Origin: Rhodocyclaceae bacterium | GTDB taxonomy: Bacteria > Pseudomonadota > Gammaproteobacteria > Burkholderiales > Rhodocyclaceae | NCBI GenBank assembly: GCA_030824115.1 | Contig: JAVBYI010000020.1 | Span: forward strand, 62,001 to 126,000 | Direction: 5' to 3' | DNA: 64,000 bases | Shown: positions 1 through 64,000 of the stretch, one piece after another | How the letters are laid out: every line of letters begins with the position of its first letter | Position numbering within the stretch: the first letter of the stretch is position 1 | Made by a program: the position numbers and the translations under genes | Notes under the pieces: generated by a model | What the model was told of the DNA's origin: nothing | The model's input: the letters and a program-made list of their open reading frames with translations, nothing else | Database searches by the model: none

Positions 1-516
1 GGCTGCATGGGCGACGTCGGCCAGTGCGGCGATGTCGACCACGTTGCCGAGCGGGTTACCGACGGATTCGCAGAAGATCGCCTTGGTCTTGCCGTCGATG
101 AGGGGCTTAAAGCTTGAGGGATTCCGGTAATCGGCAAAGCGCACCTCAATGCCGTACTGGGGCAGGGTGTGGGCAAACAGGTTGTAGGTGCCGCCATACA
201 GTGTGCCAACCGAGACGATGTTGTCGCCGGCTTCGGCAATGGTCTGGATCGCGTAGGTAATCGCCGCCATGCCGGAGGCCAGACCGAGTGCGCCGACGCC
301 ACCTTCCATGGCGGCCAAGCGTTGTTCCAGCACCGCCGTGGTCGGATTCATGATGCGCGTGTAGATATTGCCGGCCACTTTCAGGTCGAACAGATCGGCG
401 CCGTGCTGCGTGTCGTCGAAGGCGTAGGACGTGGTCTGGTAAATCGGTACGGCGACGGATTTGGTGGTGGGATCAGGACTGAAGCCGCCGTGCACGGCAA
501 TGGTTTCGATTTTCAT
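1..516 (-). CDS. O-acetylhomoserine sulfhydrylase-type PLP enzyme (partial, N-terminal part)
   Basis: The minus strand reads an open frame from ATG at 516 to the window edge, giving the first 172 residues, beginning MKIETIAVHGGFSPD. The Cys/Met-metabolism PLP family is recognisable from the opening AVHGG, the YTRIMNPTT segment, the EGGVGALGLASGMAA phosphate-binding region and SVGNPLGN. The length and the VPIYQTTSYAF and TLYGGTYNLF stretches point to the MetY type, which makes homocysteine from O-acetylhomoserine and sulfide. The catalytic lysine lies beyond the window. A good GGAGG ribosome site sits at 527-531. Cystathionine or methionine gamma-lyase relatives are the alternatives. Confidence 0.85.
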   Translation of the reverse strand, partial: MKIETIAVHGGFSPDPTTKSVAVPIYQTTSYAFDDTQHGADLFDLKVAGNIYTRIMNPTTAVLEQRLAAMEGGVGALGLASGMAAITYAIQTIAEAGDNIVSVGTLYGGTYNLFAHTLPQYGIEVRFADYRNPSSFKPLIDGKTKAIFCESVGNPLGNVVDIAALADVAHAA

Positions 517-614
517 GGGTGATGACCTCCGGAAAGAAAGTGGGTGTTGTTGTTTTTTGTCGAGTATATCCGCCCATTGGCGTGACTGATGGCGTGTTAA
601 CCTTCGCGCCCATC

Positions 615-2579
615 ATGCCCGCCCAACCCGCCAAGCCAGACATTGACCGTATTTTTGCCGCTGATGGCCCGCTGGCACGGACGATTCCCGGCTATCGCCT
701 GCGCGATCAGCAAATCGCCATGGCGCGCGAGGTGCAGGCAGCCATCGAGGCGAATCGGCTGCTGGTGGCAGAAGCCGGCACCGGCACAGGAAAAACCTTC
801 GCTTACCTCGCCCCGGCGCTGTTATCCGGCGGCAAGGTGATCGTTTCCACCGGCACCAAAACCCTGCAGGATCAACTCTTCAATCGCGACCTGCCGATGG
901 TGCGCGATGCGCTTGGTATCCCCGTCACCATTGCCCTGTTGAAGGGGCGCAGCAACTACGTCTGCCCGCATCATCTTGATCGCGCGCTGACCGGCGGCAA
1001 GCTCAATTCGCGTGCCGAAGTTGTCCATCTGCATGCCATCGCGCGTTTTGCCAAAAGCACAGCCAGTGGCGACAAGGCGGAGTGCAGTGACGTGCCCGAG
1101 GATTCCGGCGCCTGGTATCTCGCCACTTCGACGCGCGAGAACTGCCTCGGCCAGGAGTGTGCCCACGTCAAGGAATGTTTTGTCCTCGCGGCACGGCGCG
1201 AGGCGCTGGTGGCGGATGTCGTCGTGGTCAATCACCATCTCTTCTTTGCCGACGTCATGCTCAAGGATGACGGCATGGGCGAACTGCTGCCGAGTTGCAA
1301 CACGATCGTCTTCGACGAGGCGCACCAGTTGCCCGAGGTGGCGGGTCTGTTCTTCGGCGAGTCGGTCGGCACCGGGCAGTTGCTTGATCTGGTGCGCGAT
1401 ACCAAGCTCGAAGGCATTGCCGCCGCCAAGGATTACGCGCCCTTGCAGGATGCCGCCAAGGCACTGGAAAAAGCCGCCAAGGATTTGCGCCTTACCTTTC
1501 GCCACGAGGGCCGGCTGGCCACCGCACAGTGGTTGCAGCATCCACAAGCCATCGAGGCGCTGGCGCATGTGCAGGCGATGCTCGATGAAATGAGCAAGCA
1601 TCTGGAAAGCCAAGCCGGGCGCTCGGAAGGGCTGGCGAATTGTCTGCGCCGTTGCGGCGAATTGGTGCTGCTGTTACGTCATTGGCAATCTGAAAAAGTC
1701 GGCGCTGGCGGGACGGCAGATGACGAAGACCCGCCGGTACGCTGGGTTGAAGTCACCAGCTATGGAGTGAGTTTCAACCTCACGCCACTTTCCGTGGCAC
1801 CCATTTTCAGAAAGCAGTTGGAGGGGCATCCGCGCGCATGGATATTCACTTCGGCCACGCTCGCGGTTGGCAGCGACTTCACCCACTATCGCGAGGCGCT
1901 CGGTCTGGCCGATGCCGCCACCGGCCGCTGGGACAGCCCCTTCGATTATCCGAACAACGGGCTGCTGTATTGCCCAACCGGCATGCCCGATCCGAATCAT
2001 CCTGAATACAGCGAAGCGGTTGTTGAGGCGGTATGGCCAGCCATTCGTGCTTCCAACGGACGTGCCTTCGTGTTGTGCACCTCGCTGCGCGCGATGCGGC
2101 GCATCCACGAACTGATCGATGAGCGCATCGCCCGTGCCGGACTGGAAATGCCGCTGATGATGCAGGGGCAAGGTTCGAAAACGGAACTGCTGGATCGCTT
2201 CCGCCAGTTGGGCAACGCTGTGCTGGTGGCGAGCCAGAGTTTCTGGGAAGGCGTCGATGTGCGCGGTGAGGCGCTCTCCCTCGTGGTCATCGACAAGCTG
2301 CCCTTTGCGCCGCCCGACGACCCGGTACTGGCAGCGCGCATCGATACGCTGAAGAAGCAGGGCCGCAATGCCTTCTTCGAGGTGCAACTGCCGCGTGCCG
2401 TCATCAGCATGAAGCAGGGCGCCGGCCGGCTGATCCGCGACGAAACCGATCGTGGTGTGCTGATGGTCTGCGATCCGCGCATGGTCGACAAGCCCTATGG
2501 TCGGCGCATCTGGCAAAGCCTGCCGCCGATGCGGCGCACCCGCGAGATCGGTGAGGTGGAAGCATTTTTTGAGAGTTGA
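615..2579 (+). CDS. ATP-dependent DNA helicase, DinG/YoaA (XPD-like) family
   Basis: A 654-residue superfamily 2 helicase of the iron-sulfur XPD type. Visible motifs are Walker A GTGTGKT near residue 60, cysteines spread through NYVCPHH, ENCLGQECAHVKECF (iron-sulfur cluster), the DEAH box in VFDEAHQLPE, and the C-terminal QGAGRLIR motif VI. The length is closer to YoaA than to the longer DinG. It probably unwinds structured or R-loop DNA during repair. The frame stays open upstream to 519, but that stretch overlaps the divergent metY-like start, so ATG 615 is preferred. One copy of the dispersed 20-bp motif codes for KVGAGGTA near residue 361, in a poorly conserved stretch. Confidence 0.9.
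   Translation: MPAQPAKPDIDRIFAADGPLARTIPGYRLRDQQIAMAREVQAAIEANRLLVAEAGTGTGKTFAYLAPALLSGGKVIVSTGTKTLQDQLFNRDLPMVRDALGIPVTIALLKGRSNYVCPHHLDRALTGGKLNSRAEVVHLHAIARFAKSTASGDKAECSDVPEDSGAWYLATSTRENCLGQECAHVKECFVLAARREALVADVVVVNHHLFFADVMLKDDGMGELLPSCNTIVFDEAHQLPEVAGLFFGESVGTGQLLDLVRDTKLEGIAAAKDYAPLQDAAKALEKAAKDLRLTFRHEGRLATAQWLQHPQAIEALAHVQAMLDEMSKHLESQAGRSEGLANCLRRCGELVLLLRHWQSEKVGAGGTADDEDPPVRWVEVTSYGVSFNLTPLSVAPIFRKQLEGHPRAWIFTSATLAVGSDFTHYREALGLADAATGRWDSPFDYPNNGLLYCPTGMPDPNHPEYSEAVVEAVWPAIRASNGRAFVLCTSLRAMRRIHELIDERIARAGLEMPLMMQGQGSKTELLDRFRQLGNAVLVASQSFWEGVDVRGEALSLVVIDKLPFAPPDDPVLAARIDTLKKQGRNAFFEVQLPRAVISMKQGAGRLIRDETDRGVLMVCDPRMVDKPYGRRIWQSLPPMRRTREIGEVEAFFES
1698..1717 (+). repeat. Dispersed 20-bp motif, copy 1 (exact)
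   Basis: GTCGGCGCTGGCGGGACGGC preceded by AAAAA. It lies inside the helicase gene and codes for KVGAGGTA in a variable region between conserved helicase motifs. Confidence 0.95.
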
Positions 2580-2592
2580 AATGGAGGAGCAA

Positions 2593-2898
2593 ATGCCCAA
2601 AGGCTACTGGATTGCGCACGTCGATGTCGACGACCTTGAGCAGTACAAGCGTTACGTCGCCGCTAATGCGGCGCCCTTCAAGCAGTTCGGCGCCCGCTTT
2701 CTGGTGCGCGCCGGCCGCTTCGAAAATCCCGAGGGCAGCAGCCGCTCACGCAATGTGGTGCTGGAGTTTCCTTCCTATCAGGCGGCGCTGGATTGCTGGC
2801 ACTCGCCCGAGTATCAGGCAGCGCTCAAGCTGCGCCAGCCGGTATCGACCAGCGACCTCGTCATCATCGAGGGCTACGACGGGCCGCAACCCGGCTGA
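2593..2898 (+). CDS. DUF1330 family protein
   Basis: A 101-residue protein beginning MPKGYWIAHVDVDD. The pattern GYW, then YKRYVAANA, RFLVRAGRFE, VVLEFPSYQAALDCW and SPEYQAAL is that of DUF1330, small ferredoxin-fold (dimeric alpha-beta barrel) proteins of unknown function. The upstream ATG at 2581 is in frame, but it is part of a GGAGGAG ribosome site that is well placed for ATG 2593. The gene starts 13 bases after the helicase stop and is probably co-transcribed. Function is not known. Confidence 0.85.
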   Translation: MPKGYWIAHVDVDDLEQYKRYVAANAAPFKQFGARFLVRAGRFENPEGSSRSRNVVLEFPSYQAALDCWHSPEYQAALKLRQPVSTSDLVIIEGYDGPQPG

Positions 2899-2916
2899 TA
2901 ACGATCCGCGCGAAAT

Positions 2917-2936
2917 ATCGGCGCTGGCGGGACGGC
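2917..2936 (+). repeat. Dispersed 20-bp motif, copy 2 (1 mismatch)
   Basis: ATCGGCGCTGGCGGGACGGC, first base A instead of G, preceded by GAAAT. It is intergenic, 18 bases after the DUF1330 stop and 26 bases before the sigma-54 promoter. Confidence 0.9.
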
Positions 2937-2962
2937 GTAGTCCGTAGCCCTACATTTCTCAT

Positions 2963-2978
2963 TGGCATACTAATTGCA
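2963..2978 (+). promoter_or_regulatory. Sigma-54 (-24/-12) promoter
   Basis: TGGCATACTAATTGCA matches the RpoN consensus TGGCAYR-N4-TTGCW, with GG and GC separated by exactly 10 bases. The predicted transcript start is near 2990, about 23 bases before the ATG at 3013. It implies activation by an enhancer-binding protein; no clear upstream activator site was recognised. Confidence 0.75.
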
Positions 2979-3012
2979 CAAACGCACTGCGTTTAACAAA
3001 TAGAGACATGCC

Positions 3013-3909
3013 ATGATTGTCCACCCCGCTTCTGCCCTTTTCTCTGCTGCCGAAATCGTACGTTCGCTATCGTCCCGGCAAACTCCGACCGCATCGCCGG
3101 CAAATATTGTCGATAGCCATTCCCTTGCCGGAACGACGGCCAGCAGTCAGGTTAGTATTTCCGCCGCCGCGCGCGAAGCGGCAAGAAACGATGCGGCCAT
3201 ACGTCCCGGTCTCAAGTTGTCCGATGCCGTGATGCAATGGTTCAACAAGGATTTTTCTTCGGACATTTTGGACGAAGCGAAGGCGCGACTGGAGGACATC
3301 CGGGAAAACGGCGAACTTGGCGCGTTCGGCCCCATGAACCTGCCGCTGCTGCCGGAAAACCAGCAACTGCTGGACGGTTTTCGCCAGGAAATGCGCGAAC
3401 TTTCGGCTGGCGGACACGCCAACATGAACGAGGAGCAATCCGCCCGGTTCAACCTGCTGATGAACCTTGGCATGCGTCTGCAACTTGTTGGCTGGGAGAA
3501 GCCTATGACGGAAGCCGACGTTCAGCGCGAGTTTGATGTTTCCAACGCCATGGCCAAACTTGTCCACGACGATCCGAGCCTGAAACCGCCCACCCCGCCC
3601 GAGCGAGCGCCGGAGGAAGTTGTCGCCGACATCCAGTCCGGCAAGGCGCCGGCGGTCTGGCGTGAACGCTGGTCGGCGGCGGGACTGACTATGCCGACGG
3701 AGGCCACCCTGTTGCCGGAACGTTCCATGTGGCTTGATCTCGCCGCCGCCGCCGGTATCGACACTGACGAATTTATGACCACGCTGCGCGGCATGGCTGG
3801 CGATCTGAAAGGGCAGGCCCTGACGCGTGCAATGGAGAGTTTTATTAGCGAACGCTACCTTGCCATGATGGAGACACAGAAAGCCGCCGCCGCGTTGGTG
3901 GTGGCCTGA
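3013..3909 (+). CDS. Hypothetical protein under sigma-54 control
   Basis: A 298-residue protein that I do not recognise. There is no signal peptide or membrane segment. The first 60 residues are rich in Ser, Ala and Thr (SSQVSISAAAREAAR), a style common in soluble proteins with flexible N-termini. The rest is predicted mostly helical, with an acidic middle part and a proline-rich stretch (LKPPTPPERAPEE) near residue 197. It is transcribed alone from the sigma-54 promoter at 2963, so its expression is probably tied to nitrogen, motility or another RpoN programme. The dispersed motif flanks it on both sides. Confidence 0.75.
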   Translation: MIVHPASALFSAAEIVRSLSSRQTPTASPANIVDSHSLAGTTASSQVSISAAAREAARNDAAIRPGLKLSDAVMQWFNKDFSSDILDEAKARLEDIRENGELGAFGPMNLPLLPENQQLLDGFRQEMRELSAGGHANMNEEQSARFNLLMNLGMRLQLVGWEKPMTEADVQREFDVSNAMAKLVHDDPSLKPPTPPERAPEEVVADIQSGKAPAVWRERWSAAGLTMPTEATLLPERSMWLDLAAAAGIDTDEFMTTLRGMAGDLKGQALTRAMESFISERYLAMMETQKAAAALVVA

Positions 3910-3924
3910 CGTTGCGTCCCAAAT

Positions 3925-3944
3925 GTCGGCGCTGGCAGGACGGC
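3925..3944 (+). repeat. Dispersed 20-bp motif, copy 3
   Basis: GTCGGCGCTGGCAGGACGGC preceded by AAAT. It ends 5 bases before the beta-lactamase ATG at 3950, so its AGGA supplies the only Shine-Dalgarno-like sequence of that gene. Confidence 0.93.
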
Positions 3945-3949
3945 AAGTA

Positions 3950-4723
3950 ATGGCAAAGCTATTTCTCCTAGTCCTGTGCCTTGGTGTTTCATGCTTCGCC
4001 CGGGCGGACGAAGCGGCCATTGGCCGTTTGTTCAATACGGCCGGCATCGCTGGCACGCTGGTGGTCGAGTCCGCGCGGAGCGGGCAGCGTTATGTGCATG
4101 ATGCGGTGCGTGCGCGGCAGGCGTTTCCGGCGGCTTCGACTTTCAAGGTGCTCAATACACTGATTGCGCTGGATGAGGACGTGATTTCCGGTATGGACGC
4201 GGTGATTCCGTGGGACGGTACACGCCATGAAATGGCGGATTGGAATCGCGACCAAACCCTGGCGAGTGCGTTCCGGCTCAGTTGCGTGTGGTGCTATCAG
4301 AGATTGGCGCAGCAGGTCGGTGCGGCGAAGTATCCGGGCCATCTGCGGCAGGCGCGCTACGGGCAGTTGCGCGAGCCGTTCGATGTCACGCAGTTCTGGC
4401 TCGACGGTTCGCTGACTATCGATGCCGAACAGCAGGTGGCCTTTCTCCGGCAGGTGGTTGAGCGCCGCCTGCCTTACCGGCCCGCCCACTATGACACGCT
4501 CAAGTCGATCATGCTGGCCGAGACGGGGCCGACCTACCGTCTCTATGCAAAGACCGGCTGGGCGGCGCGCAGCAAGCCAGGTATTGGCTGGTACGTGGGA
4601 TATGTGGAAACCGGCGACGACACCTGGCTATTCGCCCTCAACATCGACACCCGCAGCGCGGCCGATCTGCCGTTGCGCAAGCAGCTGGTGATGGATGCGC
4701 TGCGCGTTGTGGGCATTTTGTAA
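3950..4723 (+). CDS. Class D (OXA-type) beta-lactamase
   Basis: A 257-residue secreted serine beta-lactamase. A signal peptide (MAKLFLLVLCLGVSCFARA) is followed by the class D motifs: S63-T-F-K66 with the nucleophile and the lysine that is carbamylated in this family, SCVW near residue 110, YGQ where most OXA enzymes have YGN, and KTGW near residue 203, then GWYVGYVE. ATG 3950 is preferred over the in-frame ATG at 3923 because it starts the signal peptide. It stands alone, convergent with recJ, with no mobile element nearby, so it looks like a resident chromosomal enzyme. The substrate range cannot be read from sequence. Confidence 0.9.
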   Translation: MAKLFLLVLCLGVSCFARADEAAIGRLFNTAGIAGTLVVESARSGQRYVHDAVRARQAFPAASTFKVLNTLIALDEDVISGMDAVIPWDGTRHEMADWNRDQTLASAFRLSCVWCYQRLAQQVGAAKYPGHLRQARYGQLREPFDVTQFWLDGSLTIDAEQQVAFLRQVVERRLPYRPAHYDTLKSIMLAETGPTYRLYAKTGWAARSKPGIGWYVGYVETGDDTWLFALNIDTRSAADLPLRKQLVMDALRVVGIL

Positions 4724-4737
4724 CGCAACACCGCAGG

Positions 4738-6441
4738 CTATGCGGCTTCGAAGTGCTCGATCACCAGTTGCACTTTTGATTCCCCCTGCCACTCGTTGAT
4801 ATCGACACGGAAGGCGGCGCGAATGCGATCCGGGGCCGATTCGGTGTGGTTGAAGCGGATCGCGTCGATTTTTCCCTTGCCGTGCTTGAGCGAGAGCTTG
4901 AGGTGTTTGTCCTTGAGCAGGCGTTGCTGGATGACGGTGAATTCATCGGCAAACAGCGGCGCCGGGAAACCCTGGCCCCACACGGATTCCTGTAGCAGGC
5001 GCGCGGGAATCAGGCTGAGATAGCCGGATTCGAGGGCACCGTCGGTTTCCAGCGTGCGGGTCAGTTGGGCCGGGGCGAGCAGTTCGCGGGCCACGGTTTC
5101 GAAGGCTTGTTCGAAGATCGGTAGATCGCGCTCCAACAGGGTCATGCCCGCGGCAGCGGCGTGACCGCCAAATTTTTTCAGCAGCGTGGGATGGCGCTTG
5201 GCGACGAGGTCGAGCGCGTCGCGCAGGTGCAGGCCGGGGATCGAGCGGCCGGAACCGCGCAAATCTCCATCCGCATTGTCTTCCTGGCTGCGTGCGAACA
5301 CGACGGTGGGGCGGTGCAATTGCTCCTTGACGCGGCCGGCGAGGATGCCGATGACGCCCTGATGCCAGGTGGGTTCAAACAGCGTCAGGCTGGCGCGCGT
5401 GCTGGCGTCGATGGTATCGAGCTGGATATTGGCGGCCTCGCGCATGTCGGCCTCAATGGCGCGGCGCTCGTGGTTGATGGCGTCGAGTTCCTGCGCGATG
5501 TTGAGGGCGCGGGCACGGTCGTCGGTGATCAGGCATTCGATGCCGATGCTCATGTCGGCGAGACGCCCGGCGGCATTCAGGCGCGGGCCGACGGCGAAAC
5601 CGAGATCGAAGGTGCCGGCGCGGGCCGCTTCGCGCCCGGCTACCTGCAACAGTGCGGCAACGCCGGGCTGCATGCGGCGCTGACGGATGCGCGCCAGCCC
5701 TTGCGCGACGAAGATGCGGTTGTTGCGGTCGAGCGTGACGACATCGGCAACCGTGCCGAGGGCGACCAGATCGAGCAGTTCGGCGAGATTCGGTTCCGGG
5801 CGGTCAGCAAAGGCGCCGCGTTGGCGCAGTTCGGCACGCAGCGCCAGCATGACGTAGAACATCACGCCGACGCCGGCGATGCTCTTGCTCGGGAATGTAC
5901 AGCCAGGTTGGTTCGGATTGACGATGGCCGCGGCGGCCGGCAGCTCGTCGCCGGGCAGGTGGTGGTCGGTGACGATGACCTGCATGCCGAGCCGCTGGGC
6001 TTCGGCTACGCCGTCCACGCTGGCGATGCCGTTGTCGACGGTGACGAGCAGATCCGGCTGCATGGCGGCGGCCAGTCGGGCGACTTCGGGCGAGAGGCCG
6101 TAGCCGGTTTCGAAACGGTTCGGTACGAGGTAGTCGACCTTGGCCCCAAAGGCGCGCAGGGCGCGGATGCCGACAGCGCAGGCGGTGGCGCCGTCACAGT
6201 CGTAATCGGCGACGATCAGGATGCGCTGCTGTGCCGCAATGGCATCGGCCAGTTGCCGCACGGCTTTGTCGATATCTTTGAGTCCGGCGGGCGGTAGCAG
6301 GGTGGTCAGTTGCGTATCGAGTTCTTCGGCACGCTGGATGCCTCGGGCGGCATAGAGGCGGGCGAGGAGGGGATGCACGCCTGCTTGTTCGAGCATCAGC
6401 CGGGCGCGTTGCGGCACCGGACGAACGGCGATGCGGGTCAT
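4738..6441 (-). CDS. recJ: Single-stranded-DNA-specific exonuclease RecJ
   Basis: A 567-residue 5'-to-3' single-strand exonuclease used in recombination and mismatch repair. The DHH-family motifs are present: VADYDCDGATA, VTVDNGIAS and VTDHHLPGDELP, then NPNQPGC and the C-terminal DHHA1 part with the GGHAAAAGMTL signature. The frame is open further upstream, but ATG 6441 (MTRIAVRPVPQRARL) gives the usual N-terminus and a 4-base ATGA overlap with the upstream gene, suggesting translational coupling. Confidence 0.95.
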   Translation of the reverse strand: MTRIAVRPVPQRARLMLEQAGVHPLLARLYAARGIQRAEELDTQLTTLLPPAGLKDIDKAVRQLADAIAAQQRILIVADYDCDGATACAVGIRALRAFGAKVDYLVPNRFETGYGLSPEVARLAAAMQPDLLVTVDNGIASVDGVAEAQRLGMQVIVTDHHLPGDELPAAAAIVNPNQPGCTFPSKSIAGVGVMFYVMLALRAELRQRGAFADRPEPNLAELLDLVALGTVADVVTLDRNNRIFVAQGLARIRQRRMQPGVAALLQVAGREAARAGTFDLGFAVGPRLNAAGRLADMSIGIECLITDDRARALNIAQELDAINHERRAIEADMREAANIQLDTIDASTRASLTLFEPTWHQGVIGILAGRVKEQLHRPTVVFARSQEDNADGDLRGSGRSIPGLHLRDALDLVAKRHPTLLKKFGGHAAAAGMTLLERDLPIFEQAFETVARELLAPAQLTRTLETDGALESGYLSLIPARLLQESVWGQGFPAPLFADEFTVIQQRLLKDKHLKLSLKHGKGKIDAIRFNHTESAPDRIRAAFRVDINEWQGESKVQLVIEHFEAA

Positions 6442-7427
6442 GCCAGTTCGGTCAGTGAGCCGGAGTGGCGCCAGAAGCGCCAGAGGTTGCCGCGCACCAG
6501 CGAGAAAACCGTGGCATGCGCATCGCCATGCAGGTGGGTGCCGACAAGGCGCAGGGCGCGACATTCGCCGCGCCTGAGGGCGGTGATGGCCGGGAGAATC
6601 CAGCGTTCATCAAGCTCCAGCAGGGCGAGGCGCCAGGTCATGGCGTTGAGGTTGCGCGCCGGATCGGCCAGTTTGTCAAAGTGACACAGGACACTGCCGG
6701 TGGCCGGTTGATAACGGTCGGGTGGCGGAATGCAGGCAACACTACATTGAGCCGCGAGGCCGGCGAACAGCGCATCCGCACTCCAGATCACCTGATAGTC
6801 GCAGTGCAGCGCACTGGGCATAGGCAGGGCGCCCATGCCCCAGGGCCACAGGCTGTTGATGGCAGGACGCTGCGTTGCTTCGCGAGCCTGGTTGACCGGA
6901 TGGGCATGCAGAATTGTTTGTGCTTCGGCAATCAGGCGCCGCCATGCCGGGCCATCCAGGCCACCGGGTAGGGACGGATCGACCGGCTGGCCGATGCTGT
7001 CGGGCAGACAGCGCGTTTCCAGCAGCAGCGAACGCGCCAACTGCAGGTGCCAGTGGGCTGGCTGGGTGGCGGAGAGCGTGCCCCAGTCCGCAAAAACCGG
7101 TTGGATGGCCTCGATCAGCGCGGCGGCTTCGTTCGCATCGATCTCTGCGCTTGCGAGGGTGACGCCTTCGCGGGAAACCTGCCAATGGACGGGGTCGAGG
7201 CACAGCCATTGGCCGGATGCCGTCTCGCCAGCGCCGACTTTTCGCAGAGCGGCGGCCGGTAGTGGTTTGGGGGTGCCGAAGGCCTGGGCCAGCCAGTCTC
7301 TGTCCTCGTGGTGGTGCTGCCCGCGCCCTAGCAACAGCGGCAGGGCTTCGGTAGACAGGTCAAAGACAGTATCGGCCAACACAGACGTTGGCAGCAGCAA
7401 ACCCGGTGCGTAAATTGTCAATTCCAT
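6438..7427 (-). CDS. Conserved hypothetical protein (COG4255-like), upstream of recJ
   Basis: A 329-residue cytoplasmic protein. The segment INSLWPWGMGALP and the C-terminal LELDERWILPAITALRRGE resemble the betaproteobacterial family often labelled as a phosphoglycerate-mutase-related or regulatory protein (COG4255). None of the metal-binding motifs of a real phosphoglycerate mutase is visible, so that label should not be taken as function. It overlaps recJ by 4 bases. The dispersed motif codes for KVGAGETA at about residue 63, in a variable region. Confidence 0.75.
   Translation of the reverse strand: MELTIYAPGLLLPTSVLADTVFDLSTEALPLLLGRGQHHHEDRDWLAQAFGTPKPLPAAALRKVGAGETASGQWLCLDPVHWQVSREGVTLASAEIDANEAAALIEAIQPVFADWGTLSATQPAHWHLQLARSLLLETRCLPDSIGQPVDPSLPGGLDGPAWRRLIAEAQTILHAHPVNQAREATQRPAINSLWPWGMGALPMPSALHCDYQVIWSADALFAGLAAQCSVACIPPPDRYQPATGSVLCHFDKLADPARNLNAMTWRLALLELDERWILPAITALRRGECRALRLVGTHLHGDAHATVFSLVRGNLWRFWRHSGSLTELA
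7219..7238 (-). repeat. Dispersed 20-bp motif, copy 4
   Basis: On the minus strand GTCGGCGCTGGCGAGACGGC preceded by GAAAA. In-frame KVGAGETA within the COG4255-like gene. Confidence 0.93.
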
Positions 7428-7576
7428 ACGGCGATGCTATCACGGCAAAAAAACCGTCATGCGCTTGTGGTTTGATGGGGAATCGGCGTAATACAGGGCG
7501 AAAATCCGCTGCTGCAATGCAGCAAAACTCATGCAGTTGTGCCATACTCATCAGTAGATACTAATGTTGCGAGGCA

Positions 7577-9913
7577 ATGATGACACCCGTTGAAATCAAG
7601 CAATTCCTGCTCGAAAAAGTAAAACTGTTTGACGGTTTTCCAGCTGAAAAGCTGGATGCGATCGTTACGGGTAGTACCGTACGCAGTTTCGAGGGCAAGG
7701 AAGCGATTCGGTCGAGTGGTGATGTGGGGGTGAATTTCGGTGTGATGCTCTCGGGCCGTGCCGAAGTTTCCGTGGCCGGTGCTTTCGGTGAGCGTGCCGT
7801 CATCAACGAGTTGAACGATGGCGACGTCTTCGGTGAGATGTCCTTGCTGACCGGCGACCGCACAGTAACCGACATCATTGCCAGCAACCGCTGCTTCGTC
7901 CTGATGATCCCGCAAGCCGTTTTCAATCGCGACATCGTGACGCATCCCAAAGCCGTGATGTTCCTCTCGCGTCTGCTGGCCGAGCGTGTCAAGCAGAATG
8001 CGGCGCAGGCGATTGACCTCAACAGCAGCCAGATTCAGTCGCAGGCGCTGGCGAATGCCGCTGATCCGTATGCCCTGAGCCTCAAGACTGAAACGTCCGG
8101 GCGCATCCTCGCGCTCAACGTCGGACACGCGCAGATTCGCTTCGGCGTTTATGACACCGAGGATGAGAGCCGCAATGTGCATGGCATCTTCGATCACCTC
8201 AACAATGGCGATGTGGGCGTACGCCTTGTCGTCGGTGGTGAAGTCATCGAACGCAGCCGTCCGCATCTGGAACTGGCCGATCTGTTTGCGGCGATCTTCG
8301 ACGAGATGGGCAAGCTGGGCGGTCGTTATGCCCTCATGCCGCAGGAGGTCGTGGTGGTCGGCCATCGGGTCGTGCATGGCGGCAGCAAGTATTCCAGCTC
8401 GACCGTGATCACCCCCGAGGTGATGAAGGACATCGAGCAACTCGCCGTATTCGCTCCCTATCACAACCCGGTCAACCTCGACGGCATCAAGGCGGCGATG
8501 AAGTATTTCCCGGCCGTGCCGCACGTCGCCGTGTTCGATACCGCCTTCCACCAGACGCTACCGACCTACGCCTATATGTACGGCCTGCCCTACGACTACT
8601 ACAAGAAGGATGGCATCCGGCGCTATGGCTTCCACGGCACCTCGCACCGCTTTGTGTCGCTCAAGTCGGCCGAGGTGACCAAGCGGCCGCTGTCGGAACT
8701 GGAGATTGTTTCCTGCCACCTCGGCATCGGTTCCTCGATGTGCGCCATCGATCATGGCCGCTCTGTTGATACCTCAATGGGCCTGACGCCTTCCGAAGGC
8801 CTGATCATGTCGACGCGTGCCGGTAACCTCGATCCGGCCGTGGTGATCCACCTGATGGAACACTACAAGCTCTCGGCCGACGAGGTGTCGAAACTGATCA
8901 ATTCCGACAGTGGCTTGAAAGGTATTTCGGGCATTTCCGGCGACATTCGCGAGATCGAGGCGGCGGCCGACGAAGGCCAGCATCGCGCCCTGCTGGCGCA
9001 CCGGGCCTACTGTTATCACATACGCAAAACCATCGGCGCCTATGTCGCGGCGATGGGGGGTATCGACGTGCTGGCCTTTACCGGCCGTATCGGCGAAACC
9101 AGTGCCGCTGTGCGTAGCCTCGCCTGTCAGGGCCTCGAATACATGGGCATCAAGCTTGACGAGGAAAAGAACCGCAACCTTGGCGCCGTGGCGTCGCATG
9201 CGGTGATTTCGAGCGACGATTCACGTGTCAAGATCATCGTCATCACCAGCAACGATGAGCGTTTGGTGGCTTGGGAGGCGTTGCGTGCCAGCGAACGCCA
9301 TCTGATCAAGCGCGGCCGCGAAGCCGAGGAGGAGCCGATCCCCATCGAGATTTCCGCCCACCATGTGCATCTGGCGCAGGAGGATGTCGAAAAGCTGTTT
9401 GGCCCGGGCCATCAACTGACGCCCGAGCATGAACTGTCCCAACCTGGCCAGTTTGCCTGTGCCGAGAAGGTGCATCTGGTCGGCCCGAAGGGCAAGATCG
9501 CCAATGTGCGCGTACTTGGCCCGACGCGTAAGGAAACCCAGGTGGAAATCGCCATGACCGAGCAGTTCAAGCTTGGCATCCAGCCACCGATCCGCGAGTC
9601 GGGTGACCTGGCGAATACGCCGGGTATCACCCTGGAAGGCCCGAACGGCACCTCCGTGATCGCCAAGGGCGTGATCTGCGCCCAGCGTCATATCCACATG
9701 TCTCCTGAAGATGCGATGCGTCGCGGCCTGCGCGACCGCTATGTTGTGCGCGTGCGCGTCGAAGGTGATCGTGAGCTGATCTTTGGTGATGTGGTCGTCC
9801 GCGTGAACCCCAACTTCCGACTGGCCATGCACATCGATACCGACGAAGGCAACGCCGCCAGCATCCGCACCGGCATGATCGGGTTTATCGACGATATTCA
9901 GGAACGTCGGTAA
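7577..9913 (+). CDS. Three-domain fusion: cyclic-nucleotide-binding domain + acetate kinase + PduL-type phosphotransacylase
   Basis: A 778-residue protein. Residues 1-145 form a Crp-like cNMP-binding domain with a phosphate-binding cassette FGEMSLLTGDRTVTD. Residues about 176-580 are an acetate/propionate kinase: GHRVVHGG, VFDTAFHQTLP, GFHGTSHRFV, DTSMGLTPSEGL, GISGISGDIRE and FTGRIGETSAAVR. Residues about 588-775 are a PduL-type phosphate acyltransferase with SAHHVHL and AQRHIHMSPED metal-binding histidines. Together they could convert acyl-CoA to acyl-phosphate and then to acid plus ATP, or the reverse, under nucleotide control. Oddities: the kinase has NVGHAQIRF instead of NxGSSSxKF, and CHLGIGSS (Ile384) where an Asn is usual. 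The second ATG (7580) fits the GAGG site better. It is transcribed alone. Confidence 0.88.
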   Translation: MMTPVEIKQFLLEKVKLFDGFPAEKLDAIVTGSTVRSFEGKEAIRSSGDVGVNFGVMLSGRAEVSVAGAFGERAVINELNDGDVFGEMSLLTGDRTVTDIIASNRCFVLMIPQAVFNRDIVTHPKAVMFLSRLLAERVKQNAAQAIDLNSSQIQSQALANAADPYALSLKTETSGRILALNVGHAQIRFGVYDTEDESRNVHGIFDHLNNGDVGVRLVVGGEVIERSRPHLELADLFAAIFDEMGKLGGRYALMPQEVVVVGHRVVHGGSKYSSSTVITPEVMKDIEQLAVFAPYHNPVNLDGIKAAMKYFPAVPHVAVFDTAFHQTLPTYAYMYGLPYDYYKKDGIRRYGFHGTSHRFVSLKSAEVTKRPLSELEIVSCHLGIGSSMCAIDHGRSVDTSMGLTPSEGLIMSTRAGNLDPAVVIHLMEHYKLSADEVSKLINSDSGLKGISGISGDIREIEAAADEGQHRALLAHRAYCYHIRKTIGAYVAAMGGIDVLAFTGRIGETSAAVRSLACQGLEYMGIKLDEEKNRNLGAVASHAVISSDDSRVKIIVITSNDERLVAWEALRASERHLIKRGREAEEEPIPIEISAHHVHLAQEDVEKLFGPGHQLTPEHELSQPGQFACAEKVHLVGPKGKIANVRVLGPTRKETQVEIAMTEQFKLGIQPPIRESGDLANTPGITLEGPNGTSVIAKGVICAQRHIHMSPEDAMRRGLRDRYVVRVRVEGDRELIFGDVVVRVNPNFRLAMHIDTDEGNAASIRTGMIGFIDDIQERR

Positions 9914-9931
9914 TATCTGCGTGGCGGTGGT

Positions 9932-9945
9932 TTGATTTAGGTCAA
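9932..9945 (+). promoter_or_regulatory. FNR/ANR-type box upstream of the bacteriohemerythrin gene
   Basis: TTGATTTAGGTCAA fits the FNR/CRP dyad TTGAT-N4-ATCAA with one mismatch. A CATAGT -10-like element at 9962-9967 places the start near 9975-9980, so the box would sit near -41, the class II activator position. Oxygen-limited activation of the next gene is the likely meaning. Confidence 0.65.
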
Positions 9946-9995
9946 TAGATACATCGAAGGTCATAGTAGGATGCCCCGCTCTGAAAGGGGATGGC

Positions 9996-10412
9996 ATGGA
10001 AGACCGCAAGATGGAGTGGAAGGCCGAGTATTCGGTGGGGCTGCGCGAAATCGACGACCAGCACAAGGAGTTGCTCAGCCTTTTCTGTCGCGTGACGGAT
10101 GTTCTTGACGACTCGAAGTCATGGACCGATGTTCATTACCGGATTGTTGAATTGCGGACCTTCGCCACCTATCACTTCGAGTTCGAGGAAGCGCTGATGC
10201 GTATGTTCGGCTATCCCGAACAGGATCGTCATGGCGATTCCCACAAGCAGTTCTTTATCAAGATGGCTGAATTTGAGAAGCACTCGATATTGGGCGATGT
10301 CAAGCAGGACATGCTGCAATTCCTGTTCGACTGGTTGTTCTCCCATATCATGAAATCCGACAAAGCCTACGCGCAGCACATCCTTTCCGGGGCGACTGTC
10401 GTCCAGTCGTAG
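9996..10412 (+). CDS. Bacteriohemerythrin
   Basis: A 138-residue single-domain hemerythrin that binds oxygen at a di-iron centre. Iron ligands appear in order: DDQHKEL (His), TYHFEFEEALM (His, Glu), HKQF (His) and WLFSHIMKSDKAY (His, Asp). The start MEDRKMEWKAEYSVGLREIDDQH is typical. It probably stores or delivers oxygen under microaerobic conditions, consistent with the FNR-type box 51 bases upstream. It is convergent with the HD-GYP gene. Confidence 0.93.
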   Translation: MEDRKMEWKAEYSVGLREIDDQHKELLSLFCRVTDVLDDSKSWTDVHYRIVELRTFATYHFEFEEALMRMFGYPEQDRHGDSHKQFFIKMAEFEKHSILGDVKQDMLQFLFDWLFSHIMKSDKAYAQHILSGATVVQS

Positions 10413-10433
10413 GCCCTCACAACACAGTCGGCT

Positions 10434-11666
10434 TTATTTAAAGCGGCTGAGGTCGAGCTTCCATTTTTCAGCCGTTTCGTGACCGACGATCTTGTCACCG
10501 CCACCGTGGCCAAGCGGCTTGGATAGATCAATATTGGTTGGCGTGAGATACGCCTGTTGCTTGCTGTCGAAAATCACGCGCACAACGGGTTGCAACAGGT
10601 TGCCCCCCTCGTTCTGGTCATGCACGATGCCGATGCGGCCCGATTCGAGCATCACCAGCGTACCGACCGGATAGATGCCGATGATGCGGATGAACTGCTG
10701 CGCCACTTCTGGCTTGAAGTGGTATTTGCTCCATTCGAGAATCTTGCGCAGCGCCTCATGGGGGAGCATGCCCTTGTGATAGCAGCGATCCGAGGTAATG
10801 GCGTCATACACGTCGCAGACGGCGGCCATCTGGCCGATACGTGAGATGTTGTCGCCCTTCAGTCCCAACGGATAGCCAGTGCCGTCATGGCGTTCATGGT
10901 GCTGGTGGGCGACCAGAATCGAGTCGGGATGAATGCCCGGTGTGACCGACAACACCTCCATGCTGGCCACCACATGGTTTTTCATCTTGAGAAACTCGTC
11001 GTCCGTCAGCTTGCCCTGCTTGTTGAGGATGCTGCCGGGAACCTTCATCTTGCCGATGTCGTGCAGCAGTCCGCCGATGCCGACGAGATGGATTTCGTCT
11101 GTGGCCATGCCGGCTGCGCGACAGAAGGACACCAGCAGCGCGCAGACCGAGACGGAGTGCAGGAAGGTGTAGTTGTCCGCGTCTTTTACCCGGCACAAAG
11201 ACGTCAAGGCATTGCCGTTGCGCAGGATCGAGGCAGTCATTTCCTGCACCACCGGCTCGACCTTTTCGACAGCGACCTGCTTGCCGAGGCGTACGTCGTT
11301 GAGAATGTCGTGGGCAATGCGGTTGGCTTCATCCCGAACCTTCACGGCATTCGCAGCCTCCTCGCGGTAGGAGACGCGCACGACGACTTTATGCTCGGCA
11401 ACGACGCGGTGCATGTCTTCATTGAGCTTGCGTTCGACCTCTTCACGCGTCGGGGCGTGCTGCACGTCATGTCCGCGCGTTGTGTCGATGTACACCTCGC
11501 GGATGCCGGCATCCACAATTTTTTCGATGATCGTGTCGTCGCTGACGGCGAAATTGTTGCGCAGGAACGGGTGATCCATCCAGCCGGCGCCAAGATCGGA
11601 TACATACATGCCGGTCTTCAGGTCGGCAACGTCGATTTTCTTGATGGTTCCCGGTGCGGCGTTCAT
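10434..11666 (-). CDS. HD-GYP domain cyclic-di-GMP phosphodiesterase with N-terminal DUF3391
   Basis: A 410-residue cytoplasmic protein. The N-terminal part (KKIDVADLKTGMYVSDLGAGW) is DUF3391. The C-terminal part is an HD-GYP phosphodiesterase with HSVSVCALL, GLLHDIGKMKVP, HVVASMEVL, HQHHERHDGTGYPLGL (the GYP motif) and DVYDAITSDRCY, all metal ligands in place. It is expected to hydrolyse cyclic di-GMP. Several in-frame ATGs lie upstream (11690, 11678, 11675); ATG 11666 is chosen because the family sequence begins there, and no start has a clear ribosome site. It is divergent from lolC. Confidence 0.9.
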   Translation of the reverse strand: MNAAPGTIKKIDVADLKTGMYVSDLGAGWMDHPFLRNNFAVSDDTIIEKIVDAGIREVYIDTTRGHDVQHAPTREEVERKLNEDMHRVVAEHKVVVRVSYREEAANAVKVRDEANRIAHDILNDVRLGKQVAVEKVEPVVQEMTASILRNGNALTSLCRVKDADNYTFLHSVSVCALLVSFCRAAGMATDEIHLVGIGGLLHDIGKMKVPGSILNKQGKLTDDEFLKMKNHVVASMEVLSVTPGIHPDSILVAHQHHERHDGTGYPLGLKGDNISRIGQMAAVCDVYDAITSDRCYHKGMLPHEALRKILEWSKYHFKPEVAQQFIRIIGIYPVGTLVMLESGRIGIVHDQNEGGNLLQPVVRVIFDSKQQAYLTPTNIDLSKPLGHGGGDKIVGHETAEKWKLDLSRFK

Positions 11667-11718
11667 GACACACATCATACCGGGAGGCACTCAGCTTGCG
11701 CAGGTAGAATCGCCCGCC

Positions 11719-12969
11719 ATGTCTTTCGAAACCTTCATTGGCCTGCGTTACACCACCGCCCGCAAATCCGGCGGCGGCAATCGCTTCATCTCCTTCATCT
11801 CGCTGATTTCCATGCTCGGCCTCGCGCTCGGTGTGGCAGCGCTGATCGTGGTGCTGTCGGTGATGAACGGCTTTCAGAAAGAACTCAGGACACGCATTCT
11901 TGGCGTGGCGTCGCATGCGCAGATTTCCGGCGCGGACGGCGAGCTGGAAAACTGGCCCGCCGCCGTTACGGCCGTCGTGCGGCATCCGCAGGTAGTCGCT
12001 GCTGCCCCCTTTGTACAGCAACAGGCGATGCTGTCTTACGATGGACAGGTCAAGGGCGCCCTGATTCGCGGCATCCTGCCGGCCGACGAGGATCGCGTTG
12101 CCGATTTCGCCAAACATATGAAGACCGGTGCGCTCGAACGCCTGCGGCCGGGCGAGTTCGGCATCGTGCTGGGCGCCGAACTGGCCTATGCCTTGCGCGC
12201 TTTTACCGGCGACAAGGTGACGCTGATTGCCCCGCAGGGCATGGTGACGCCCGCCGCCGTGCTGCCGCGCATGAAGCAATTCACCGTCGTCGGCATCTTC
12301 GAAGTGGGTATGTTCGAATATGACTCCGGCCTCGCGCTGGTGCACATGGGCGATGCACAAAAGCTCTACCAGATGGAGGAGCGCGTCACCGGGGTTCGCC
12401 TCAAGCTCGACGATCTGTTTGCCGCGCCGCGCGTGGTGCGCGAACTGGCCGCCGCACTCGACCGTGAACTGCGCGTGTCGGACTGGACGCGCAGCCATGC
12501 CAACTTCTTCCGCGCCGTGCAGATCGAGAAGAACATGATGTTCCTGATCCTGTTGCTGATCGTTGCCGTGGCCGCCTTCAACATCGTCTCGACGCTGGTG
12601 ATGACGGTGCAGGACAAGCGTGCCGACATCGCCATCCTGCGCACGCTGGGCGCGAGTCCCGGCAGCATCCTGCGCATCTTCGTGATTCAGGGCGCGTTGA
12701 TCGGCACCATCGGCCTGCTGCTCGGCATCGTCGGCGGCGTGGCGCTGGCCCTCAATGTCGATGTGGTGGTGCCGGCGCTGGAGCGGGTGCTGGGCATGCA
12801 GTTTCTCTCCAAGGACGTGTATTACATCTCCGATCTGCCTTCCGATCTGCACTGGTCGGATGTCGGGATCATCGGTTCTGTGTCCTTCGTGCTGACCCTC
12901 TTGGCTACCTTGTATCCGAGCTGGCGCGCGGCGCGTACCAATCCGGCGGAGGCACTCCGGTATGAGTGA
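11719..12969 (+). CDS. lolC: Lipoprotein-releasing ABC transporter permease LolC/LolE
   Basis: A 416-residue inner-membrane protein that works with LolD to extract lipoproteins for transfer to LolA. The N-terminus [20 protein letters not shown] with a first membrane helix, a large periplasmic domain (residues about 45-270) and three C-terminal helices with [16 protein letters not shown] are typical. ATG 11719 gives the usual N-terminus; the open frame starting at 11608 would run into the divergent gene. It overlaps lolD by 8 bases. A single permease gene suggests a LolCD-type (LolF-like) system rather than LolCDE. Confidence 0.93.
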
Positions 12970-13639
12970 AGTGCTCAGTTGTACCGGCCTGAAAAAATCC
13001 TTCCGCCAGGGCGCGGAGGAAGTGCATGTGCTGGCAGGCGTCGACCTGAATGTCGGCGCTGGCGAGACGGCCGCCATCATCGGCACCAGCGGGTCGGGCA
13101 AGAGCACGCTGCTGCATCTGCTCGGCGGGCTGGATATGCCGACCGCCGGGTCAGTCGCCCTGCAAGGGAAGGACCTTTCGCAGGTCTCCGAAACGGAACG
13201 CGGCAACCTGCGCAATCAGCAACTCGGTTTCGTCTATCAGTTTCACCACCTGCTGCCCGAATTCTCGGCGCTGGAAAATGTGGCGATGCCCCTGTTGATC
13301 CGGCGCATGGCCAAGCCAGCCGCGTATGAGCAGGCCGCTGCGATCCTGACCGAAGTGGGCTTGGGCACACGCCTGACGCATCGCCCCGGCGAACTCTCCG
13401 GCGGCGAACGTCAGCGCGCGGCACTGGCGCGGGCGCTGGTGACCCAGCCGGCCTGTCTGCTGGCCGATGAACCAACCGGCAACCTTGATCGGCATACCGC
13501 CGACGAAGTTTTTGCGCTAATGCTGCGCATGAATGCCGCCCATGGCACCAGCCTCGTCATCGTCACGCACGACGCCGCGCTGGCGGCGTCCTGCCAGCGC
13601 CGGCTGTTGTTGCAGGATGGGCTGCTAGCGGCGGCTTAA
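12962..13639 (+). CDS. lolD: Lipoprotein-releasing ABC transporter ATPase LolD
   Basis: A 225-residue ABC ATPase. Walker A is GTSGSGKST, the Lol-type [21 protein letters not shown] segment is present, the signature is [15 protein letters not shown] and Walker B is [12 protein letters not shown]. It powers lipoprotein release by LolC. The sequence just before Walker [13 protein letters not shown], is encoded by a perfect copy of the dispersed motif. Family members have VxEGExxAIVG at the same place with the same length, so the motif has replaced the family sequence rather than being inserted. Confidence 0.95.
13052..13071 (+). repeat. Dispersed 20-bp motif, copy 5
   Basis: GTCGGCGCTGGCGAGACGGC preceded by GAAT. 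It codes for VGAGETA immediately before the Walker A loop of LolD, a conserved position. Confidence 0.9.
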
Positions 13640-13677
13640 CTTGTGGCGGTTGGGCTTGCGCACCAAGCACCTGGGTT

Positions 13678-14535
13678 CTAGTCTCGACATTTTGTCCATT
13701 CCGTATCATTCCAAGTTTCACGCCCGACTACGAGCGTTGTGTTTGCAAGTGTGAAATTCTCAGCAGAAAAGCGGCGCCCAAGCTCGTCGAAAATAATGAT
13801 GCTGCTTACCTTTGCGCCAACACTATAGAAATTGTCGGATCGTGCAGTGATCGTGCCACGAATAGAAACCTTCCGTCCATCAGTTAAGTCGAGGATGGTG
13901 TTGCGTCCATATGGATTACCCCAACATACCTCTGTGCCAATTCTGGTCGCAGTCTCCTGTGCAACAACCCTCTTCTTATTTTCAGAGTCCTTGCCACTCT
14001 TTTCTTCATATCGGTCAAAATATTGAAATGCCATACGCATGTCAATTGGAACTCCATTGCCATGTGCATAAGCCGCTCCCAATTTGTCCAATGCCATGAT
14101 GTTTCCTTGCTTTTCGGCACCCTTAAGAAGTTTTATGCCAAGTTGTGGGTTGTATTCAAATTGCCACGATTTACTTGTGCGAAGATCAACAATTAGGCGC
14201 GATCCTATATAAACCATTGCTGGTGCGTAATTGTTTTTTGCTGACTTGGTTGCCCATTCGATACCTTCGAGGGTACTACCCGGTTTGCTTTCGCCTTTTT
14301 GGCAATGCTTTTCGGTTGTCTCTGATCTCCCTAGTATTGCCTGCGCTACTATGAATTGCGCTTCACTGTTGCCCTTATTGGCAAGCGGAATTGCTTCGTC
14401 GTGTGCTTTTTGACATTGGCCGATGTCCAATAATTCCTGAGCCCGTCTTGAAGAAGGAGTGGCAGTAAGGGCGACCGTTGAAACGGTGGTAAGCATTATC
14501 GACACGACAAGTCGAGATGGATTGTTTGAGGACAT
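13678..14535 (-). CDS. Exported Sel1-like repeat protein, unknown function, atypical composition
   Basis: A 285-residue protein with a signal-peptide-like N-terminus (hydrophobic residues about 10-24, then TATPSS). The middle part has degenerate Sel1/TPR-like helix pairs (ANKGNSEAQFIVAQAILG; KLGAAYAHGNGVPIDMRMAF). The last 90 residues look beta-rich with no recognised domain. Base composition is clearly more AT-rich than the neighbours and codon choice differs, which suggests horizontal acquisition. No copy of the dispersed motif lies inside it. It is not obviously part of an operon. Confidence 0.7.
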   Translation of the reverse strand: MSSNNPSRLVVSIMLTTVSTVALTATPSSRRAQELLDIGQCQKAHDEAIPLANKGNSEAQFIVAQAILGRSETTEKHCQKGESKPGSTLEGIEWATKSAKNNYAPAMVYIGSRLIVDLRTSKSWQFEYNPQLGIKLLKGAEKQGNIMALDKLGAAYAHGNGVPIDMRMAFQYFDRYEEKSGKDSENKKRVVAQETATRIGTEVCWGNPYGRNTILDLTDGRKVSIRGTITARSDNFYSVGAKVSSIIIFDELGRRFSAENFTLANTTLVVGRETWNDTEWTKCRD

Positions 14536-14588
14536 TCTTGAGTTCCTTAGCAGTCAGATGTTCGAATAGGACAGACCACGTTAAAAAA

Positions 14589-14608
14589 GTCGGCGCTGGC
14601 AGGACGGC
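14589..14608 (+). repeat. Dispersed 20-bp motif, copy 6
   Basis: GTCGGCGCTGGCAGGACGGC preceded by six A. Intergenic, 3 bases beyond the vapC stop codon, between the AT-rich Sel1-like gene and the VapBC pair. Confidence 0.93.
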
Positions 14609-14611
14609 GCA

Positions 14612-15010
14612 TCAAGCCAGTAGCGTGAACAGCGACGTTTGTGCTGCCTTGCGGTCGAACGTGACCGTATGCACGGCGCCCAGGCGCTGATGGGCTCGGC
14701 CCAAGAGGTAATCGGAGAAGTCCGCCGTGCCGTGCCGATAGTCCTGCAAGGCGAGAATGCCAAGGTCGGGCGATTCGATCTGAAACTCGCGGCAGGTCAG
14801 TAGGGCGCCCAGGGCATCGGCAACCTGCTCGCGGCTATAGCCGTAGGCCCGTGACAACACCCAGCCGATTTCGCACAGGACAATATGGCCAATGATGCCG
14901 GGTTTGGCAGGGGAGAGCTGCCGCTCGATGAAGGCATTGGCTTGCGCTGATTGCACCGGATCGTCCTGCGTCAGATAGCGCACCAGCACATTGGTGTCGA
15001 GCCCGATCAT
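14612..15010 (-). CDS. vapC: PIN-domain ribonuclease toxin, VapC family
   Basis: A 132-residue PIN-domain protein beginning MIGLDTNVLVRYL, with the first acidic residue Asp5. Further acidic residues are in VLCEIGWVL, DFSDYLLG and TVTFDRKA, giving the usual quartet of a metal-dependent RNase. It follows vapB with a 4-base overlap and forms a type II toxin-antitoxin pair. Confidence 0.9.
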   Translation of the reverse strand: MIGLDTNVLVRYLTQDDPVQSAQANAFIERQLSPAKPGIIGHIVLCEIGWVLSRAYGYSREQVADALGALLTCREFQIESPDLGILALQDYRHGTADFSDYLLGRAHQRLGAVHTVTFDRKAAQTSLFTLLA

Positions 15011-15240
15011 GGGTGACCGGATGCGGCAATGGCGGCATCCATTTCTTCGAGCGAAATGGGGCGGGCGGGCTTGGGCAGCATGCCTTTCAGGTTGCCGACC
15101 GGCTGGGTTGCCGAGAGTAGAAACAAGCGGCCGTCGTCGCCGAAAACGAACTCGACCCGATCACCGGGATGCAACTGCAAGGCATCTCGCGCCGGCTTCG
15201 GGATGGTGATCTGGCCTTTGGATGTCATCGTGGCGAGCAT
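15007..15240 (-). CDS. vapB: AbrB/MazE-type antitoxin (VapB)
   Basis: A 77-residue protein. Residues 1-45 form a SpoVT/AbrB swapped-hairpin DNA-binding domain (MTSKGQITIPKPARDALQLHPGDRVEF). The C-terminal tail (PISLEEMDAAI) is the usual toxin-neutralising part. An AAGGA site precedes the ATG. It probably autoregulates the pair through the inverted repeat just upstream. Confidence 0.88.
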   Translation of the reverse strand: MLATMTSKGQITIPKPARDALQLHPGDRVEFVFGDDGRLFLLSATQPVGNLKGMLPKPARPISLEEMDAAIAASGHP

Positions 15241-15278
15241 ATTCCTTACCTTTCTGCATTAAAATATACGAAAGGAAT
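15241..15278 (-). promoter_or_regulatory. Promoter/operator of vapBC
   Basis: An AT-rich stretch with an imperfect inverted repeat: ATTCCT...CTTTC on the left and GAAAGGAAT on the right. On the minus strand a TATATT -10-like element lies between the arms. This is the arrangement expected for autoregulation by an AbrB-type antitoxin; binding is inferred. Confidence 0.5.
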
Positions 15279-15320
15279 GGTAGCACTTGCAAGGATTGCA
15301 GGCAATCAGTGAGGATGACA

Positions 15321-15901
15321 ATGAGTGAACTGCCCGAAGTACTGATGCCGCTCGCCGACGCGGTGGCCAAGGCCGAGATCGTCGCCGCCACGCAGCGCTG
15401 GCTGGAACGGGCGGTGATCGGCCTCAACCTGTGCCCCTTCGCCAAGTCGGTGCATGTGAAGAAGCAGATTCGCTATGCCGTCAGCGCCGCCAGCGACGCC
15501 GATGCGCTGCTGGCCGAACTTGACACGAGTTCCAGATACTCACCGACACCGACCCGAAGCAACTCGATACCACACTGCTGATCCATCCGCAGGTCATGGT
15601 CGATTTCCTTGATTACCACTTCTTCCTTGCCGAAACCGAGGCACTCCTGCGACGGCTGGAACTGGACGGCATCTACCAGATTGCCAGCCTACATCCGCAG
15701 TATGAATTCGCCGGCACGGCGCCGGACGACATCGACAACGTCACCAACCGCTCACCCTTTCCGACGCTACACCTCTTGCGCGAATCCAGCATCGACCGCG
15801 CCGTGGCGGCCTTTCCCGATGCGGAAAGCATCTACGAACGCAACATCGACACCGTGCGTCGGCTCGGGCACGAGGGGTGGAAGAAGCTCTGGGTTGAGTA
15901 G
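15321..15901 (+). pseudogene. DUF1415 family protein, broken by a one-base frameshift
   Basis: The first frame (from ATG 15321, GAGG site 6 bases upstream) gives VAATQRWLERAVIGLNLCPFAK, a typical DUF1415 start, up to LLAEL near 15520. The family sequence then continues in another frame as EFQILTD at 15527, through LLIHPQV and DFLDYHFFL to NRSPFPTLHLLRE and the stop at 15901. The loss of a single base around 15519-15524 explains the break. Both halves are otherwise well conserved, so it is either a recent mutation or a base error in the sequence. The function of the family is unknown. Confidence 0.85.
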
Positions 15902-15914
15902 GCGCCCCGCGACA

Positions 15915-16445
15915 TCAGCGGCGCTTGCGCTGATGCCAACTGCGCACCAGCCAGTAGCGCCAGCCTACGCGAATCGCCACGTAACCCAGTACGGCAAACA
16001 CTGTCGCCAACAGCAACACGCCAACGATCAGCGGCCAGCCCAGTTGAACGAGCCAAGTGGCCAGCGCCAGCAGCGAATCGCCCGGATGACTGGCCGAGAA
16101 TTCCGGCGGGGCAATGAATGCGTTTTCTGCCCCTAGAATCAGGCTGCCGAGCCAGAAGGCAAAAACGTACAAGGGGATGAATGTGACCGGGTTGGTGTAG
16201 AGCGTGGTGAATATCGCCAGCGGCAGGTTGATGCGAAAAATCACGGCACAAAGCGCCGCGCTGACCATCTGGAACGGCGGCGGAAACAGACCTGTAAACA
16301 GGCCGACCGCCACCGCGCCGGCGGCCGAGCGGCGGTTCAGGTGCCACAGGCGCGGGTGCAGGAGGGTGTTACGAAACGGGGCCAGCATGCGATTCTCATG
16401 GATCGCGGCGTGGTCGGGTAGGTATTTGCGGAGCCAATGGCGCAT
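15915..16445 (-). CDS. DUF2062 family membrane protein
   Basis: A 176-residue inner-membrane protein with about three hydrophobic segments (AAGAVAVGLFTGLFPPPFQM; VTFIPLYVFAFWLGSLIL; PLIVGVLLLATVFAVLGYVA). The GLFxGxxP and TNPVTxxPLY features are diagnostic of DUF2062, of unknown function and often found beside comEC in Betaproteobacteria, as here. It is divergent from comEC, and their 5' ends nearly touch. Confidence 0.85.
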   Translation of the reverse strand: MRHWLRKYLPDHAAIHENRMLAPFRNTLLHPRLWHLNRRSAAGAVAVGLFTGLFPPPFQMVSAALCAVIFRINLPLAIFTTLYTNPVTFIPLYVFAFWLGSLILGAENAFIAPPEFSASHPGDSLLALATWLVQLGWPLIVGVLLLATVFAVLGYVAIRVGWRYWLVRSWHQRKRR

Positions 16446-16460
16446 GGGGGCATTTTAGGC

Positions 16461-18755
16461 ATGCCGTGGGGAGCGCTGGCGTTTGCGCTGGGCGTGTGGC
16501 TGCTTCAGCAGACTGCCGTCCTGCCAGCGCCGACTTTTCTGATGGCGGGCGGCGTGGCCGGCTTGCTGTTGGTATTGCAACGGCGTTATCGCGGGCTGAT
16601 TCTGGTCGGATCTTGCTTGCTCGGTTTTGGCTGGGCGGGCGGTTTTGCTCATTGGCGTATGAGCGATGCCTTGCCGGTTGAGTGGGAGGGGCGCGATGTC
16701 GAGGTGGTTGGCGTGGTGACCGACCTGCCACAGCGCTTTGAAAGAGGCGTGCGCTTTACGTTTGCGGTGGAACAGGCTGAGGGGCTGGTGCCGAAGCGCA
16801 TTGCGCTCTCGTGGTATCGCCACATCGAGCCGGAGATTGAAGAGGAGGGCGATGAGGAGTCGGCGCCGAGTGCTCTTCCCCTGCCGCGAGCCGGCGAGCG
16901 CTGGCGTTTCCTGGTGCGCCTGAAACGGCCGCACGGCAATCTCAATCCGCATGGTTTCGACTACGAAGGCTGGTTGCTGGAACGCGGCATCCGCGCGACG
17001 GGTTACGTCAGAAAGTCGGTGCTGACAGGACGGCTTGCGGAGGCGACGTATAGCGTCGGGGCGTTGCGTGAATCCATCCGTTCGCGCATGTTGCGTGCCT
17101 TGCCGGATCATCCCTACGCCGGCGTGCTGGTGGCGCTGGCGATTGGCGACCAGCAGGCGATTGCCCCCGAGTTGTGGCGGCTGTTCGCGGCAACGGGGAT
17201 TACGCACTTGATGTCGATCTCGGGGCTGCATGTGACGATGATCGGCGGCCTGCTGGCCTTGCTGGTGGGCTGGGGCTGGCGTCGTTCGGTGCGATTGCCG
17301 CTGATCTGGCCCGCGCAGAAGGCCGCTGCGGTTGCCGGTCTGCTTGGGGCGGCGGCGTATGCGCTGCTGGCCGGCTTTGGCGTTCCAGCGCAGCGCACCT
17401 TGTTCATGCTGGCGATTGTCGTGGCTGCCATGCTCTCCGGCCGAGCGCTGACAGCTGCGCAGATTCTCGGAACCGCACTGGTGGCCGTACTGTTGGTCGA
17501 TCCATGGGCGGTGCTGGCGGCGGGATTCTGGCTGTCGTTCGCGGCAGTGGCTTTCCTGTTCAGCATTGCCTCGGGGCGGGCGGCGCGCCACTGGGTGCTC
17601 GAATGGCTGCGTGCGCAATGGGCGATTACGCTTGGCCTGATCCCTGTGCTGCTGGCTATGTTCCAGCAGTTTTCGCTGGTGTCGCCCGTGGCCAACGCGC
17701 TGGCGATTCCAGTGATCAGCCTGCTGGTGACGCCGCTGGTGCTACTGGGCAGTGTGCCGGGGTTTGCGTGGTTGCTGGGGGTTGCGCATGCCGTGCTGGA
17801 TGGCTTGATGATGTTTTTGGTCTGGTTGGCCGGCTTGCCCGGTGCGCTCTGGCAGCAGCACGCCCCGCCGCCGTGGAGCGTGCCGCTGGCGGTGCTGGGG
17901 GCGCTGTGGCTGTTGCTGCCGCGCGGTTTTCCGGCGCGCTGGCTGGGCGTGGCGCTCTTTCTGCCGCTGTTCTTCATTTTCCCCGAGCGGCCGGGGGCGG
18001 GCGAGTTGTCTCTCAGCGTGCTTGATGTGGGGCAGGGGCAGGCCATTCATGTGCAGACGGCCACGCACGATCTGTTCTACGACACCGGGCCGGAACTGGG
18101 CGGCACGGATGCGGGTGCGCGCCACGTACTGCCTTACCTGCGGTCGATCGGCGTGCGCCAGCTTGATACGCTGGTGATCAGCCATGCCGACAAGGATCAC
18201 GCGGGCGGTATGGACGCGGTACTGGCCGGGCTGCCGGTTGCTGATCTGGTTGGCTCTGTTCCGAAAAGTCGGCGCTGCGAGGACGGCATGAGTTGGACAT
18301 GGGATAACGTCAAGTTTCAATTCCTGCATCCAGTCGCTGCCGATTATGAACGCAGGCGTACCACCAACGCCATGAGCTGTGTGCTGCTGATTGAATCCCC
18401 ACATGGTCGGCTGTTGATTCCGGGCGATATCGAGGGCGCGGCCGAAGCGGCGTTGCTGGCGCGCCACGCGACCGCGTTGCAGGCGGACATCCTGATCGCT
18501 CCGCATCATGGCGGCCGCAAAACTGCCTCTGCCGATTTTGTGATGGCGGTGGGCGCCCGCGAGGTAATCTTCCCCGTCGGCTATCGCAACCGCTTTGGTC
18601 ATCCGCTGCCGGTGGTGGCGGAGCGCTTTGCCGCCAGCGGGGCGCGGCTGCATCGAACCGACCAGACGGGAGCGGTTCGTGTCCGCTTGCGGGAGGGGAT
18701 GGTTGATATTGTCCATGAGCGCCAGCGCCGGACGCGTTACTGGCATATGCACTGA
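16461..18755 (+). CDS. comEC: DNA internalization channel protein ComEC/Rec2
   Basis: A protein of 764 residues (772 if the in-frame ATG at 16437 is used) that carries single-stranded DNA across the inner membrane during natural transformation. In order: N-terminal helices with DUF4131, the competence domain (GDQQAIAPELWRLFAATGI; HLMSISGLHVTMI) with many membrane helices, and a C-terminal metallo-beta-lactamase-like domain (LDVGQGQAIHV, ISHADKDHAGG, IAPHHGGRKT). ATG 16461 starts the first helix directly. Three copies of the dispersed motif lie in the gene, at residues about 19, 185 and 603, more than in any other gene here. Confidence 0.93.
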   Translation: MPWGALAFALGVWLLQQTAVLPAPTFLMAGGVAGLLLVLQRRYRGLILVGSCLLGFGWAGGFAHWRMSDALPVEWEGRDVEVVGVVTDLPQRFERGVRFTFAVEQAEGLVPKRIALSWYRHIEPEIEEEGDEESAPSALPLPRAGERWRFLVRLKRPHGNLNPHGFDYEGWLLERGIRATGYVRKSVLTGRLAEATYSVGALRESIRSRMLRALPDHPYAGVLVALAIGDQQAIAPELWRLFAATGITHLMSISGLHVTMIGGLLALLVGWGWRRSVRLPLIWPAQKAAAVAGLLGAAAYALLAGFGVPAQRTLFMLAIVVAAMLSGRALTAAQILGTALVAVLLVDPWAVLAAGFWLSFAAVAFLFSIASGRAARHWVLEWLRAQWAITLGLIPVLLAMFQQFSLVSPVANALAIPVISLLVTPLVLLGSVPGFAWLLGVAHAVLDGLMMFLVWLAGLPGALWQQHAPPPWSVPLAVLGALWLLLPRGFPARWLGVALFLPLFFIFPERPGAGELSLSVLDVGQGQAIHVQTATHDLFYDTGPELGGTDAGARHVLPYLRSIGVRQLDTLVISHADKDHAGGMDAVLAGLPVADLVGSVPKSRRCEDGMSWTWDNVKFQFLHPVAADYERRRTTNAMSCVLLIESPHGRLLIPGDIEGAAEAALLARHATALQADILIAPHHGGRKTASADFVMAVGAREVIFPVGYRNRFGHPLPVVAERFAASGARLHRTDQTGAVRVRLREGMVDIVHERQRRTRYWHMH
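16515..16534 (-). repeat. Dispersed 20-bp motif, copy 7
   Basis: On the minus strand GTCGGCGCTGGCAGGACGGC preceded by GAAAA. In comEC it is read from the other strand as TAVLPAPTF, at the end of the first membrane helix. Confidence 0.93.
17015..17034 (+). repeat. Dispersed 20-bp motif, copy 8 (degenerate)
   Basis: GTCGGTGCTGACAGGACGGC preceded by GAAA, with two changes in the core. In comEC it codes for KSVLTGRL, a different reading frame from most other copies. Confidence 0.75.
18268..18287 (+). repeat. Dispersed 20-bp motif, copy 9 (degenerate)
   Basis: GTCGGCGCTGCGAGGACGGC preceded by GAAAA. In comEC it codes for KSRRCEDG, in the metallo-beta-lactamase-like domain. Confidence 0.82.
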
Positions 18756-18830
18756 AAAAATGTTGCACTGCGTAGTTTCACGGATGGCTTGTCCCGGTAT
18801 CCTTCCTCATCATCTTAGGCATAAGGGTGC

Positions 18831-21437
<2,607 letters not shown>

Positions 21438-21492
21438 TTGCACCAAAGTGTTATAAACGCGACATTAGGGAAATATATAAGTACATAAGCAT

Positions 21493-22398
21493 ATGGCTGA
21501 CGCAAACGGAACCCCTCAACTGTTGGTCGTTGAGGACGAGGCGATCCTTCTCGATATCCTTGTCGAGACGCTGACCGAGAATGGCTATGCCGTCCAGGTG
21601 GCCGAGACCGGTGCAGCCGCTGCGCGCCTGCTCGAAACACATGCCAGGACGCTCGATGCGATCCTGCTCGACCGGCTGCTGCCCGACATGGACAGCCTTG
21701 GGCTGATTCCCCAGATCAAGCATAATCCGGCGCTTGCCCATGTACCGGTCATCATCCAGACCTCGTTGACCAGTCCCGAGGACGTGGCAGCCGGCCTCAA
21801 TGCCGGTGCCTACTATTACCTTACCAAGCCGTTTCCGCCTGAGACGCTGCTCTCGATTGTGCGTGCCGCCGTGCGCGATCGCCTCGCCTATCTCGACTTG
21901 CAGGGGCGTATTCGTCATGCCGAAGGCATCATGCGGCATCTGGTGCGCGGCGAATTCAGTTTCCGTACCCAATCCGAGGCACGGGATCTGGCGGCACTGG
22001 TCGCCCATGCCGCGCCGGACCCTACGCGCGTCGTGCTGGGCCTGACGGAACTGATGCTGAACGCGGTTGAGCATGGCAACCTGGCGATTACCTACGAAGA
22101 AAAGTCCCGCCTGATTGCCGCCGATGCGCTGACCGACGAAGTGGAAAAGCGCTTGGCCGATGGTCCTTACAGCGGCCGTTCGGCGCGGCTGTTGCTGACA
22201 CGCTCGAATGAAGCGGTCGAGTTTGTTGTGCAGGACGAAGGGGGTGGCTTCAACTGGATTCCCTTCCTCGAAATGGCGCCGGATCGCGCCTTTGATACGC
22301 ACGGTCGCGGCATCGCCATGTCGCGCTTGCTGAGTTTCGATCACATCGAATACCGCGGACAGGGCAATGAGGTCGTTTGCCGCGTCCAGCTTAACTGA
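21493..22398 (+). CDS. Response regulator with C-terminal anti-sigma-type ATPase domain
   Basis: A 301-residue protein. Residues 8-125 are a receiver: acidic pair VVEDE, phospho-acceptor Asp in AILLDRLLPDMD, Thr/Ser in IQTSLTSP and Lys in YLTKPFPPE. Residues about 165-300 are a HATPase_c_2 domain of the RsbW/SpoIIAB type with GLTELMLNAVEHGN (N box), DEGGGFNW and HGRGIAMSR. Such outputs usually control partner-switching or act as small kinases. The start lies 55 bases after the hybrid kinase in an AT-rich stretch that may hold a promoter. Confidence 0.88.
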   Translation: MADANGTPQLLVVEDEAILLDILVETLTENGYAVQVAETGAAAARLLETHARTLDAILLDRLLPDMDSLGLIPQIKHNPALAHVPVIIQTSLTSPEDVAAGLNAGAYYYLTKPFPPETLLSIVRAAVRDRLAYLDLQGRIRHAEGIMRHLVRGEFSFRTQSEARDLAALVAHAAPDPTRVVLGLTELMLNAVEHGNLAITYEEKSRLIAADALTDEVEKRLADGPYSGRSARLLLTRSNEAVEFVVQDEGGGFNWIPFLEMAPDRAFDTHGRGIAMSRLLSFDHIEYRGQGNEVVCRVQLN

Positions 22399-22404
22399 GT
22401 TTTT

Positions 22405-23298
22405 ATGACCATGACTCGACTGGAGCCGCGTCACGGCAGGGTGCAGTGTCTTAGTCCCGCCGGTTTTCACCGTATGGCCTACGTCGAGTGGGGTGATCCC
22501 GCCAATCCGCGTGTGCTGGTGTGTGTGCATGGCCTGACGCGTTGTGGCCGCGACTTTGATTTTCTGGCGCAATCGCTGGCGGATCGTTATCGTGTGGTGT
22601 GCCCGGATGTCGTGGGCCGGGGCTTGAGCGACTGGCTGCGCGATCCGAGCCATTATGCGATTCCACAATACGCGGCCGACATGGTGACGCTGCTGGCGCG
22701 CCTGAACGTCGAATCGGTCGATTGGCTGGGCACCTCGATGGGCGGCATGATCGGCATGGCGCTGGCGGCGCAGCCGGAATCTCCCATTCGTCACCTGATC
22801 CTCAACGATGTCGGCCCAGTGATCGCTGCGGCTGCGTTAGCGCGTATCGGCGAATATCTGGCCACACCGCCGAGCTTTGCCTCGCTGGAGCAGGCTGAAG
22901 CTTATATTCGTTTCATCGCGGCACCCTTCGGCCGTCTCAATGATGCGCAATGGCGTCACCTGACCGAGAATGTCGTCAAGGTCGGGCCGGCGGGGGCGGT
23001 TGCCCTGCGCTACGATCCCGGCATCGCGGCACCCTTTAATGCCGCCATGGCGGCGCAGGGGGAGACAGACGGGAAACTGAGAGATATCGAGTTGTGGCCG
23101 CTCTACGATGCGATTCGCTGTCCCACACTGGTGATTCGTGGCGAAACCTCGGATCTCCTGTCGCGCGCAACTGCCGCGCAGATGGCTGGCCGTGGCCCTT
23201 GTGCACAGACGGTGGAAGCACCCGGTGTGGGGCACGCGCCGATGTTCCTTGATGACGCCCAAGTCGCCATCGTCAAGAACTTCTTGCCGGTCGCCTGA
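22405..23298 (+). CDS. Alpha/beta hydrolase
   Basis: A 297-residue alpha/beta-hydrolase-fold protein without signal peptide. The oxyanion segment CVHGLTRCGRDF, nucleophile elbow GTSMGG (Ser near 112), acid in RGETSDLL and histidine in GVGHAPMF form a complete triad. The substrate cannot be inferred. The start follows the receiver-ATPase stop by only 6 bases, so the hydrolase belongs to the signalling operon and could make or remove a small signal; this is inference. Confidence 0.85.
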   Translation: MTMTRLEPRHGRVQCLSPAGFHRMAYVEWGDPANPRVLVCVHGLTRCGRDFDFLAQSLADRYRVVCPDVVGRGLSDWLRDPSHYAIPQYAADMVTLLARLNVESVDWLGTSMGGMIGMALAAQPESPIRHLILNDVGPVIAAAALARIGEYLATPPSFASLEQAEAYIRFIAAPFGRLNDAQWRHLTENVVKVGPAGAVALRYDPGIAAPFNAAMAAQGETDGKLRDIELWPLYDAIRCPTLVIRGETSDLLSRATAAQMAGRGPCAQTVEAPGVGHAPMFLDDAQVAIVKNFLPVA

Positions 23299-23328
23299 CG
23301 TCGTAAGGATCAAAGCCGGAGGGAAGCG

Positions 23329-24471
23329 ATGCGTGTCCAGCAAGTCGTCCTGAAGTCTCCGCAGCTTGCACCGGGTGTCTTGTCTCCGCTGGCAGATGGA
23401 CAGCCCAATCTGGTCACCGTGTTTGCTTCGGTTGACTACTTTGCGGACGAGGCTTTCCAGACAGTCCTGCGCCGGACATTTCCGTCTGCTGTCCTGATCG
23501 GTTGTTCGACGGCCGGCGAGATCAGTGCCGACGGTGTAACCGATAGCACCTGCATTGTTACGGCAGCGTGTCTCGAAAAGACCCGGATCAAGTCGGCGGT
23601 GACGACGCTTAAGGGCATGGATGACTCACAGGCTGCAGGCGCGCGTATCGGTGAAGCGCTGGCTGCGCCGGGTCTGAAGGCTGTCCTGGTGTTTGGCCCG
23701 GGGGTTGAGATCAATGGCAGTGCGCTGGTGGAAGGGATTGCCGGCAAGGTGGGCGACACGGTGCCGATCACGGGTGGGCTGGCAGGCGATGGCGGGGCAT
23801 TTACACGTACCTTTACCTTGGGCCCCGATGGGGTTGGTGACCGCACGGTGGTGGCGATTGGTCTGAGTGGCGATGCACTGCGCTTTGGCCATGGTTCCTT
23901 CGGTGGTTGGGAGCCTTTCGGTCCGGCCCGCAAAGTGACCAAGGCGGTTGGCAATGTGCTCTATGAACTGGATGGCGAACCGGCGCTGGAAATCTATAAA
24001 CGCTATCTGGGCGATCTGGCGGCGGATCTACCGGCTTCCGGCCTGTTGTTTCCGTTCGCGATGCTCGGCGATGATCACAGTGCTGTGGGCTTGATTCGTA
24101 CCATTCTTGGTATTGACGAAACTGCCGGCAGCTTGACCCTGGCCGGTGCGATTGATCCGAAAGGCTATCTGAAGCTGATGCACGCCAGTACCGATAGCCT
24201 GGTCAACGGTGCCGAGGCCGCTGCCGAGGCCGCCGCTGCCATGATGCGCGAAGAGGGAATGAGTTTGGCCATCCTCGTCAGCTGCGTGGGGCGCAAACTG
24301 GTGATGGGCGGACGCGTAGATGACGAGGTCGAGGCCGTGGCGGATGTGCTGGGCAACGGGACTGTGCTGACCGGGTTTTATTCCTATGGCGAGATCAGTC
24401 CCTTTACGCCGGGTAGTGTCTGTCAGTTGCACAACCAGACGATGACGATCACCTGCATTGGCGAACAGTAG
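23329..24471 (+). CDS. FIST domain signal-transduction protein
   Basis: A 380-residue soluble protein made of FIST_N (residues about 25-215, with IGCSTAGEI, ITGGLAGDG and LSGDALRFGHGSFGGWEPFGP) and FIST_C (about 220-365, with LDGEPALEIYKRYLG, SCVGRKLVMG and VLTGFYSYGEISPF). FIST proteins are thought to sense small ligands such as amino acids and usually occur beside kinases or chemotaxis genes. Here FIST is the fourth gene of a unit with a hybrid kinase, a receiver-ATPase and a hydrolase, 30 bases behind the hydrolase. Confidence 0.9.
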   Translation: MRVQQVVLKSPQLAPGVLSPLADGQPNLVTVFASVDYFADEAFQTVLRRTFPSAVLIGCSTAGEISADGVTDSTCIVTAACLEKTRIKSAVTTLKGMDDSQAAGARIGEALAAPGLKAVLVFGPGVEINGSALVEGIAGKVGDTVPITGGLAGDGGAFTRTFTLGPDGVGDRTVVAIGLSGDALRFGHGSFGGWEPFGPARKVTKAVGNVLYELDGEPALEIYKRYLGDLAADLPASGLLFPFAMLGDDHSAVGLIRTILGIDETAGSLTLAGAIDPKGYLKLMHASTDSLVNGAEAAAEAAAAMMREEGMSLAILVSCVGRKLVMGGRVDDEVEAVADVLGNGTVLTGFYSYGEISPFTPGSVCQLHNQTMTITCIGEQ

Positions 24472-24485
24472 GCAGGCAACAATGT

Positions 24486-24505
24486 GCCGTCCCGCCAGCC
24501 CCGAC
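24486..24505 (-). repeat. Dispersed 20-bp motif, copy 11 (1 mismatch)
   Basis: On the minus strand GTCGGGGCTGGCGGGACGGC preceded by CAAAA. Intergenic, covering the place where the -35 element of the SRP RNA promoter would be. Confidence 0.92.
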
Positions 24506-24513
24506 TTTTGAAC

Positions 24514-24519
24514 TAGAAT
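24514..24519 (+). promoter_or_regulatory. -10 element of the SRP RNA promoter
   Basis: TAGAAT lies about 7-10 bases before the predicted 5' end of the RNA. The -35 region (about 24491-24496) is filled by the dispersed motif and has no TTGACA-like sequence. Confidence 0.5.
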
Positions 24520-24523
24520 GCGC

Positions 24524-24625
24524 CGTGGCGGGTCTCCCCGCATTGTGGAGTGGTGAATCTGGTCAGGGCCGGAAGGCAGCAGCCACAGCCGTTTTCCGCA
24601 AGTGCCGGGGGTCAGGCTCGCCACC
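24524..24625 (+). ncRNA. ffs: Signal recognition particle RNA (4.5S, small bacterial type)
   Basis: The conserved apical region GGTCAGGGCCGGAAGGCAGC, with AGCC following it, is the Ffh-binding domain IV with its GGAA tetraloop and asymmetric loop. The ends pair: GTGGCG at 24525-24530 with CGCCAC at 24619-24624. The length of about 100 bases is that of the small SRP RNA. The ends are estimated to within a few bases. Confidence 0.93.
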
Positions 24626-24742
24626 CTCCCCATTCTTTTCTGCCCATTGCGTTTTCACAATCGGTTACAAAGCCGATATCGCCTGCTTACATCTGCGGCG
24701 CCTAATCTCTCCTGCGTACCGATCATTCACAAGGAGAACATC

Positions 24743-25270
24743 ATGAAACGCAACCACACCATCATCGCCAGTCTGATTCTTGCCGCCGGTTTGAGCGGTG
24801 TTGCCATTGCTCAGGGGGGCGGCATGGGGCCGGGCAAGGGCGGTGGCTGTGACGGCATGGGTCCTGGCCGTCAGGTGAGTATGAAATTCGACCCGGCGGA
24901 ACGCGCCGGGCAGCGTCTCGATTATCTGAAATATCAGCTCAAGATCACGACAGAGCAGGAGCCGCTGTGGAATGCCTACACAGAGAAAATGAAACTGGAA
25001 GCCGGCAAGGGCATGAAGGCAATGCGCGACGCGGCGGATGACAAGTTGTCTGCGCCGGAGCGCATGACCAAGATGCAGTCCCTGATGGAAGAACGTCTTG
25101 CCGCGATGAAGGGCGTGCATGAGAGCTTCAGCCGTCTGTATGCCGTGCTGACGCTCGAGCAAAAGGCGATTGCCGATAAACAGGCGGCAATGATGGGGCA
25201 GGGGGGCAAGCATGGCCGCATGGGTAACCGTGGTCCCGGGGCTGGCCGTAATGCACCGACACAGGGTTGA
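24743..25270 (+). CDS. Periplasmic LTXXQ-motif (Spy/CpxP-like) protein
   Basis: A 175-residue secreted protein. A signal peptide (MKRNHTIIASLILAAGLSGVAIAQ) is followed by a Gly/Met-rich spacer and a helical domain with LKITTEQEPLW and LTLEQKAIADKQ, the two LTxxQ-type elements, as in Spy and CpxP envelope-stress chaperones. A Gly/Asn/Arg-rich tail ends the protein. AAGGAG at 24731-24736 fixes the start. It probably binds misfolded proteins or metals in the periplasm. It is a single gene with its own terminator. Confidence 0.85.
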   Translation: MKRNHTIIASLILAAGLSGVAIAQGGGMGPGKGGGCDGMGPGRQVSMKFDPAERAGQRLDYLKYQLKITTEQEPLWNAYTEKMKLEAGKGMKAMRDAADDKLSAPERMTKMQSLMEERLAAMKGVHESFSRLYAVLTLEQKAIADKQAAMMGQGGKHGRMGNRGPGAGRNAPTQG

Positions 25271-25292
25271 TTGACACACCGCCCGATAACGA

Positions 25293-25318
25293 CGGGCACC
25301 CTGCGGGGTGCCCGTTTT
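25293..25318 (+). terminator. Intrinsic terminator between the LTXXQ gene and dnaX
   Basis: Stem CGGGCACCC / GGGTGCCCG with loop TGCG at 25293-25314, followed by TTTTGCTTTG. Confidence 0.85.
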
Positions 25319-25337
25319 GCTTTGTTAGAATCGGTCC

Positions 25338-26930
25338 ATGTCCTATCTCGTTCTGGCCCGCAAGTGGCGCCCCAAGTCGTTCGACACGCTGGTCGGTCAG
25401 GAGCATGTCGTGCGTGCCTTGACGCACGCGCTTGAGCAGCAACGACTCCATCACGCTTACTTGTTCACCGGGACGCGCGGTGTGGGCAAGACGACCATCG
25501 CGCGCATCCTTGCCAAGGCCCTGAACTGTGAGCAGGGGATTACCCCGACGCCTTGCGGTGTCTGCAGCGCCTGCCAGGAAATCGATGCCGGCCGTTTCAT
25601 CGATTATGTCGAGATGGATGCGGCCTCGAACCGGGGTGTGGACGACATGGCGTCACTGCTGGAAAAAGCGGCCTACGCGCCGAACAGCGGTCGCTACAAG
25701 GTGTACATGATCGACGAAGTGCATCAGCTCTCCGGTCACGCCTTCAATGCGATGCTGAAGACGCTGGAAGAGCCGCCCGAGCATGTGAAGTTCATCCTCG
25801 CCACGACTGATCCGCAGAAGATCCCCGTGACGGTGCTGTCGCGCTGCCTGCAGTTCAACCTCAAGCAGATGCCGCCCGGCCATATCGTTGACCATCTGTC
25901 GCGCGTGCTGGAAGCCGAGGGCGTGGTTTTCGAACCGGCCGCGTTGCGCCATCTGGCCAAGGCAGCCGCCGGTTCGATGCGCGATGCGCTATCGCTGCTT
26001 GATCAGGCGATTGCCCACGGTGCCGGCCGCATCGAAGACGAAGGCGTGCGTACCATGCTCGGCACGGTGGGCGATGATCATCTCTACGCTGTCCTGGATG
26101 GTTTGGCGGCGGGCGACATCCACGCCATGCTGGCGGTGGCGAACACCATGGAGGCGCGCAGTCTCAGCTTCGATTCCGCGCTACAGGAACTGGCGACCTT
26201 GTTCCATCGCATTGCGCTGCTGCAGTTTGCGCCGCAGGCGATCCTTGATCAGGCTGAGTGCGAACGTCTTGCACCGTATGCCGAGCGCTTCGACGCCGAG
26301 TATTTGCAGCTGTGTTACCAGATCGTCATCCACGGCCGCGATGAACTGGCGCTGGCCCCCGATGAAGCGGCCGGCTTTACGATGACGCTGTTGCGTCTGC
26401 ATGCTTTCCGTCCGGGGGGCAATGAAAAGCCTGTTGCTGGTGCGTTAGCTCCGGTACGTACTGCGCCGGCCCCTGTTACGCCGGTTGCTACGGCTGCGCG
26501 GCCCGCGCCTGCCGTCCCGCCAGCGCCGACTTTTACCGCAGCCCCCGCTGCTTCAATCGATCCCGATGACTGGCACGGTCTGGTGGCCACGCTGCCATTG
26601 ACCGGCATGGTGCGCCAGTTGGCACAGCATTGCGAACTGGTCAGCCAGACTGACTACGCCATCATGCTGCGCATGGCGCCGGCCCACAAGCACCTGCAGG
26701 TGCATCAGGACAAACTGCGTGCCGAACTGGCAAAGCACTATGACCGGGCGCTGACGCTGGAAATCAAGCTGGACGTCCCTGCCGGCGAAACCCCCAAGGC
26801 ACGCGCCGACAGCGAAAAACGTGAGCGTCAGGATCGTGCCATTGCTGCCATCGAAAGCGATCCTTTTGTACGCGAGGCCTGCGATCTCTTTGACGCGAGC
26901 ATCGACGAATCCACCATCAAACCCCTCTGA
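25338..26930 (+). CDS. dnaX: DNA polymerase III subunit tau (and gamma)
   Basis: A 530-residue clamp-loader ATPase. AAA+ features: Walker [10 protein letters not shown], zinc cysteines CGVCSAC, Walker [22 protein letters not shown], sensor 1 ATTDPQKIP and the SRC motif LSRCLQF. Domain III ends near residue 365. An Ala/Pro linker follows, holding a perfect copy of the dispersed motif (AVPPAPTF near residue 392), then the tau C-terminal domain that contacts the polymerase. I did not see an obvious AAAAAAG slippery site for gamma. It is followed by ybaB after 11 bases. Confidence 0.95.
26511..26530 (-). repeat. Dispersed 20-bp motif, copy 12 (exact)
   Basis: On the minus strand GTCGGCGCTGGCGGGACGGC preceded by TAAAA. 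Read as AVPPAPTF in the Ala/Pro linker of DnaX. Confidence 0.95.
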
Positions 26931-26941
26931 GGAATCCCGAT

Positions 26942-27268
26942 ATGTTGAACAAAGGCGGCATCGCCAACCTGATGAAGCAGGCGCAGAAGATGCAGGAAAA
27001 CATGACCAAGGCCCAGGAAGAACTGGCCAATATTGAAGTCGAAGGCCAGTCCGGTGCCGGCGCCGTCAAGATCAGCATGACCTGCAAGCATGACGTGAAG
27101 CGCGTGACCATCGATCCCTCGGTGATGGATGACAAGGAAATGCTCGAAGACCTGATCGCCGCAGCGCTCAACGATGCCAACCGACGTGCCGAAGCGACCT
27201 CGCAGGAGCGCATGGGCGCGCTGACCGCTGGCCTGCCGTTGCCGCCGGGCATGAAGCTGCCGTTCTGA
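26942..27268 (+). CDS. YbaB/EbfC family nucleoid-associated protein
   Basis: A 108-residue protein beginning [21 protein letters not shown], with the typical [23 protein letters not shown] core and C-terminal [11 protein letters not shown]. Dimers bind DNA as nucleoid proteins. It follows dnaX directly, the usual position. The recR gene that normally comes next is absent here. Confidence 0.95.
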
Positions 27269-27275
27269 GCGACGC

Positions 27276-27572
27276 ATGGTTCAAACAGGCAGCGAACCCG
27301 GTCTGCTGCAAAAACTGCTCGCACTGCTGGTCGGTGCGACGCTGCTGATTCTCGGCTTCATGTTCTCGGTTGTGGTGCTGGCCGTTGTGGCCGTCCTTGG
27401 CGTCATCGGTTTCGGCTATTTCTGGTGGAAAACGCGCGCCTTGCGCAAGGCCATGCGCGAGCGTTCTCCTGCAGCCGTATTCGATGAGGAAGCAGTCATT
27501 ATTGATGGCGAGGCTCGAGTCGTCGAAGGCGAACTGCTCATCGAGAGCAAAGAGGCGCCGATTCAGCGCTGA
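27276..27572 (+). CDS. Small membrane protein of unknown function
   Basis: A 98-residue protein. One long hydrophobic region at residues about 14-50 (LLALLVGATLLILGFMFSVV, then VLAVVAVLGVIGFGYFWW) can form two membrane helices; the rest is a charged cytoplasmic tail (AVFDEEAVIIDGEARVVEGELL). It starts 7 bases after ybaB and probably belongs to the dnaX-ybaB transcript. I do not recognise a named family. Confidence 0.7.
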   Translation: MVQTGSEPGLLQKLLALLVGATLLILGFMFSVVVLAVVAVLGVIGFGYFWWKTRALRKAMRERSPAAVFDEEAVIIDGEARVVEGELLIESKEAPIQR

Positions 27573-27817
27573 TCGCAGCGTTGTAGGGCAGTACGAATGC
27601 GTTCGATGGTGTCCTCCATGCGCGCCTTGCGCGAGACCTCCAGCCCGAGCGATTCGGCAATGCGTGTAATGCGCCGTGGATCAAGCGGAATGCCGCCAGC
27701 GTCAATCGCAGCGATCAACTGTCGGGCGCGCTCGACCTCGGAAATCGGGTGAGGGCACGGGGCAGGGCGGCCAAAGAGGCGTCGCAAGAAAGCCTTCATC
27801 GGGTCGAGTGTGTCCAT
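27563..27817 (-). CDS. Small hypothetical protein
   Basis: An 84-residue soluble protein (ARQLIAAIDAGGIPLDPRRI followed by TRIAESLGLEVSRKARMEDT). It is Arg-rich and probably helical, with no recognised domain; the second half resembles short conserved betaproteobacterial hypotheticals. The start is either ATG 27817 or ATG 27799. It is convergent with, and overlaps by 10 bases, the upstream membrane protein gene. The coding call rests on an open frame with normal codon use. Confidence 0.6.
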   Translation of the reverse strand: MDTLDPMKAFLRRLFGRPAPCPHPISEVERARQLIAAIDAGGIPLDPRRITRIAESLGLEVSRKARMEDTIERIRTALQRCDQR

Positions 27818-27888
27818 ATGAGGATGCCTGCGAGGGTATCATTGATCCAGGCCGCATCAGAACTGCTATGCCATGAGAGGGATTCACC

Positions 27889-28272
27889 ATGCCGACCATC
27901 CGGACGCCGGATACGAACAAGCTTGATCGCATTGTTGCCGAGGCCCGGCGCAGTGCGGAAAAACGCGAAAAGGATTATCGCGAGCAGGCCCTGAAGATTT
28001 ATCCGTGGGTGTGTGGCCGCTGTGCGCGCGAATTCACGCAGGCCAACCTGCGCGAACTGACAGTGCATCATCGTGACCACAATCACGACAATAATCCGTC
28101 GAACGGCAGTAATTGGGAGTTACTGTGCCTTTACTGTCACGATAACGAGCACCAGAAACAGATCGAGGCAACGAGCGGCCGATCCATGCCCACGCCGCAA
28201 GGCAGTGTGGCGACACACAATCCCTTCGCCGACTTGAAAGCGAAGCTCAAGATGCCAACTTCCGACCAATAG
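27889..28272 (+). CDS. yajD: HNH nuclease family protein YajD
   Basis: A 127-residue protein with an HNH fold. CGRCAREF and CLYCHDNEH supply the zinc cysteines, and LRELTVHHRDHNHDNN holds the HH catalytic part. It is closely similar to E. coli YajD over ALKIYPWVCGRC and DGSNWELLCLYCHD-like stretches and ends with NPFADLKAKLK, as does YajD. The biological role is not established. GAGAGGGA precedes the ATG. Confidence 0.9.
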   Translation: MPTIRTPDTNKLDRIVAEARRSAEKREKDYREQALKIYPWVCGRCAREFTQANLRELTVHHRDHNHDNNPSNGSNWELLCLYCHDNEHQKQIEATSGRSMPTPQGSVATHNPFADLKAKLKMPTSDQ

Positions 28273-28275
28273 CCC

Positions 28276-29595
28276 CTAGCCCAAGCGGTTGATCTTCACG
28301 CGGGCGTCTTCGACGTGCCGCGCCAGTGCATCGCCGCACGAATTCCAGTCGTTGGAAAATATCCCATCGCCCATCATGCGGCCAATGAACTCATCGGCGA
28401 GGGCCAGCGCTTGGCGCCACGTTTCTGATTGAACACTCGGATGCAGTCGTGCTGCCGGCAAGCTGTCCGGTAGTGTGCCGCTGCCGAGCGGTCTGAATGC
28501 CATCGGCAGCATGTCATAGGCCGGCGCAAGCTGGTATGGCCAGCCATGTTCACTGAGGAACGACAGGTTGCCATTGTGCATATCGGCGTTGCCGATCAGC
28601 GCGCCGAAAGCATACAGCAGCGCGACACCGGCGGCAGCATCGGCGGTAATGATTCCTTGTGCTTCCAGTCTGGCCGCGAGTGTCGGCCATGGCGAGTTTG
28701 CGGCGCCGACGAATTCGGCCTCGACCGACAATAGCGAATGAACTGCACGGCGCCCTCTCTGCCCCACACGGTCGAAACGCTCGACCTCAAGGAAGCGCCT
28801 GCCGGCAATATCAATCAAGCGGGAGCGTGATGCCGGAATACCGGCATCGACCAGCACTTGGGCGGCGATATGCTCTGCCGCCAGCAGGTCGCGCCAGCGG
28901 CGTGCCACGGGGTTGTCTTCGGCCGAAGAGAATTTCACCAGGACGTGTCGGTCGGTGAATGCTACGAACTTAGGCTGCTCACCGCCGGCTGACGATCCGG
29001 GCACGTCTCCGCGTTCGGCGGCCTCGGCATGCACGGGGTAATCGGCAGGAACAACAGACGCAGGCAGTGGGGCATCGATGAAGCGTTCGCGGGTGATATC
29101 GCCCAGCAAGAGATTTCCGACCACATCATGACCATGCGCCAGCAACGCGCGCAGCATGTGTGTGTCCGTCCATTCTGTTAGTCGCGGCGGCAACCCCAGC
29201 GCGGCCGCGTGGTGTTCTGCATAGACCCGACCAAGAAATCCCTGCGGCCGCATGTCGAATAGCCACCAGGGCAGGCTGTCGCTATACACGCTTACCCCGT
29301 CGTCCTGCTGCATCACGAACCCGTCGTGGCTTACCGGCACCAAGATACCCCGCCGGCGAATCGTGCCATCGGTGGCGATGCGATAGACCGGGATATCCCC
29401 AAGTCCGCGACCGATATCGCGTAGTGCGTACTGAATTGATCGCCCCGACCCAATGCGCACAATGTCACCGCCAAGCGCCACTATCGCACGTGAAACCGTT
29501 GGCTGGCTGATCTTCAGCTTTTCAACGAGTTGGCGCGCCGTCAGTGGCCCTTGCCCGAGGCAAAGACGAAGTTGGTCGGCATGGGGTGGCAGCAT
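28276..29595 (-). CDS. yjjJ: HipA-family kinase with its own DNA-binding domain (YjjJ/HipH type)
   Basis: A 439-residue protein. Residues 1-60 are a winged helix (ARQLVEKLKISQPTVSRAI). The rest is a HipA-type Ser/Thr kinase with SSAGGEQPKF (Gly-rich loop), LVKFSS (ATP lysine), the catalytic loop NADMHNGN near residue 338 and the metal motif LAPAYDMLPM. This matches E. coli YjjJ (HipH), a HipA relative without a separate HipB antitoxin, and no hipB-like gene is adjacent. It likely phosphorylates a translation-related target and controls its own promoter through the winged helix. Confidence 0.88.
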   Translation of the reverse strand: MLPPHADQLRLCLGQGPLTARQLVEKLKISQPTVSRAIVALGGDIVRIGSGRSIQYALRDIGRGLGDIPVYRIATDGTIRRRGILVPVSHDGFVMQQDDGVSVYSDSLPWWLFDMRPQGFLGRVYAEHHAAALGLPPRLTEWTDTHMLRALLAHGHDVVGNLLLGDITRERFIDAPLPASVVPADYPVHAEAAERGDVPGSSAGGEQPKFVAFTDRHVLVKFSSAEDNPVARRWRDLLAAEHIAAQVLVDAGIPASRSRLIDIAGRRFLEVERFDRVGQRGRRAVHSLLSVEAEFVGAANSPWPTLAARLEAQGIITADAAAGVALLYAFGALIGNADMHNGNLSFLSEHGWPYQLAPAYDMLPMAFRPLGSGTLPDSLPAARLHPSVQSETWRQALALADEFIGRMMGDGIFSNDWNSCGDALARHVEDARVKINRLG

Positions 29596-29609
29596 CTAGT
29601 TGAATTACT

Positions 29610-29637
29610 TAGTGAATATTATAGTGAATAATACACT
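29610..29637. promoter_or_regulatory. AT-rich imperfect palindrome upstream of yjjJ
   Basis: TAGTGAATATTATAGTGAATA contains a tandem TAGTGAATA pair; together with the following ATACACT it also forms an imperfect dyad AGTGAAT...ATAATACACT. It lies 15 bases before the yjjJ start and faces the phosphatase gene. Likely the autoregulatory operator of the YjjJ winged helix; inferred from position only. Confidence 0.45.
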
Positions 29638-29718
29638 GCTAAACAAGCATGCAACTATTTGATTCATAATGACGCAGAATATCACCGCTCTGAACTGCTC
29701 ACTATTGGCTGTAACTAA

Positions 29719-30195
29719 ATGAATATTATGAGTAAAAAACGAATTTTATTCGTTTGCATGGGCAACATTTGCCGATCGCCCACGGCGGAGGGGGTAACGC
29801 GTACGCTGGCCGAGCGGCGGGGACTGATCGAGTCATTCGAGTTTGACTCGGCCGGTACGCATGGTTATCACATCGGCAATCCACCGGATGAGCGTACGCG
29901 CAAGGCGGCAAAGCAGCGCGGTTTTGACTTGTCGAACTTGCGTGCAAGGCAGGTGAATGAGTTTGACTTTGTGCGCTTCGACCATGTGCTGGCGATGGAT
30001 CGCGATAACTTGCGTTTGTTACAACAGGCATGTCCCGAGGCGCATCGCGGCAAGTTGCGTTTGTTTCTGGAGTTCGCTGGCGGCGAGGAGGATGAGGTGC
30101 CGGACCCCTATTACGGTGGCCCGGAAGGTTTTGAGCATGTGCTCGATCTGGTCGAAACGGCGGCTGAGGGGTTACTCAAGCAGTTGGCCAAATAA
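29719..30195 (+). CDS. Low-molecular-weight protein tyrosine phosphatase
   Basis: A 158-residue phosphatase. The P-loop CMGNICRSP (CX5R then S) is near residue 13, and the general acid is in VPDPYYGG near residue 128. The start is ATG 29719, or ATG 29728 (MSKKRILFVCMGN). Possible roles include exopolysaccharide tyrosine kinase control or arginine phosphatase activity, not decidable here. The gene lies behind an AT-rich promoter region. Confidence 0.92.
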   Translation: MNIMSKKRILFVCMGNICRSPTAEGVTRTLAERRGLIESFEFDSAGTHGYHIGNPPDERTRKAAKQRGFDLSNLRARQVNEFDFVRFDHVLAMDRDNLRLLQQACPEAHRGKLRLFLEFAGGEEDEVPDPYYGGPEGFEHVLDLVETAAEGLLKQLAK

Positions 30196-30197
30196 CA

Positions 30198-30227
30198 AGG
30201 GCGCCGCCTGCATACAGGGGGCGCCCT
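30198..30227. terminator. Bidirectional terminator between the phosphatase gene and rne
   Basis: Long hairpin AGGGCGCC...GGCGCCCT, extended inside by CCTG/CAGG around a CATA loop. It lies between two convergent genes. No strong T run follows on the plus strand beyond TATT. Confidence 0.7.
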
Positions 30228-30246
30228 ATTAGGTAAGCCGCAGGGC

Positions 30247-32934
30247 TTAGTCCTTGTGTTGCGTTTCCACCAGTTGCAGCGGTTCGTCAGGAATGACGAC
30301 AGCAGCCTTGGGTTTGCGACCCAGGGTGGGGGCTGGAGCTACCACCATGACCGGGGCGGCGCTACTGCTGGTCTCGACCAACTGCAAGCCGGCCTTTTGA
30401 AGCTCGGATGAGAGGTCAATTGGCGCGGCCGGCGGGGGGGCTACCGGTGCTGGCATGGCGGCGACCGGTGCTACTGTCGGCGCAGTGACGATTTCGACCG
30501 GTGCAGCTACGGGCACCTCAATAACAGGAGCGGGCTTTGTTTCAGCCACAACCACCGGTGCCGGTTCTGCAACGATCGGCGCCGGGGTTGGCCAGGGCAT
30601 GGGCTTGCTGACCTCAGCTTCTGCGGCAGGTGCGGTAAATGTCGGCGCTGGCGAGACGGCAACTGCTGCGGGTGCCATCTCGGTGGCGACGGCTTCGGTC
30701 ACGTTGGTGGTGACTGCGTCGGTCGTGTTGGCGGTTTCTGCGTTGTTGCGGCCTTCCTCGTTGCGATTGCCACGTCCGCGACCGCCGCGACGACCGCGAC
30801 GGCGTGCGCCATCGGCACCAGCTTCGGCATTGGTATCGGCGGACGCCGGTTGCGCGTTGGCCAAGGCGGTTTCGGCAACGGCGGCTGTTGCTGCCGTTTG
30901 CGCTTCTTCATTGTTGCTGCCGCTGTTGCCACGATTGTCGCGGCGACCTTCGTTGTTGCGCTCGCCACGCTCCTTGCGTTGTTGCGGCTGGCGTTCCTTG
31001 TTGTCGCGATCACGCGGCGGATTGCGGTCCTTGCGTTCTGGCTTGTCCGTGGTCTCGCTGCCGTTACGTTCATTGCGGTCGCCGCGCTCACCTCGATTGT
31101 CGCGACCCTCCTTGCGGTTGCGATCACCCCGGTCATTGCGGTTACGATCGCCACGCTCATTGCGGTTGCGATCGCCACGGCCGGACTTTTCAGGGCGCTT
31201 GGTCGGCTCGGGGGTGACGACTTCAGCGACATCGCTACCCGAGAACCAGGAAATGATCTTGGCGAAGAGGCCGGGTTTGGCCGCAGGGGCTGCAACGGGG
31301 GCCGGCTTGGCGAGCGGCGCCGGTTGGTCAGGGGTGATGCCCTTGACGGCGGCTTCGGCACGTGGTGCTTTGCCTTCGGCTGGGGCACCGGATGAGCTGT
31401 CTTCCTCTTCGGTGGGTTTCACGGCCATTTCGTAACTGGCGAGAACGACGCCTTCCAGGTTCAGCTGGTCGTGACGCAGGCGGATGATTTCGTGCTGCGG
31501 CGTTTCGAGGTGGCGATTCGGAATAATCAATAGATTGACGCGGTGGCGCATTTCAATGCGGGCGATATCCACGCGTTTCTCGTTGAGCAGGAAGGTGCCG
31601 ACATCAACGGGCACCTGGACATGCAGAGCGCCGGTGTTTTCCTTCATCGCCTCCTCTTCGAGGATGCGCAGGATGTGCAGCGCAGCCGATTCGGTCGAGC
31701 GGATATGGCCGGTGCCGGTACAGCGCGGGCAGGTGATGTAGCTGGTTTCGGCCAAGGCCGGACGCAGGCGCTGGCGCGACAGTTCGAGCAGGCCAAAGCG
31801 TGAGATCTTGCCGGTCTGGACACGGGCACGGTCGAAGTGCAGGGCGTCGCGCAGGCGGTTCTCCACTTCGCGTTGGTTCTTGGTCGACTCCATGTCAATG
31901 AAGTCGATGACAATCAGGCCACCGAGGTCGCGCAAGCGCAGCTGGCGGGCAATTTCGTCAGCCGCTTCGCAGTTGGTGCGCAAGGCGGTTTCCTCGATGT
32001 CTGAGCCCTTGGTGGCGCGGCCGGAGTTGACGTCCACCGCCACTAGTGCTTCAGTGTGGTCGATGACCACGGCACCGCCAGAGGGTAGATTGACTTGACG
32101 CGAGTAAGCGGATTCGATCTGGTGCTCGATCTGGAAGCGCGAGAACAGCGGTACATCATCGCGGTAGCGCTTGACGCGCGAGACGGTGGCGGGCATCACG
32201 TGGGCCATGAACTGCTGCGCCTGCTCGAAGATGTCATCGGTATCGATGAGGATCTCGCCAATTTCGGGATGGAAGTAATCGCGGATGGCGCGGATGACGA
32301 GGCTGGATTCCTGATAGATCAGGAATGCGCCCGACTGCGACTTGGCGGCGCCGTCGATGGCCGTCCACAATTGCAGCAGGTAGTTCAAGTCCCACTGCAG
32401 TTCTTCGGCGCTACGTCCGATGCCGGCAGTGCGCGCGATCAGGCTCATGCCGCCGGGGACTTCGAGCTGGTCCATGACTTCACGCAGTTCCTGACGGTCT
32501 TCACCCTCAATGCGGCGCGAGACGCCACCACCGCGCGGATTGTTGGGCATCAGCACCAGGTAGCGGCCGGCCAGCGAAATGTAGGTAGTGAGGGCCGCGC
32601 CCTTGTTGCCGCGTTCGTCTTTTTCAACCTGGACGATGAGTTCCTGGCCGACTTTCAGCGCGTCCTGAATGCGGGCACGGCCAGCTTCGACGCCGGGTTG
32701 GAAGTAGCTGCGTGAGACTTCCTTGAAGGGCAGAAAGCCATGGCGCTCGGCGCCATAATCGACAAAGGCGGCTTCGAGACTGGGCTCGATGCGGGTGATG
32801 ACCGCCTTGTAGATGTTGCTCTTGCGTTGCTCCTTGTTGGCCGATTCGATATCGAGATCAATGAGTTTCTGACCATCGACGATCGCGACGCGGAGTTCCT
32901 CGGCTTGCGTCGCATTGAACAGCATGCGTTTCAT
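30247..32934 (-). CDS. rne: Ribonuclease E
   Basis: An 895-residue endoribonuclease. N-terminal MKRMLFNATQAEELRVAIVDG, an S1 domain with RIEPSLEAAFVDYG, the catalytic aspartates in VAVDVNSGRAT and VIDFIDMEST, and the zinc-link CPRCTGTG. Beyond about residue 510 the protein becomes a disordered scaffold: RGDRNRN repeats (RNA binding), then an Ala/Pro/Val-rich tail containing the dispersed motif as [12 protein letters not shown] at 32939-32942 fixes the ATG at 32934. The leader is long, which would suit the autoregulation known in E. coli. Confidence 0.95.
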   Translation of the reverse strand: MKRMLFNATQAEELRVAIVDGQKLIDLDIESANKEQRKSNIYKAVITRIEPSLEAAFVDYGAERHGFLPFKEVSRSYFQPGVEAGRARIQDALKVGQELIVQVEKDERGNKGAALTTYISLAGRYLVLMPNNPRGGGVSRRIEGEDRQELREVMDQLEVPGGMSLIARTAGIGRSAEELQWDLNYLLQLWTAIDGAAKSQSGAFLIYQESSLVIRAIRDYFHPEIGEILIDTDDIFEQAQQFMAHVMPATVSRVKRYRDDVPLFSRFQIEHQIESAYSRQVNLPSGGAVVIDHTEALVAVDVNSGRATKGSDIEETALRTNCEAADEIARQLRLRDLGGLIVIDFIDMESTKNQREVENRLRDALHFDRARVQTGKISRFGLLELSRQRLRPALAETSYITCPRCTGTGHIRSTESAALHILRILEEEAMKENTGALHVQVPVDVGTFLLNEKRVDIARIEMRHRVNLLIIPNRHLETPQHEIIRLRHDQLNLEGVVLASYEMAVKPTEEEDSSSGAPAEGKAPRAEAAVKGITPDQPAPLAKPAPVAAPAAKPGLFAKIISWFSGSDVAEVVTPEPTKRPEKSGRGDRNRNERGDRNRNDRGDRNRKEGRDNRGERGDRNERNGSETTDKPERKDRNPPRDRDNKERQPQQRKERGERNNEGRRDNRGNSGSNNEEAQTAATAAVAETALANAQPASADTNAEAGADGARRRGRRGGRGRGNRNEEGRNNAETANTTDAVTTNVTEAVATEMAPAAVAVSPAPTFTAPAAEAEVSKPMPWPTPAPIVAEPAPVVVAETKPAPVIEVPVAAPVEIVTAPTVAPVAAMPAPVAPPPAAPIDLSSELQKAGLQLVETSSSAAPVMVVAPAPTLGRKPKAAVVIPDEPLQLVETQHKD
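30641..30660 (+). repeat. Dispersed 20-bp motif, copy 13
   Basis: GTCGGCGCTGGCGAGACGGC preceded by TAAAT. Read from the other strand as AVSPAPTF in the disordered tail of RNase E, near residue 759. Confidence 0.94.
31111..31180. repeat. Tandem 23/24-bp repeats coding for the Arg-rich tail of RNase E
   Basis: Three consecutive near-identical units (31111, 31134, 31158) share TTGCGGTT.CGATC.CC. They code on the minus strand for RGDRNRN-type octapeptides. The copy number could vary by slippage. Confidence 0.85.
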
Positions 32935-33402
32935 GTGTGCTCCTACGCGCGGGCAGGCAGGCACGACAAATCACGCCGCGTGAAACAGCGGCGTGGCTAA
33001 CGGATTTGCGGGATCGACACCATATTGGTTGGGTGTGGGCTAGGGCAAATGGGTTGGTGGTTTTTGTCGGATGGCGTCGCCAAATTTGCGGGCAACGCTT
33101 ATCAAAGCCTGGGTCTGATGCGCGAATAAAATGTAGTACGTATCGCTGCTTGCGGTGAGCGACGTGACCTGGGCTCAGCAAGGTTGGCGGATGCCGGGGA
33201 TCGAAAATCTCGATCAGCGGGAGCGCGCCAGCCCCATCTCGGCGCCTATACTGCCTGACCCCGAATCTTCAAATTGCAAATTCAAGGAACCAAGGAGTAT
33301 GAATCATGGGCGCCCGTCACATCTTCGTCCGTCGCCCCGGAACCGCTTCGTGTCGCCGGGCACGTCATCCGAAGATGGCAAAGCCTGCGCATTATATTGC
33401 GA
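32935..33402. other. 468-bp region between rne and rluC: long rne leader and rluC promoter
   Basis: It holds no established gene. On the minus strand a perfect TATAAT (33396-33391) could start an rne leader of about 450 bases. On the plus strand TATACT at 33247-33252 is a candidate -10 element, followed by a short reading frame at 33299. No clear -35 element was found on either strand. Confidence 0.5.
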
Positions 33403-33406
33403 ATGA
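33299..33406 (+). CDS. Possible 35-residue leader peptide coupled to rluC
   Basis: ATG 33299 has a strong AAGGAG site 5 bases upstream and opens a frame of 35 codons (MNHGRPSHLRPSPRNRF...). Its TGA at 33404 overlaps the rluC ATG at 33403 as ATGA. The peptide is Arg/Ser/Pro-rich and matches no family I know. It may be a leader for translational coupling, or a chance frame behind a ribosome site. A second short frame starting at ATG 33306 competes with it. Confidence 0.35.
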   Translation: MNHGRPSHLRPSPRNRFVSPGTSSEDGKACALYCE

Positions 33407-34362
33407 ATGAGTTGAGTAAAGAATCCGTCACATTCCTTGAAGTTGGGGAGGACGGCGCCGGCCAGCGTATCGACAACTTTTTGCTGAAACGCCTCAAGGG
33501 CGTGCCGAAGAGTCACGTCTATCGCATTCTCCGTAGTGGCGAAGTGCGGGTGAATAAGGGGCGGGCAGCAGCCGACCGGCGCCTGGAGTTGGGGGATCGG
33601 GTGCGGGTGCCGCCGGTCAGGATTGCCGAAAAATCGTCAGAAGTGCCTGTTCCGCCCCGTGAGTTCTCCCTTGTCTACGAGGATGAAGGTCTGCTTGCCA
33701 TTGACAAGCCGGCAGGTGTGGCGGTTCACGGTGGTAGTGGCGTCGACTTTGGCGTGATTGAACAGATCCGGCGGGCGCGCCCTGAGGCACGTTTTCTGGA
33801 GTTGGCCCATCGGCTCGACCGCGAAACCTCGGGACTGCTGTTGATCGGCAAGAAGCGCTCGGCGCTGACCCGTTTGCATGACCTGTTTCGCAACGGGGGC
33901 ATCGACAAGCGCTATCTGGCGCTGGTGAAGGGCCATTGGCGTGACAAGCTGCGCAACGTCAAGTTGCCACTGCTCAAGTACCTGACACCGGAGGGTGAGC
34001 GGCGCGTACGGGTGTCGGATGAGGGCAAGGAGGCACATTCGATCATGCGGCTCAAGGGACGCTGGGCCACGCCGCATGGAAGCTTCAGTCTGCTGGAGGT
34101 GGAGTTGCGCACCGGGAGGACGCACCAGATTCGCGTCCATCTGGCCCATCTGGGTTTTCCGATCCTCGGTGATGAAAAATATGGCGATTTCACCCTGAAT
34201 CGTGACTTGCAAAAAACCGGGCTGAAACGCATGTTCCTGCATGCGCAGTCGATGCGCTTCGCGCATCCGCTGACGGGCGAGCGGCTCGAACTGGTGGCCG
34301 AGTTGTCGGATGATCTGAAACGTTACCTTGCATCGCTTGGACCGGCTGATGAATCGCTATGA
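33403..34362 (+). CDS. rluC: 23S rRNA pseudouridine synthase RluC
   Basis: A 319-residue enzyme with an N-terminal S4 RNA-binding domain (GQRIDNFLLKRLKGVPKSHV) and a RluA-type catalytic domain; the catalytic Asp is in AHRLDRETSGLLL. The conserved RTHQIRVHLAHLG motif follows. Position next to rne is the usual one for RluC. The frame is open back to 33274, but ATG 33403 (MNELSKESVTF) gives the family N-terminus. It overlaps the next gene by 14 bases. Confidence 0.93.
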   Translation: MNELSKESVTFLEVGEDGAGQRIDNFLLKRLKGVPKSHVYRILRSGEVRVNKGRAAADRRLELGDRVRVPPVRIAEKSSEVPVPPREFSLVYEDEGLLAIDKPAGVAVHGGSGVDFGVIEQIRRARPEARFLELAHRLDRETSGLLLIGKKRSALTRLHDLFRNGGIDKRYLALVKGHWRDKLRNVKLPLLKYLTPEGERRVRVSDEGKEAHSIMRLKGRWATPHGSFSLLEVELRTGRTHQIRVHLAHLGFPILGDEKYGDFTLNRDLQKTGLKRMFLHAQSMRFAHPLTGERLELVAELSDDLKRYLASLGPADESL

Positions 34363-35002
34363 ACTGATTGTGTTTGACTGGGACGGTACGCTGATGGATT
34401 CGGCGGCGATGATCGTCGATAGCGTCCAGGCGGCCGCGCGCGACCTAGGCCTTGAGCCGCCCAGTGACGAACGGGCGCGCCATATCATTGGACTGGGCTT
34501 GGAGGAAGCGCTGCGTTACGCTATGCCGGACTTGCCTGAAGCGCGCTATGAGGAACTGGTTGAGCGTTATCGCCATCACTACTTGTCGCGCGATCACGAG
34601 TTGGTGCTGTTCGCGGGCGCGACAGCCCTGATTGAAGCGCTGGCCGCACAAGGGCGCTGGCTGGCCGTGGCAACCGGGAAGTCCCGGCGCGGGCTTGATC
34701 GGGCACTTGAGCACAGCGGACTGGGCGCGTTTTTCCATGGCACACGCTGTGCCGATGAATGCCATTCCAAGCCGCATCCGCAGATGCTTGACGAGTTGAT
34801 GGCCGAACTTGCCGTCTCGCCAGCGCAGACTTTGATGATCGGTGACACCACGCATGATTTGCTGATGGCGAAGAATGCGGGGGTCGATGCAGTCGGGGTG
34901 AGCTATGGGGCGCATCCGCGCTCAGCCCTGCAGGCTGCCGAACCGCGCTATCTGGCTGATTCGATGGCGGATCTGGACGCATGGTTGCGCGCCAACATCT
35001 GA
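34349..35002 (+). CDS. HAD-family hydrolase, phosphoglycolate-phosphatase-like
   Basis: A 217-residue HAD phosphatase. Motif I is FDWDGTLMDS (nucleophile and acid aspartates), motif II is the threonine of VATGKS, motif III is the lysine of CHSKPHPQM, and motif IV is MIGDTTHDLLMA. The cap between residues 20 and 85 is the helical C1 type. The substrate may be phosphoglycolate or another small phosphate ester. The dispersed motif (one mismatch) codes for AVSPAQTL just before motif IV. It overlaps rluC and the Rieske gene. Confidence 0.88.
   Translation: MNRYELIVFDWDGTLMDSAAMIVDSVQAAARDLGLEPPSDERARHIIGLGLEEALRYAMPDLPEARYEELVERYRHHYLSRDHELVLFAGATALIEALAAQGRWLAVATGKSRRGLDRALEHSGLGAFFHGTRCADECHSKPHPQMLDELMAELAVSPAQTLMIGDTTHDLLMAKNAGVDAVGVSYGAHPRSALQAAEPRYLADSMADLDAWLRANI
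34811..34830 (-). repeat. Dispersed 20-bp motif, copy 14 (core mismatch)
   Basis: On the minus strand GTCTGCGCTGGCGAGACGGC preceded by CAAA. Read as AVSPAQTL before HAD motif IV. It might partly reflect family constraint. Confidence 0.8.
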
Positions 35003-35331
35003 TCTGTGACAGTCAGGCGCTTGCCAATGGTGGCAAAGGCGTGCGCTTTGAGGCGGCGGGGCAGAGGGCCTTCGCGATTCGCTATGAAAATTGCGTACAT
35101 GCCTATTTGAACCGCTGTGCGCATGTACCAACCGAACTGGACTGGAATGAAGGGGAGTTCTTCGATAGCAGCGGGCTATACTTGATCTGCGCAACGCATG
35201 GCGCGCTCTACGATCCCGCCAGCGGCGCATGTTTGGGTGGGCGCTGTAATGGCATCGGGCTGAAGGTGCTGACTATTGTCGAGCGAGATGGCAGGGTTTA
35301 TTGGGTGCAGGAAGGTGAAAAAAGTGGCTGA
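34981..35331 (+). CDS. Rieske [2Fe-2S] protein
   Basis: A 116-residue Rieske-type ferredoxin. Cluster ligands are in RCAHVP (Cys-X-His) and CATHGALYDPASG (Cys-X2-His), separated by 17 residues, the usual spacing being 15-17. There is no signal peptide, so it is soluble and cytoplasmic. It overlaps the HAD gene by 22 bases and the peptidase gene by 8. The electron partner is unknown; this cluster position is common in Betaproteobacteria. Confidence 0.9.
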   Translation: MVARQHLICDSQALANGGKGVRFEAAGQRAFAIRYENCVHAYLNRCAHVPTELDWNEGEFFDSSGLYLICATHGALYDPASGACLGGRCNGIGLKVLTIVERDGRVYWVQEGEKSG

Positions 35332-36262
35332 AGATTCGGGTTGGGAACGCAAGATTCTGGAAAAGATCGCGCTGGAAGCGGTCAATGAGCAGCGGCGGGC
35401 GCGGCGCTGGGGTATCTTTTTCAAGTTGCTGGGCTTTGCCTATGTCACGGTTCTGCTGGCAACGCTGGTGAGCTGGGAAGAGTTTGCCGCAGATGGCGAA
35501 GGCAGTCGCCACACGGCACTGGTCGAGATGCACGGCGTGATCCAGGCCAAGGGGGATGCCAATGCCGACGATATCGTCAGTGCTCTGCAATCGGCTTTCG
35601 ACGACAAACAGGCAGCCGGCGTGATTCTGCGCATCAATAGCCCGGGAGGCAGCCCGGTTCAGGCCGGCATTATCACGGATGAAATGCGTCGTTTGCGCGG
35701 CAAGCATCCGGACAAGCCTTTGTATGTGGTGGTTGAAGATATCTGCGCTTCCGGCGGCTATTACGTTGCCTCGGCGGCCGACAGGATTTATGTCGACAAG
35801 GCCAGTATCGTGGGATCCATCGGCGTCCTGATGGATGGTTTTGGCTTTACCGGCAGCATGGACAAGCTGGGCGTAGAGCGTCGTCTGCTGACGGCGGGTG
35901 AGAATAAAGGTTTCCTAGATCCATTTTCTCCACAGAACTCCCGGCATAAGGAACATGCACAAGGCATGCTGAACGACATTCATCAGCAGTTCATCGACGT
36001 GGTCCGCAAGGGCCGCAGTACGCGACTCAAGGAAACGCCGGACATGTTCTCCGGCCTGATGTGGACGGGGGCCAAGAGTGTCGAGTTGGGGCTGGCAGAC
36101 AGCCTCGGCACGGTCGATAGCGTGGCGCGTGATGTGATTCAGGCCGAGGACATTCGTGATTACACGGTCAAGCCCAACTTCGCCGAGAAGTTTGCCCGAC
36201 GCTTCGGTTCCGAGGTTGCGGGCAGTTTGGGTAACGCTCTGACGAAGTTCAGTATCCGCTAA
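35324..36262 (+). CDS. sppA: Signal peptide peptidase SppA-type S49 protease
   Basis: A 312-residue single-domain S49 peptidase. One membrane anchor lies at residues about 30-50 (FFKLLGFAYVTVLLATLV). The nucleophile Ser is in DICASGGYYVASAAD and the catalytic Lys would be in the segment after SIVGSIGVLM. INSPGGSP is the S49 signature. GTG 35324 is chosen because AGGAAGG lies 8 bases upstream. It degrades cleaved signal peptides or membrane fragments. The 3' end overlaps the convergent gene by 14 bases. Confidence 0.88.
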   Translation: MAEDSGWERKILEKIALEAVNEQRRARRWGIFFKLLGFAYVTVLLATLVSWEEFAADGEGSRHTALVEMHGVIQAKGDANADDIVSALQSAFDDKQAAGVILRINSPGGSPVQAGIITDEMRRLRGKHPDKPLYVVVEDICASGGYYVASAADRIYVDKASIVGSIGVLMDGFGFTGSMDKLGVERRLLTAGENKGFLDPFSPQNSRHKEHAQGMLNDIHQQFIDVVRKGRSTRLKETPDMFSGLMWTGAKSVELGLADSLGTVDSVARDVIQAEDIRDYTVKPNFAEKFARRFGSEVAGSLGNALTKFSIR

Positions 36263-36962
36263 GCAGCAGGAAGACGGTTGGCTGGCGCTCCAGCGGTGGC
36301 TTGGGTATCTTGCGCCAGGCTGCGATTGCGTGTGTCTGAACCCATTCGTCCGTGTTTGTCAGGTTTTTGGCGATGCACAGCAAGGTCGATGGCTGACACT
36401 GACTCAACAAGGCATCAAAAAGTGCTTCGTTACGGTAGGGCGTTTCGATGAAGAGTTGGGTTTGCCGTTTGTGACGTGATTCCTTTTCGAGTTCGCCGAT
36501 GCGTGTGCTGCGCTCGGGATCGCGTTGTGGCAGATAGCCATGAAATGCGAAACGTTGGCCATCCAGACCGGAGGCCATCAGGGCCAGCAGGAGCGATGAA
36601 GGACCGACCAGCGGACGTACCAGAATGCCCAAGGCATGCGCACGTCTTACGACCGTTGCCCCGGGGTCAGCGACACCGGGGCAGCCGGCTTCGGACATCA
36701 GGCCGGCATCTTGTCCTGCCAGCAGCGGTGCCAGCAGATGCTCGATTTCGTTCCCGGTGGCCTTTTCCGGCAGGACTTCAATCGAGATTTCGCGCAGCGG
36801 CACGGGGTGCGACAGCCACTTCAGTGAAGCGCGGGCGGTTTTGGCGTTTTCGACGATGAAGTAGCGCAATCCGCAGGCAACTTGCTGGGTGCCGGCAGGC
36901 AGGACGCTGACCCAGTCGGTAGGGCCGAGTTGGGTTGGCAGGAGGTAGAGGGTTCCCGGCAC
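36249..36962 (-). CDS. SAM-dependent methyltransferase, RsmI-like tetrapyrrole-methylase fold
   Basis: A protein of about 237 residues. PGTLYLLPTQLG at the start, DAGLMSEAGCPGVADPGATVV in the middle and PLVGPSSLLLALMASGLDGQ are the SAM-binding features of the tetrapyrrole methylase family, closest to RsmI-type 16S rRNA 2'-O-methyltransferases. It is shorter and more divergent than classical RsmI. The GTG at 36962 starts exactly at the conserved N-terminus, 5 bases after yceF. The open frame continues to 37061, inside yceF. Confidence 0.8.
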   Translation of the reverse strand: MPGTLYLLPTQLGPTDWVSVLPAGTQQVACGLRYFIVENAKTARASLKWLSHPVPLREISIEVLPEKATGNEIEHLLAPLLAGQDAGLMSEAGCPGVADPGATVVRRAHALGILVRPLVGPSSLLLALMASGLDGQRFAFHGYLPQRDPERSTRIGELEKESRHKRQTQLFIETPYRNEALFDALLSQCQPSTLLCIAKNLTNTDEWVQTHAIAAWRKIPKPPLERQPTVFLLLSGY

Positions 36963-36967
36963 TGCGG

Positions 36968-37546
36968 TCAGGGCAACGAGATACCCTCGGCACGCAGCAT
37001 TTCGGTCAGCGCAATCAGCGGCAGACCGACCAGAGCCGTGGGGTCGTCGCTGCGCATCCACTCAAGCAGGCTGACCCCCAGGGCTTCCGAACGGGCGCTG
37101 CCGGCGCAGTTGAGCGCATCTTCCTTGTCCAGGTAGCGTTCGATTTCAGTATCGGAAAGTTCCCGAAAGCGTACCTGGGTGGCGACGCCGCGCAGGTGGC
37201 TGCGGCCGCTACGGCTATTCAGCAGGCACAAGCCGGTATGGAAGATTACTTCATGCCCAGAGAGTTGCCCCAGTTGCACACGGGCATTGGCACGTGTGCC
37301 GGGTTTGCCGAAGCGTTGCTCGCCGCAATAAGCTACTTGATCGGAACCAATGATCAGGGCATCGGGGAAGCGGGGTGCAACGGCGGCTGCCTTGGCTGTA
37401 GCCAAGCGTTCGGCAGTGGCAATCGGCGTTTCCTGAGGCAGGGGCAACTCATCGGTATCCGGGGCGCAGACCTCGAAGGGCAGTTGCAGCCGACTCAGCA
37501 ATTCGCGTCGGTAGGGAGAGGTGGAGGCCAGAACAAGCGGTGTCAT
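36968..37546 (-). CDS. yceF: Maf-family nucleotide pyrophosphatase, YceF type (7-methyl-GTP)
   Basis: A 192-residue house-cleaning pyrophosphatase. [15 protein letters not shown] at the N-terminus, [10 protein letters not shown] (catalytic Asp), [13 protein letters not shown] and [14 protein letters not shown] are typical. [18 protein letters not shown] at the end is shared with E. coli YceF, which hydrolyses 7-methyl-GTP. ATG 37546 fits the family start; the frame is open further upstream. Confidence 0.93.
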
Positions 37547-37660
37547 GGGGTGGTGGTGGGGTGGTTGTCGGATGATTTGACAGGTTTTTCTTGGTTTTAT
37601 CTTTGACCGGCAAAGGGCGGGCATGATAACATCTACGGTTTATGTCGTGCCGGGGAAACC

Positions 37661-38179
37661 TTGGAAGCTTTGAACTTGGCGAGTTTGCTGATCGATAGTC
37701 TCAAGTTCGCGGCGGAAGGACAAAGCGTGACGGGCAGCATTGCGCTGTCCCAAATGCCGCGGCTGGCCGATGTGCTGTCGAATCATGCAGGTAGCCTGAA
37801 TTGCGCGCTGTCGGGTTTTGAGGAGCGCCGGTTCGGGACGGTCAAGCTGGGTTTGCATCTGCGTATTTCGGGGCGGTTGGCATTGCATTGTCAGCGCTGT
37901 CTGGCGGAAGTAGTGCATGAATGTGCGGTTGATAGTCGCTTGTTGCTGATTCCACTGGGCGAGGAGTGGCCGGAGGAAGAGGCTGAGGCCGACGATTATG
38001 ACGCCTTGCCGGCTGATCGGGAGTTGTCGGTGCTGGCCCTGGTCGAAGAAGAGGTTTTACTGGCGTTGCCGATTGTGCCGCGTCATGCGGATTGCCAGCT
38101 GCCGGTAGATGCCGACAGTGGTGTGGGAAATGAGAGTCGATCGCCGTTCGCGGCCTTGGCTGGATTGAAGAAACATTGA
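37661..38179 (+). CDS. yceD: YceD family 23S rRNA accumulation protein (DUF177)
   Basis: A 172-residue protein with CQRC in HCQRCLAEVVHE, the metal-binding centre of DUF177, and VEEEVLLALPIVPRH. The family is needed for normal 23S rRNA levels. It is located just before rpmF, as usual. A TTG at 37661 is the only reasonable start in frame. The gene is divergent from yceF. Confidence 0.88.
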   Translation: MEALNLASLLIDSLKFAAEGQSVTGSIALSQMPRLADVLSNHAGSLNCALSGFEERRFGTVKLGLHLRISGRLALHCQRCLAEVVHECAVDSRLLLIPLGEEWPEEEAEADDYDALPADRELSVLALVEEEVLLALPIVPRHADCQLPVDADSGVGNESRSPFAALAGLKKH

Positions 38180-38202
38180 TTGGTTTGAAATAAGGAGTCA
38201 TC

Positions 38203-38382
38203 ATGGCTGTACAACAGAACAAGAAGTCCCCGTCCAAGCGTGGTATGCATCGCTCGCACGATTTTCTGAATGCGCCCCCGCTCGCGGTTGAGGCTACTAC
38301 CGGTGAAGTGCATCTGCGCCACCACATCTCGCCGTCGGGTGTGTACCGCGGCAAGAAGATTCTGAAGACCAAGGGCGAATAA
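38203..38382 (+). CDS. rpmF: 50S ribosomal protein L32
   Basis: A 59-residue ribosomal protein: [20 protein letters not shown], then [20 protein letters not shown] and [14 protein letters not shown]. This is a typical L32 of the type lacking the zinc cysteines. AAGGAG lies 7 bases before the ATG. It follows yceD and precedes plsX, a conserved order linking ribosome and lipid synthesis. Confidence 0.97.
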
Positions 38383-38400
38383 TTTCCCTTCCCGGATCTG

Positions 38401-38430
38401 CGGCCGGACGTCTATACGTCCGGCCGTTTT
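38401..38430 (+). terminator. Intrinsic terminator after rpmF
   Basis: Stem CGGCCGGACGT / ACGTCCGGCCG with loop CTAT, then TTTT. It separates yceD-rpmF from plsX. Confidence 0.88.
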
Positions 38431-38454
38431 AGTTTCGGAAAAAATCATTTCTCG

Positions 38455-39492
38455 ATGACTATCACGCTTGCCGTTGATTGCATGGGGGGAGATCATGGCC
38501 CGTCCGTGACCATTCCCGCAGTAATTGACTTCCTGCAGCGCGATGCGACTTGCCGTGTCATTTGCGTTGGCCGCGAGGAAGACTTGCGGCCGCATTTGGT
38601 AAAGGCTGGCGCGGGTCTGTCCGAACGCTGGTCCATCCACCATGCGACTGAGGTGGTTGGCATGGATGAGCCGGTGTCGAGTGCCTTGCGCAACAAGAAA
38701 GATTCGTCGATGCGCGTCGTGGCGAATCTGGTGAAAGAGGGCACGGCCGATGCGGCTGTTTCCGCCGGCAATACCGGCGCCCTGATGGCAATTTCGCGTT
38801 TCGTGCTGAAAACCCTGCCAGGCATTGACCGGCCGGCGATTGCCTCGATCCTGCCAGCGATGAATGGGCATACCTATGTCCTCGATTTGGGGGCGAACGT
38901 CGATTGCACCGCCGAACACCTGCAGCAATTCGGCATCATGGGTGCCATGCTGGTGGCGGCGCTGGAGCACAACGAACGTCCGCGCGTCGGGCTGCTGAAT
39001 ATCGGCGAGGAAGAAATCAAGGGCAACGAAGTGGTCAAGCGCGCCAGCGAGTTGTTGCGTGTGAGCGGTCTGAACTTCATCGGCAATGTCGAAGGCAATG
39101 ATATCTTCAAGGGCACCGCCGATGTGGTCGTCTGTGATGGCTTTGTCGGCAACGTGGCCTTGAAGACTGCAGAGGGCCTCGCCCAGATGATCCGGATTTT
39201 CCTGCGCCAGGAATTTTCGCGGAATATCTTCACACGCATCGCCGGTTTGATCGCCATGCCAGTCCTCAACGCCTTCCGCGCACGTGTCGATCACCGGCGC
39301 TACAACGGGGCCAGCCTGTTGGGCTTGAAGGGCGTGGTGGTCAAGAGTCACGGTTCGGCGGACAGCTTTGCATTCCGACATGCCCTGACCCGTGCGGCCG
39401 AAGCGGCTCGCGAACGTCTGCCGGAGAAGATCGCCGCCAGCGTGGCGGTGGCGCTCGAAAAAATGGAACCCGTGCCGACACTCTGCGATTGA
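38455..39492 (+). CDS. plsX: Phosphate acyltransferase PlsX
   Basis: A 345-residue enzyme that converts acyl-ACP to acyl-phosphate for phospholipid synthesis. [12 protein letters not shown] at the N-terminus, [12 protein letters not shown] in the middle, [12 protein letters not shown] and [17 protein letters not shown] are conserved PlsX features. It opens the fab cluster, and its stop lies 14 bases before fabH. Confidence 0.96.
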
Positions 39493-39506
39493 GGGATGCA
39501 ACCTAC

Positions 39507-40475
39507 ATGATCTATTCCAGAATTACCGGCACTGGCAGTTATCTCCCCGGTGCACCTTGCAGCAATGCTGATCTGATCGCACGGCATGGCCTGGACTCGA
39601 CGCCCGAGTGGATCGTTGAACGTACCGGCATCCACTCGCGACATCTTGCGCCGGCGGGTGTCGCGGCCAGTGATCTGGCCCTGGAGGCCAGCCGTAACGC
39701 ACTTGCCGCAGCGGGGAAAGAACCGAACGATATCGACCTGATCGTTCTCGCGACATCGACCCCCGATTACATTTTCCCAAGTACGGCCACCATCCTGCAG
39801 GACAAGCTCGGCATGAGCAACGGCGCTGCGGCCTTCGACCTGCAGGCAGTCTGCGGCGGCTTTATCTACGCCTTGTCGGTGGCCGACAAGTTCATTCGCT
39901 CCGGTTCGCATCGCCGTGCCTTGGTTGTCGGTGCCGAAACCTTCTCGCGCATTCTTGACTGGAATGATCGTGGTACCTGCGTGTTGTTTGGTGATGGCGC
40001 AGGTGCCGTCGTGCTGGAAGCCAGTGATAAACCGGGTCTGCATGCGACGGCCCTGCATGCCGATGGCCGTTATCGCAACATCCTCTCGGTACCCGGGCAT
40101 CTGCAAGGCGGACAGCCGACCGGCGACCCATTCCTGCGCATGGATGGGCAGGCGGTGTTCAAGTTCGCCGTCAAGGTGCTGGCCGAGGTGGCAGAAGAAG
40201 TAATGGTCGCCGCGGGCATGACATCGGAGCAGGTGACCTGTCTGGTGCCGCATCAGGCCAATATCCGCATCATGCAGGCAACGGCCAAGAAGCTGCATCT
40301 GCCCGCTGAAAAATGTATCGTCACCGTTGATCACCACGGCAATACCTCGGCGGCCTCGATTCCGCTGGCGCTTGATGAGGCCGTGCGTTCCGGAAAAGTC
40401 GGCGCTGGCGATACGGCATTGCTGGAAGGTGTCGGTGGTGGTTTCACCTGGGGCGCCGCCATTATTACTTTGTGA
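39507..40475 (+). CDS. fabH: 3-oxoacyl-ACP synthase III (FabH)
   Basis: A 322-residue condensing enzyme that starts fatty acid synthesis from acetyl-CoA and malonyl-ACP. The Cys of LQAVCGGF, the His of VPHQANIRI and the Asn of HHGNTSAAS form the catalytic triad. The C-terminal sequence [20 protein letters not shown] aligns without a gap with the family, but KVGAGDTA is coded by the dispersed motif where relatives such as E. coli FabH have RIKPGQLV-like residues. ATG 39507 has GAGGGA upstream. Confidence 0.96.
40398..40417 (+). repeat. Dispersed 20-bp motif, copy 15 (1 mismatch)
   Basis: GTCGGCGCTGGCGATACGGC preceded by GAAAA. In-frame KVGAGDTA near residue 297 of FabH, by substitution at a conserved length. 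Confidence 0.92.
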
Positions 40476-40479
40476 GGCA

Positions 40480-41415
40480 ATGATGAAATTTGCATTCGTA
40501 TTCCCCGGACAGGGTTCTCAATCGCTGGGCATGATGGCCGCTTATGGCGACAGCCCGGTGATTCGCGCCACCTTTGACGAAGCGTCGGCTTCACTCGGTC
40601 GCGATTTGTGGCAGTTGGTTGCCGAAGGCCCGGCTGAAGCGCTGTCGCAAACCGTCAACACCCAGCCGCTGATGCTCACCGCCGGCATTGCCGTGTGGCG
40701 CCTGTGGCAGGGAAAATGTGGCCCGCTACCGGCCATGCTGGCAGGCCATAGCCTTGGTGAGTACTCCGCGCTGGTAGCTGCTGGCGTACTGGATTTAAAG
40801 ACGGCAGTACCGCTGGTCGAACTGCGCGCCAAAGCGATGCAGGAGGCTGTCCCGGCAGGCGAGGGCGCCATGGCGGCGATCCTCAATCTGGATGCTGACA
40901 AGATCCGGGCAATTTGTATTGAACAAGCCCAGGGAGAGGCCGTTCAGGCGGTGAATTTCAACTCGCCCGAGCAGACCGTGATTGCCGGCCAGAAGGCGGC
41001 TGTCGAGCGTGCTGCTGAGGCGTGTAAGGCGGCCGGCGCGAAGCGGGCGGTGATGCTGCCAGTGTCGGCGCCTTTCCATTCTTCATTGATGCAACCGGCT
41101 GCAGAGCGGCTGCAAGCAGCTTTGACGGCTATCGAATTCAAGGCACCGGCGATTCCGGTGATTAACAACGTCGATGTCGCCGTGGTCAGCGATCCGGCTA
41201 CCATCAAGGCGGCACTGGTGCGCCAAGCGGCGGCGCCCGTGCGCTGGGTCGAGATCATGCGCGCCATGCAGGCGGCAGGTGTTACGCACGTCTTCGAGTG
41301 TGGTCCCGGCAAGGTGCTGGCGGGCCTGACCAAGCGCTGTGCCGATGGTTTGGTCGGTGGTGCGATGAACGATCTGGCCGGCGTGGATGCAACGCTGGCG
41401 GCGGTGAAAGGATAA
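40480..41415 (+). CDS. fabD: Malonyl-CoA:ACP transacylase (FabD)
   Basis: A 311-residue transacylase. FVFPGQGSQSLGM at the start, the nucleophile Ser in AGHSLGEYSAL, the active-site Arg in ELRAKAMQ and His in SAPFHSSLM are all present. GAGG precedes tandem ATGs (40480, 40483). It starts 4 bases after fabH. Confidence 0.96.
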   Translation: MMKFAFVFPGQGSQSLGMMAAYGDSPVIRATFDEASASLGRDLWQLVAEGPAEALSQTVNTQPLMLTAGIAVWRLWQGKCGPLPAMLAGHSLGEYSALVAAGVLDLKTAVPLVELRAKAMQEAVPAGEGAMAAILNLDADKIRAICIEQAQGEAVQAVNFNSPEQTVIAGQKAAVERAAEACKAAGAKRAVMLPVSAPFHSSLMQPAAERLQAALTAIEFKAPAIPVINNVDVAVVSDPATIKAALVRQAAAPVRWVEIMRAMQAAGVTHVFECGPGKVLAGLTKRCADGLVGGAMNDLAGVDATLAAVKG

Positions 41416-41417
41416 GT

Positions 41418-42158
41418 ATGCTGACGGGACAGATTGCATTGGTGACCGGCGCCTCGCGGGGCATCGGACGGGCGATTGCCATGGCCCTTGGTGCGCAGGG
41501 TGCGACGGTGATCGGCACGGCGACGTCGGAAAACGGCGCCGCTGACATCCAGCAGGCGCTCGAAGCGGCTGGCGTTGCCGGCATGGGTGCGGTGCTTAAT
41601 GTGACCGATGCAGTCGCCTGTGAGACGTTGTTGGGCGACATTGAAAAGAAATTCGGTGCCGTCTCGGTGCTGGTGAATAACGCCGGCATCACGAAAGACA
41701 ATTTGTCGATGCGCATGAAGGATGAGGAGTGGGATGCCGTCATCGACACCAACCTCAAGGCGGTGTTCCGCATGTCTCGGCTGGTAATGCGCGCCATGAT
41801 GAAAGCCCGCTTCGGCCGTATCATCAATATCACGTCGGTGGTCGGCAGTGCCGGTAACCCGGGGCAGGCCAATTATTGTGCCGCCAAGGCGGGTGTGGCG
41901 GGCATGACGCGGGCCTTGGCGCAGGAGTTGGGTAGTCGCAATATCACGGTCAACTGTATTGCTCCCGGACTGATTGATACGGACATGACCAAGGGTCTGC
42001 CCGAGGAACAAAAGGCGGTGATGCTCAAGTCGATCCCGGTTGCCAGATTGGGGCAACCCGCTGACATCGCCCATGCCGTGGGCTTTCTGGCCAGTCCCAG
42101 TGCGGGATTCATCACGGGTGTAACACTCCATGTTAACGGTGGCATGTACATGGTTTGA
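41418..42158 (+). CDS. fabG: 3-oxoacyl-ACP reductase (FabG)
   Basis: A 246-residue SDR reductase. NADPH site TGASRGIGRAI, NNAGITKDN, catalytic Ser in NITSVVGSAG, and Tyr-X3-Lys in NYCAAKAG. C-terminal LASPSAGFITGVTLHVNGGM is typical. It starts 2 bases after fabD, so the genes are translationally coupled. Confidence 0.96.
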   Translation: MLTGQIALVTGASRGIGRAIAMALGAQGATVIGTATSENGAADIQQALEAAGVAGMGAVLNVTDAVACETLLGDIEKKFGAVSVLVNNAGITKDNLSMRMKDEEWDAVIDTNLKAVFRMSRLVMRAMMKARFGRIINITSVVGSAGNPGQANYCAAKAGVAGMTRALAQELGSRNITVNCIAPGLIDTDMTKGLPEEQKAVMLKSIPVARLGQPADIAHAVGFLASPSAGFITGVTLHVNGGMYMV

Positions 42159-42238
42159 GTTGTAACGGGAAATCAATACCTTTTTGCTAAACTACGCGGG
42201 TTCATAACACCCGCCTTCACAGGGAAGGAGCAACCACA

Positions 42239-42478
42239 ATGGATAACATCGAACAGCGCGTCAAGAAAATCGTTGCCGAACAACTCGGCGTTAACGAAGC
42301 GGACATCAAAATTGATTCCTCATTCGTCGATGACTTGGGCGCCGATTCGCTCGACACGGTTGAGCTCGTGATGGCACTCGAAGAAGAGTTCGAGTGCGAG
42401 ATTCCGGACGAAGAAGCCGAGAAGATCACCACCGTCAAGCAGGCCATTGACTACGTCAATAACAACCTGAAGAAGTAA
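42239..42478 (+). CDS. acpP: Acyl carrier protein
   Basis: A 79-residue acidic protein. The phosphopantetheine Ser is in [19 protein letters not shown]. It has AAGGAG upstream. The 80-base gap before it contains TAAACT at 42188-42193, a possible own -10, fitting the high expression of ACP. The acpS gene lies 14 kb downstream. Confidence 0.98.
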
Positions 42479-42484
42479 TCTCCC

Positions 42485-42514
42485 GGGCCCGATTTATCGG
42501 GCCCCTCTCTTTTT
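42485..42514 (+). terminator. Terminator/attenuator between acpP and fabF
   Basis: Stem GGGCCCGA / TCGGGCCC around TTTA at 42485-42504, followed by CTCTC and six T. It probably lets acpP be expressed more than fabF by partial termination. Confidence 0.85.
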
Positions 42515-42546
42515 TGCTTACCCCGCCTCTAGTCTAGGAGACTGCC

Positions 42547-43779
42547 TTGTCGCGTCGCAGAGTCGTCGTGACCGGTTTGGGACTCGTCTCGCCGGTCGGA
42601 AATAACGTTGCCGATACCTGGAATGCCATCCTTGCCGGCAAGAGCGGCATCGGCCCTATCACGCGCTATGACGCATCCGCTCACAAGGTGAATATTGCGG
42701 GTGAGGTCAAGGGTTTTGACATTGCCGAATATTTGTCGGCCAAGGAAGCCCGTCGCATGGATACCTTCATCCATTACGGCATGGCGGCTGGCTTGCAGGC
42801 TTTCCGTGAATCGGGGCTGGTGGTCACGCCGGAAAATGCAGATCGGATTGGCGTGAATATCGGTTCCGGCATTGGTGGCCTGCAAATGATCGAGGGTACG
42901 CACGACGACTATCTCGCCGGCGGCCCGCGCAAGATTTCTCCTTTCTTCATTCCCGGTACGATCATCAACATGATCTCCGGCAACCTGTCGATCATGATCG
43001 GTGCCAAGGGCCCGAATCTGGCCGTGGTCACGGCCTGTACGACTGGGCTGCACGCCATCGGCACGAGTTACCGCATGATCCAGTATGGCGATGCGGATGC
43101 GATGGTCTGCGGCGGTGCCGAATCGACCGTCACGCCATTGGCGGTTGGTGGTTTCGCTTCTGCGCAGGCACTCTCCACCCGCAATGACGATCCGGCGACA
43201 GCCAGTCGTCCATGGGACAAGGACCGCGATGGTTTTGTCCTCGGCGAAGGTGCCGGCGTGATGGTGCTGGAAGAGTACGAACACGCCAAGGCACGGGGTG
43301 CGCACATCTACTGCGAACTGGCCGGTTTCGGCATGAGCGGCGATGCCTATCACATGACGGCGCCCGATACCGATGGCCCGCGCCGCAGCATGGTCAATGC
43401 GCTCAAGGATGCCGGCATCAATGCCGATCAGGTGCAGTACATCAATGCGCACGGCACTTCGACGCCGCTGGGCGACAAGAATGAAACCGAGGCCATCAAG
43501 TTGGCCTTTGGCGATGCAGCGAAGAAGTTAGTAGTGAATTCCACCAAGTCGATGACCGGCCACCTGCTCGGTGGTGCTGGCGGTCTGGAGTCGGTGTTGA
43601 CTGCCTTGGCCGTGCATCATCAGGTGTCGCCGCCGACCATCAACATCTTCTCGCAAGATCCGGAGTGCGATCTCGACTACTGTGCCAACGCAGCGCGGGA
43701 CATGGCGATCGACATCGCCGTCAAGAACAACTTCGGTTTCGGCGGTACCAACGGCACACTCGCCTTCCGGCGAGTTTAA
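42547..43779 (+). CDS. fabF: 3-oxoacyl-ACP synthase II (FabF)
   Basis: A 410-residue elongating condensing enzyme. The active-site Cys is in VVTACTTGLHAIG, the histidines in NAHGTSTPLGD and KSMTGHLLGGAGG. The start is TTG 42547 with AGGAG at 42535-42539. The final FGFGGTNGTLAFRR is canonical. Confidence 0.96.
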   Translation: MSRRRVVVTGLGLVSPVGNNVADTWNAILAGKSGIGPITRYDASAHKVNIAGEVKGFDIAEYLSAKEARRMDTFIHYGMAAGLQAFRESGLVVTPENADRIGVNIGSGIGGLQMIEGTHDDYLAGGPRKISPFFIPGTIINMISGNLSIMIGAKGPNLAVVTACTTGLHAIGTSYRMIQYGDADAMVCGGAESTVTPLAVGGFASAQALSTRNDDPATASRPWDKDRDGFVLGEGAGVMVLEEYEHAKARGAHIYCELAGFGMSGDAYHMTAPDTDGPRRSMVNALKDAGINADQVQYINAHGTSTPLGDKNETEAIKLAFGDAAKKLVVNSTKSMTGHLLGGAGGLESVLTALAVHHQVSPPTINIFSQDPECDLDYCANAARDMAIDIAVKNNFGFGGTNGTLAFRRV

Positions 43780-43790
43780 GCAGGCGGGCA

Positions 43791-44219
43791 GTGCACCTGC
43801 CCCTTGTCATTCCGGTTGGAGCATCGCGCCGCTGGCGTGCCCTGTTGTGGGGTGCGCATGCGGTTGCGATCGCGTCTGTCCTCCCGCTTGATCTGGCTTG
43901 GGCGCTGCGGCTCTGCCTGGCGGTGCAGGTCGGCTTTTCTCTCTACCGGATGCTGACTCGCCCCCAGCAAATCACTCAGATGAGTTTGGGTGCCAAGGGT
44001 GAATTGGCGCTTGAGACAAAAGTCGGCGCTGGCGGGACGGCACTGATTCTGCCCGAAACGGCCGTGCTGCCCGGCATGATCGTACTGGTGCTGCGCTTTG
44101 AAGGAAAACGTATTCCGCTGGTGCTGATGGCGGATGCGCTTGATCCTGAGGATGATCGCCGCTTGCGGGTCTGGCTGAACTGGCGCGCCAAACGATCCGA
44201 ATTTAGCGCCTTGGTTTGA
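43791..44219 (+). CDS. Small membrane protein, YgfX/CptA-like
   Basis: A 142-residue protein. Two hydrophobic segments near the N-terminus ([37 protein letters not shown]), then a soluble beta-rich part. This resembles the YgfX toxin-like membrane family in layout, and the gene position between fabF and nadB is usual for it in Betaproteobacteria. The dispersed motif (exact) codes for KVGAGGTA near residue 77. The start is probably GTG 43791. It overlaps nadB tail to tail by 17 bases. Confidence 0.65.
44022..44041 (+). repeat. Dispersed 20-bp motif, copy 16 (exact)
   Basis: GTCGGCGCTGGCGGGACGGC preceded by CAAAA. In-frame KVGAGGTA in the YgfX-like gene. Confidence 0.95.
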
Positions 44220-45810
44220 GCACGGTGTCCCGCGCGGTCGGCAGCATGTCGGGATAGTCGCGACTGAAGTGCAGTCCGCGGCTTTCCTTGCGCTTCATGG
44301 CGCACTCGACGATCAGGTGAGCGGTCAGCACGAGGTTGCGCAACTCGATCAGGTCATTGCTGACCCGGAAGTTGACATAGAACTCCTCGATTTCCTGTTC
44401 CAGCAGGCGGATGCGGTGACGGGCACGCTCCAGGCGCTTGCTGGTCCGCACGATGCCGACATAGTCCCACATGAAGCGACGCAGTTCATCCCAGTTGTGG
44501 GAGATGACAATTTCTTCGTCGGCATCGGTGACGCGGCTGTCATCCCAGTGCGGCAATTTCGGCGATTTGACGGTTTTTTGTGCGCGTATGTCGGCAGCGG
44601 CGGCATTGCTGAAGACGACGCATTCGAGCAGTGAATTGCTGGCGAGGCGGTTGGCGCCATGCAGGCCGGTATTGGCGGCTTCGCCGAGGGCATACAGGCC
44701 GGGTACATCTGTCCGTGCGGCCAGATCGACGACGATGCCGCCGCAGGTGTAGTGGGCGGCGGGAACGACCGGGATCGGCTGCCTGGCGATGTCGATGCCG
44801 AGTTCGCGGCAGCGCGCAAAAATGTTCGGGAAGTGCGTGCGCAGGAAACCTTCGCCCTTGTGCGTGACATCGAGGTAGACGCAATCGAGGCCGTGCTTCT
44901 TCATTTCGTAGTCGATGGCGCGGGCGACGATATCACGTGGTGCCAGTTCGGCACGCTCATCATGGGCGGGCATGAAGCGCGTGCCACCCATTTCCGCAGG
45001 GAGGCGTAACAGGCCGCCTTCGCCGCGCATGGCTTCGGTGATCAGGAACGACTTGGCCTGTGGGTGATAAAGGCAGGTTGGATGGAACTGGATGAATTCG
45101 AGGTTGGCGACACGACAGCCGGCACGCCAGGCCATGGCAATCCCGTCGCCGGTCGCCGTATCCGGATTGGTGGTGTAGAGGTAGGACTTGCCGGCACCGC
45201 CGCTGGCGATGATGGTGTTGGGGGCGCTGAGGGTCAGGACTTGGTCGTTGTCGATGTCCAGCACATAGGCTCCCCAGCAACGCTGGGTTTTGAGGCCGAG
45301 TTTCGCCCCGGTGATCAGGTCGACCACGATGTGGCGTTCCAGCACCTCGATGTTGGGATGCTGTCGGACTTTCCGGCTCAGCGTTTGTTGTACCGATGCG
45401 CCCGTGGCATCGGCGACATGAATCACGCGACGGGCACTGTGGCCGCCTTCGCGGGTCAGGTGATAGCCACTGTCGTCGCGGGTAAAGGGTACGCCCAGTT
45501 CAATCAGCCAGTCGATGGCTTCGCGGCCATGTTCGACGACGAAGCGCGTGGCGACGGGATCGCAGAGTCCGGCGCCGGCCGTGAAGGTGTCCTGAATGTG
45601 GGATTCGATCGAGTCGGTGTCGTCGAGCACGGCAGCGATGCCGCCTTGTGCCCAGTTGGTGGCCGAGTCATCGATCAGGCGCTTGGTGACCAGCGCTACT
45701 CGATGCGTATCGGCTAAGCGTAGGGCGAGGGATTGGCCTGCCAGGCCACTGCCGACGACGATGACGTCGAAGCGACGCAGATAATTTGTTTGGGGTTGTT
45801 TTTTGACCAT
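44203..45810 (-). CDS. nadB: L-aspartate oxidase (NadB)
   Basis: A 535-residue flavoprotein that oxidises aspartate to iminoaspartate in NAD synthesis. FAD site [51 protein letters not shown] and [21 protein letters not shown] are conserved. ATG 45810 ([14 protein letters not shown]) is preferred over upstream frames. The gene is divergent from rpoE, with 146 bases between the starts. NadA and NadC are not in the window. Confidence 0.96.
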
Positions 45811-45839
45811 GTCGGTTTCGACTATATCACGCGGTATAT

Positions 45840-45868
45840 GGAACTTATTCAGGTTATCCCGGTCACTT
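45840..45868 (+). promoter_or_regulatory. Candidate sigma-E promoter of the rpoE operon
   Basis: GGAACTT at 45840-45846, then 16 bases, then TCACTT. The -35 half matches the RpoE consensus fully, the -10 (TCTRA-like) only partly. Autoregulation would be expected for this operon. A sigma-70-like TATACT lies at 45913-45918 as a second possible start. Confidence 0.6.
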
Positions 45869-45956
45869 GCGCATCTGTCGCGAACAGCGAATTGTGCAAA
45901 ATCGAAGGCAGCTATACTGATGTTCCAACGCATTCTGACAAGAAAATTATCCATCC

Positions 45957-46556
45957 ATGGGAGAGCGCGAAGCCGATCTTCAGTTGGTCGAACGGGTCCA
46001 GGCCGGCGACCGGGAGGCGTTCAGCCTGCTGGTGGTCAAGTACCAGCGCAAATTGCTGCGGCTGGTCATGCGCTTCGTGCGCGACGCAGCCGAGGCGGAG
46101 GATGTGACGCAGGAGGCGTTCGTCAAAGCATATCGCGCCTTGCCGAACTTTCGTGGCGAGAGCGCCTTCTACACTTGGCTCTATCGGATTGGTGTGAATA
46201 CCGCCAAGAACTGGCTGGTTGCCAATGGGCGACGCATGCCGACCGTGACGGATGTCACGGATGAGGATGGTGAAAACATTGAAGACGGGGGTTTGTTGCG
46301 TGACGATGAAACGCCTGAGCAGATTTTGTTGTCGAAGCAGATTGGAGCAACAGTAAATGCGGCGATGGATGCCTTGCCCGAGGATTTGCGTACCGCCATT
46401 TCGTTGCGTGAAATCGAAGGACTGTCCTACGAAGAGATTGCACAGGTGATGGATTGCCCGATCGGCACAGTGCGTTCACGCATCTTTCGCGCACGCGATG
46501 CCATTGCGGCTAAATTGCGCCCGATGCTGGATACGGCGCCGGATCGGCGCTGGTGA
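45957..46556 (+). CDS. rpoE: RNA polymerase sigma factor RpoE (AlgU)
   Basis: A 199-residue ECF sigma factor. Region 2 ([51 protein letters not shown]) and region 4 ([40 protein letters not shown]) are complete. It directs the envelope stress response. The following genes rseA, rseB, rseC and degP form the classical control circuit. Confidence 0.97.
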
Positions 46557-46569
46557 GTGAGGTGATGGC

Positions 46570-47133
46570 ATGAGAAAAGATTCTGAACTGTCGGCGCTAT
46601 TCGATGGCGAACTGGAAGATCACGAGGTGGCGTCCATCGTGCGGGCTGCACTGGCCGAGGATAAACAGTTGGCTGACTGGCAGGCTTATGCACTGATCGG
46701 CGATCAGTTGCGGGGCGAGCGAAGCCATTCGCCGAACTTTGTCGAGAACGTCATGGTTCGCGTGCGAGAGGAACCGGTGGTGCTTGCGCCGGGTAACCTG
46801 GTACGGCGCCAATCCCATCATCCGCTGCTGGCCCTCGCGGCCTCTGTCGCCGGGGTGGCTGTCGTGGGGTGGTTGGCCCTGACGGGTATGCCTCAAGTTC
46901 AGGGGCCTCAAATCGCCTATGTTGCCGTCTCGCCAGCGCCGACTTTTGCCAAGGCTGAACAGATTAAGCCAACCAAACTAACCGCACCCCAAGTGCAGCA
47001 AGTTAGTGCAGACCGTGCCGAGATGGGCGAGTATCTGGTGGCGCATCATGCCCATGCTTCCGCGTTTCATTTGGGTGAGGGCGTCCAGCATGTCCGCTCG
47101 GTCTCCATGACAGGGGATGCGGGACGCCCATGA
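46570..47133 (+). CDS. rseA: Anti-sigma-E factor RseA (MucA)
   Basis: A 187-residue protein. The cytoplasmic domain (LSALFDGELEDHE, DWQAYALIGDQLRG) binds RpoE, a membrane helix lies at residues about 82-106 (LLALAASVAGVAVVGWLAL), and the rest is periplasmic for RseB contact and DegS cleavage. The dispersed motif codes for AVSPAPTF near residue 119, right after the membrane helix. It overlaps rseB by 4 bases. Confidence 0.93.
   Translation: MRKDSELSALFDGELEDHEVASIVRAALAEDKQLADWQAYALIGDQLRGERSHSPNFVENVMVRVREEPVVLAPGNLVRRQSHHPLLALAASVAGVAVVGWLALTGMPQVQGPQIAYVAVSPAPTFAKAEQIKPTKLTAPQVQQVSADRAEMGEYLVAHHAHASAFHLGEGVQHVRSVSMTGDAGRP
46924..46943 (-). repeat. Dispersed 20-bp motif, copy 17
   Basis: On the minus strand GTCGGCGCTGGCGAGACGGC preceded by CAAAA. 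Read as AVSPAPTF in the periplasmic part of RseA. Confidence 0.94.
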
Positions 47134-48131
47134 GTTTTTTCTCGCGAACAATTCTCTTGTTGGCAGCGGGCAGTCTGTCCGCCAGCGTGCACGCACAGGT
47201 TGCGCCTGGACAGGGCGAAGCCTTGTTTTGGTTACAGAAGGTGTCTACCGCTGCACGTCAGTTGAGCTATAGCGGTACTTTTGTGTTCCAGAATGGCGCG
47301 CGCAGTGAAACCTCGCGCATCGTGCATGTGGCTGCTGGGGGCAACCAGTTTGAAAAGTTGGAAGTGCTGGATGGCAGCCCGCGCGAGGTGATTCGCCACA
47401 ACGATGAGGTGAAGTGCTATCTCCCCGAAAAACGTCTGGTGGTCATCGAACAGCGTAGTCCACGCAACAGTTTCCCGGCCTTGTTGCCCGCCAGTCTGGC
47501 CGGCTTGGGCGAGCACTATCAGATTCGCAAAGGTGCGAATGTTCGGGTGGCGGGTCGCGAAAGTCAGGTGATCAAACTGGAACCGCGCGATGCCTGGCGT
47601 TTTGGGCGCCAATTCTGGATTGACCAGGAAAATGGCTTGCTACTCAAGGCAGAGGTTTTGGGTGCGCAAGGTGAATCCCTGGAGTCACTTTCGTTCACCG
47701 AGCTACACATTGGTGTACCAGCTGGGGTCGATGCAGCCAAGCAGAGTGCAACGGAGGGCGAGCGTGCGCGTGACTGGGCAGTTCGCAAGCCTCGCGTACA
47801 GGAGCTACGAGAGGGGTCTCGCTGGCAGTTCCGTTCGGAACTGCCAGGCTTTCGTCGTCAGTCAGCGATGTTGCGCAGCTCTGGTCGTCTGAGTGATGGC
47901 GATGCACGCGATGTAAAGCATTGGGTTTTTTCCGATGGACTGGCCGCCGTATCGGTATTCATTTCCCCGCTGACAGGGATGAACGAGGTTACGGACGGCG
48001 AGATGGAAACGATGGGCGCCATCAGCGTGGTCAAACGCGTGATTGATGGCCACAAAGTGGTGGTGATGGGCGATGCCCCGCCAACGGCGATCCGGCACTT
48101 TGCCGCTGGCATTGGAACGCGTAGCAAATGA
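47130..48131 (+). CDS. rseB: Sigma-E regulatory protein RseB (MucB)
   Basis: A 333-residue periplasmic protein with a signal peptide (MSFFSRTILLLAAGSLSASVHA). SYSGTFVFQNGARSETSRIVH, EVIRHNDEVKCYLPEKR and the C-terminal domain with VKRVIDGHKVVVMGDAP are typical of MucB/RseB, which protects RseA and senses mislocalised lipids or LPS. It overlaps rseA and rseC by 4 bases each. Confidence 0.94.
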   Translation: MSFFSRTILLLAAGSLSASVHAQVAPGQGEALFWLQKVSTAARQLSYSGTFVFQNGARSETSRIVHVAAGGNQFEKLEVLDGSPREVIRHNDEVKCYLPEKRLVVIEQRSPRNSFPALLPASLAGLGEHYQIRKGANVRVAGRESQVIKLEPRDAWRFGRQFWIDQENGLLLKAEVLGAQGESLESLSFTELHIGVPAGVDAAKQSATEGERARDWAVRKPRVQELREGSRWQFRSELPGFRRQSAMLRSSGRLSDGDARDVKHWVFSDGLAAVSVFISPLTGMNEVTDGEMETMGAISVVKRVIDGHKVVVMGDAPPTAIRHFAAGIGTRSK

Positions 48132-48544
48132 ATGAGATCAATGGCGTGGTGGTGCGTGTGGAAGATGATTACGCCTATGTCAGCACAGTGGGTGTGTCCA
48201 GTGCCTGTGGTTCGTGTGCGAGTCGCGGTGGGTGCGGCAGCGTAGATGGCGAAAAGAAAACGCATGTGCTGCGCCTGCCCAATCCGATTCATGCGCGTGC
48301 AGGGGATCTGGTGGTGATTCAGGCGGCACAAGGCGCCGTATTGCGCGCCGTCTGGTGGGTCTACTTGTTGCCTTTGTTGCTGGCAGTGGTCGGTGCAGCA
48401 GGGTTGCTCGCCATCACCGGCAACGAAATGCTTGCCATGCTGGGATTACTGGTCGGGCTGGCTGCCGGATTTCTTGGCTTGCGATGGCAAAAACCCAGTT
48501 GCAATTCGCGACAGCAAATCTTATCTATCGCTTTTAAAGTGTGA
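48128..48544 (+). CDS. rseC: RseC/SoxR-reducing system protein
   Basis: A 138-residue inner-membrane protein. An N-terminal cysteine cluster CGSCASRGGCG, then two membrane helices (AVWWVYLLPLLLAVVGAAGL; MLAMLGLLVGLAAGFLGL). The family is linked to sigma-E control and to SoxR reduction. Position inside the rpoE operon agrees. Confidence 0.92.
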   Translation: MNEINGVVVRVEDDYAYVSTVGVSSACGSCASRGGCGSVDGEKKTHVLRLPNPIHARAGDLVVIQAAQGAVLRAVWWVYLLPLLLAVVGAAGLLAITGNEMLAMLGLLVGLAAGFLGLRWQKPSCNSRQQILSIAFKV

Positions 48545-48559
48545 TTCAGGGGATATCCG

Positions 48560-49984
48560 ATGATCAGGAATTGGTTATTGACGATTGGTTTGGCTTTGTC
48601 CTCCGGCCTGTTATTTGCCCAGTCGCAGCTTCCCGACTTTGTTGATCTGGCCGAGAAGCAGGGGGCCGCCGTGGTCAATATCAGCACGACACAAGTTGTC
48701 CGCGGGCACCGTTTTGGTCAGGGTTTTCCCTTTGATGAGGATGATCCAGCCTTCGAATTTTTCAAGCGTTTTGCACCGCGCCAGTTTCCCGGGGTTCCCA
48801 ATGCGCCGCGTGAGTTCGAGAATAAGTCGCTGGGCTCCGGTTTCATCATCAGTGCCGATGGTTACATCCTGACCAATGCGCATGTGATTGATGGGGCGGA
48901 TGAGGTGGCCGTCAAACTGGCTGACAAGCGTGAACTGAAGGCTAAGGTGATCGGCGCCGACAAGCGGACCGACGTTGCGCTGATCAAGATTGATGGACAG
49001 GGATTTCCCTCGGTCAGGCTGGGCGACCCCGCGAAACTGAGAGTTGGCGAATGGGTGGTGGCGATTGGCTCCCCCTTTGGTTTCGAGAATACGGTGACAG
49101 CAGGCATTGTCAGTGCCAAGGGACGTTCCCTGCCGCAGGAAAACTTCGTGCCTTTCATCCAGACTGATGTGGCGATCAACCCGGGCAACTCGGGTGGTCC
49201 CTTGTTCAACATGAAGGGTGAGGTGATTGGCATCAACTCCCAGATTTACAGCCGCTCCGGCGGTTACCAAGGGATTGCCTTCTCGATTCCCATCGATGTG
49301 GCTATGGAAATCCAGGCCCAGTTGCGTAGTGGCGGGAAAGTCAGTCGTGGCCGCATCGGGGTGGTGATTCAGGAAGTGAACAAGGAACTGGCAGATTCGT
49401 TTGGCCTGCCCAAAGCGCAAGGTGCCCTGATCGCGTCGATCGAGAAGGGTGGTCCGGCCGATAAGTCAGGACTCGAAGCCGGTGACGTGATTCTCGAGTT
49501 CAATGGCAAGCCCGTCGTCCAGTCAAGTGATCTGCCACGCATGGTGGGCAACAGCAAGCCGGGCAGCAAGGCCAAGCTGGAAATCTGGCGCGGGGGTGCG
49601 GCGAAAGAACTGAGCCTGACGGTTGGCGAGATGCCGGATGAGCCTCTCAATGGCAAAGCCTCGCGACGTGGCAAACCTGCCGACCCTGCGCCGGCCAACA
49701 AACTGGGGCTGGTTTTGTCCGAGCCCAGTGCCGAACAAAAACGCCAGTTGGGCATTCGTCATGGACTGATTATCGAGGAGGTGCGTGACGGCGGTCGTGG
49801 CGAGTTGCGCCAGGGCGATGTGATCCTGGCACTGATACAGCGCGGCGTTCAGACTGAGGTGCGCTCCGTCGATCAGTTCAATGACCTGCTGGCCAAACAG
49901 GGCAGGGGAACGCCGATCACCCTGCTGGTTCGCCGCGGCGATAGCCAGACCTTCGTGACGATTCGGGGTGCCCAAGATAAATAA
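48560..49984 (+). CDS. degP: Periplasmic serine protease DegP/MucD (Do family)
   Basis: A 474-residue protease. A signal peptide (to LFAQS), then the trypsin-like domain with His in ILTNAHVIDGAD, Asp in KRTDVALIKI and Ser in NPGNSGGPLFN. Two PDZ domains follow (about 270-360 and 385-470). It degrades misfolded envelope proteins as an output of the sigma-E response and belongs to the MucD subtype by its context. Confidence 0.95.
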   Translation: MIRNWLLTIGLALSSGLLFAQSQLPDFVDLAEKQGAAVVNISTTQVVRGHRFGQGFPFDEDDPAFEFFKRFAPRQFPGVPNAPREFENKSLGSGFIISADGYILTNAHVIDGADEVAVKLADKRELKAKVIGADKRTDVALIKIDGQGFPSVRLGDPAKLRVGEWVVAIGSPFGFENTVTAGIVSAKGRSLPQENFVPFIQTDVAINPGNSGGPLFNMKGEVIGINSQIYSRSGGYQGIAFSIPIDVAMEIQAQLRSGGKVSRGRIGVVIQEVNKELADSFGLPKAQGALIASIEKGGPADKSGLEAGDVILEFNGKPVVQSSDLPRMVGNSKPGSKAKLEIWRGGAAKELSLTVGEMPDEPLNGKASRRGKPADPAPANKLGLVLSEPSAEQKRQLGIRHGLIIEEVRDGGRGELRQGDVILALIQRGVQTEVRSVDQFNDLLAKQGRGTPITLLVRRGDSQTFVTIRGAQDK

Positions 49985-50225
49985 GCCGCACTTCATCCTC
50001 TACGGTCGGTCTTACTGCCATTTGTGTGATGACATGCTCGTTGCGCTCAAGCGCTTGCGCAGCGAGCATGATTTCGATGTATCCGTGCGGGATATCGATA
50101 CCTGTCCAGATAAACGTGATTCCTATGACCGGCTTGTGCCCGTTCTGACCATGGACGATGAAGAGATTTGCCATTATTTTCTCGACGCGGTGAAAGTGCG
50201 TGAGGTTTTAAGCCGCTTTCGCTAA
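49968..50225 (+). CDS. Glutaredoxin-like (DUF836) thiol-disulfide protein
   Basis: An 85-residue thioredoxin-fold protein with CHLC near residue 17 (YGRSYCHLCDDMLVAL) and the cis-proline region DRLVPVLTMDD. GTG 49968 is the only in-frame start before the active site and overlaps degP by 17 bases. It is regularly found between degP and lepA in Betaproteobacteria. The physiological partner is unknown. Confidence 0.85.
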   Translation: MPKINKPHFILYGRSYCHLCDDMLVALKRLRSEHDFDVSVRDIDTCPDKRDSYDRLVPVLTMDDEEICHYFLDAVKVREVLSRFR

Positions 50226-50291
50226 AATTCGCATCCCGATTGATTGAAGGCGCCGATCCTGGCGCCTTTGTCTTTGTTTTGGTACCTTTCC

Positions 50292-52085
50292 GTGCAGCAC
50301 ATCAGAAATTTTTCCATCATTGCGCATATTGATCACGGCAAGTCGACGCTGGCCGATCGCATCATCCATCGGTGTGGCGGCCTTTCCGACCGCGAGATGG
50401 AGGCACAGGTGCTCGATTCGATGGATATCGAGCGCGAGCGTGGCATTACCATCAAGGCCCAGACGGCGGCACTGCAGTACAAGGCGCGTGACGGCAAGAT
50501 CTACAACCTGAACCTGATCGACACCCCAGGACACGTTGACTTCTCCTATGAGGTCTCGCGCAGCTTATCCGCATGCGAAGGCGCGCTGCTGGTGGTTGAT
50601 GCTTCGCAAGGCGTAGAGGCGCAAACGGTCGCCAACTGCTATACCGCCATCGAGCTTGGCGTGGAGGTCGTGCCTGTCCTCAATAAGATGGATCTGCCGC
50701 AGGCTGATCCCGATGGTGCACGTCAGGAAGTCGAGGAAGTGATCGGCATTGATGCCACCGATGCGATTCCCTGTTCGGCCAAGACCGGTATGGGCGTCGA
50801 AGATATTCTCGAAGCCGTGATTGCCCGTGTGCCTGCACCCAGAGGAAAAATGGATGCGCCACTCAAGGCTTTGATCATCGATTCCTGGTTTGACAACTAC
50901 GTCGGTGTGGTGATGCTGGTGCGGGTTGTTGACGGCTCGCTCAAGGCTAAAGACAAAATCAAGCTGATGTCGACCGGTACAGTGCATCTGTGCGAACAGG
51001 TCGGCGTGTTTACCCCGAAATCGCAGCCTCGCCCCGAGTTGCGTGCCGGCGAGGTGGGTTTCATCATCTCCGGCATCAAGGAACTGCAGGCGGCCAAGGT
51101 CGGCGATACGGTCACTCTGGTGGATAAGCCCGCGACGGAGGCGTTGCCCGGCTTCAAGGAAATCAAGTCACAGGTGTTTGCCGGCCTTTATCCGGTCGAG
51201 TCGAATCAATATGACAGCCTGCGCGATGCCCTGGAGAAGTTGCAACTGAACGATGCCTCCTTGCATTACGAGCCCGAAGTTTCGCAGGCACTTGGCTTTG
51301 GTTTTCGTTGTGGTTTCCTTGGCCTGTTGCACATGGAGATTGTGCAGGAGCGTCTGGAGCGTGAATTCGATCAGGATCTGATCACGACGGCGCCGACCGT
51401 GGTGTATGAGGTGCTGATGCGCGATGGCACCGTAGTGCAAGTCGAGAATCCGGCCAAGCTGCCGGAAAGCCAGAAGAGCGAGGAAATCCGCGAACCGATC
51501 ATTACGACGAAAATCTTCGTGCCGCAGGACTATCTGGGCGCAGTGATCATGCTGTGCGAAAGCAAGCGCGGTTCACAAGTCAATATGGCCTACCACGGTC
51601 GTCAGGTGCAACTGACCTACGACATGCCCATGGCCGAAGTGGTGATGGACTTCTTCGATAAGCTCAAATCCGTTTCGCGCGGCTATGCCTCGCTGGACTA
51701 TGAGTTTAAGGAGTATCGGGCGGCTGATGTGGTCAAGTTGGATGTGCTGATCAACACCGAAAAGGTCGATGCGCTCTCGCTGATCGTGCATCGTGCCAAT
51801 GCCCCCTACCGTGGTCGGGAACTTGCCGCCAAGATGCGCGAACTGATTCCGCGCCAGATGTACGATGTGGCGATTCAGGCCGCGATTGGTTCAACCATTG
51901 TTGCGCGCGAGAACGTTAAGGCGATGCGCAAGGACGTGCTGGCCAAGTGTTACGGCGGTGACATTTCGCGCAAGAAGAAACTGCTGGAAAAGCAGAAGGC
52001 CGGCAAGAAGCGCATGAAGCAGGTGGGCAGCGTCGAGATTCCGCAGGAAGCCTTTTTGGCGGTGCTGCGAGTAGGGGACAAGTAG
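50292..52085 (+). CDS. lepA: Elongation factor 4 (LepA)
   Basis: A 597-residue translational GTPase. G1 [10 protein letters not shown]3 [12 protein letters not shown]4 [10 protein letters not shown] and the unique C-terminal domain with [17 protein letters not shown] are typical. The GTG at 50292 (followed by [18 protein letters not shown]) gives the normal length; longer in-frame starts are unlikely. lepB starts immediately after the stop. Confidence 0.97.
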
Positions 52086-52874
52086 ATGAATTTTGCCCTG
52101 ATCCTGTTCATCCTGTTGATGGTAAGTGCCGTGCTTTGGCTTGCCGATCACTTTGTCTTTCGCAAAAAGCGCGGGCTGGATGCCAGGGAACCTTGGTGGG
52201 TAGAGTATGGGGCCAGTTTCTTTCCGGTGATCCTGATCGTCTTCGTGTTGCGCTCATTTATTGTCGAGCCCTTCAAGATTCCCTCTGGCTCGATGATCCC
52301 GACGCTGTTGGTCGGCGACTTCATTGCCGTCAATAAATTCACCTACGGTATTCGCTTGCCGGTGATCAACAAGAAGGTGATCGACCTGAATCTGCCGCAG
52401 CGCGGTGATGTGGTGGTCTTTCGCTATCCCCCCGACCCTTCGTTGGACTACATCAAACGTGTTGTGGGCGTGCCTGGCGATAAGGTGGCCTATCAGAACA
52501 AGCGCCTCAGTATTAATGGGCAGGTAGTCTTGATGGAGCGCGATGGCGATTATTTTGATGCAGAGCGTATGTTCTACACGCCGCGTTTTGTTGAGAAGCT
52601 CGGCGATGTCGACCATCTGGTGCTGGTTGAGGAGGATGTGCCGGGTTTTGTCCCACACGTAATGCAATTCCCGTATCGGGATAATTGCCTCTACAATAAC
52701 GAAGGTGTTATTTGCGAAGTACCTGCCGGCCACTATTTTGTAATGGGCGATAACCGGGATAACTCGCAAGACAGTCGGGTATGGGGATTTGTGCCCGAAG
52801 AGAATCTGGTGGGCAAGGCATTTTTTGTCTGGTTCAACTTCAGTGACTTGAAGCGGATTGGCGGATTCCGTTGA
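52086..52874 (+). CDS. lepB: Signal peptidase I (LepB)
   Basis: A 262-residue inner-membrane peptidase with two N-terminal membrane segments (FALILFILLMVSAVLWLADH; FFPVILIVFVLRSFIV). The nucleophile Ser is in PSGSMIPTLLVGD and the general base Lys in LDYIKRVVGVPGD; MGDNRDNSQDSR is box E. It cleaves Sec signal peptides. It shares the operon with lepA. Confidence 0.96.
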   Translation: MNFALILFILLMVSAVLWLADHFVFRKKRGLDAREPWWVEYGASFFPVILIVFVLRSFIVEPFKIPSGSMIPTLLVGDFIAVNKFTYGIRLPVINKKVIDLNLPQRGDVVVFRYPPDPSLDYIKRVVGVPGDKVAYQNKRLSINGQVVLMERDGDYFDAERMFYTPRFVEKLGDVDHLVLVEEDVPGFVPHVMQFPYRDNCLYNNEGVICEVPAGHYFVMGDNRDNSQDSRVWGFVPEENLVGKAFFVWFNFSDLKRIGGFR

Positions 52875-52902
52875 TCAACTGGCGCTTCGGACAAGGGGAA
52901 TA

Positions 52903-53256
52903 ATGAAAAGCAAACAGTTGGGTGTCAGCCTTTCGGGTTTGTTGGTATCGGCAGTAATTCTGGCGTTCGTGGCGTTGTTAGGCATGAAGATTGCGCCAGA
53001 AGTTATTGAGTACTTCCAGATTGTGAAAACAGTGAAGCAGGTCGCTGGCGGTACTGCCATTGAGAGTGTTGCTCAAGTACGAAAAGCGTTTGATAGCCAA
53101 GCCAACATTGACAATATCCGGGCTATCAGTGGACAGGATCTTGAAGTTACCAAGGATAGCGGGAAAATTGAAATTTCCTTTTCCTATGAAAGACGGATCC
53201 ACCTGTTTGGTAATGTAAGTCTCGTACTTGAGTTTCAGGGATCCTCCGGGGGATAG
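52903..53256 (+). CDS. DUF4845 family membrane protein
   Basis: A 117-residue protein with one N-terminal membrane helix ([19 protein letters not shown]) and a small periplasmic domain. [20 protein letters not shown] and the middle [11 protein letters not shown] are typical of DUF4845, which always sits between lepB and rnc in Betaproteobacteria. The N-terminus ([14 protein letters not shown]) resembles a pilin-like start. Function is unknown. ATG 52903 is preceded by AAGGGG. Confidence 0.88.
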
Positions 53257-53258
53257 GG

Positions 53259-53927
53259 TTGTCGAGACGGTTGGAGCGGGCGCTCGGATATCAGTTTAAT
53301 CAGCCAGAACTGCTGCGTCAGGCCCTGACGCATCGCAGCCACTCATCTCCCCACAATGAGCGCCTGGAGTTTCTTGGCGACAGCGTGCTGAACTGCACGG
53401 TCGCAACACTGCTTTACCAGCGTTTCCCGAATGTCAATGAAGGTGATTTGTCCCGCTTGCGCGCCAGTCTTGTGCGCCAGGAAACCCTGGCGGAAATTGG
53501 TGAGAAGCTTGCCTTGGGTGATTTCCTGCACCTGGGCGAGGGAGAGCTGAAAAGTGGTGGCTTTCGCCGTCCTTCCATCATCGCGGATGCACTGGAAGCT
53601 CTGTTTGGGGCGATTTATCTGGATGCCGATTTTGACGCGGCCCAGCGCGTGATCGGTGACCTGTATCGTTCGCGCCTTGAAGAAATTGATCCACGCAAGG
53701 CTGGCAAGGACGCCAAGACCAGTTTGCAGGAATACCTGCAGGCCCGGCATCTGCCAGTACCTACCTATACACTCAAGGCCACCCACGGGGATGCCCATGC
53801 TCAGCAGTTTTCTGTCAGTTGCACCATTCCCACCCTGCAGATCGAAACCCAGGGCAATGGCCCCAGTCGCCGTGCCGCCGAACAACAGGCCGCTCAAGCC
53901 GTGCTTGATGGATTGGGACCGACATGA
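53259..53927 (+). CDS. rnc: Ribonuclease III
   Basis: A 222-residue double-strand-specific RNase. The signature [13 protein letters not shown] (catalytic Glu and Asp) and [18 protein letters not shown] are in the RNase III domain (1-150); residues 155-222 form the dsRNA-binding domain. The start is TTG 53259 after GGGGGATAGGG. It overlaps era by 4 bases, a classic coupling. Confidence 0.96.
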
Positions 53928-54826
53928 CTGAGGCCTCCGATAAATCCATCACGCGTGCCGGCTACATCGCCATTGTGGGCATTCCCAATGTCGGCAAGTC
54001 GACGCTGATGAATCGCCTGATCGGGGCGAAGCTCAGCATTACCTCGAAGAAGGCCCAGACGACACGTCATCGTATTCACGGCATCCTGACGGCTGATGAT
54101 TGCCAGTATGTATTCGTCGACACCCCCGGATTCCAGACCGAACATCGCAATGCGCTGAATCGGGCGATGAACCGCTCGGTGGTCGGCGCGCTGGGCGATG
54201 TCGATGTGATTTTGTTCGTCATTGAAGCGGAGCGCTGGCGCGAGGCCGATCAGGCCGTGCTGGCAAAATTGCCAGAGGATGCTTCGGTCATCCTGGTGGT
54301 CAATAAATCAGATCGCCTAGCCGACCGGAGTCGGCTGCTGCCATTCATGGAAAAGCTGTCGGCCGAGCCGCGCTTTGCCGAGATCGTCCCCGTGAGTGCC
54401 GAGCGGGGCGAGAACATCAATACGCTTTTGAAGGTCATTGCCCACTACCTGCCGCAGTCCGAGTTCATCTTCGAGCCGGAAACCCTGACGGATCGCTCCG
54501 AGCGTTTTCTGGCGGCGGAACTGCTGCGTGAAAAACTGTTTCGCAATCTTGGCGAGGAGTTGCCCTATGGCATTGCGGTCGAGATCGAGAAATTCGAGGA
54601 AGTGGATGGCATTCGCCGTATCCATGCGGCCGTCATTGTGGATCGGGAGGCCCACAAGGCCATCGTCATCGGCAAGGGGGGCACGCGCCTGAAGCGTATT
54701 GTCAGTGATGCCCGCAAGGACATGGAAGTTTTGTTCGGCAGCAAGGTCTGGCTGGAAACCTGGGTCAAGGTCAAGAGTGGCTGGGCCGACGATGAACGTG
54801 CCCTGCGCAGCCTGGGTTACGAATGA
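53924..54826 (+). CDS. era: GTPase Era
   Basis: A 300-residue ribosome-assembly GTPase. G1 [10 protein letters not shown]2 around TTRHRIHG, G3 [10 protein letters not shown]4 NKSDRL, and a C-terminal KH domain with [12 protein letters not shown]. It binds the 3' end of 16S rRNA. It overlaps recO by 4 bases. Confidence 0.97.
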
Positions 54827-55542
54827 CGCCTGCGCGTCAGCGTGTGGATGGTGCAGCCGCGTTTCTGCTGCATGCGTATCCGTATAGCGAAACCAGCCTG
54901 ATTCTTGAGGTGTTTGCACGAGACCATGGTCGTCTCGCGATTCTCGCCCGGGGTGCCCGGCGGCCGCGTTCCGCATTGCGTGCGGTGCTCGTGTCTTTTC
55001 AGCCCCTCGAACTTGGCTGGTTTGGCGGTGGTGAGGTCAAGACGTTGGCCAAGGCGGAATGGCTGGGGGGCATGCCACTGCTGGCGCGGGAGGGTTTGCT
55101 GCTCGGGTATTATCTCAACGAGTTGCTGCTGAAGCTGCTGCCGCGCGAGGATGCCCATGCCAGCTTGTTCGATGCGTACGCGGCGGCTTTGTCGGCCTTG
55201 TCGCGTGGTGCGACCGAGACAGCCGAACTGCGGCGCTTCGAGAAGGCCATGCTGCGCGAACTGGGTTATGGCTTGATGCTTGACCACGATGGGGCTGGCA
55301 ATGAGATCAATGTCGGCAGCCGTTATCGCTATTTGGTCGAGCGCGGTGCAATGCCCGAAGCGCTGGCCGAAAGTGGTGTATTGGTCACGGGCAAGACTTT
55401 GTTGGATCTGGCGGCCGACGATTACAGCGATGCTCGCAGTCTGGCCGAAAGCAAACAGTTGATGCGGCATTTGCTGGCGCATTATCTTTCCGGCCAGCCA
55501 TTGCAGACGCGCCGGGTGTTTTTGGAATTGCAGGATGTATGA
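54823..55542 (+). CDS. recO: DNA repair protein RecO
   Basis: A 239-residue protein. An N-terminal OB fold (AFLLHAYPYSETSLILEVFA; RLAILARGARRPRS) and a helical C-terminal part with YYLNELLLKLLPREDAHASL. It helps load RecA at single-strand gaps with RecF and RecR. The zinc cysteines found in some relatives are missing, as in most proteobacteria. Confidence 0.94.
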   Translation: MTPARQRVDGAAAFLLHAYPYSETSLILEVFARDHGRLAILARGARRPRSALRAVLVSFQPLELGWFGGGEVKTLAKAEWLGGMPLLAREGLLLGYYLNELLLKLLPREDAHASLFDAYAAALSALSRGATETAELRRFEKAMLRELGYGLMLDHDGAGNEINVGSRYRYLVERGAMPEALAESGVLVTGKTLLDLAADDYSDARSLAESKQLMRHLLAHYLSGQPLQTRRVFLELQDV

Positions 55543-55551
55543 GGGAATGAA

Positions 55552-56301
55552 ATGATTGATCTCGGTGTCAATATCGACCACGTGGCGACCTTGCGGCAGG
55601 CGCGCCGTACCTACGAGCCGGACCCCGTCTGGGCGGCGGCGGCGGCCCATCTGGGCGGTGCAGATTGCATCACCGTGCATTTGCGTGAGGACCGCCGTCA
55701 CATCGTCGATCGCGATGTCGAACTGCTGCGGCAGAGCGTGCAGGCCAAGCTCAATCTTGAAATGGCGGCCACCGACGAGATGGTCGGCATCGCCTGCCGA
55801 CTCAAGCCGGAAATGGTGACGCTAGTGCCCGAAGGGCGTCATGAGGTCACGACGGAAGGCGGCCTGGATGTGGCCGGGCAGCGTCCGCGCATGCAGGATG
55901 TGGTGGCCAAACTGCAAGCGGCAGGCATCTACGTCAGTCTGTTCATTGATGCCGAACTGAAGCAGGTCGAAGCGTCTGCGCAGGTGGGTGCCAGGGCTTG
56001 TGAAATCCATACCGGACCGTATGCCCATGCCTTCCATGAAAGCGGGCGCGACATCGAAATGCCGGCTGCGCAGGCGGAGCTGCAAAAAGTCGGCGCTGCC
56101 GGGACGGCAATTGTCGGCCTCGGCATGCGCTTCAATGCCGGCCATGCCCTCAACTATTTCAACGTCCAGCCGATTGCCGCCTTGTCTGGTGTGCGTGAGT
56201 TGCATATCGGCCATGCAATTGTCAGCCGTTCGGTATTTGTCGGACTGGAGCAGGCCGTGCGTGAGATGAAACGTTTAATCCGCGAGGCCGCTACCGGATG
56301 A
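55552..56301 (+). CDS. pdxJ: Pyridoxine 5'-phosphate synthase (PdxJ)
   Basis: A 249-residue TIM-barrel enzyme that makes pyridoxine phosphate from 1-deoxyxylulose phosphate and 3-amino-2-oxopropyl phosphate. [53 protein letters not shown] and FNAGHALNY are conserved. Near residue 180, before the barrel strand leading to [13 protein letters not shown] is coded by the dispersed motif. It overlaps acpS by 4 bases. Confidence 0.96.
56089..56108 (+). repeat. Dispersed 20-bp motif, copy 18 (1 mismatch)
   Basis: GTCGGCGCTGCCGGGACGGC preceded by CAAAAA. In-frame KVGAAGTA in PdxJ. Confidence 0.92.
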
Positions 56302-56687
56302 TTTTTGGGATTGGCACCGATTTGGTGGCCATCGGCCGCCTGACGGAAATGTGGCAACGTCATGGCGAGCGGGCGATTGAAAAATTGCTGGCGCCCGATG
56401 AGTGTGTCGATTGCCGCGCCAGTGCCGATCCTGGCCGTTTCCTGGCCAAGCGTTTTGCCGCCAAGGAGGCTCTGGGAAAAGCGCTCGGAACAGGCATTCG
56501 TGCCCCGGTCCTGCTGCCCTCGATGGCTATCGTGCATGACGAACTCGGCAAGCCGGGCTTCCGTTTTACCGATGCGCTGGCAGACTGGATTGCTGCGCGA
56601 AAACTTGTCTGCCATCTGTCGGTGAGCGATGAAGCGGATTACGCGCAGGCCTTTGTGGTTGTGGAGGAAATATGTACGGCCCCCTGA
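56298..56687 (+). CDS. acpS: Holo-ACP synthase (AcpS)
   Basis: A 129-residue phosphopantetheinyl transferase. [13 protein letters not shown] with the metal Asp, [18 protein letters not shown] with the metal Glu, and the final [17 protein letters not shown] are typical. It activates AcpP encoded upstream. It overlaps nagZ by 16 bases. Confidence 0.96.
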
Positions 56688-57667
56688 TGATTGATATCGC
56701 TGGCACAGAAATGACGGCAGATGAGCGCGAAAGACTGTGCCATCCGCTGGTGGGCGGCGTGATCCTGTTCAGCCGCAACTATGCCGATCCTGCCCAGTTG
56801 AAAGCCTTGTGTGCCGAGATTCATGCCTTGCGATCCCCGCGCCTGTTGATCGCCATCGACCATGAAGGCGGGCGCGTGCAGCGCTGTCGCGAAGGCTTTA
56901 CGCGCGTTCCGCCCATGCGCAAACTGGGTGAGTGGTGGGATCGCGATGCCACGGCGGCACTGGCCGGCGCGCAAGCGATTGGTTTCACTCTTGCGGCGGA
57001 GTTGCGCGCCTGCGGGATTGATCTTTCCTTCACTCCCGTGCTGGATCTTGATTACGGCGCAAGCGGCGTGATTGGCGATCGCGCCTTCCATCGCGATCCT
57101 GAGGCCGTGATTGCATTGGCCAGTGCGCTGATCGAAGGCCTGCATCAGGCCGGCATGGCGTGCTGTGGCAAGCATTTCCCGGGGCATGGTTTCATCAAGG
57201 CCGACTCACATCTGGCGATTCCCGTCGATGAACGCGGTGATGCCGAGATGGGCGATGACCAGTTGCCCTACCGGCGCTTGAAGCTCGACGCCGTGATGCC
57301 TGCGCACGTCATCTTTCCACAGATCGATACCCGGCCGGCCGGATTCTCGCCGGTCTGGATCAGCCGTCTGCGTCATGAGTTCGGACATGAGGGCGCCATC
57401 TTCAGCGATGACCTGTCCATGGAAGGGGCAAGCGTCGCTGGTGGTATCGTCGGGCGTGCCGAGGCGGCCTGGCAGGCGGGGTGCGACATGATGCCGGTGT
57501 GTAACAAGCCGGAAACCGTGATCGAACTGCTGGCGCAATGGGCACCCACCCTCGACCCGCTGCGCAGTGTGCGGATTGCGCGATTGGTGCCGGCAAGTCC
57601 GCTGGAGGGCATCGATGCCATGCCGATGTGCCTTGCCGGGCGTGAAGCCTGTCGGGCCTTGGCGTAG
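56672..57667 (+). CDS. nagZ: Beta-N-acetylhexosaminidase (NagZ)
   Basis: A 331-residue cytosolic GH3 glycosidase in cell-wall recycling. [29 protein letters not shown] (the catalytic His loop) and the nucleophile Asp in [11 protein letters not shown] are all present. Its product (anhydro-muropeptide) induces AmpC-type enzymes in some bacteria; the class D enzyme in this window is not known to respond to it. Confidence 0.95.
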
Positions 57668-57682
57668 TGACTTGTAGAAAAT

Positions 57683-57712
57683 AAAAAAGGACAGCATCGG
57701 CTGTCCTTTTTT
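57683..57712. terminator. Bidirectional terminator between nagZ and efp
   Basis: Symmetric hairpin: AAAAAAGGACAGC, loop ATCG, GCTGTCCTTTTTT. It serves both convergent genes. Confidence 0.93.
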
Positions 57713-57728
57713 GGCTGACCGGTCTGTC

Positions 57729-58289
57729 TTACTTGACGCGGCTCTTGTATTCGCCGGTGCGGGTATCGATTTCAATCTTGTCGCCGGTGGCGACGAAGAT
57801 CGGCACCATGACTTCCAAGCCGCTCGGCTTGATCTTGGCGGGCTTGAGCACCTTGCCCGATGTGTCGCCCTTGACGGCCGGTTCGGTGTATTCGACTTCA
57901 CGTACGACGCTGTTGGGCATTTCGACCGAGATGGCCTTGCCTTCGTAGAAAACCACTTCAACCTGCATGCCATCCTCGATGTAGGGGATGGCATCTTCCA
58001 TGTTCTCGGCCTCGACTTCGTACTGGTGGTATTCCTCGTCCATGAAGACGTACATCGGATCGGCGAAATAGGAATAGGTGCATTCCTTGCGCTCGGGGAT
58101 GACCTGCTCGAACTTGTCATCGGCCTTGTAGATGGCCTCGGACGGTGCGCCGGTCAGCAGGTTCTTGAACTTGAACTTGACGACGGCCGAGTTGCGACCG
58201 GACTTGTTGTATTCGTTCTTGGTGACGACGAGCGGGGCGCCGTCGACCATGATGACATTGCCGGAGCGGAGTTCTTGAGCGGTTTTCAT
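57729..58289 (-). CDS. efp: Elongation factor P
   Basis: A 186-residue three-domain factor that helps ribosomes through polyproline stretches. Residue 32 at the tip of the domain I loop ([13 protein letters not shown]) is Arg, not Lys, so it belongs to the group activated by rhamnosylation by EarP, which is encoded just upstream. The final [18 protein letters not shown] is usual. ATG 58289 matches the family start. Many proteins here carry PPAP-like stretches that would depend on EF-P. Confidence 0.96.
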
Positions 58290-58324
58290 GGGAAATGCCT
58301 GATCTGGAAAATAAAAGCGGCGAA

Positions 58325-59344
58325 TTATAGCCGCGCCGCACAAAACTTGACCAGATTTCCGGCAAGATTGCCATGCGCCTGAATTTGGGCGGCCCAATCC
58401 GGCGCTTGAGATGTGAGTGCCGGCAGGGCAGCGGCGAAAGTCGGCCAGTCAAGCGTACCCTTGCCGTTCCAGGCTTGGAAGAGGTACCGTGCCGCCGGTT
58501 CATTCGTGTAAAGGTTCAGGAAAGCATCGAGCTTGGCGAAATGTGTGTCGTCTGCCTGCGGATAAATTTGCCAGACGAAAGGCCGTTCGACCCACTGGGC
58601 GCGTACGAAACTGTCCTCGCCACGTACGAAGTTCAGGTGGCAGCGTGCAAGTAGCGCATCGTAGTCCGTCTGCGGCAGGAAGGGCAGCGCCTCCAGGCGC
58701 AGATTGCCGTGTTGGGCTGGTAGCGGTGTGCCGAGCCATGCTTCCACCTGCCGACGCGGTAGCCCGTTGCAGACATGGCAAACGATGGGGCGGTCGCCGT
58801 CGCGCCAGGCGGCCAGCAGTACGGGCAGTTGCGGGTTGTCGTAGCAGAACAGCGAGACTTCCAGCGGGCCCGTAAATGTCGGCCCTGGCGGGACGGCATA
58901 GTTTTTCTCCCGTAGCAGTCCGCCGGTCCCGGCAACGAAGCCCGGAAAGAAGAAATACTTATCCATGTCGACCTGCGGCGAAGGCAGGCCGTGACAACTG
59001 GCGACCCAAGCTTCGGCCGACAGATAGTCGAGATTGAGCCAGACCGGCGGTTTATCTCTGGCGATCATCGCCCGGACATAGCCGGGCGGCGGATTGCAGG
59101 CAAAGGCCTCGATCACCACGTCGGCGGCAGCGACGTCCTCGAAATCGCCTTCCCACTTGCATATCTCCACCGTCCGCTGGCCGGGGGCGAGCAGGGCGAT
59201 GGGGGTGGGATCGTCGATGAACAGGCGCACCCGCCAACCATGCTCAACTGCCAGTTGCCGCGCCAGCCGCCAGCAGACACCGGCATCGCCAAGATTGTCG
59301 ATAACGGTGCAGAAAATGTCGCAGGAAACTGGAGGGGAAGCCAC
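58325..59344 (-). CDS. earP: EF-P arginine-32 rhamnosyltransferase (EarP)
   Basis: A 339-residue inverting glycosyltransferase (DUF2331). The N-terminal [20 protein letters not shown] with the catalytic Asp, [12 protein letters not shown], and the nucleotide-binding [13 protein letters not shown] near residue 255 are diagnostic. It modifies Arg32 of EF-P with rhamnose from dTDP-rhamnose. The start is GTG 59344 without a clear ribosome site. The dispersed motif codes for AVPPGPTF near residue 150. It is followed by efp after 35 bases, forming an operon. Confidence 0.95.
58878..58897 (+). repeat. Dispersed 20-bp motif, copy 19 (1 mismatch)
   Basis: GTCGGCCCTGGCGGGACGGC preceded by TAAAT. Read from the minus strand as AVPPGPTF in EarP. 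Confidence 0.92.
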
Positions 59345-59355
59345 GATTTGAAAAT

Positions 59356-59375
59356 GTCGGCGCTGGGACGACGGC
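59356..59375 (+). repeat. Dispersed 20-bp motif, copy 20 (rearranged 3' half)
   Basis: GTCGGCGCTGGGACGACGGC preceded by GAAAAT. Intergenic, 11 bases upstream of the earP GTG on the opposite strand. The right half deviates from the consensus but keeps ACGGC. Confidence 0.82.
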
Positions 59376-59511
59376 CATTATCCATGACCTTTGACTGATT
59401 GACGCTGCGGACGGATACAGGTAGCGTTCGGCTATGCAAATGAAATTACAAAACCAGAGCGCGGCCTCTTTGATTCTCCGAGTCGTTGAATTTCCAATTC
59501 TTTCATTGACC

Positions 59512-60894
59512 ATGAAAAATATGTGCCGGCAGAAATGCTTGCGATTCCTATGTGGGGCTTTTGTTGTTTGCCAATTGAGTGTGTCGCTGCCTGCCTTCGC
59601 GCAGACTGCTCCGAGTGTTGCCAAGGAGTTGGCTGCGCAAAAAGAAGTTTTCCAGATCAAATTCGATCAGCTGAAAGAGACCCAAAAGAGCGATGTCGAC
59701 TCGCTAAACAAACGGATCGACGATGCGCTAACCACTACTGGGCAGGCAGTGGATCGCTTCGGTGTTGTCACAGCGTGGATTGGTGGACTGATAACGGTAT
59801 TGTTGGCCGGCTTGGGCCTGTTGGGATTCATTACAGTGACCCGCAAAACCAAGGCCGAGGCCGAGGCCGAGCAGGCTGCGCAGGCTTGGTTTAACGAAAA
59901 GGCAGCAACACTGCTGAAGGAAATTGAAAGGCTGGAAAATCGGGCGCAGGAGGTTCATCTCAGCATGGACGCAACAGTCAAGCGTGTAAATGATCGCGAA
60001 GTTGAAGTGCAACAGAGCATGGATCGGCTACAGGCCATAATCGGGCGAGGTCAGGACGATAAAACACAACGTTCTGCTCCAAGTTCGACGGATGTATCTG
60101 TCCTCCAGCAGCGCGACGAAGAACTCCAGCAACAGCCCGAAACCAGCTACTCCTTTGACGACTGGAACGCGCGCGCTCATGCCGCTTATGCCGGCGGCAA
60201 ATTGACGGACGCCATTTATTTCTGGGAGCGCGCTTCGCAAGTGAAAGGTGCCGGCGCGGCGAATGTAGCTCAGGCGCTGTACAACAAGGGCGTCACGCAA
60301 GGACAGACGGGCGACAACGCGGGCGCCATCGAGAGCTGCAGCGAAGTCATCCGCCGTTATGGCGATGCGCCGGAAGCGGCCCTGCGGGAACGGGTGGCGA
60401 TGGCGCTGTTCAACAAGGGCGTCGGGTTAGGCAGGACGGCTGATTATGCGGGAGCAATCGAGAGCTACAATGAAGTCATCCGCCGCTATGGTGATGCGCC
60501 AGAAGCGGCCCTGCGGGAACAGGTGGCGATGGCCTGCAACGAGTTAGGCTGGAGACATTTTGTCGAGGCTAAGAAACTTTGGAAGATTGATCGTGTTGCA
60601 GCCGAACAGCACTTGCAGCAGGCCCGGCAGCAATTCGACTTAGGCGTTACCAAGATGGTTGTGCCGAACGGAGTGATATTGGGCAACCGGGCCTATACCC
60701 GTTTTCTGCAAGGGGACATCGAGGGCGCTGAAGCCGATTTTGGTGCTGCGCTGACGGCCAAGAGCGATGGTGGCAAAAGGCTGTACGAAGCGACTCTGAA
60801 AGACTTTGAAGTACATCCGACTGACGAAGACGCCGGGATGGGGGCGATGGTCGAGCGTTTGTGGCAGGCCTATGAGGTGGCAGGTCGCGCCTGA
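59512..60894 (+). CDS. Membrane-anchored TPR repeat protein
   Basis: A protein of 460 residues if started at ATG 59512; the open frame begins at 59434. A signal-like segment (CLRFLCGAFVVCQLSVSLPA), a short coiled coil, a membrane helix near residue 105 (VTAWIGGLITVLLAGLGLLG), a longer coiled coil (about 130-210) and TPR repeats (about 230-350). Two TPR units of 43 residues are almost identical and contain IRRYGDAPEAALRE. The layout suggests a membrane scaffold; no function can be assigned. It is a single gene, divergent from earP. Confidence 0.75.
   Translation: MKNMCRQKCLRFLCGAFVVCQLSVSLPAFAQTAPSVAKELAAQKEVFQIKFDQLKETQKSDVDSLNKRIDDALTTTGQAVDRFGVVTAWIGGLITVLLAGLGLLGFITVTRKTKAEAEAEQAAQAWFNEKAATLLKEIERLENRAQEVHLSMDATVKRVNDREVEVQQSMDRLQAIIGRGQDDKTQRSAPSSTDVSVLQQRDEELQQQPETSYSFDDWNARAHAAYAGGKLTDAIYFWERASQVKGAGAANVAQALYNKGVTQGQTGDNAGAIESCSEVIRRYGDAPEAALRERVAMALFNKGVGLGRTADYAGAIESYNEVIRRYGDAPEAALREQVAMACNELGWRHFVEAKKLWKIDRVAAEQHLQQARQQFDLGVTKMVVPNGVILGNRAYTRFLQGDIEGAEADFGAALTAKSDGGKRLYEATLKDFEVHPTDEDAGMGAMVERLWQAYEVAGRA
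60283..60540 (+). repeat. Two tandem 129-bp units inside the TPR gene
   Basis: Units at 60283 and 60412 start with AACAAGGGCGTC and share long identical stretches such as GAAGCGGCCCTGCGGGAAC. They code for successive TPR motifs and indicate recent duplication or conversion. Confidence 0.85.
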
Positions 60895-60929
60895 AAGGGG
60901 TCAGGGTCAAACTGACTCAGACAGGAAAT

Positions 60930-60949
60930 GTCGGCGTTGGGCCGACGGC
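60930..60949 (+). repeat. Dispersed 20-bp motif, copy 21 (palindromic variant)
   Basis: GTCGGCGTTGGGCCGACGGC preceded by GGAAAT. Intergenic between the TPR gene and brnT. Unlike other copies it contains a perfect inverted repeat, GTCGGC/GCCGAC. Confidence 0.82.
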
Positions 60950-60969
60950 CTCTTGGCTGGACAGGCCGA

Positions 60970-60998
60970 TTGCAAACTTCTGTATACGATACTAATAT
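60970..60998 (+). promoter_or_regulatory. Promoter of brnTA
   Basis: TTGCAA at 60970-60975, a 17-base spacer and TAATAT at 60993-60998. The predicted start is at or next to the brnT ATG (61005), so the transcript may be leaderless. GTATA/TATAC arms around the -10 could be the BrnA operator. Confidence 0.6.
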
Positions 60999-61004
60999 AC
61001 GAGC

Positions 61005-61304
61005 ATGATTGATCTGGCCGCGATTGTCGGGTTCGAGTGGGATGCGGGAAACGCCCGCAAAAACGAGAAGCACGGCGTTGCGACGGCCGAAGCGGAGCAG
61101 GTGTTTTTCAATGCACCCCTGTTGTTGCTGGCCGACGAGAAGCATAGCCAGCAGGAGGCGCGGCATCATGCGCTGGGGCGAACGGATGCGGGGCGCCTGT
61201 TGCATCTTGCCTTCACCCTGCGCCAGTCGGGCAGCCTGATCCGCGTGATCTCGGCCCGCGACATGCACCGAAAGGAGCGAGCGATTTATGAGCAAGCCGA
61301 ATAA
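61005..61304 (+). CDS. brnT: BrnT family ribonuclease toxin
   Basis: A 99-residue protein. GFEWDAGNARKNEKHGVATA, EAEQVFFNAPLLLLADEKHS and the final RVISARDMHRKERAIYEQ are typical of BrnT, a RelE-fold RNase. The toxin gene comes first, as is usual for this family, and overlaps brnA by 17 bases. Confidence 0.92.
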   Translation: MIDLAAIVGFEWDAGNARKNEKHGVATAEAEQVFFNAPLLLLADEKHSQQEARHHALGRTDAGRLLHLAFTLRQSGSLIRVISARDMHRKERAIYEQAE

Positions 61305-61551
61305 GACGATTCCCCGCTTTGCCGACGAAGCCGAAGAACGCGCTTTTTGGGAAAAGCACGATTCGGCCGATTATCTCGATTGGTCGAAGGCACAGCGTAG
61401 CGTGTTGCCGAACCTCAAGCCGACGACGCGGACGATTTCCCTGCGTTTGCCCCAACACCTGCTTGACTCGATCAAGGCGGCCGCCAATGCGCGCGACGTG
61501 CCCTACCAGTCGCTTATCAAGGTCTGGCTACAGGAAAAACTGCACTCCTGA
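61288..61551 (+). CDS. brnA: BrnA-type antitoxin (ribbon-helix-helix)
   Basis: An 87-residue protein. The N-terminal toxin-binding part has PRFADEAEERAFWEKHDSAD and the C-terminal part is a CopG-like DNA-binding domain (RTISLRLPQHLLDSIKAAAN). It neutralises BrnT and probably represses the promoter at 60970. It shares the layout of BrnA and CopG-type antitoxins. Confidence 0.88.
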   Translation: MSKPNKTIPRFADEAEERAFWEKHDSADYLDWSKAQRSVLPNLKPTTRTISLRLPQHLLDSIKAAANARDVPYQSLIKVWLQEKLHS

Positions 61552-61559
61552 CGCTGCGC

Positions 61560-61579
61560 GCCGTCCCGCCAGCGCCGAC
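61560..61579 (-). repeat. Dispersed 20-bp motif, copy 22 (exact)
   Basis: On the minus strand GTCGGCGCTGGCGGGACGGC preceded by GGAAA. It ends 5 bases before the uvrC ATG and fills the place of the ribosome-binding site. Confidence 0.95.
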
Positions 61580-61584
61580 TTTCC

Positions 61585-63369
61585 ATGCCCGAATCGGCTT
61601 TCGACAGCAAAACCTTTCTCGCCACGCTGACCGGGGCGCCGGGCGTTTATCGCATGCTGGCGGCTGACGGGGCGGTGCTCTATGTCGGCAAGGCGAAGAA
61701 CCTCAAGAAGCGCGTCTCGTCGTATTTTCAGAAGACCGGCCACAGCCCGCGCATTGCGCTGATGCTTCAGCAGGTGGCCGGCATGGAGACGACGGCGACG
61801 CGCTCCGAGGCGGAGGCGCTGATTCTTGAAAATACGCTGATCAAGAGGCTCAAGCCGAAGTACAACATTCTTTTTCGCGACGACAAGTCCTACGCCTATA
61901 TCGGGCTGTCGGGCAGTCCGTTTCCACGGCTTTTCTATCATCGCGGCGCTTTCGAAAAGAAGTCGCACTACTTCGGGCCGTTCCCGAGCAGTCTTGCCGT
62001 GCGCGAATCGATTCAACTGATCCAGAAGACCTTCCTGCTGCGTACCTGCGAGGAAGCCGTTTTTGCGCACCGTTCACGCCCCTGCATGCTGTACCAGATT
62101 CAGCGCTGCAAGGCGCCCTGTGTCGGGTTGGTGTCGGTAGAGGCGTATGCGGCCGATGTGCGGCTGGCCGAATTGTTCCTCAAGGGCAAGCATTCGGAGG
62201 TGATCGAGAATCTCACCCGTCAGATGGAGGAGGCCGCAGCCGCGCTGCGCTTCGAGCAGGCCGCCGCCTTGCGCGACCAGATCAGGGCCTTGCAGGCGGT
62301 TTTGCACCGACAGTACGTCAGTTCGACGAAGGATGCGGATGTCGATATTGTCGTCGCGGTCGTGGAGCGCGGCGAGCTGTGCGTCAATCTGGCGATGGTG
62401 CGTGGTGGGCTGCATCTGGGCGACCGCGCCCATTTTCCGCAGATGGATGGCGAGGCGGGCGCGGAGGAAGGATTGGTCGCCTTTCTTGAGCAGCATTACG
62501 TCGAACACGCTGCGCCACCACGCCTGATCCTAGATCCATGGCCGCTGGACGATTTGCCGGAGATATTGCCCGGCAGCGCGCCGCGCAATGAGATGGAGCG
62601 TGCATGGCTGGACATGGCGCGCAACAATGCCCAACTGGCATTGACCGCGCGGCGGCAGAACCGTACGCGTGCCAGCGGGCGGCTGGAAGCCTTGCGCGTT
62701 GCGCTTGATTTGCCTGAGTTGCCGCGCCGCATCGAATGCTTCGACATCAGTCACACGATGGGGGAGGGCACGGTGGCTTCGTGCGTGGTGTGTGTCGATG
62801 GCGCGATGAAAAAGAGCGATTACCGGCGCTTCAACATCGAGGGTATTACGCCGGGCGACGATTACGCGGCGATGCGTCAGGCGCTGACGCGGCGTTATGA
62901 AAAAGTCGGCGCTGGCGAGACGGCATCTCCTGATCTGGTGCTGATCGACGGCGGCAAGGGGCAGCATGGCGTGGCACGCGAAGTGTTCGCCGAGCTGGGC
63001 CTGAGCAATCTGGCCAGTATTGGCGTGGCCAAGGGGGAAGCGCGCAAGCCCGGGCTGGAAACGCTTTTCGTCCACGGCAGGGCCGAGCCGCTAGAATTGG
63101 TCATGGACAACGCCGGCTTCCACCTGATTCAGGAAATTCGCGACGAGGCGCATCGCTTCGCCATCGTCGGCCATCGGGCGCGGCGTGCCAAGCTGCGCGG
63201 GCGTTCGGCGCTGGAGGATGTGGCCGGCATCGGGCCGACGCGGCGCCGCAATCTGCTGGCGCAGTTCGGCGGGCTGGATGGCGTGAAAGCCGCTACGGTT
63301 GAGGATCTGTGCCGCGTTCCCGGCATCAGCCGTGCGTTGGCTGAAACCATCCACAAGCAACTGCACTGA
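61585..63369 (+). CDS. uvrC: UvrABC system protein C
   Basis: A 594-residue excision nuclease. GIY-YIG domain (PGVYRMLAADGAVLYVGKAK, residues about 12-90), UVR motif (residues 200-235), an RNase H-like nuclease domain with CFDISHTMGEGTVAS and LVLIDGGKGQ, and C-terminal helix-hairpin-helix motifs (LEDVAGIGPTRRRNLL). KVGAGETA near residue 440, just before LVLIDGG, is coded by the dispersed motif. No Shine-Dalgarno sequence precedes the ATG; another motif copy is there instead. Confidence 0.96.
   Translation: MPESAFDSKTFLATLTGAPGVYRMLAADGAVLYVGKAKNLKKRVSSYFQKTGHSPRIALMLQQVAGMETTATRSEAEALILENTLIKRLKPKYNILFRDDKSYAYIGLSGSPFPRLFYHRGAFEKKSHYFGPFPSSLAVRESIQLIQKTFLLRTCEEAVFAHRSRPCMLYQIQRCKAPCVGLVSVEAYAADVRLAELFLKGKHSEVIENLTRQMEEAAAALRFEQAAALRDQIRALQAVLHRQYVSSTKDADVDIVVAVVERGELCVNLAMVRGGLHLGDRAHFPQMDGEAGAEEGLVAFLEQHYVEHAAPPRLILDPWPLDDLPEILPGSAPRNEMERAWLDMARNNAQLALTARRQNRTRASGRLEALRVALDLPELPRRIECFDISHTMGEGTVASCVVCVDGAMKKSDYRRFNIEGITPGDDYAAMRQALTRRYEKVGAGETASPDLVLIDGGKGQHGVAREVFAELGLSNLASIGVAKGEARKPGLETLFVHGRAEPLELVMDNAGFHLIQEIRDEAHRFAIVGHRARRAKLRGRSALEDVAGIGPTRRRNLLAQFGGLDGVKAATVEDLCRVPGISRALAETIHKQLH
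62905..62924 (+). repeat. Dispersed 20-bp motif, copy 23
   Basis: GTCGGCGCTGGCGAGACGGC preceded by GAAAAA. In-frame KVGAGETA in UvrC, in a variable loop before a catalytic strand. Confidence 0.94.
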
Positions 63370-63373
63370 TCTC

Positions 63374-63937
63374 ATGCCGCTGAACATTCCCAATCTGCTG
63401 ACCTGGGCGCGTATCGTGCTGATTCCGCTGGTGGTCGGCGTCTATTACCTGCCCCTGCCGGTGCATGAACAGAACCAGATTGCGACGATTGCCTTTGTCG
63501 TGGCGGCGGTGACCGACTGGTTCGACGGCTGGCTGGCCCGCAAGCTTGGACAGACTTCGGCCTTTGGTGCCTTCCTCGACCCGGTGGCGGACAAATTGAT
63601 GGTTGCTGCGGCACTGGTCATGCTGGTGCAACTGGATCGCACCAATGCCATCGTCGCCTTCATCATCGTGGGTCGCGAGATTGCCATTTCGGCCCTGCGC
63701 GAATGGATGGCCAAGATCGGCGCAGCCCGCAGTGTGGCGGTTTCCTTCGTCGGCAAACTCAAGACCACGGCACAGATGGTCGCCATTCCACTGCTGCTTT
63801 ACTACGATCCCCTGTTTGGCCTGCCGATTGTGGCGATGGGCGAGTGGCTGATCTGGCTGGCAGCAGTCCTGACGATCTGGTCGATGGGCTATTACCTCAA
63901 TAAAGCGTGGCCGGAGATTCGCAGCCGGGGTTTTTGA
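63374..63937 (+). CDS. pgsA: CDP-diacylglycerol-glycerol-3-phosphate phosphatidyltransferase (PgsA)
   Basis: A 187-residue inner-membrane enzyme for phosphatidylglycerol synthesis. The CDP-alcohol motif runs from DWFDGWLARKLG to GAFLDPVADK. Membrane helices surround it (ARIVLIPLVVGVYYL; IAFVVAAVTDW; MVAAALVMLVQL; WLIWLAAVLTIWSM). MPLNIPNLLTWARI is the usual start. It begins 4 bases after uvrC, a conserved pair. Confidence 0.95.
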   Translation: MPLNIPNLLTWARIVLIPLVVGVYYLPLPVHEQNQIATIAFVVAAVTDWFDGWLARKLGQTSAFGAFLDPVADKLMVAAALVMLVQLDRTNAIVAFIIVGREIAISALREWMAKIGAARSVAVSFVGKLKTTAQMVAIPLLLYYDPLFGLPIVAMGEWLIWLAAVLTIWSMGYYLNKAWPEIRSRGF

Positions 63938-63963
63938 GGCCGATGTTTGGTCTCAGGGTTTGC

Positions 63964-63969
63964 TATGAT
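63964..63969 (+). promoter_or_regulatory. Possible -10 element for a gene beyond the window
   Basis: TATGAT 27 bases after pgsA, without a clear -35. A transcription unit (often tRNA genes at this place) probably starts near the window edge, but its product is outside. Confidence 0.3.
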
Positions 63970-64000
63970 TCGCCTTTCCCGTTACTGCAGTCGCCATGAC

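What the first reader, a model, noticed from the sequence alone, without database searches (positions are those of the whole stretch)
1698..62924. A 20-bp motif repeated at least 23 times, about one per 2.8 kb
GTCGGCGCTGGCGGGACGGC, nearly always preceded by AAAA or AAAT, occurs on both strands (15 in plus orientation, 8 in minus). Copies: 1698, 2917, 3925, 7219, 13052, 14589, 16515, 17015, 18268, 21036, 24486, 26511, 30641, 34811, 40398, 44022, 46924, 56089, 58878, 59356, 60930, 61560, 62905. Five are exact, and eight more differ only by GA or AG in the variable pair at positions 13-14. A given 20-mer is expected far less than once in 64 kb by chance. The copies are not confined to intergenic DNA and are not in tandem, so this is neither a CRISPR nor an ordinary REP pattern. 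I know no described element with this sequence.
Basis: partly seen in the sequence, partly recalled or inferred. Interest (0 to 1): 0.93.

Follow-up and report, generated by a model that had tools for sequence, protein, structure and literature searches.

The report
Possible DNA-uptake tag in Rhodocyclaceae
A 25-letter DNA word is scattered hundreds of times through the genomes of one branch of bacteria, changes by 'dialect' from lineage to lineage, and looks like the tags by which two other bacterial families recognise and take up DNA of their own kind.

Summary
In detail: all 23 copies are where stated; chance predicts 0.04 in the window. The full motif is 25 bp, AAA(A/T)GTCGGCGCTGGC(R)(R)GACGGC(A/G), with no conservation outside it. 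The window's genome (3.0 Mb) has 349 exact copies and 771 within 3 mismatches, equally on both strands; the reversed control gives 6. Of 395 genomes of its family, 54 in six genera hold 291 or more. They fall on one side of a supported lepA branch, together with motif-poor members. Lineages differ by dialect. Alignments to relatives indicate origin by substitution in place, not insertion. Copies are over-represented between genes, frame-biased in genes and more evenly spaced than random. This is the anatomy of the DNA uptake sequences of Neisseriaceae and Pasteurellaceae. My best reading is an independent third family of such signals (0.72). Uptake was not tested. ComEC and pilins are present, but a short ComEA-type gene was found in only 2 of 13 motif-bearing genomes, and no receptor was identified. 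My paper searches found no report of it.

The parts
1694..1718 (+). motif copy (25 bp), exact core, inside helicase-like ORF 519-2579 (+)
2913..2937 (+). motif copy, between ORFs
3921..3945 (+). motif copy at the very start of ORF 3923-4723, probably upstream of the true start
7218..7242 (-). motif copy in ORF 6438-7427 (-), read as KVGAGETA
13048..13072 (+). motif copy in LolD-like ABC ATPase ORF 12962-13639 (+), just before Walker A
14585..14609 (+). motif copy, between ORFs
16514..16538 (-). motif copy in the ComEC gene
17011..17035 (+). motif copy in the ComEC gene (3 mismatches)
18264..18288 (+). motif copy in the ComEC gene (3 mismatches)
21035..21059 (-). motif copy, exact core, in sensor-kinase-like ORF 18831-21437 (+), read as VPPAPTF
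24485..24509 (-). motif copy between an ORF end (24471) and the SRP RNA (24527)
26510..26534 (-). motif copy, exact core, in DnaX-like ORF 25338-26930 (+), read as VPPAPTF
30637..30661 (+). motif copy in RNase E-like ORF 30247-32964 (-), read as VSPAPTF
34810..34834 (-). motif copy in phosphatase-like ORF 34328-35002 (+)
40394..40418 (+). motif copy in FabH-like ORF 39489-40475 (+); present in 10 of 13 aligned relatives
44018..44042 (+). motif copy, exact core, in ORF 43665-44219 (+)
46923..46947 (-). motif copy in anti-sigma-like ORF 46570-47133 (+)
56085..56109 (+). motif copy in PdxJ-like ORF 55552-56301 (+); present in 9 of 16 aligned relatives
58874..58898 (+). motif copy in ORF 58325-59344 (-), read as VPPGPTF
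59352..59376 (+). motif copy, between ORFs (3 mismatches)
60926..60950 (+). motif copy, between ORFs (4 mismatches)
61559..61583 (-). motif copy, exact core, just upstream of UvrC-like ORF 61585-63369
62901..62925 (+). motif copy in UvrC-like ORF 61585-63369 (+), read as KVGAGETA
16437..18755 (+). ComEC (DNA import channel) gene; the PF03772 match lies at 17136-17924; three motif copies inside

Best explanation
The 25-bp motif is a self-DNA uptake signal. A surface receptor, probably a type IV pilin-like protein, binds it on free DNA, so that DNA of the same lineage is preferentially taken in, passed through the ComEC channel and recombined into the chromosome. Fragments with a better-matching copy enter more often, so copies that arise by point mutation spread by recombination; this yields a near-perfect consensus at hundreds of places, in genes and between them. 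When the receptor's preference shifts, the copies follow (dialects); when uptake or its specificity is lost, they decay. Shown here: copy number, symmetry, substitution origin, dialects, spacing, gene context, presence of ComEC and pilins. Inferred: receptor binding, uptake preference, spread by recombination, and decay after loss.
For: Genome-wide and symmetric: 382 forward and 389 reverse within 3 mismatches, reversed control 3 and 3. Strong consensus: of 136 matrix sites in 510 kb, 50 match the 24-letter consensus fully and 52 differ at one place. Substitution, not insertion: of 175 alignments in which the relative lacks the motif, 116 show no net length change and 2 are 20-30 nt shorter. 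Dialects differ between genomes, and G016 carries its own dialect at the orthologous fabH place. Between genes 45 of 136 sites against 14.7% of the DNA, P 7e-8; 66 of 91 genic sites in one frame phase. Spacing CV 0.752 against 0.945 for random placement, P 0.001. A 72-kb gap between exact copies proved, where sampled, to be low-GC DNA with sugar and glycosyltransferase genes and no weaker copies in 36 kb. ComEC in 52 of 52 genomes tested. PMC1626085 gives the same traits for known uptake sequences (passages).
Against: No uptake experiment exists. A short ComEA-type ORF was found in only 2 of 13 motif-bearing genomes (G187, G105); the others give an ORF of about 800 aa that I take, from recall, for Tex, and G110 gives nothing. 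ComEC occurs equally in motif-free genomes, and the ComP_DUS family in 53 of 61 genomes of both kinds, so neither discriminates. The ispH-side pilin genes are present also in motif-free G005 and motif-poor G064. Closely spaced inverted pairs, which some copies of known uptake sequences form, are nearly missing: one pair under 300 bp. The word is about twice as long as the known cores. The motif-poor gap was chosen because it lacks exact copies, and the GC trend of density leans on those chosen stretches and on the motif's own GC content.
Confidence: 0.72

Rival explanations
1. A chromosome-maintenance or nucleoid-organising protein binds the 25-bp motif all over the chromosome; selection on chromosome function keeps the copies, and dialects follow the protein.
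For: High density, strong consensus and even spacing would also fit, and so would absence from recently acquired DNA. A short ComEA is mostly not found.
Against: No orientation switch along the G001 chromosome (58 exact copies, P 0.55), unlike polar segregation signals. Motif-poor or motif-free genomes (G005, G020, G124, G277) lie among the motif-bearing ones, odd for an essential function.
Confidence: 0.17
2. A small mobile element (REP, MITE or similar) that copied itself into hundreds of places.
For: Near-identical copies in large number, a pattern that PMC1626085 calls typical of young transposons (passage).
Against: Relatives without the motif have no net length change at the place in 116 of 175 alignments, and are shorter by the size of an element in 2. 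No flank is conserved; no hairpin excess in five tested copies.
Confidence: 0.03
3. A recombination hot-spot signal of the Chi type, recognised by a RecBCD-like enzyme during repair.
For: Frequent, genome-wide, in genes and spacers.
Against: Known Chi sites are 5-8 bp and follow the replication direction (both recalled); here 25 bp, and no such bias in G001.
Confidence: 0.05

Closest known systems
DNA uptake sequence (DUS) of Neisseriaceae
   Same: Very many copies, inside and outside genes, dialects by lineage, and five family genomes without an obvious one (PMC3630211, passages). Gaps in its distribution are used to spot acquired islands (PMC7371117, passages).
   Different: The core is 10 bp (12 bp in the extended form, recalled) and unrelated in sequence; some copies form close inverted pairs, nearly absent here; the receptor ComP is known there, none is known here.
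Uptake signal sequence (USS) of Pasteurellaceae
   Same: Core plus conserved flanking segments, preference for non-coding DNA with many copies in genes, origin by substitution shown by the same kind of alignment test, subclade types (PMC1626085, passages).
   Different: The 9-bp core is unrelated in sequence; another family of bacteria; its predicted receptor ComN (PMC12616744, listing and passages) was not looked for by name here.
REP/RAYT and similar interspersed repeats
   Same: Short, many near-identical copies.
   Different: Those are palindromic repeats placed between genes (recalled); here no insertion, no hairpin excess, 91 of 136 sites in genes.

Membership tests
DNA uptake sequence / uptake signal sequence | Copies far above chance, in both orientations | tested here: met
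   771 within 3 mismatches against 6 in the reversed control; 382 and 389 by strand
DNA uptake sequence / uptake signal sequence | Very strong consensus | tested here: met
   102 of 136 sites with 0 or 1 mismatch over 24 letters
DNA uptake sequence / uptake signal sequence | Copies arise by substitution, not insertion | tested here: met
   116 of 175 motif-lacking alignments with no net length change, 2 insertion-like
DNA uptake sequence / uptake signal sequence | Preference for non-coding DNA yet many copies in genes | tested here: met
   45 of 136 between genes against 14.7% of the DNA, by my own gene caller
DNA uptake sequence / uptake signal sequence | More even spacing than random | tested here: met
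   CV 0.752 against 0.945 simulated, P 0.001
DNA uptake sequence / uptake signal sequence | Shared by relatives, with dialects | tested here: met
   54 of 395 family genomes in six genera; dialect table of 13 genomes
DNA uptake sequence / uptake signal sequence | Under-represented in acquired DNA | tested here: inconclusive
   no sites in 36 kb of low-GC DNA, but the place was chosen for its lack of exact copies
DNA uptake sequence / uptake signal sequence | Some copies in close inverted pairs (a common trait, not a defining one) | tested here: not met
   one pair under 300 bp among 115 gaps
DNA uptake sequence / uptake signal sequence | Competence machinery: ComEC | tested here: met
   52 of 52 genomes, motif-bearing or not
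DNA uptake sequence / uptake signal sequence | Competence machinery: ComEA | tested here: inconclusive
   short ComEA-type ORF in 2 of 13 motif-bearing genomes; a divergent form or a replacement is not excluded
DNA uptake sequence / uptake signal sequence | Cognate surface receptor | tested here: inconclusive
   ComP_DUS family in 53 of 61 genomes of both kinds; no motif-specific pilin seen in the parts compared
DNA uptake sequence / uptake signal sequence | The sequence raises DNA uptake | not testable with these tools
   needs an isolate and an uptake assay
REP/RAYT | Inserted repeat with palindromic arms | tested here: not met
   no insertion; folding z-scores -1.16 to 0.69 in five copies
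REP/RAYT | Companion RAYT transposase | not tested
   no search was made
CRISPR | Tandem array with regular spacers | tested here: not met
   copies lie far apart on both strands, mean gap 2.7 kb

The most novel reading that the evidence does not exclude
A third, independently evolved family of self-DNA uptake signals, in the Rhodocyclaceae: a 25-bp two-part word (AAAAGTCGRCGCTGG, four loose letters, ACGGY) with dialects across at least seven genera, served by a receptor unlike ComP or ComN and by an import route that mostly does without a canonical ComEA.
Probability: 0.45. Interest if true: 0.88.

Novelty: new variant of a known kind. Interest (0 to 1): 0.77.

Why it matters
Uptake signals carry names in two families, DUS and USS, and are held to have evolved there independently (PMC12616744, passage). 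A third case, in other environmental bacteria, would let one ask what is general: why such signals arise, how receptor and genome co-evolve, and whether they act as barriers between species. The dialects supply natural experiments, and motif-poor relatives (G005, G020, G064, G124, G277) supply controls. In practice the word marks the DNA of a lineage, so it could point to acquired islands and to DNA passed on to other families.

Tried and rejected
Insertion of a mobile element: rejected by alignments to relatives. Hairpin: no excess over shuffles in five copies. Known RNA family: at the gathering threshold only the SRP RNA in the window. Protein-level motif (KVGAGETA): rejected, because copies occur in several frames, on both strands and between genes. 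Polar chromosome signal: no orientation switch in G001. Receptor by presence or absence: the ComP_DUS family and the pilin genes I compared (the match list was cut, and I fetched only part of the loci) gave no motif-specific gene. ComEC and ComEA do not separate the groups.

Weak points. The first lepA tree lost its minus-strand rows and left out G124 through my script and held 15 rows; redid it with all 30. There G064 and G277 were counted as motif-bearing though nearly without sites; the root is the midpoint, and six rows differ in base make-up. One search's printout was cut in the middle; its totals and one search are used. In one search the 175 'lacking' alignments include a few where the motif is there but a gap displaced it (such as G013 against a G011 site), and compensating gaps count as no net change. 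Higher identity of sites than flanks (188 of 208) is partly built in, since both were required to match the matrix. Dialects of G002 (6 sites) and G004 (7 sites) rest on few sites. The gene caller is my own and untested, and called few genes in the low-GC stretches. The spacing simulation ignored gene and GC constraints. Matrix and patterns come from G000, so distant dialects are undercounted.
Full report
Observation. All 23 listed copies exist. Within 3 mismatches the window holds 23 matches against a shuffle mean of 0.04; these are 22 of the listed copies plus one unlisted (13585), and the listed copy at 60930 has 4 mismatches.

The unit. From 151 sites within 4 mismatches in 450 kb of the window's genome (G000), positions -3 to 21 are conserved and nothing outside is. 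The word is AAA(A/T)GTCGGCGCTGGC(R)(R)GACGGC(A/G). A matrix built from 126 sites (within 3 mismatches, at least two A's in front) finds 136 sites in 510 kb; 50 match the 24-letter consensus fully and 52 differ at one place.

Genome and relatives. G000 (3.0 Mb, 24 contigs) has 349 exact copies, reversed control 0, and 771 within 3 mismatches, control 6. In the 61 genomes, 18 of the 19 genus members (the window's own included) hold 453 to 805 copies and G005 holds 14. In the 395 family genomes from 68 genera, by my own reading of the table, 54 hold 291 to 845 copies: 18 in g1, 21 in g2, 9 in g88, 4 in g70, one each in g9 and g62. Three (G064, G086, G277) hold 87 to 98. The other 338 hold at most 56, the same as their reversed controls or up to a few times more. 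In 300 genomes drawn from the order, a dialect-tolerant pattern gives 218 to 600 hits in four genomes, all of this family, and 0 to 5 in the rest. A scan of named genomes with one longer pattern returned nine stretches of five MAGs: three titled Rhodocyclaceae bacterium, one Sulfuritalea sp., one Proteobacteria bacterium. That the window's unnamed family is Rhodocyclaceae is inferred from this.

Dialects. Sampling stretches of 16 genomes and re-estimating the matrix in each gave sites every 3.3 to 8.0 kb in 13 of them, with 0 or 1 control hits. G016 has G at position 16 and at 21, with C or G at 1; G004 ends in ACGGTG; G026 has C or T at 6 and G at 21; G187 has mostly T at 12 and G at 21; G086 has A at 5 and four loose letters at 12-15, so the G000-based pattern undercounts it. 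G064, G277 and G005 showed 2, 2 and 0 sites. A lepA tree of 30 genomes puts the 14 motif-bearing ones, with motif-poor G064 and G277 and motif-free G005, G020 and G124, on one side of a branch with support 99/98; four changes of the label are needed, at least three by well-supported branches, which fits one gain and some losses. One gene is weak evidence for the species tree.

Origin of copies. In orthologous stretches of up to 20 kb from 20 relatives, 13 genomes including G000 hold 2 to 5 sites; seven motif-free ones hold none, and neither does the 8-kb stretch of motif-bearing G007. Of 383 site-to-relative alignments, 208 relatives have the motif and 175 do not. Where it is absent, 116 of 175 have no net length change and 2 are 20-30 nt shorter; against the motif-free genomes, 47 of 67 have none. 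The pairs are not independent, since many share a site. Where both have it, the site is more alike than its flanks in 188 of 208, partly by construction. At the fabH place G016 carries its own dialect, and at the pdxJ place G007 and G009 have same-length sequence that is not the motif. So copies most likely come from substitutions in place, as was shown for USS by the same kind of test (PMC1626085, passages).

Context. With a simple gene caller of my own, 45 of 136 sites lie between genes, which make up 14.7% of the DNA (P 7e-8); of 91 genic sites 66 share one frame phase, typically giving KVGAG(E/G)TA or, on the other strand, AV(P/S)PAPTF. Gene names in the parts list are recalled from the ORFs, except ComEC. 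Spacing is more even than random placement (CV 0.752 against 0.945, P 0.001). There is one pair closer than 300 bp. G001's 58 exact copies show no strand switch along the chromosome (P 0.55).

Acquired DNA. Exact copies leave a 72-kb gap on contig C1. I sampled three 12-kb stretches of it: GC 0.47-0.51 against 0.60, no matrix sites, and of eight proteins scanned, members of epimerase, nucleotidyl transferase, DegT aminotransferase and glycosyltransferase families among others, which suggests a surface-polysaccharide cluster. The gap was picked for its lack of exact copies, so only the missing weaker copies, GC and gene content are new information. A second gap has 2 sites in 24 kb and a Mu-type transposase. 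Over 2-kb blocks, density rises from 0 in 16 blocks under GC 0.52 to 0.50 per kb at GC 0.64 or more; the chosen stretches and the motif's own GC content contribute to this.

Machinery. ComEC lies in the window at 16437-18755 with three motif copies inside, and is found in 52 of 52 genomes tested, motif-bearing or not. Pilin signatures are found in 16 of 16 genomes tested. The ComP_DUS family is found in 53 of 61 genomes of both kinds. ComEA is the weak point: two models find a short ComEA-type ORF in only 2 of 13 motif-bearing genomes (G187, G105); G001 has a weak 234-aa match below the cut-off; the others give an ORF of about 800 aa that I take, from recall, to be Tex, and G110 gives nothing. 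Helicobacter is recalled to use another periplasmic binder, ComH; the search on this was seen as a listing only.

Verdict. The anatomy and evolution meet most of the computable criteria of uptake sequences; function is untested. I put a self-DNA uptake signal at 0.72 and a chromosome-maintenance signal at 0.17. It works like DUS and USS as far as sequence can show; membership in that functional class is not proven, and its sequence is unrelated to both. Paper searches for the first 12 letters of the core, and for uptake sequences together with Rhodocyclales, Rhodocyclaceae or Sulfuritalea, returned none, and the four papers listed for Rhodocyclaceae with natural transformation and uptake did not bear on it by title and abstract start. 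The library lacks most subscription papers.

Noticed in passing
G000:C1 about 240300-312800 (L353-L355 sample it): A 72-kb stretch without exact motif copies; the sampled parts have GC 0.47-0.51 and nucleotide-sugar, aminotransferase and glycosyltransferase genes, like an acquired surface-polysaccharide cluster.
   Followed up: partly
L153:886-2238 (IMGVR_UViG_3300009945_000063): Five exact motif copies, mostly 316 bp apart, in a repeated stretch on a contig filed as viral (seen); its nature is open.
   Followed up: partly
G428:C3, C14, C37 and G475:C1, C5, C34, C67: Five copies each, most of them perfect, in genomes of other families, some on one contig: possible DNA received from motif-bearing donors.
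   Followed up: no
window 7577-9913: A 778-aa ORF that reads, from recall, like a cyclic-nucleotide-binding domain fused to acetate kinase and a PduL-type phosphotransacylase.
   Followed up: no
window 3923-4723: An ORF that resembles a class D beta-lactamase-like protein by recall; described only.
   Followed up: no
G277 (genus g2): A motif-poor member (87 hits) of a motif-rich genus, with three HHH_3 matches over the cut-off in ORFs of 181-314 aa that its two tested genus mates G019 and G110 lack.
   Followed up: no
L350:3229-4149: The IspH-like gene of G000 carries a motif copy (NVGAGGTA) near the minor-pilin genes; G005 and G064 have other residues there, the G000 version one residue longer by eye.
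   Followed up: partly
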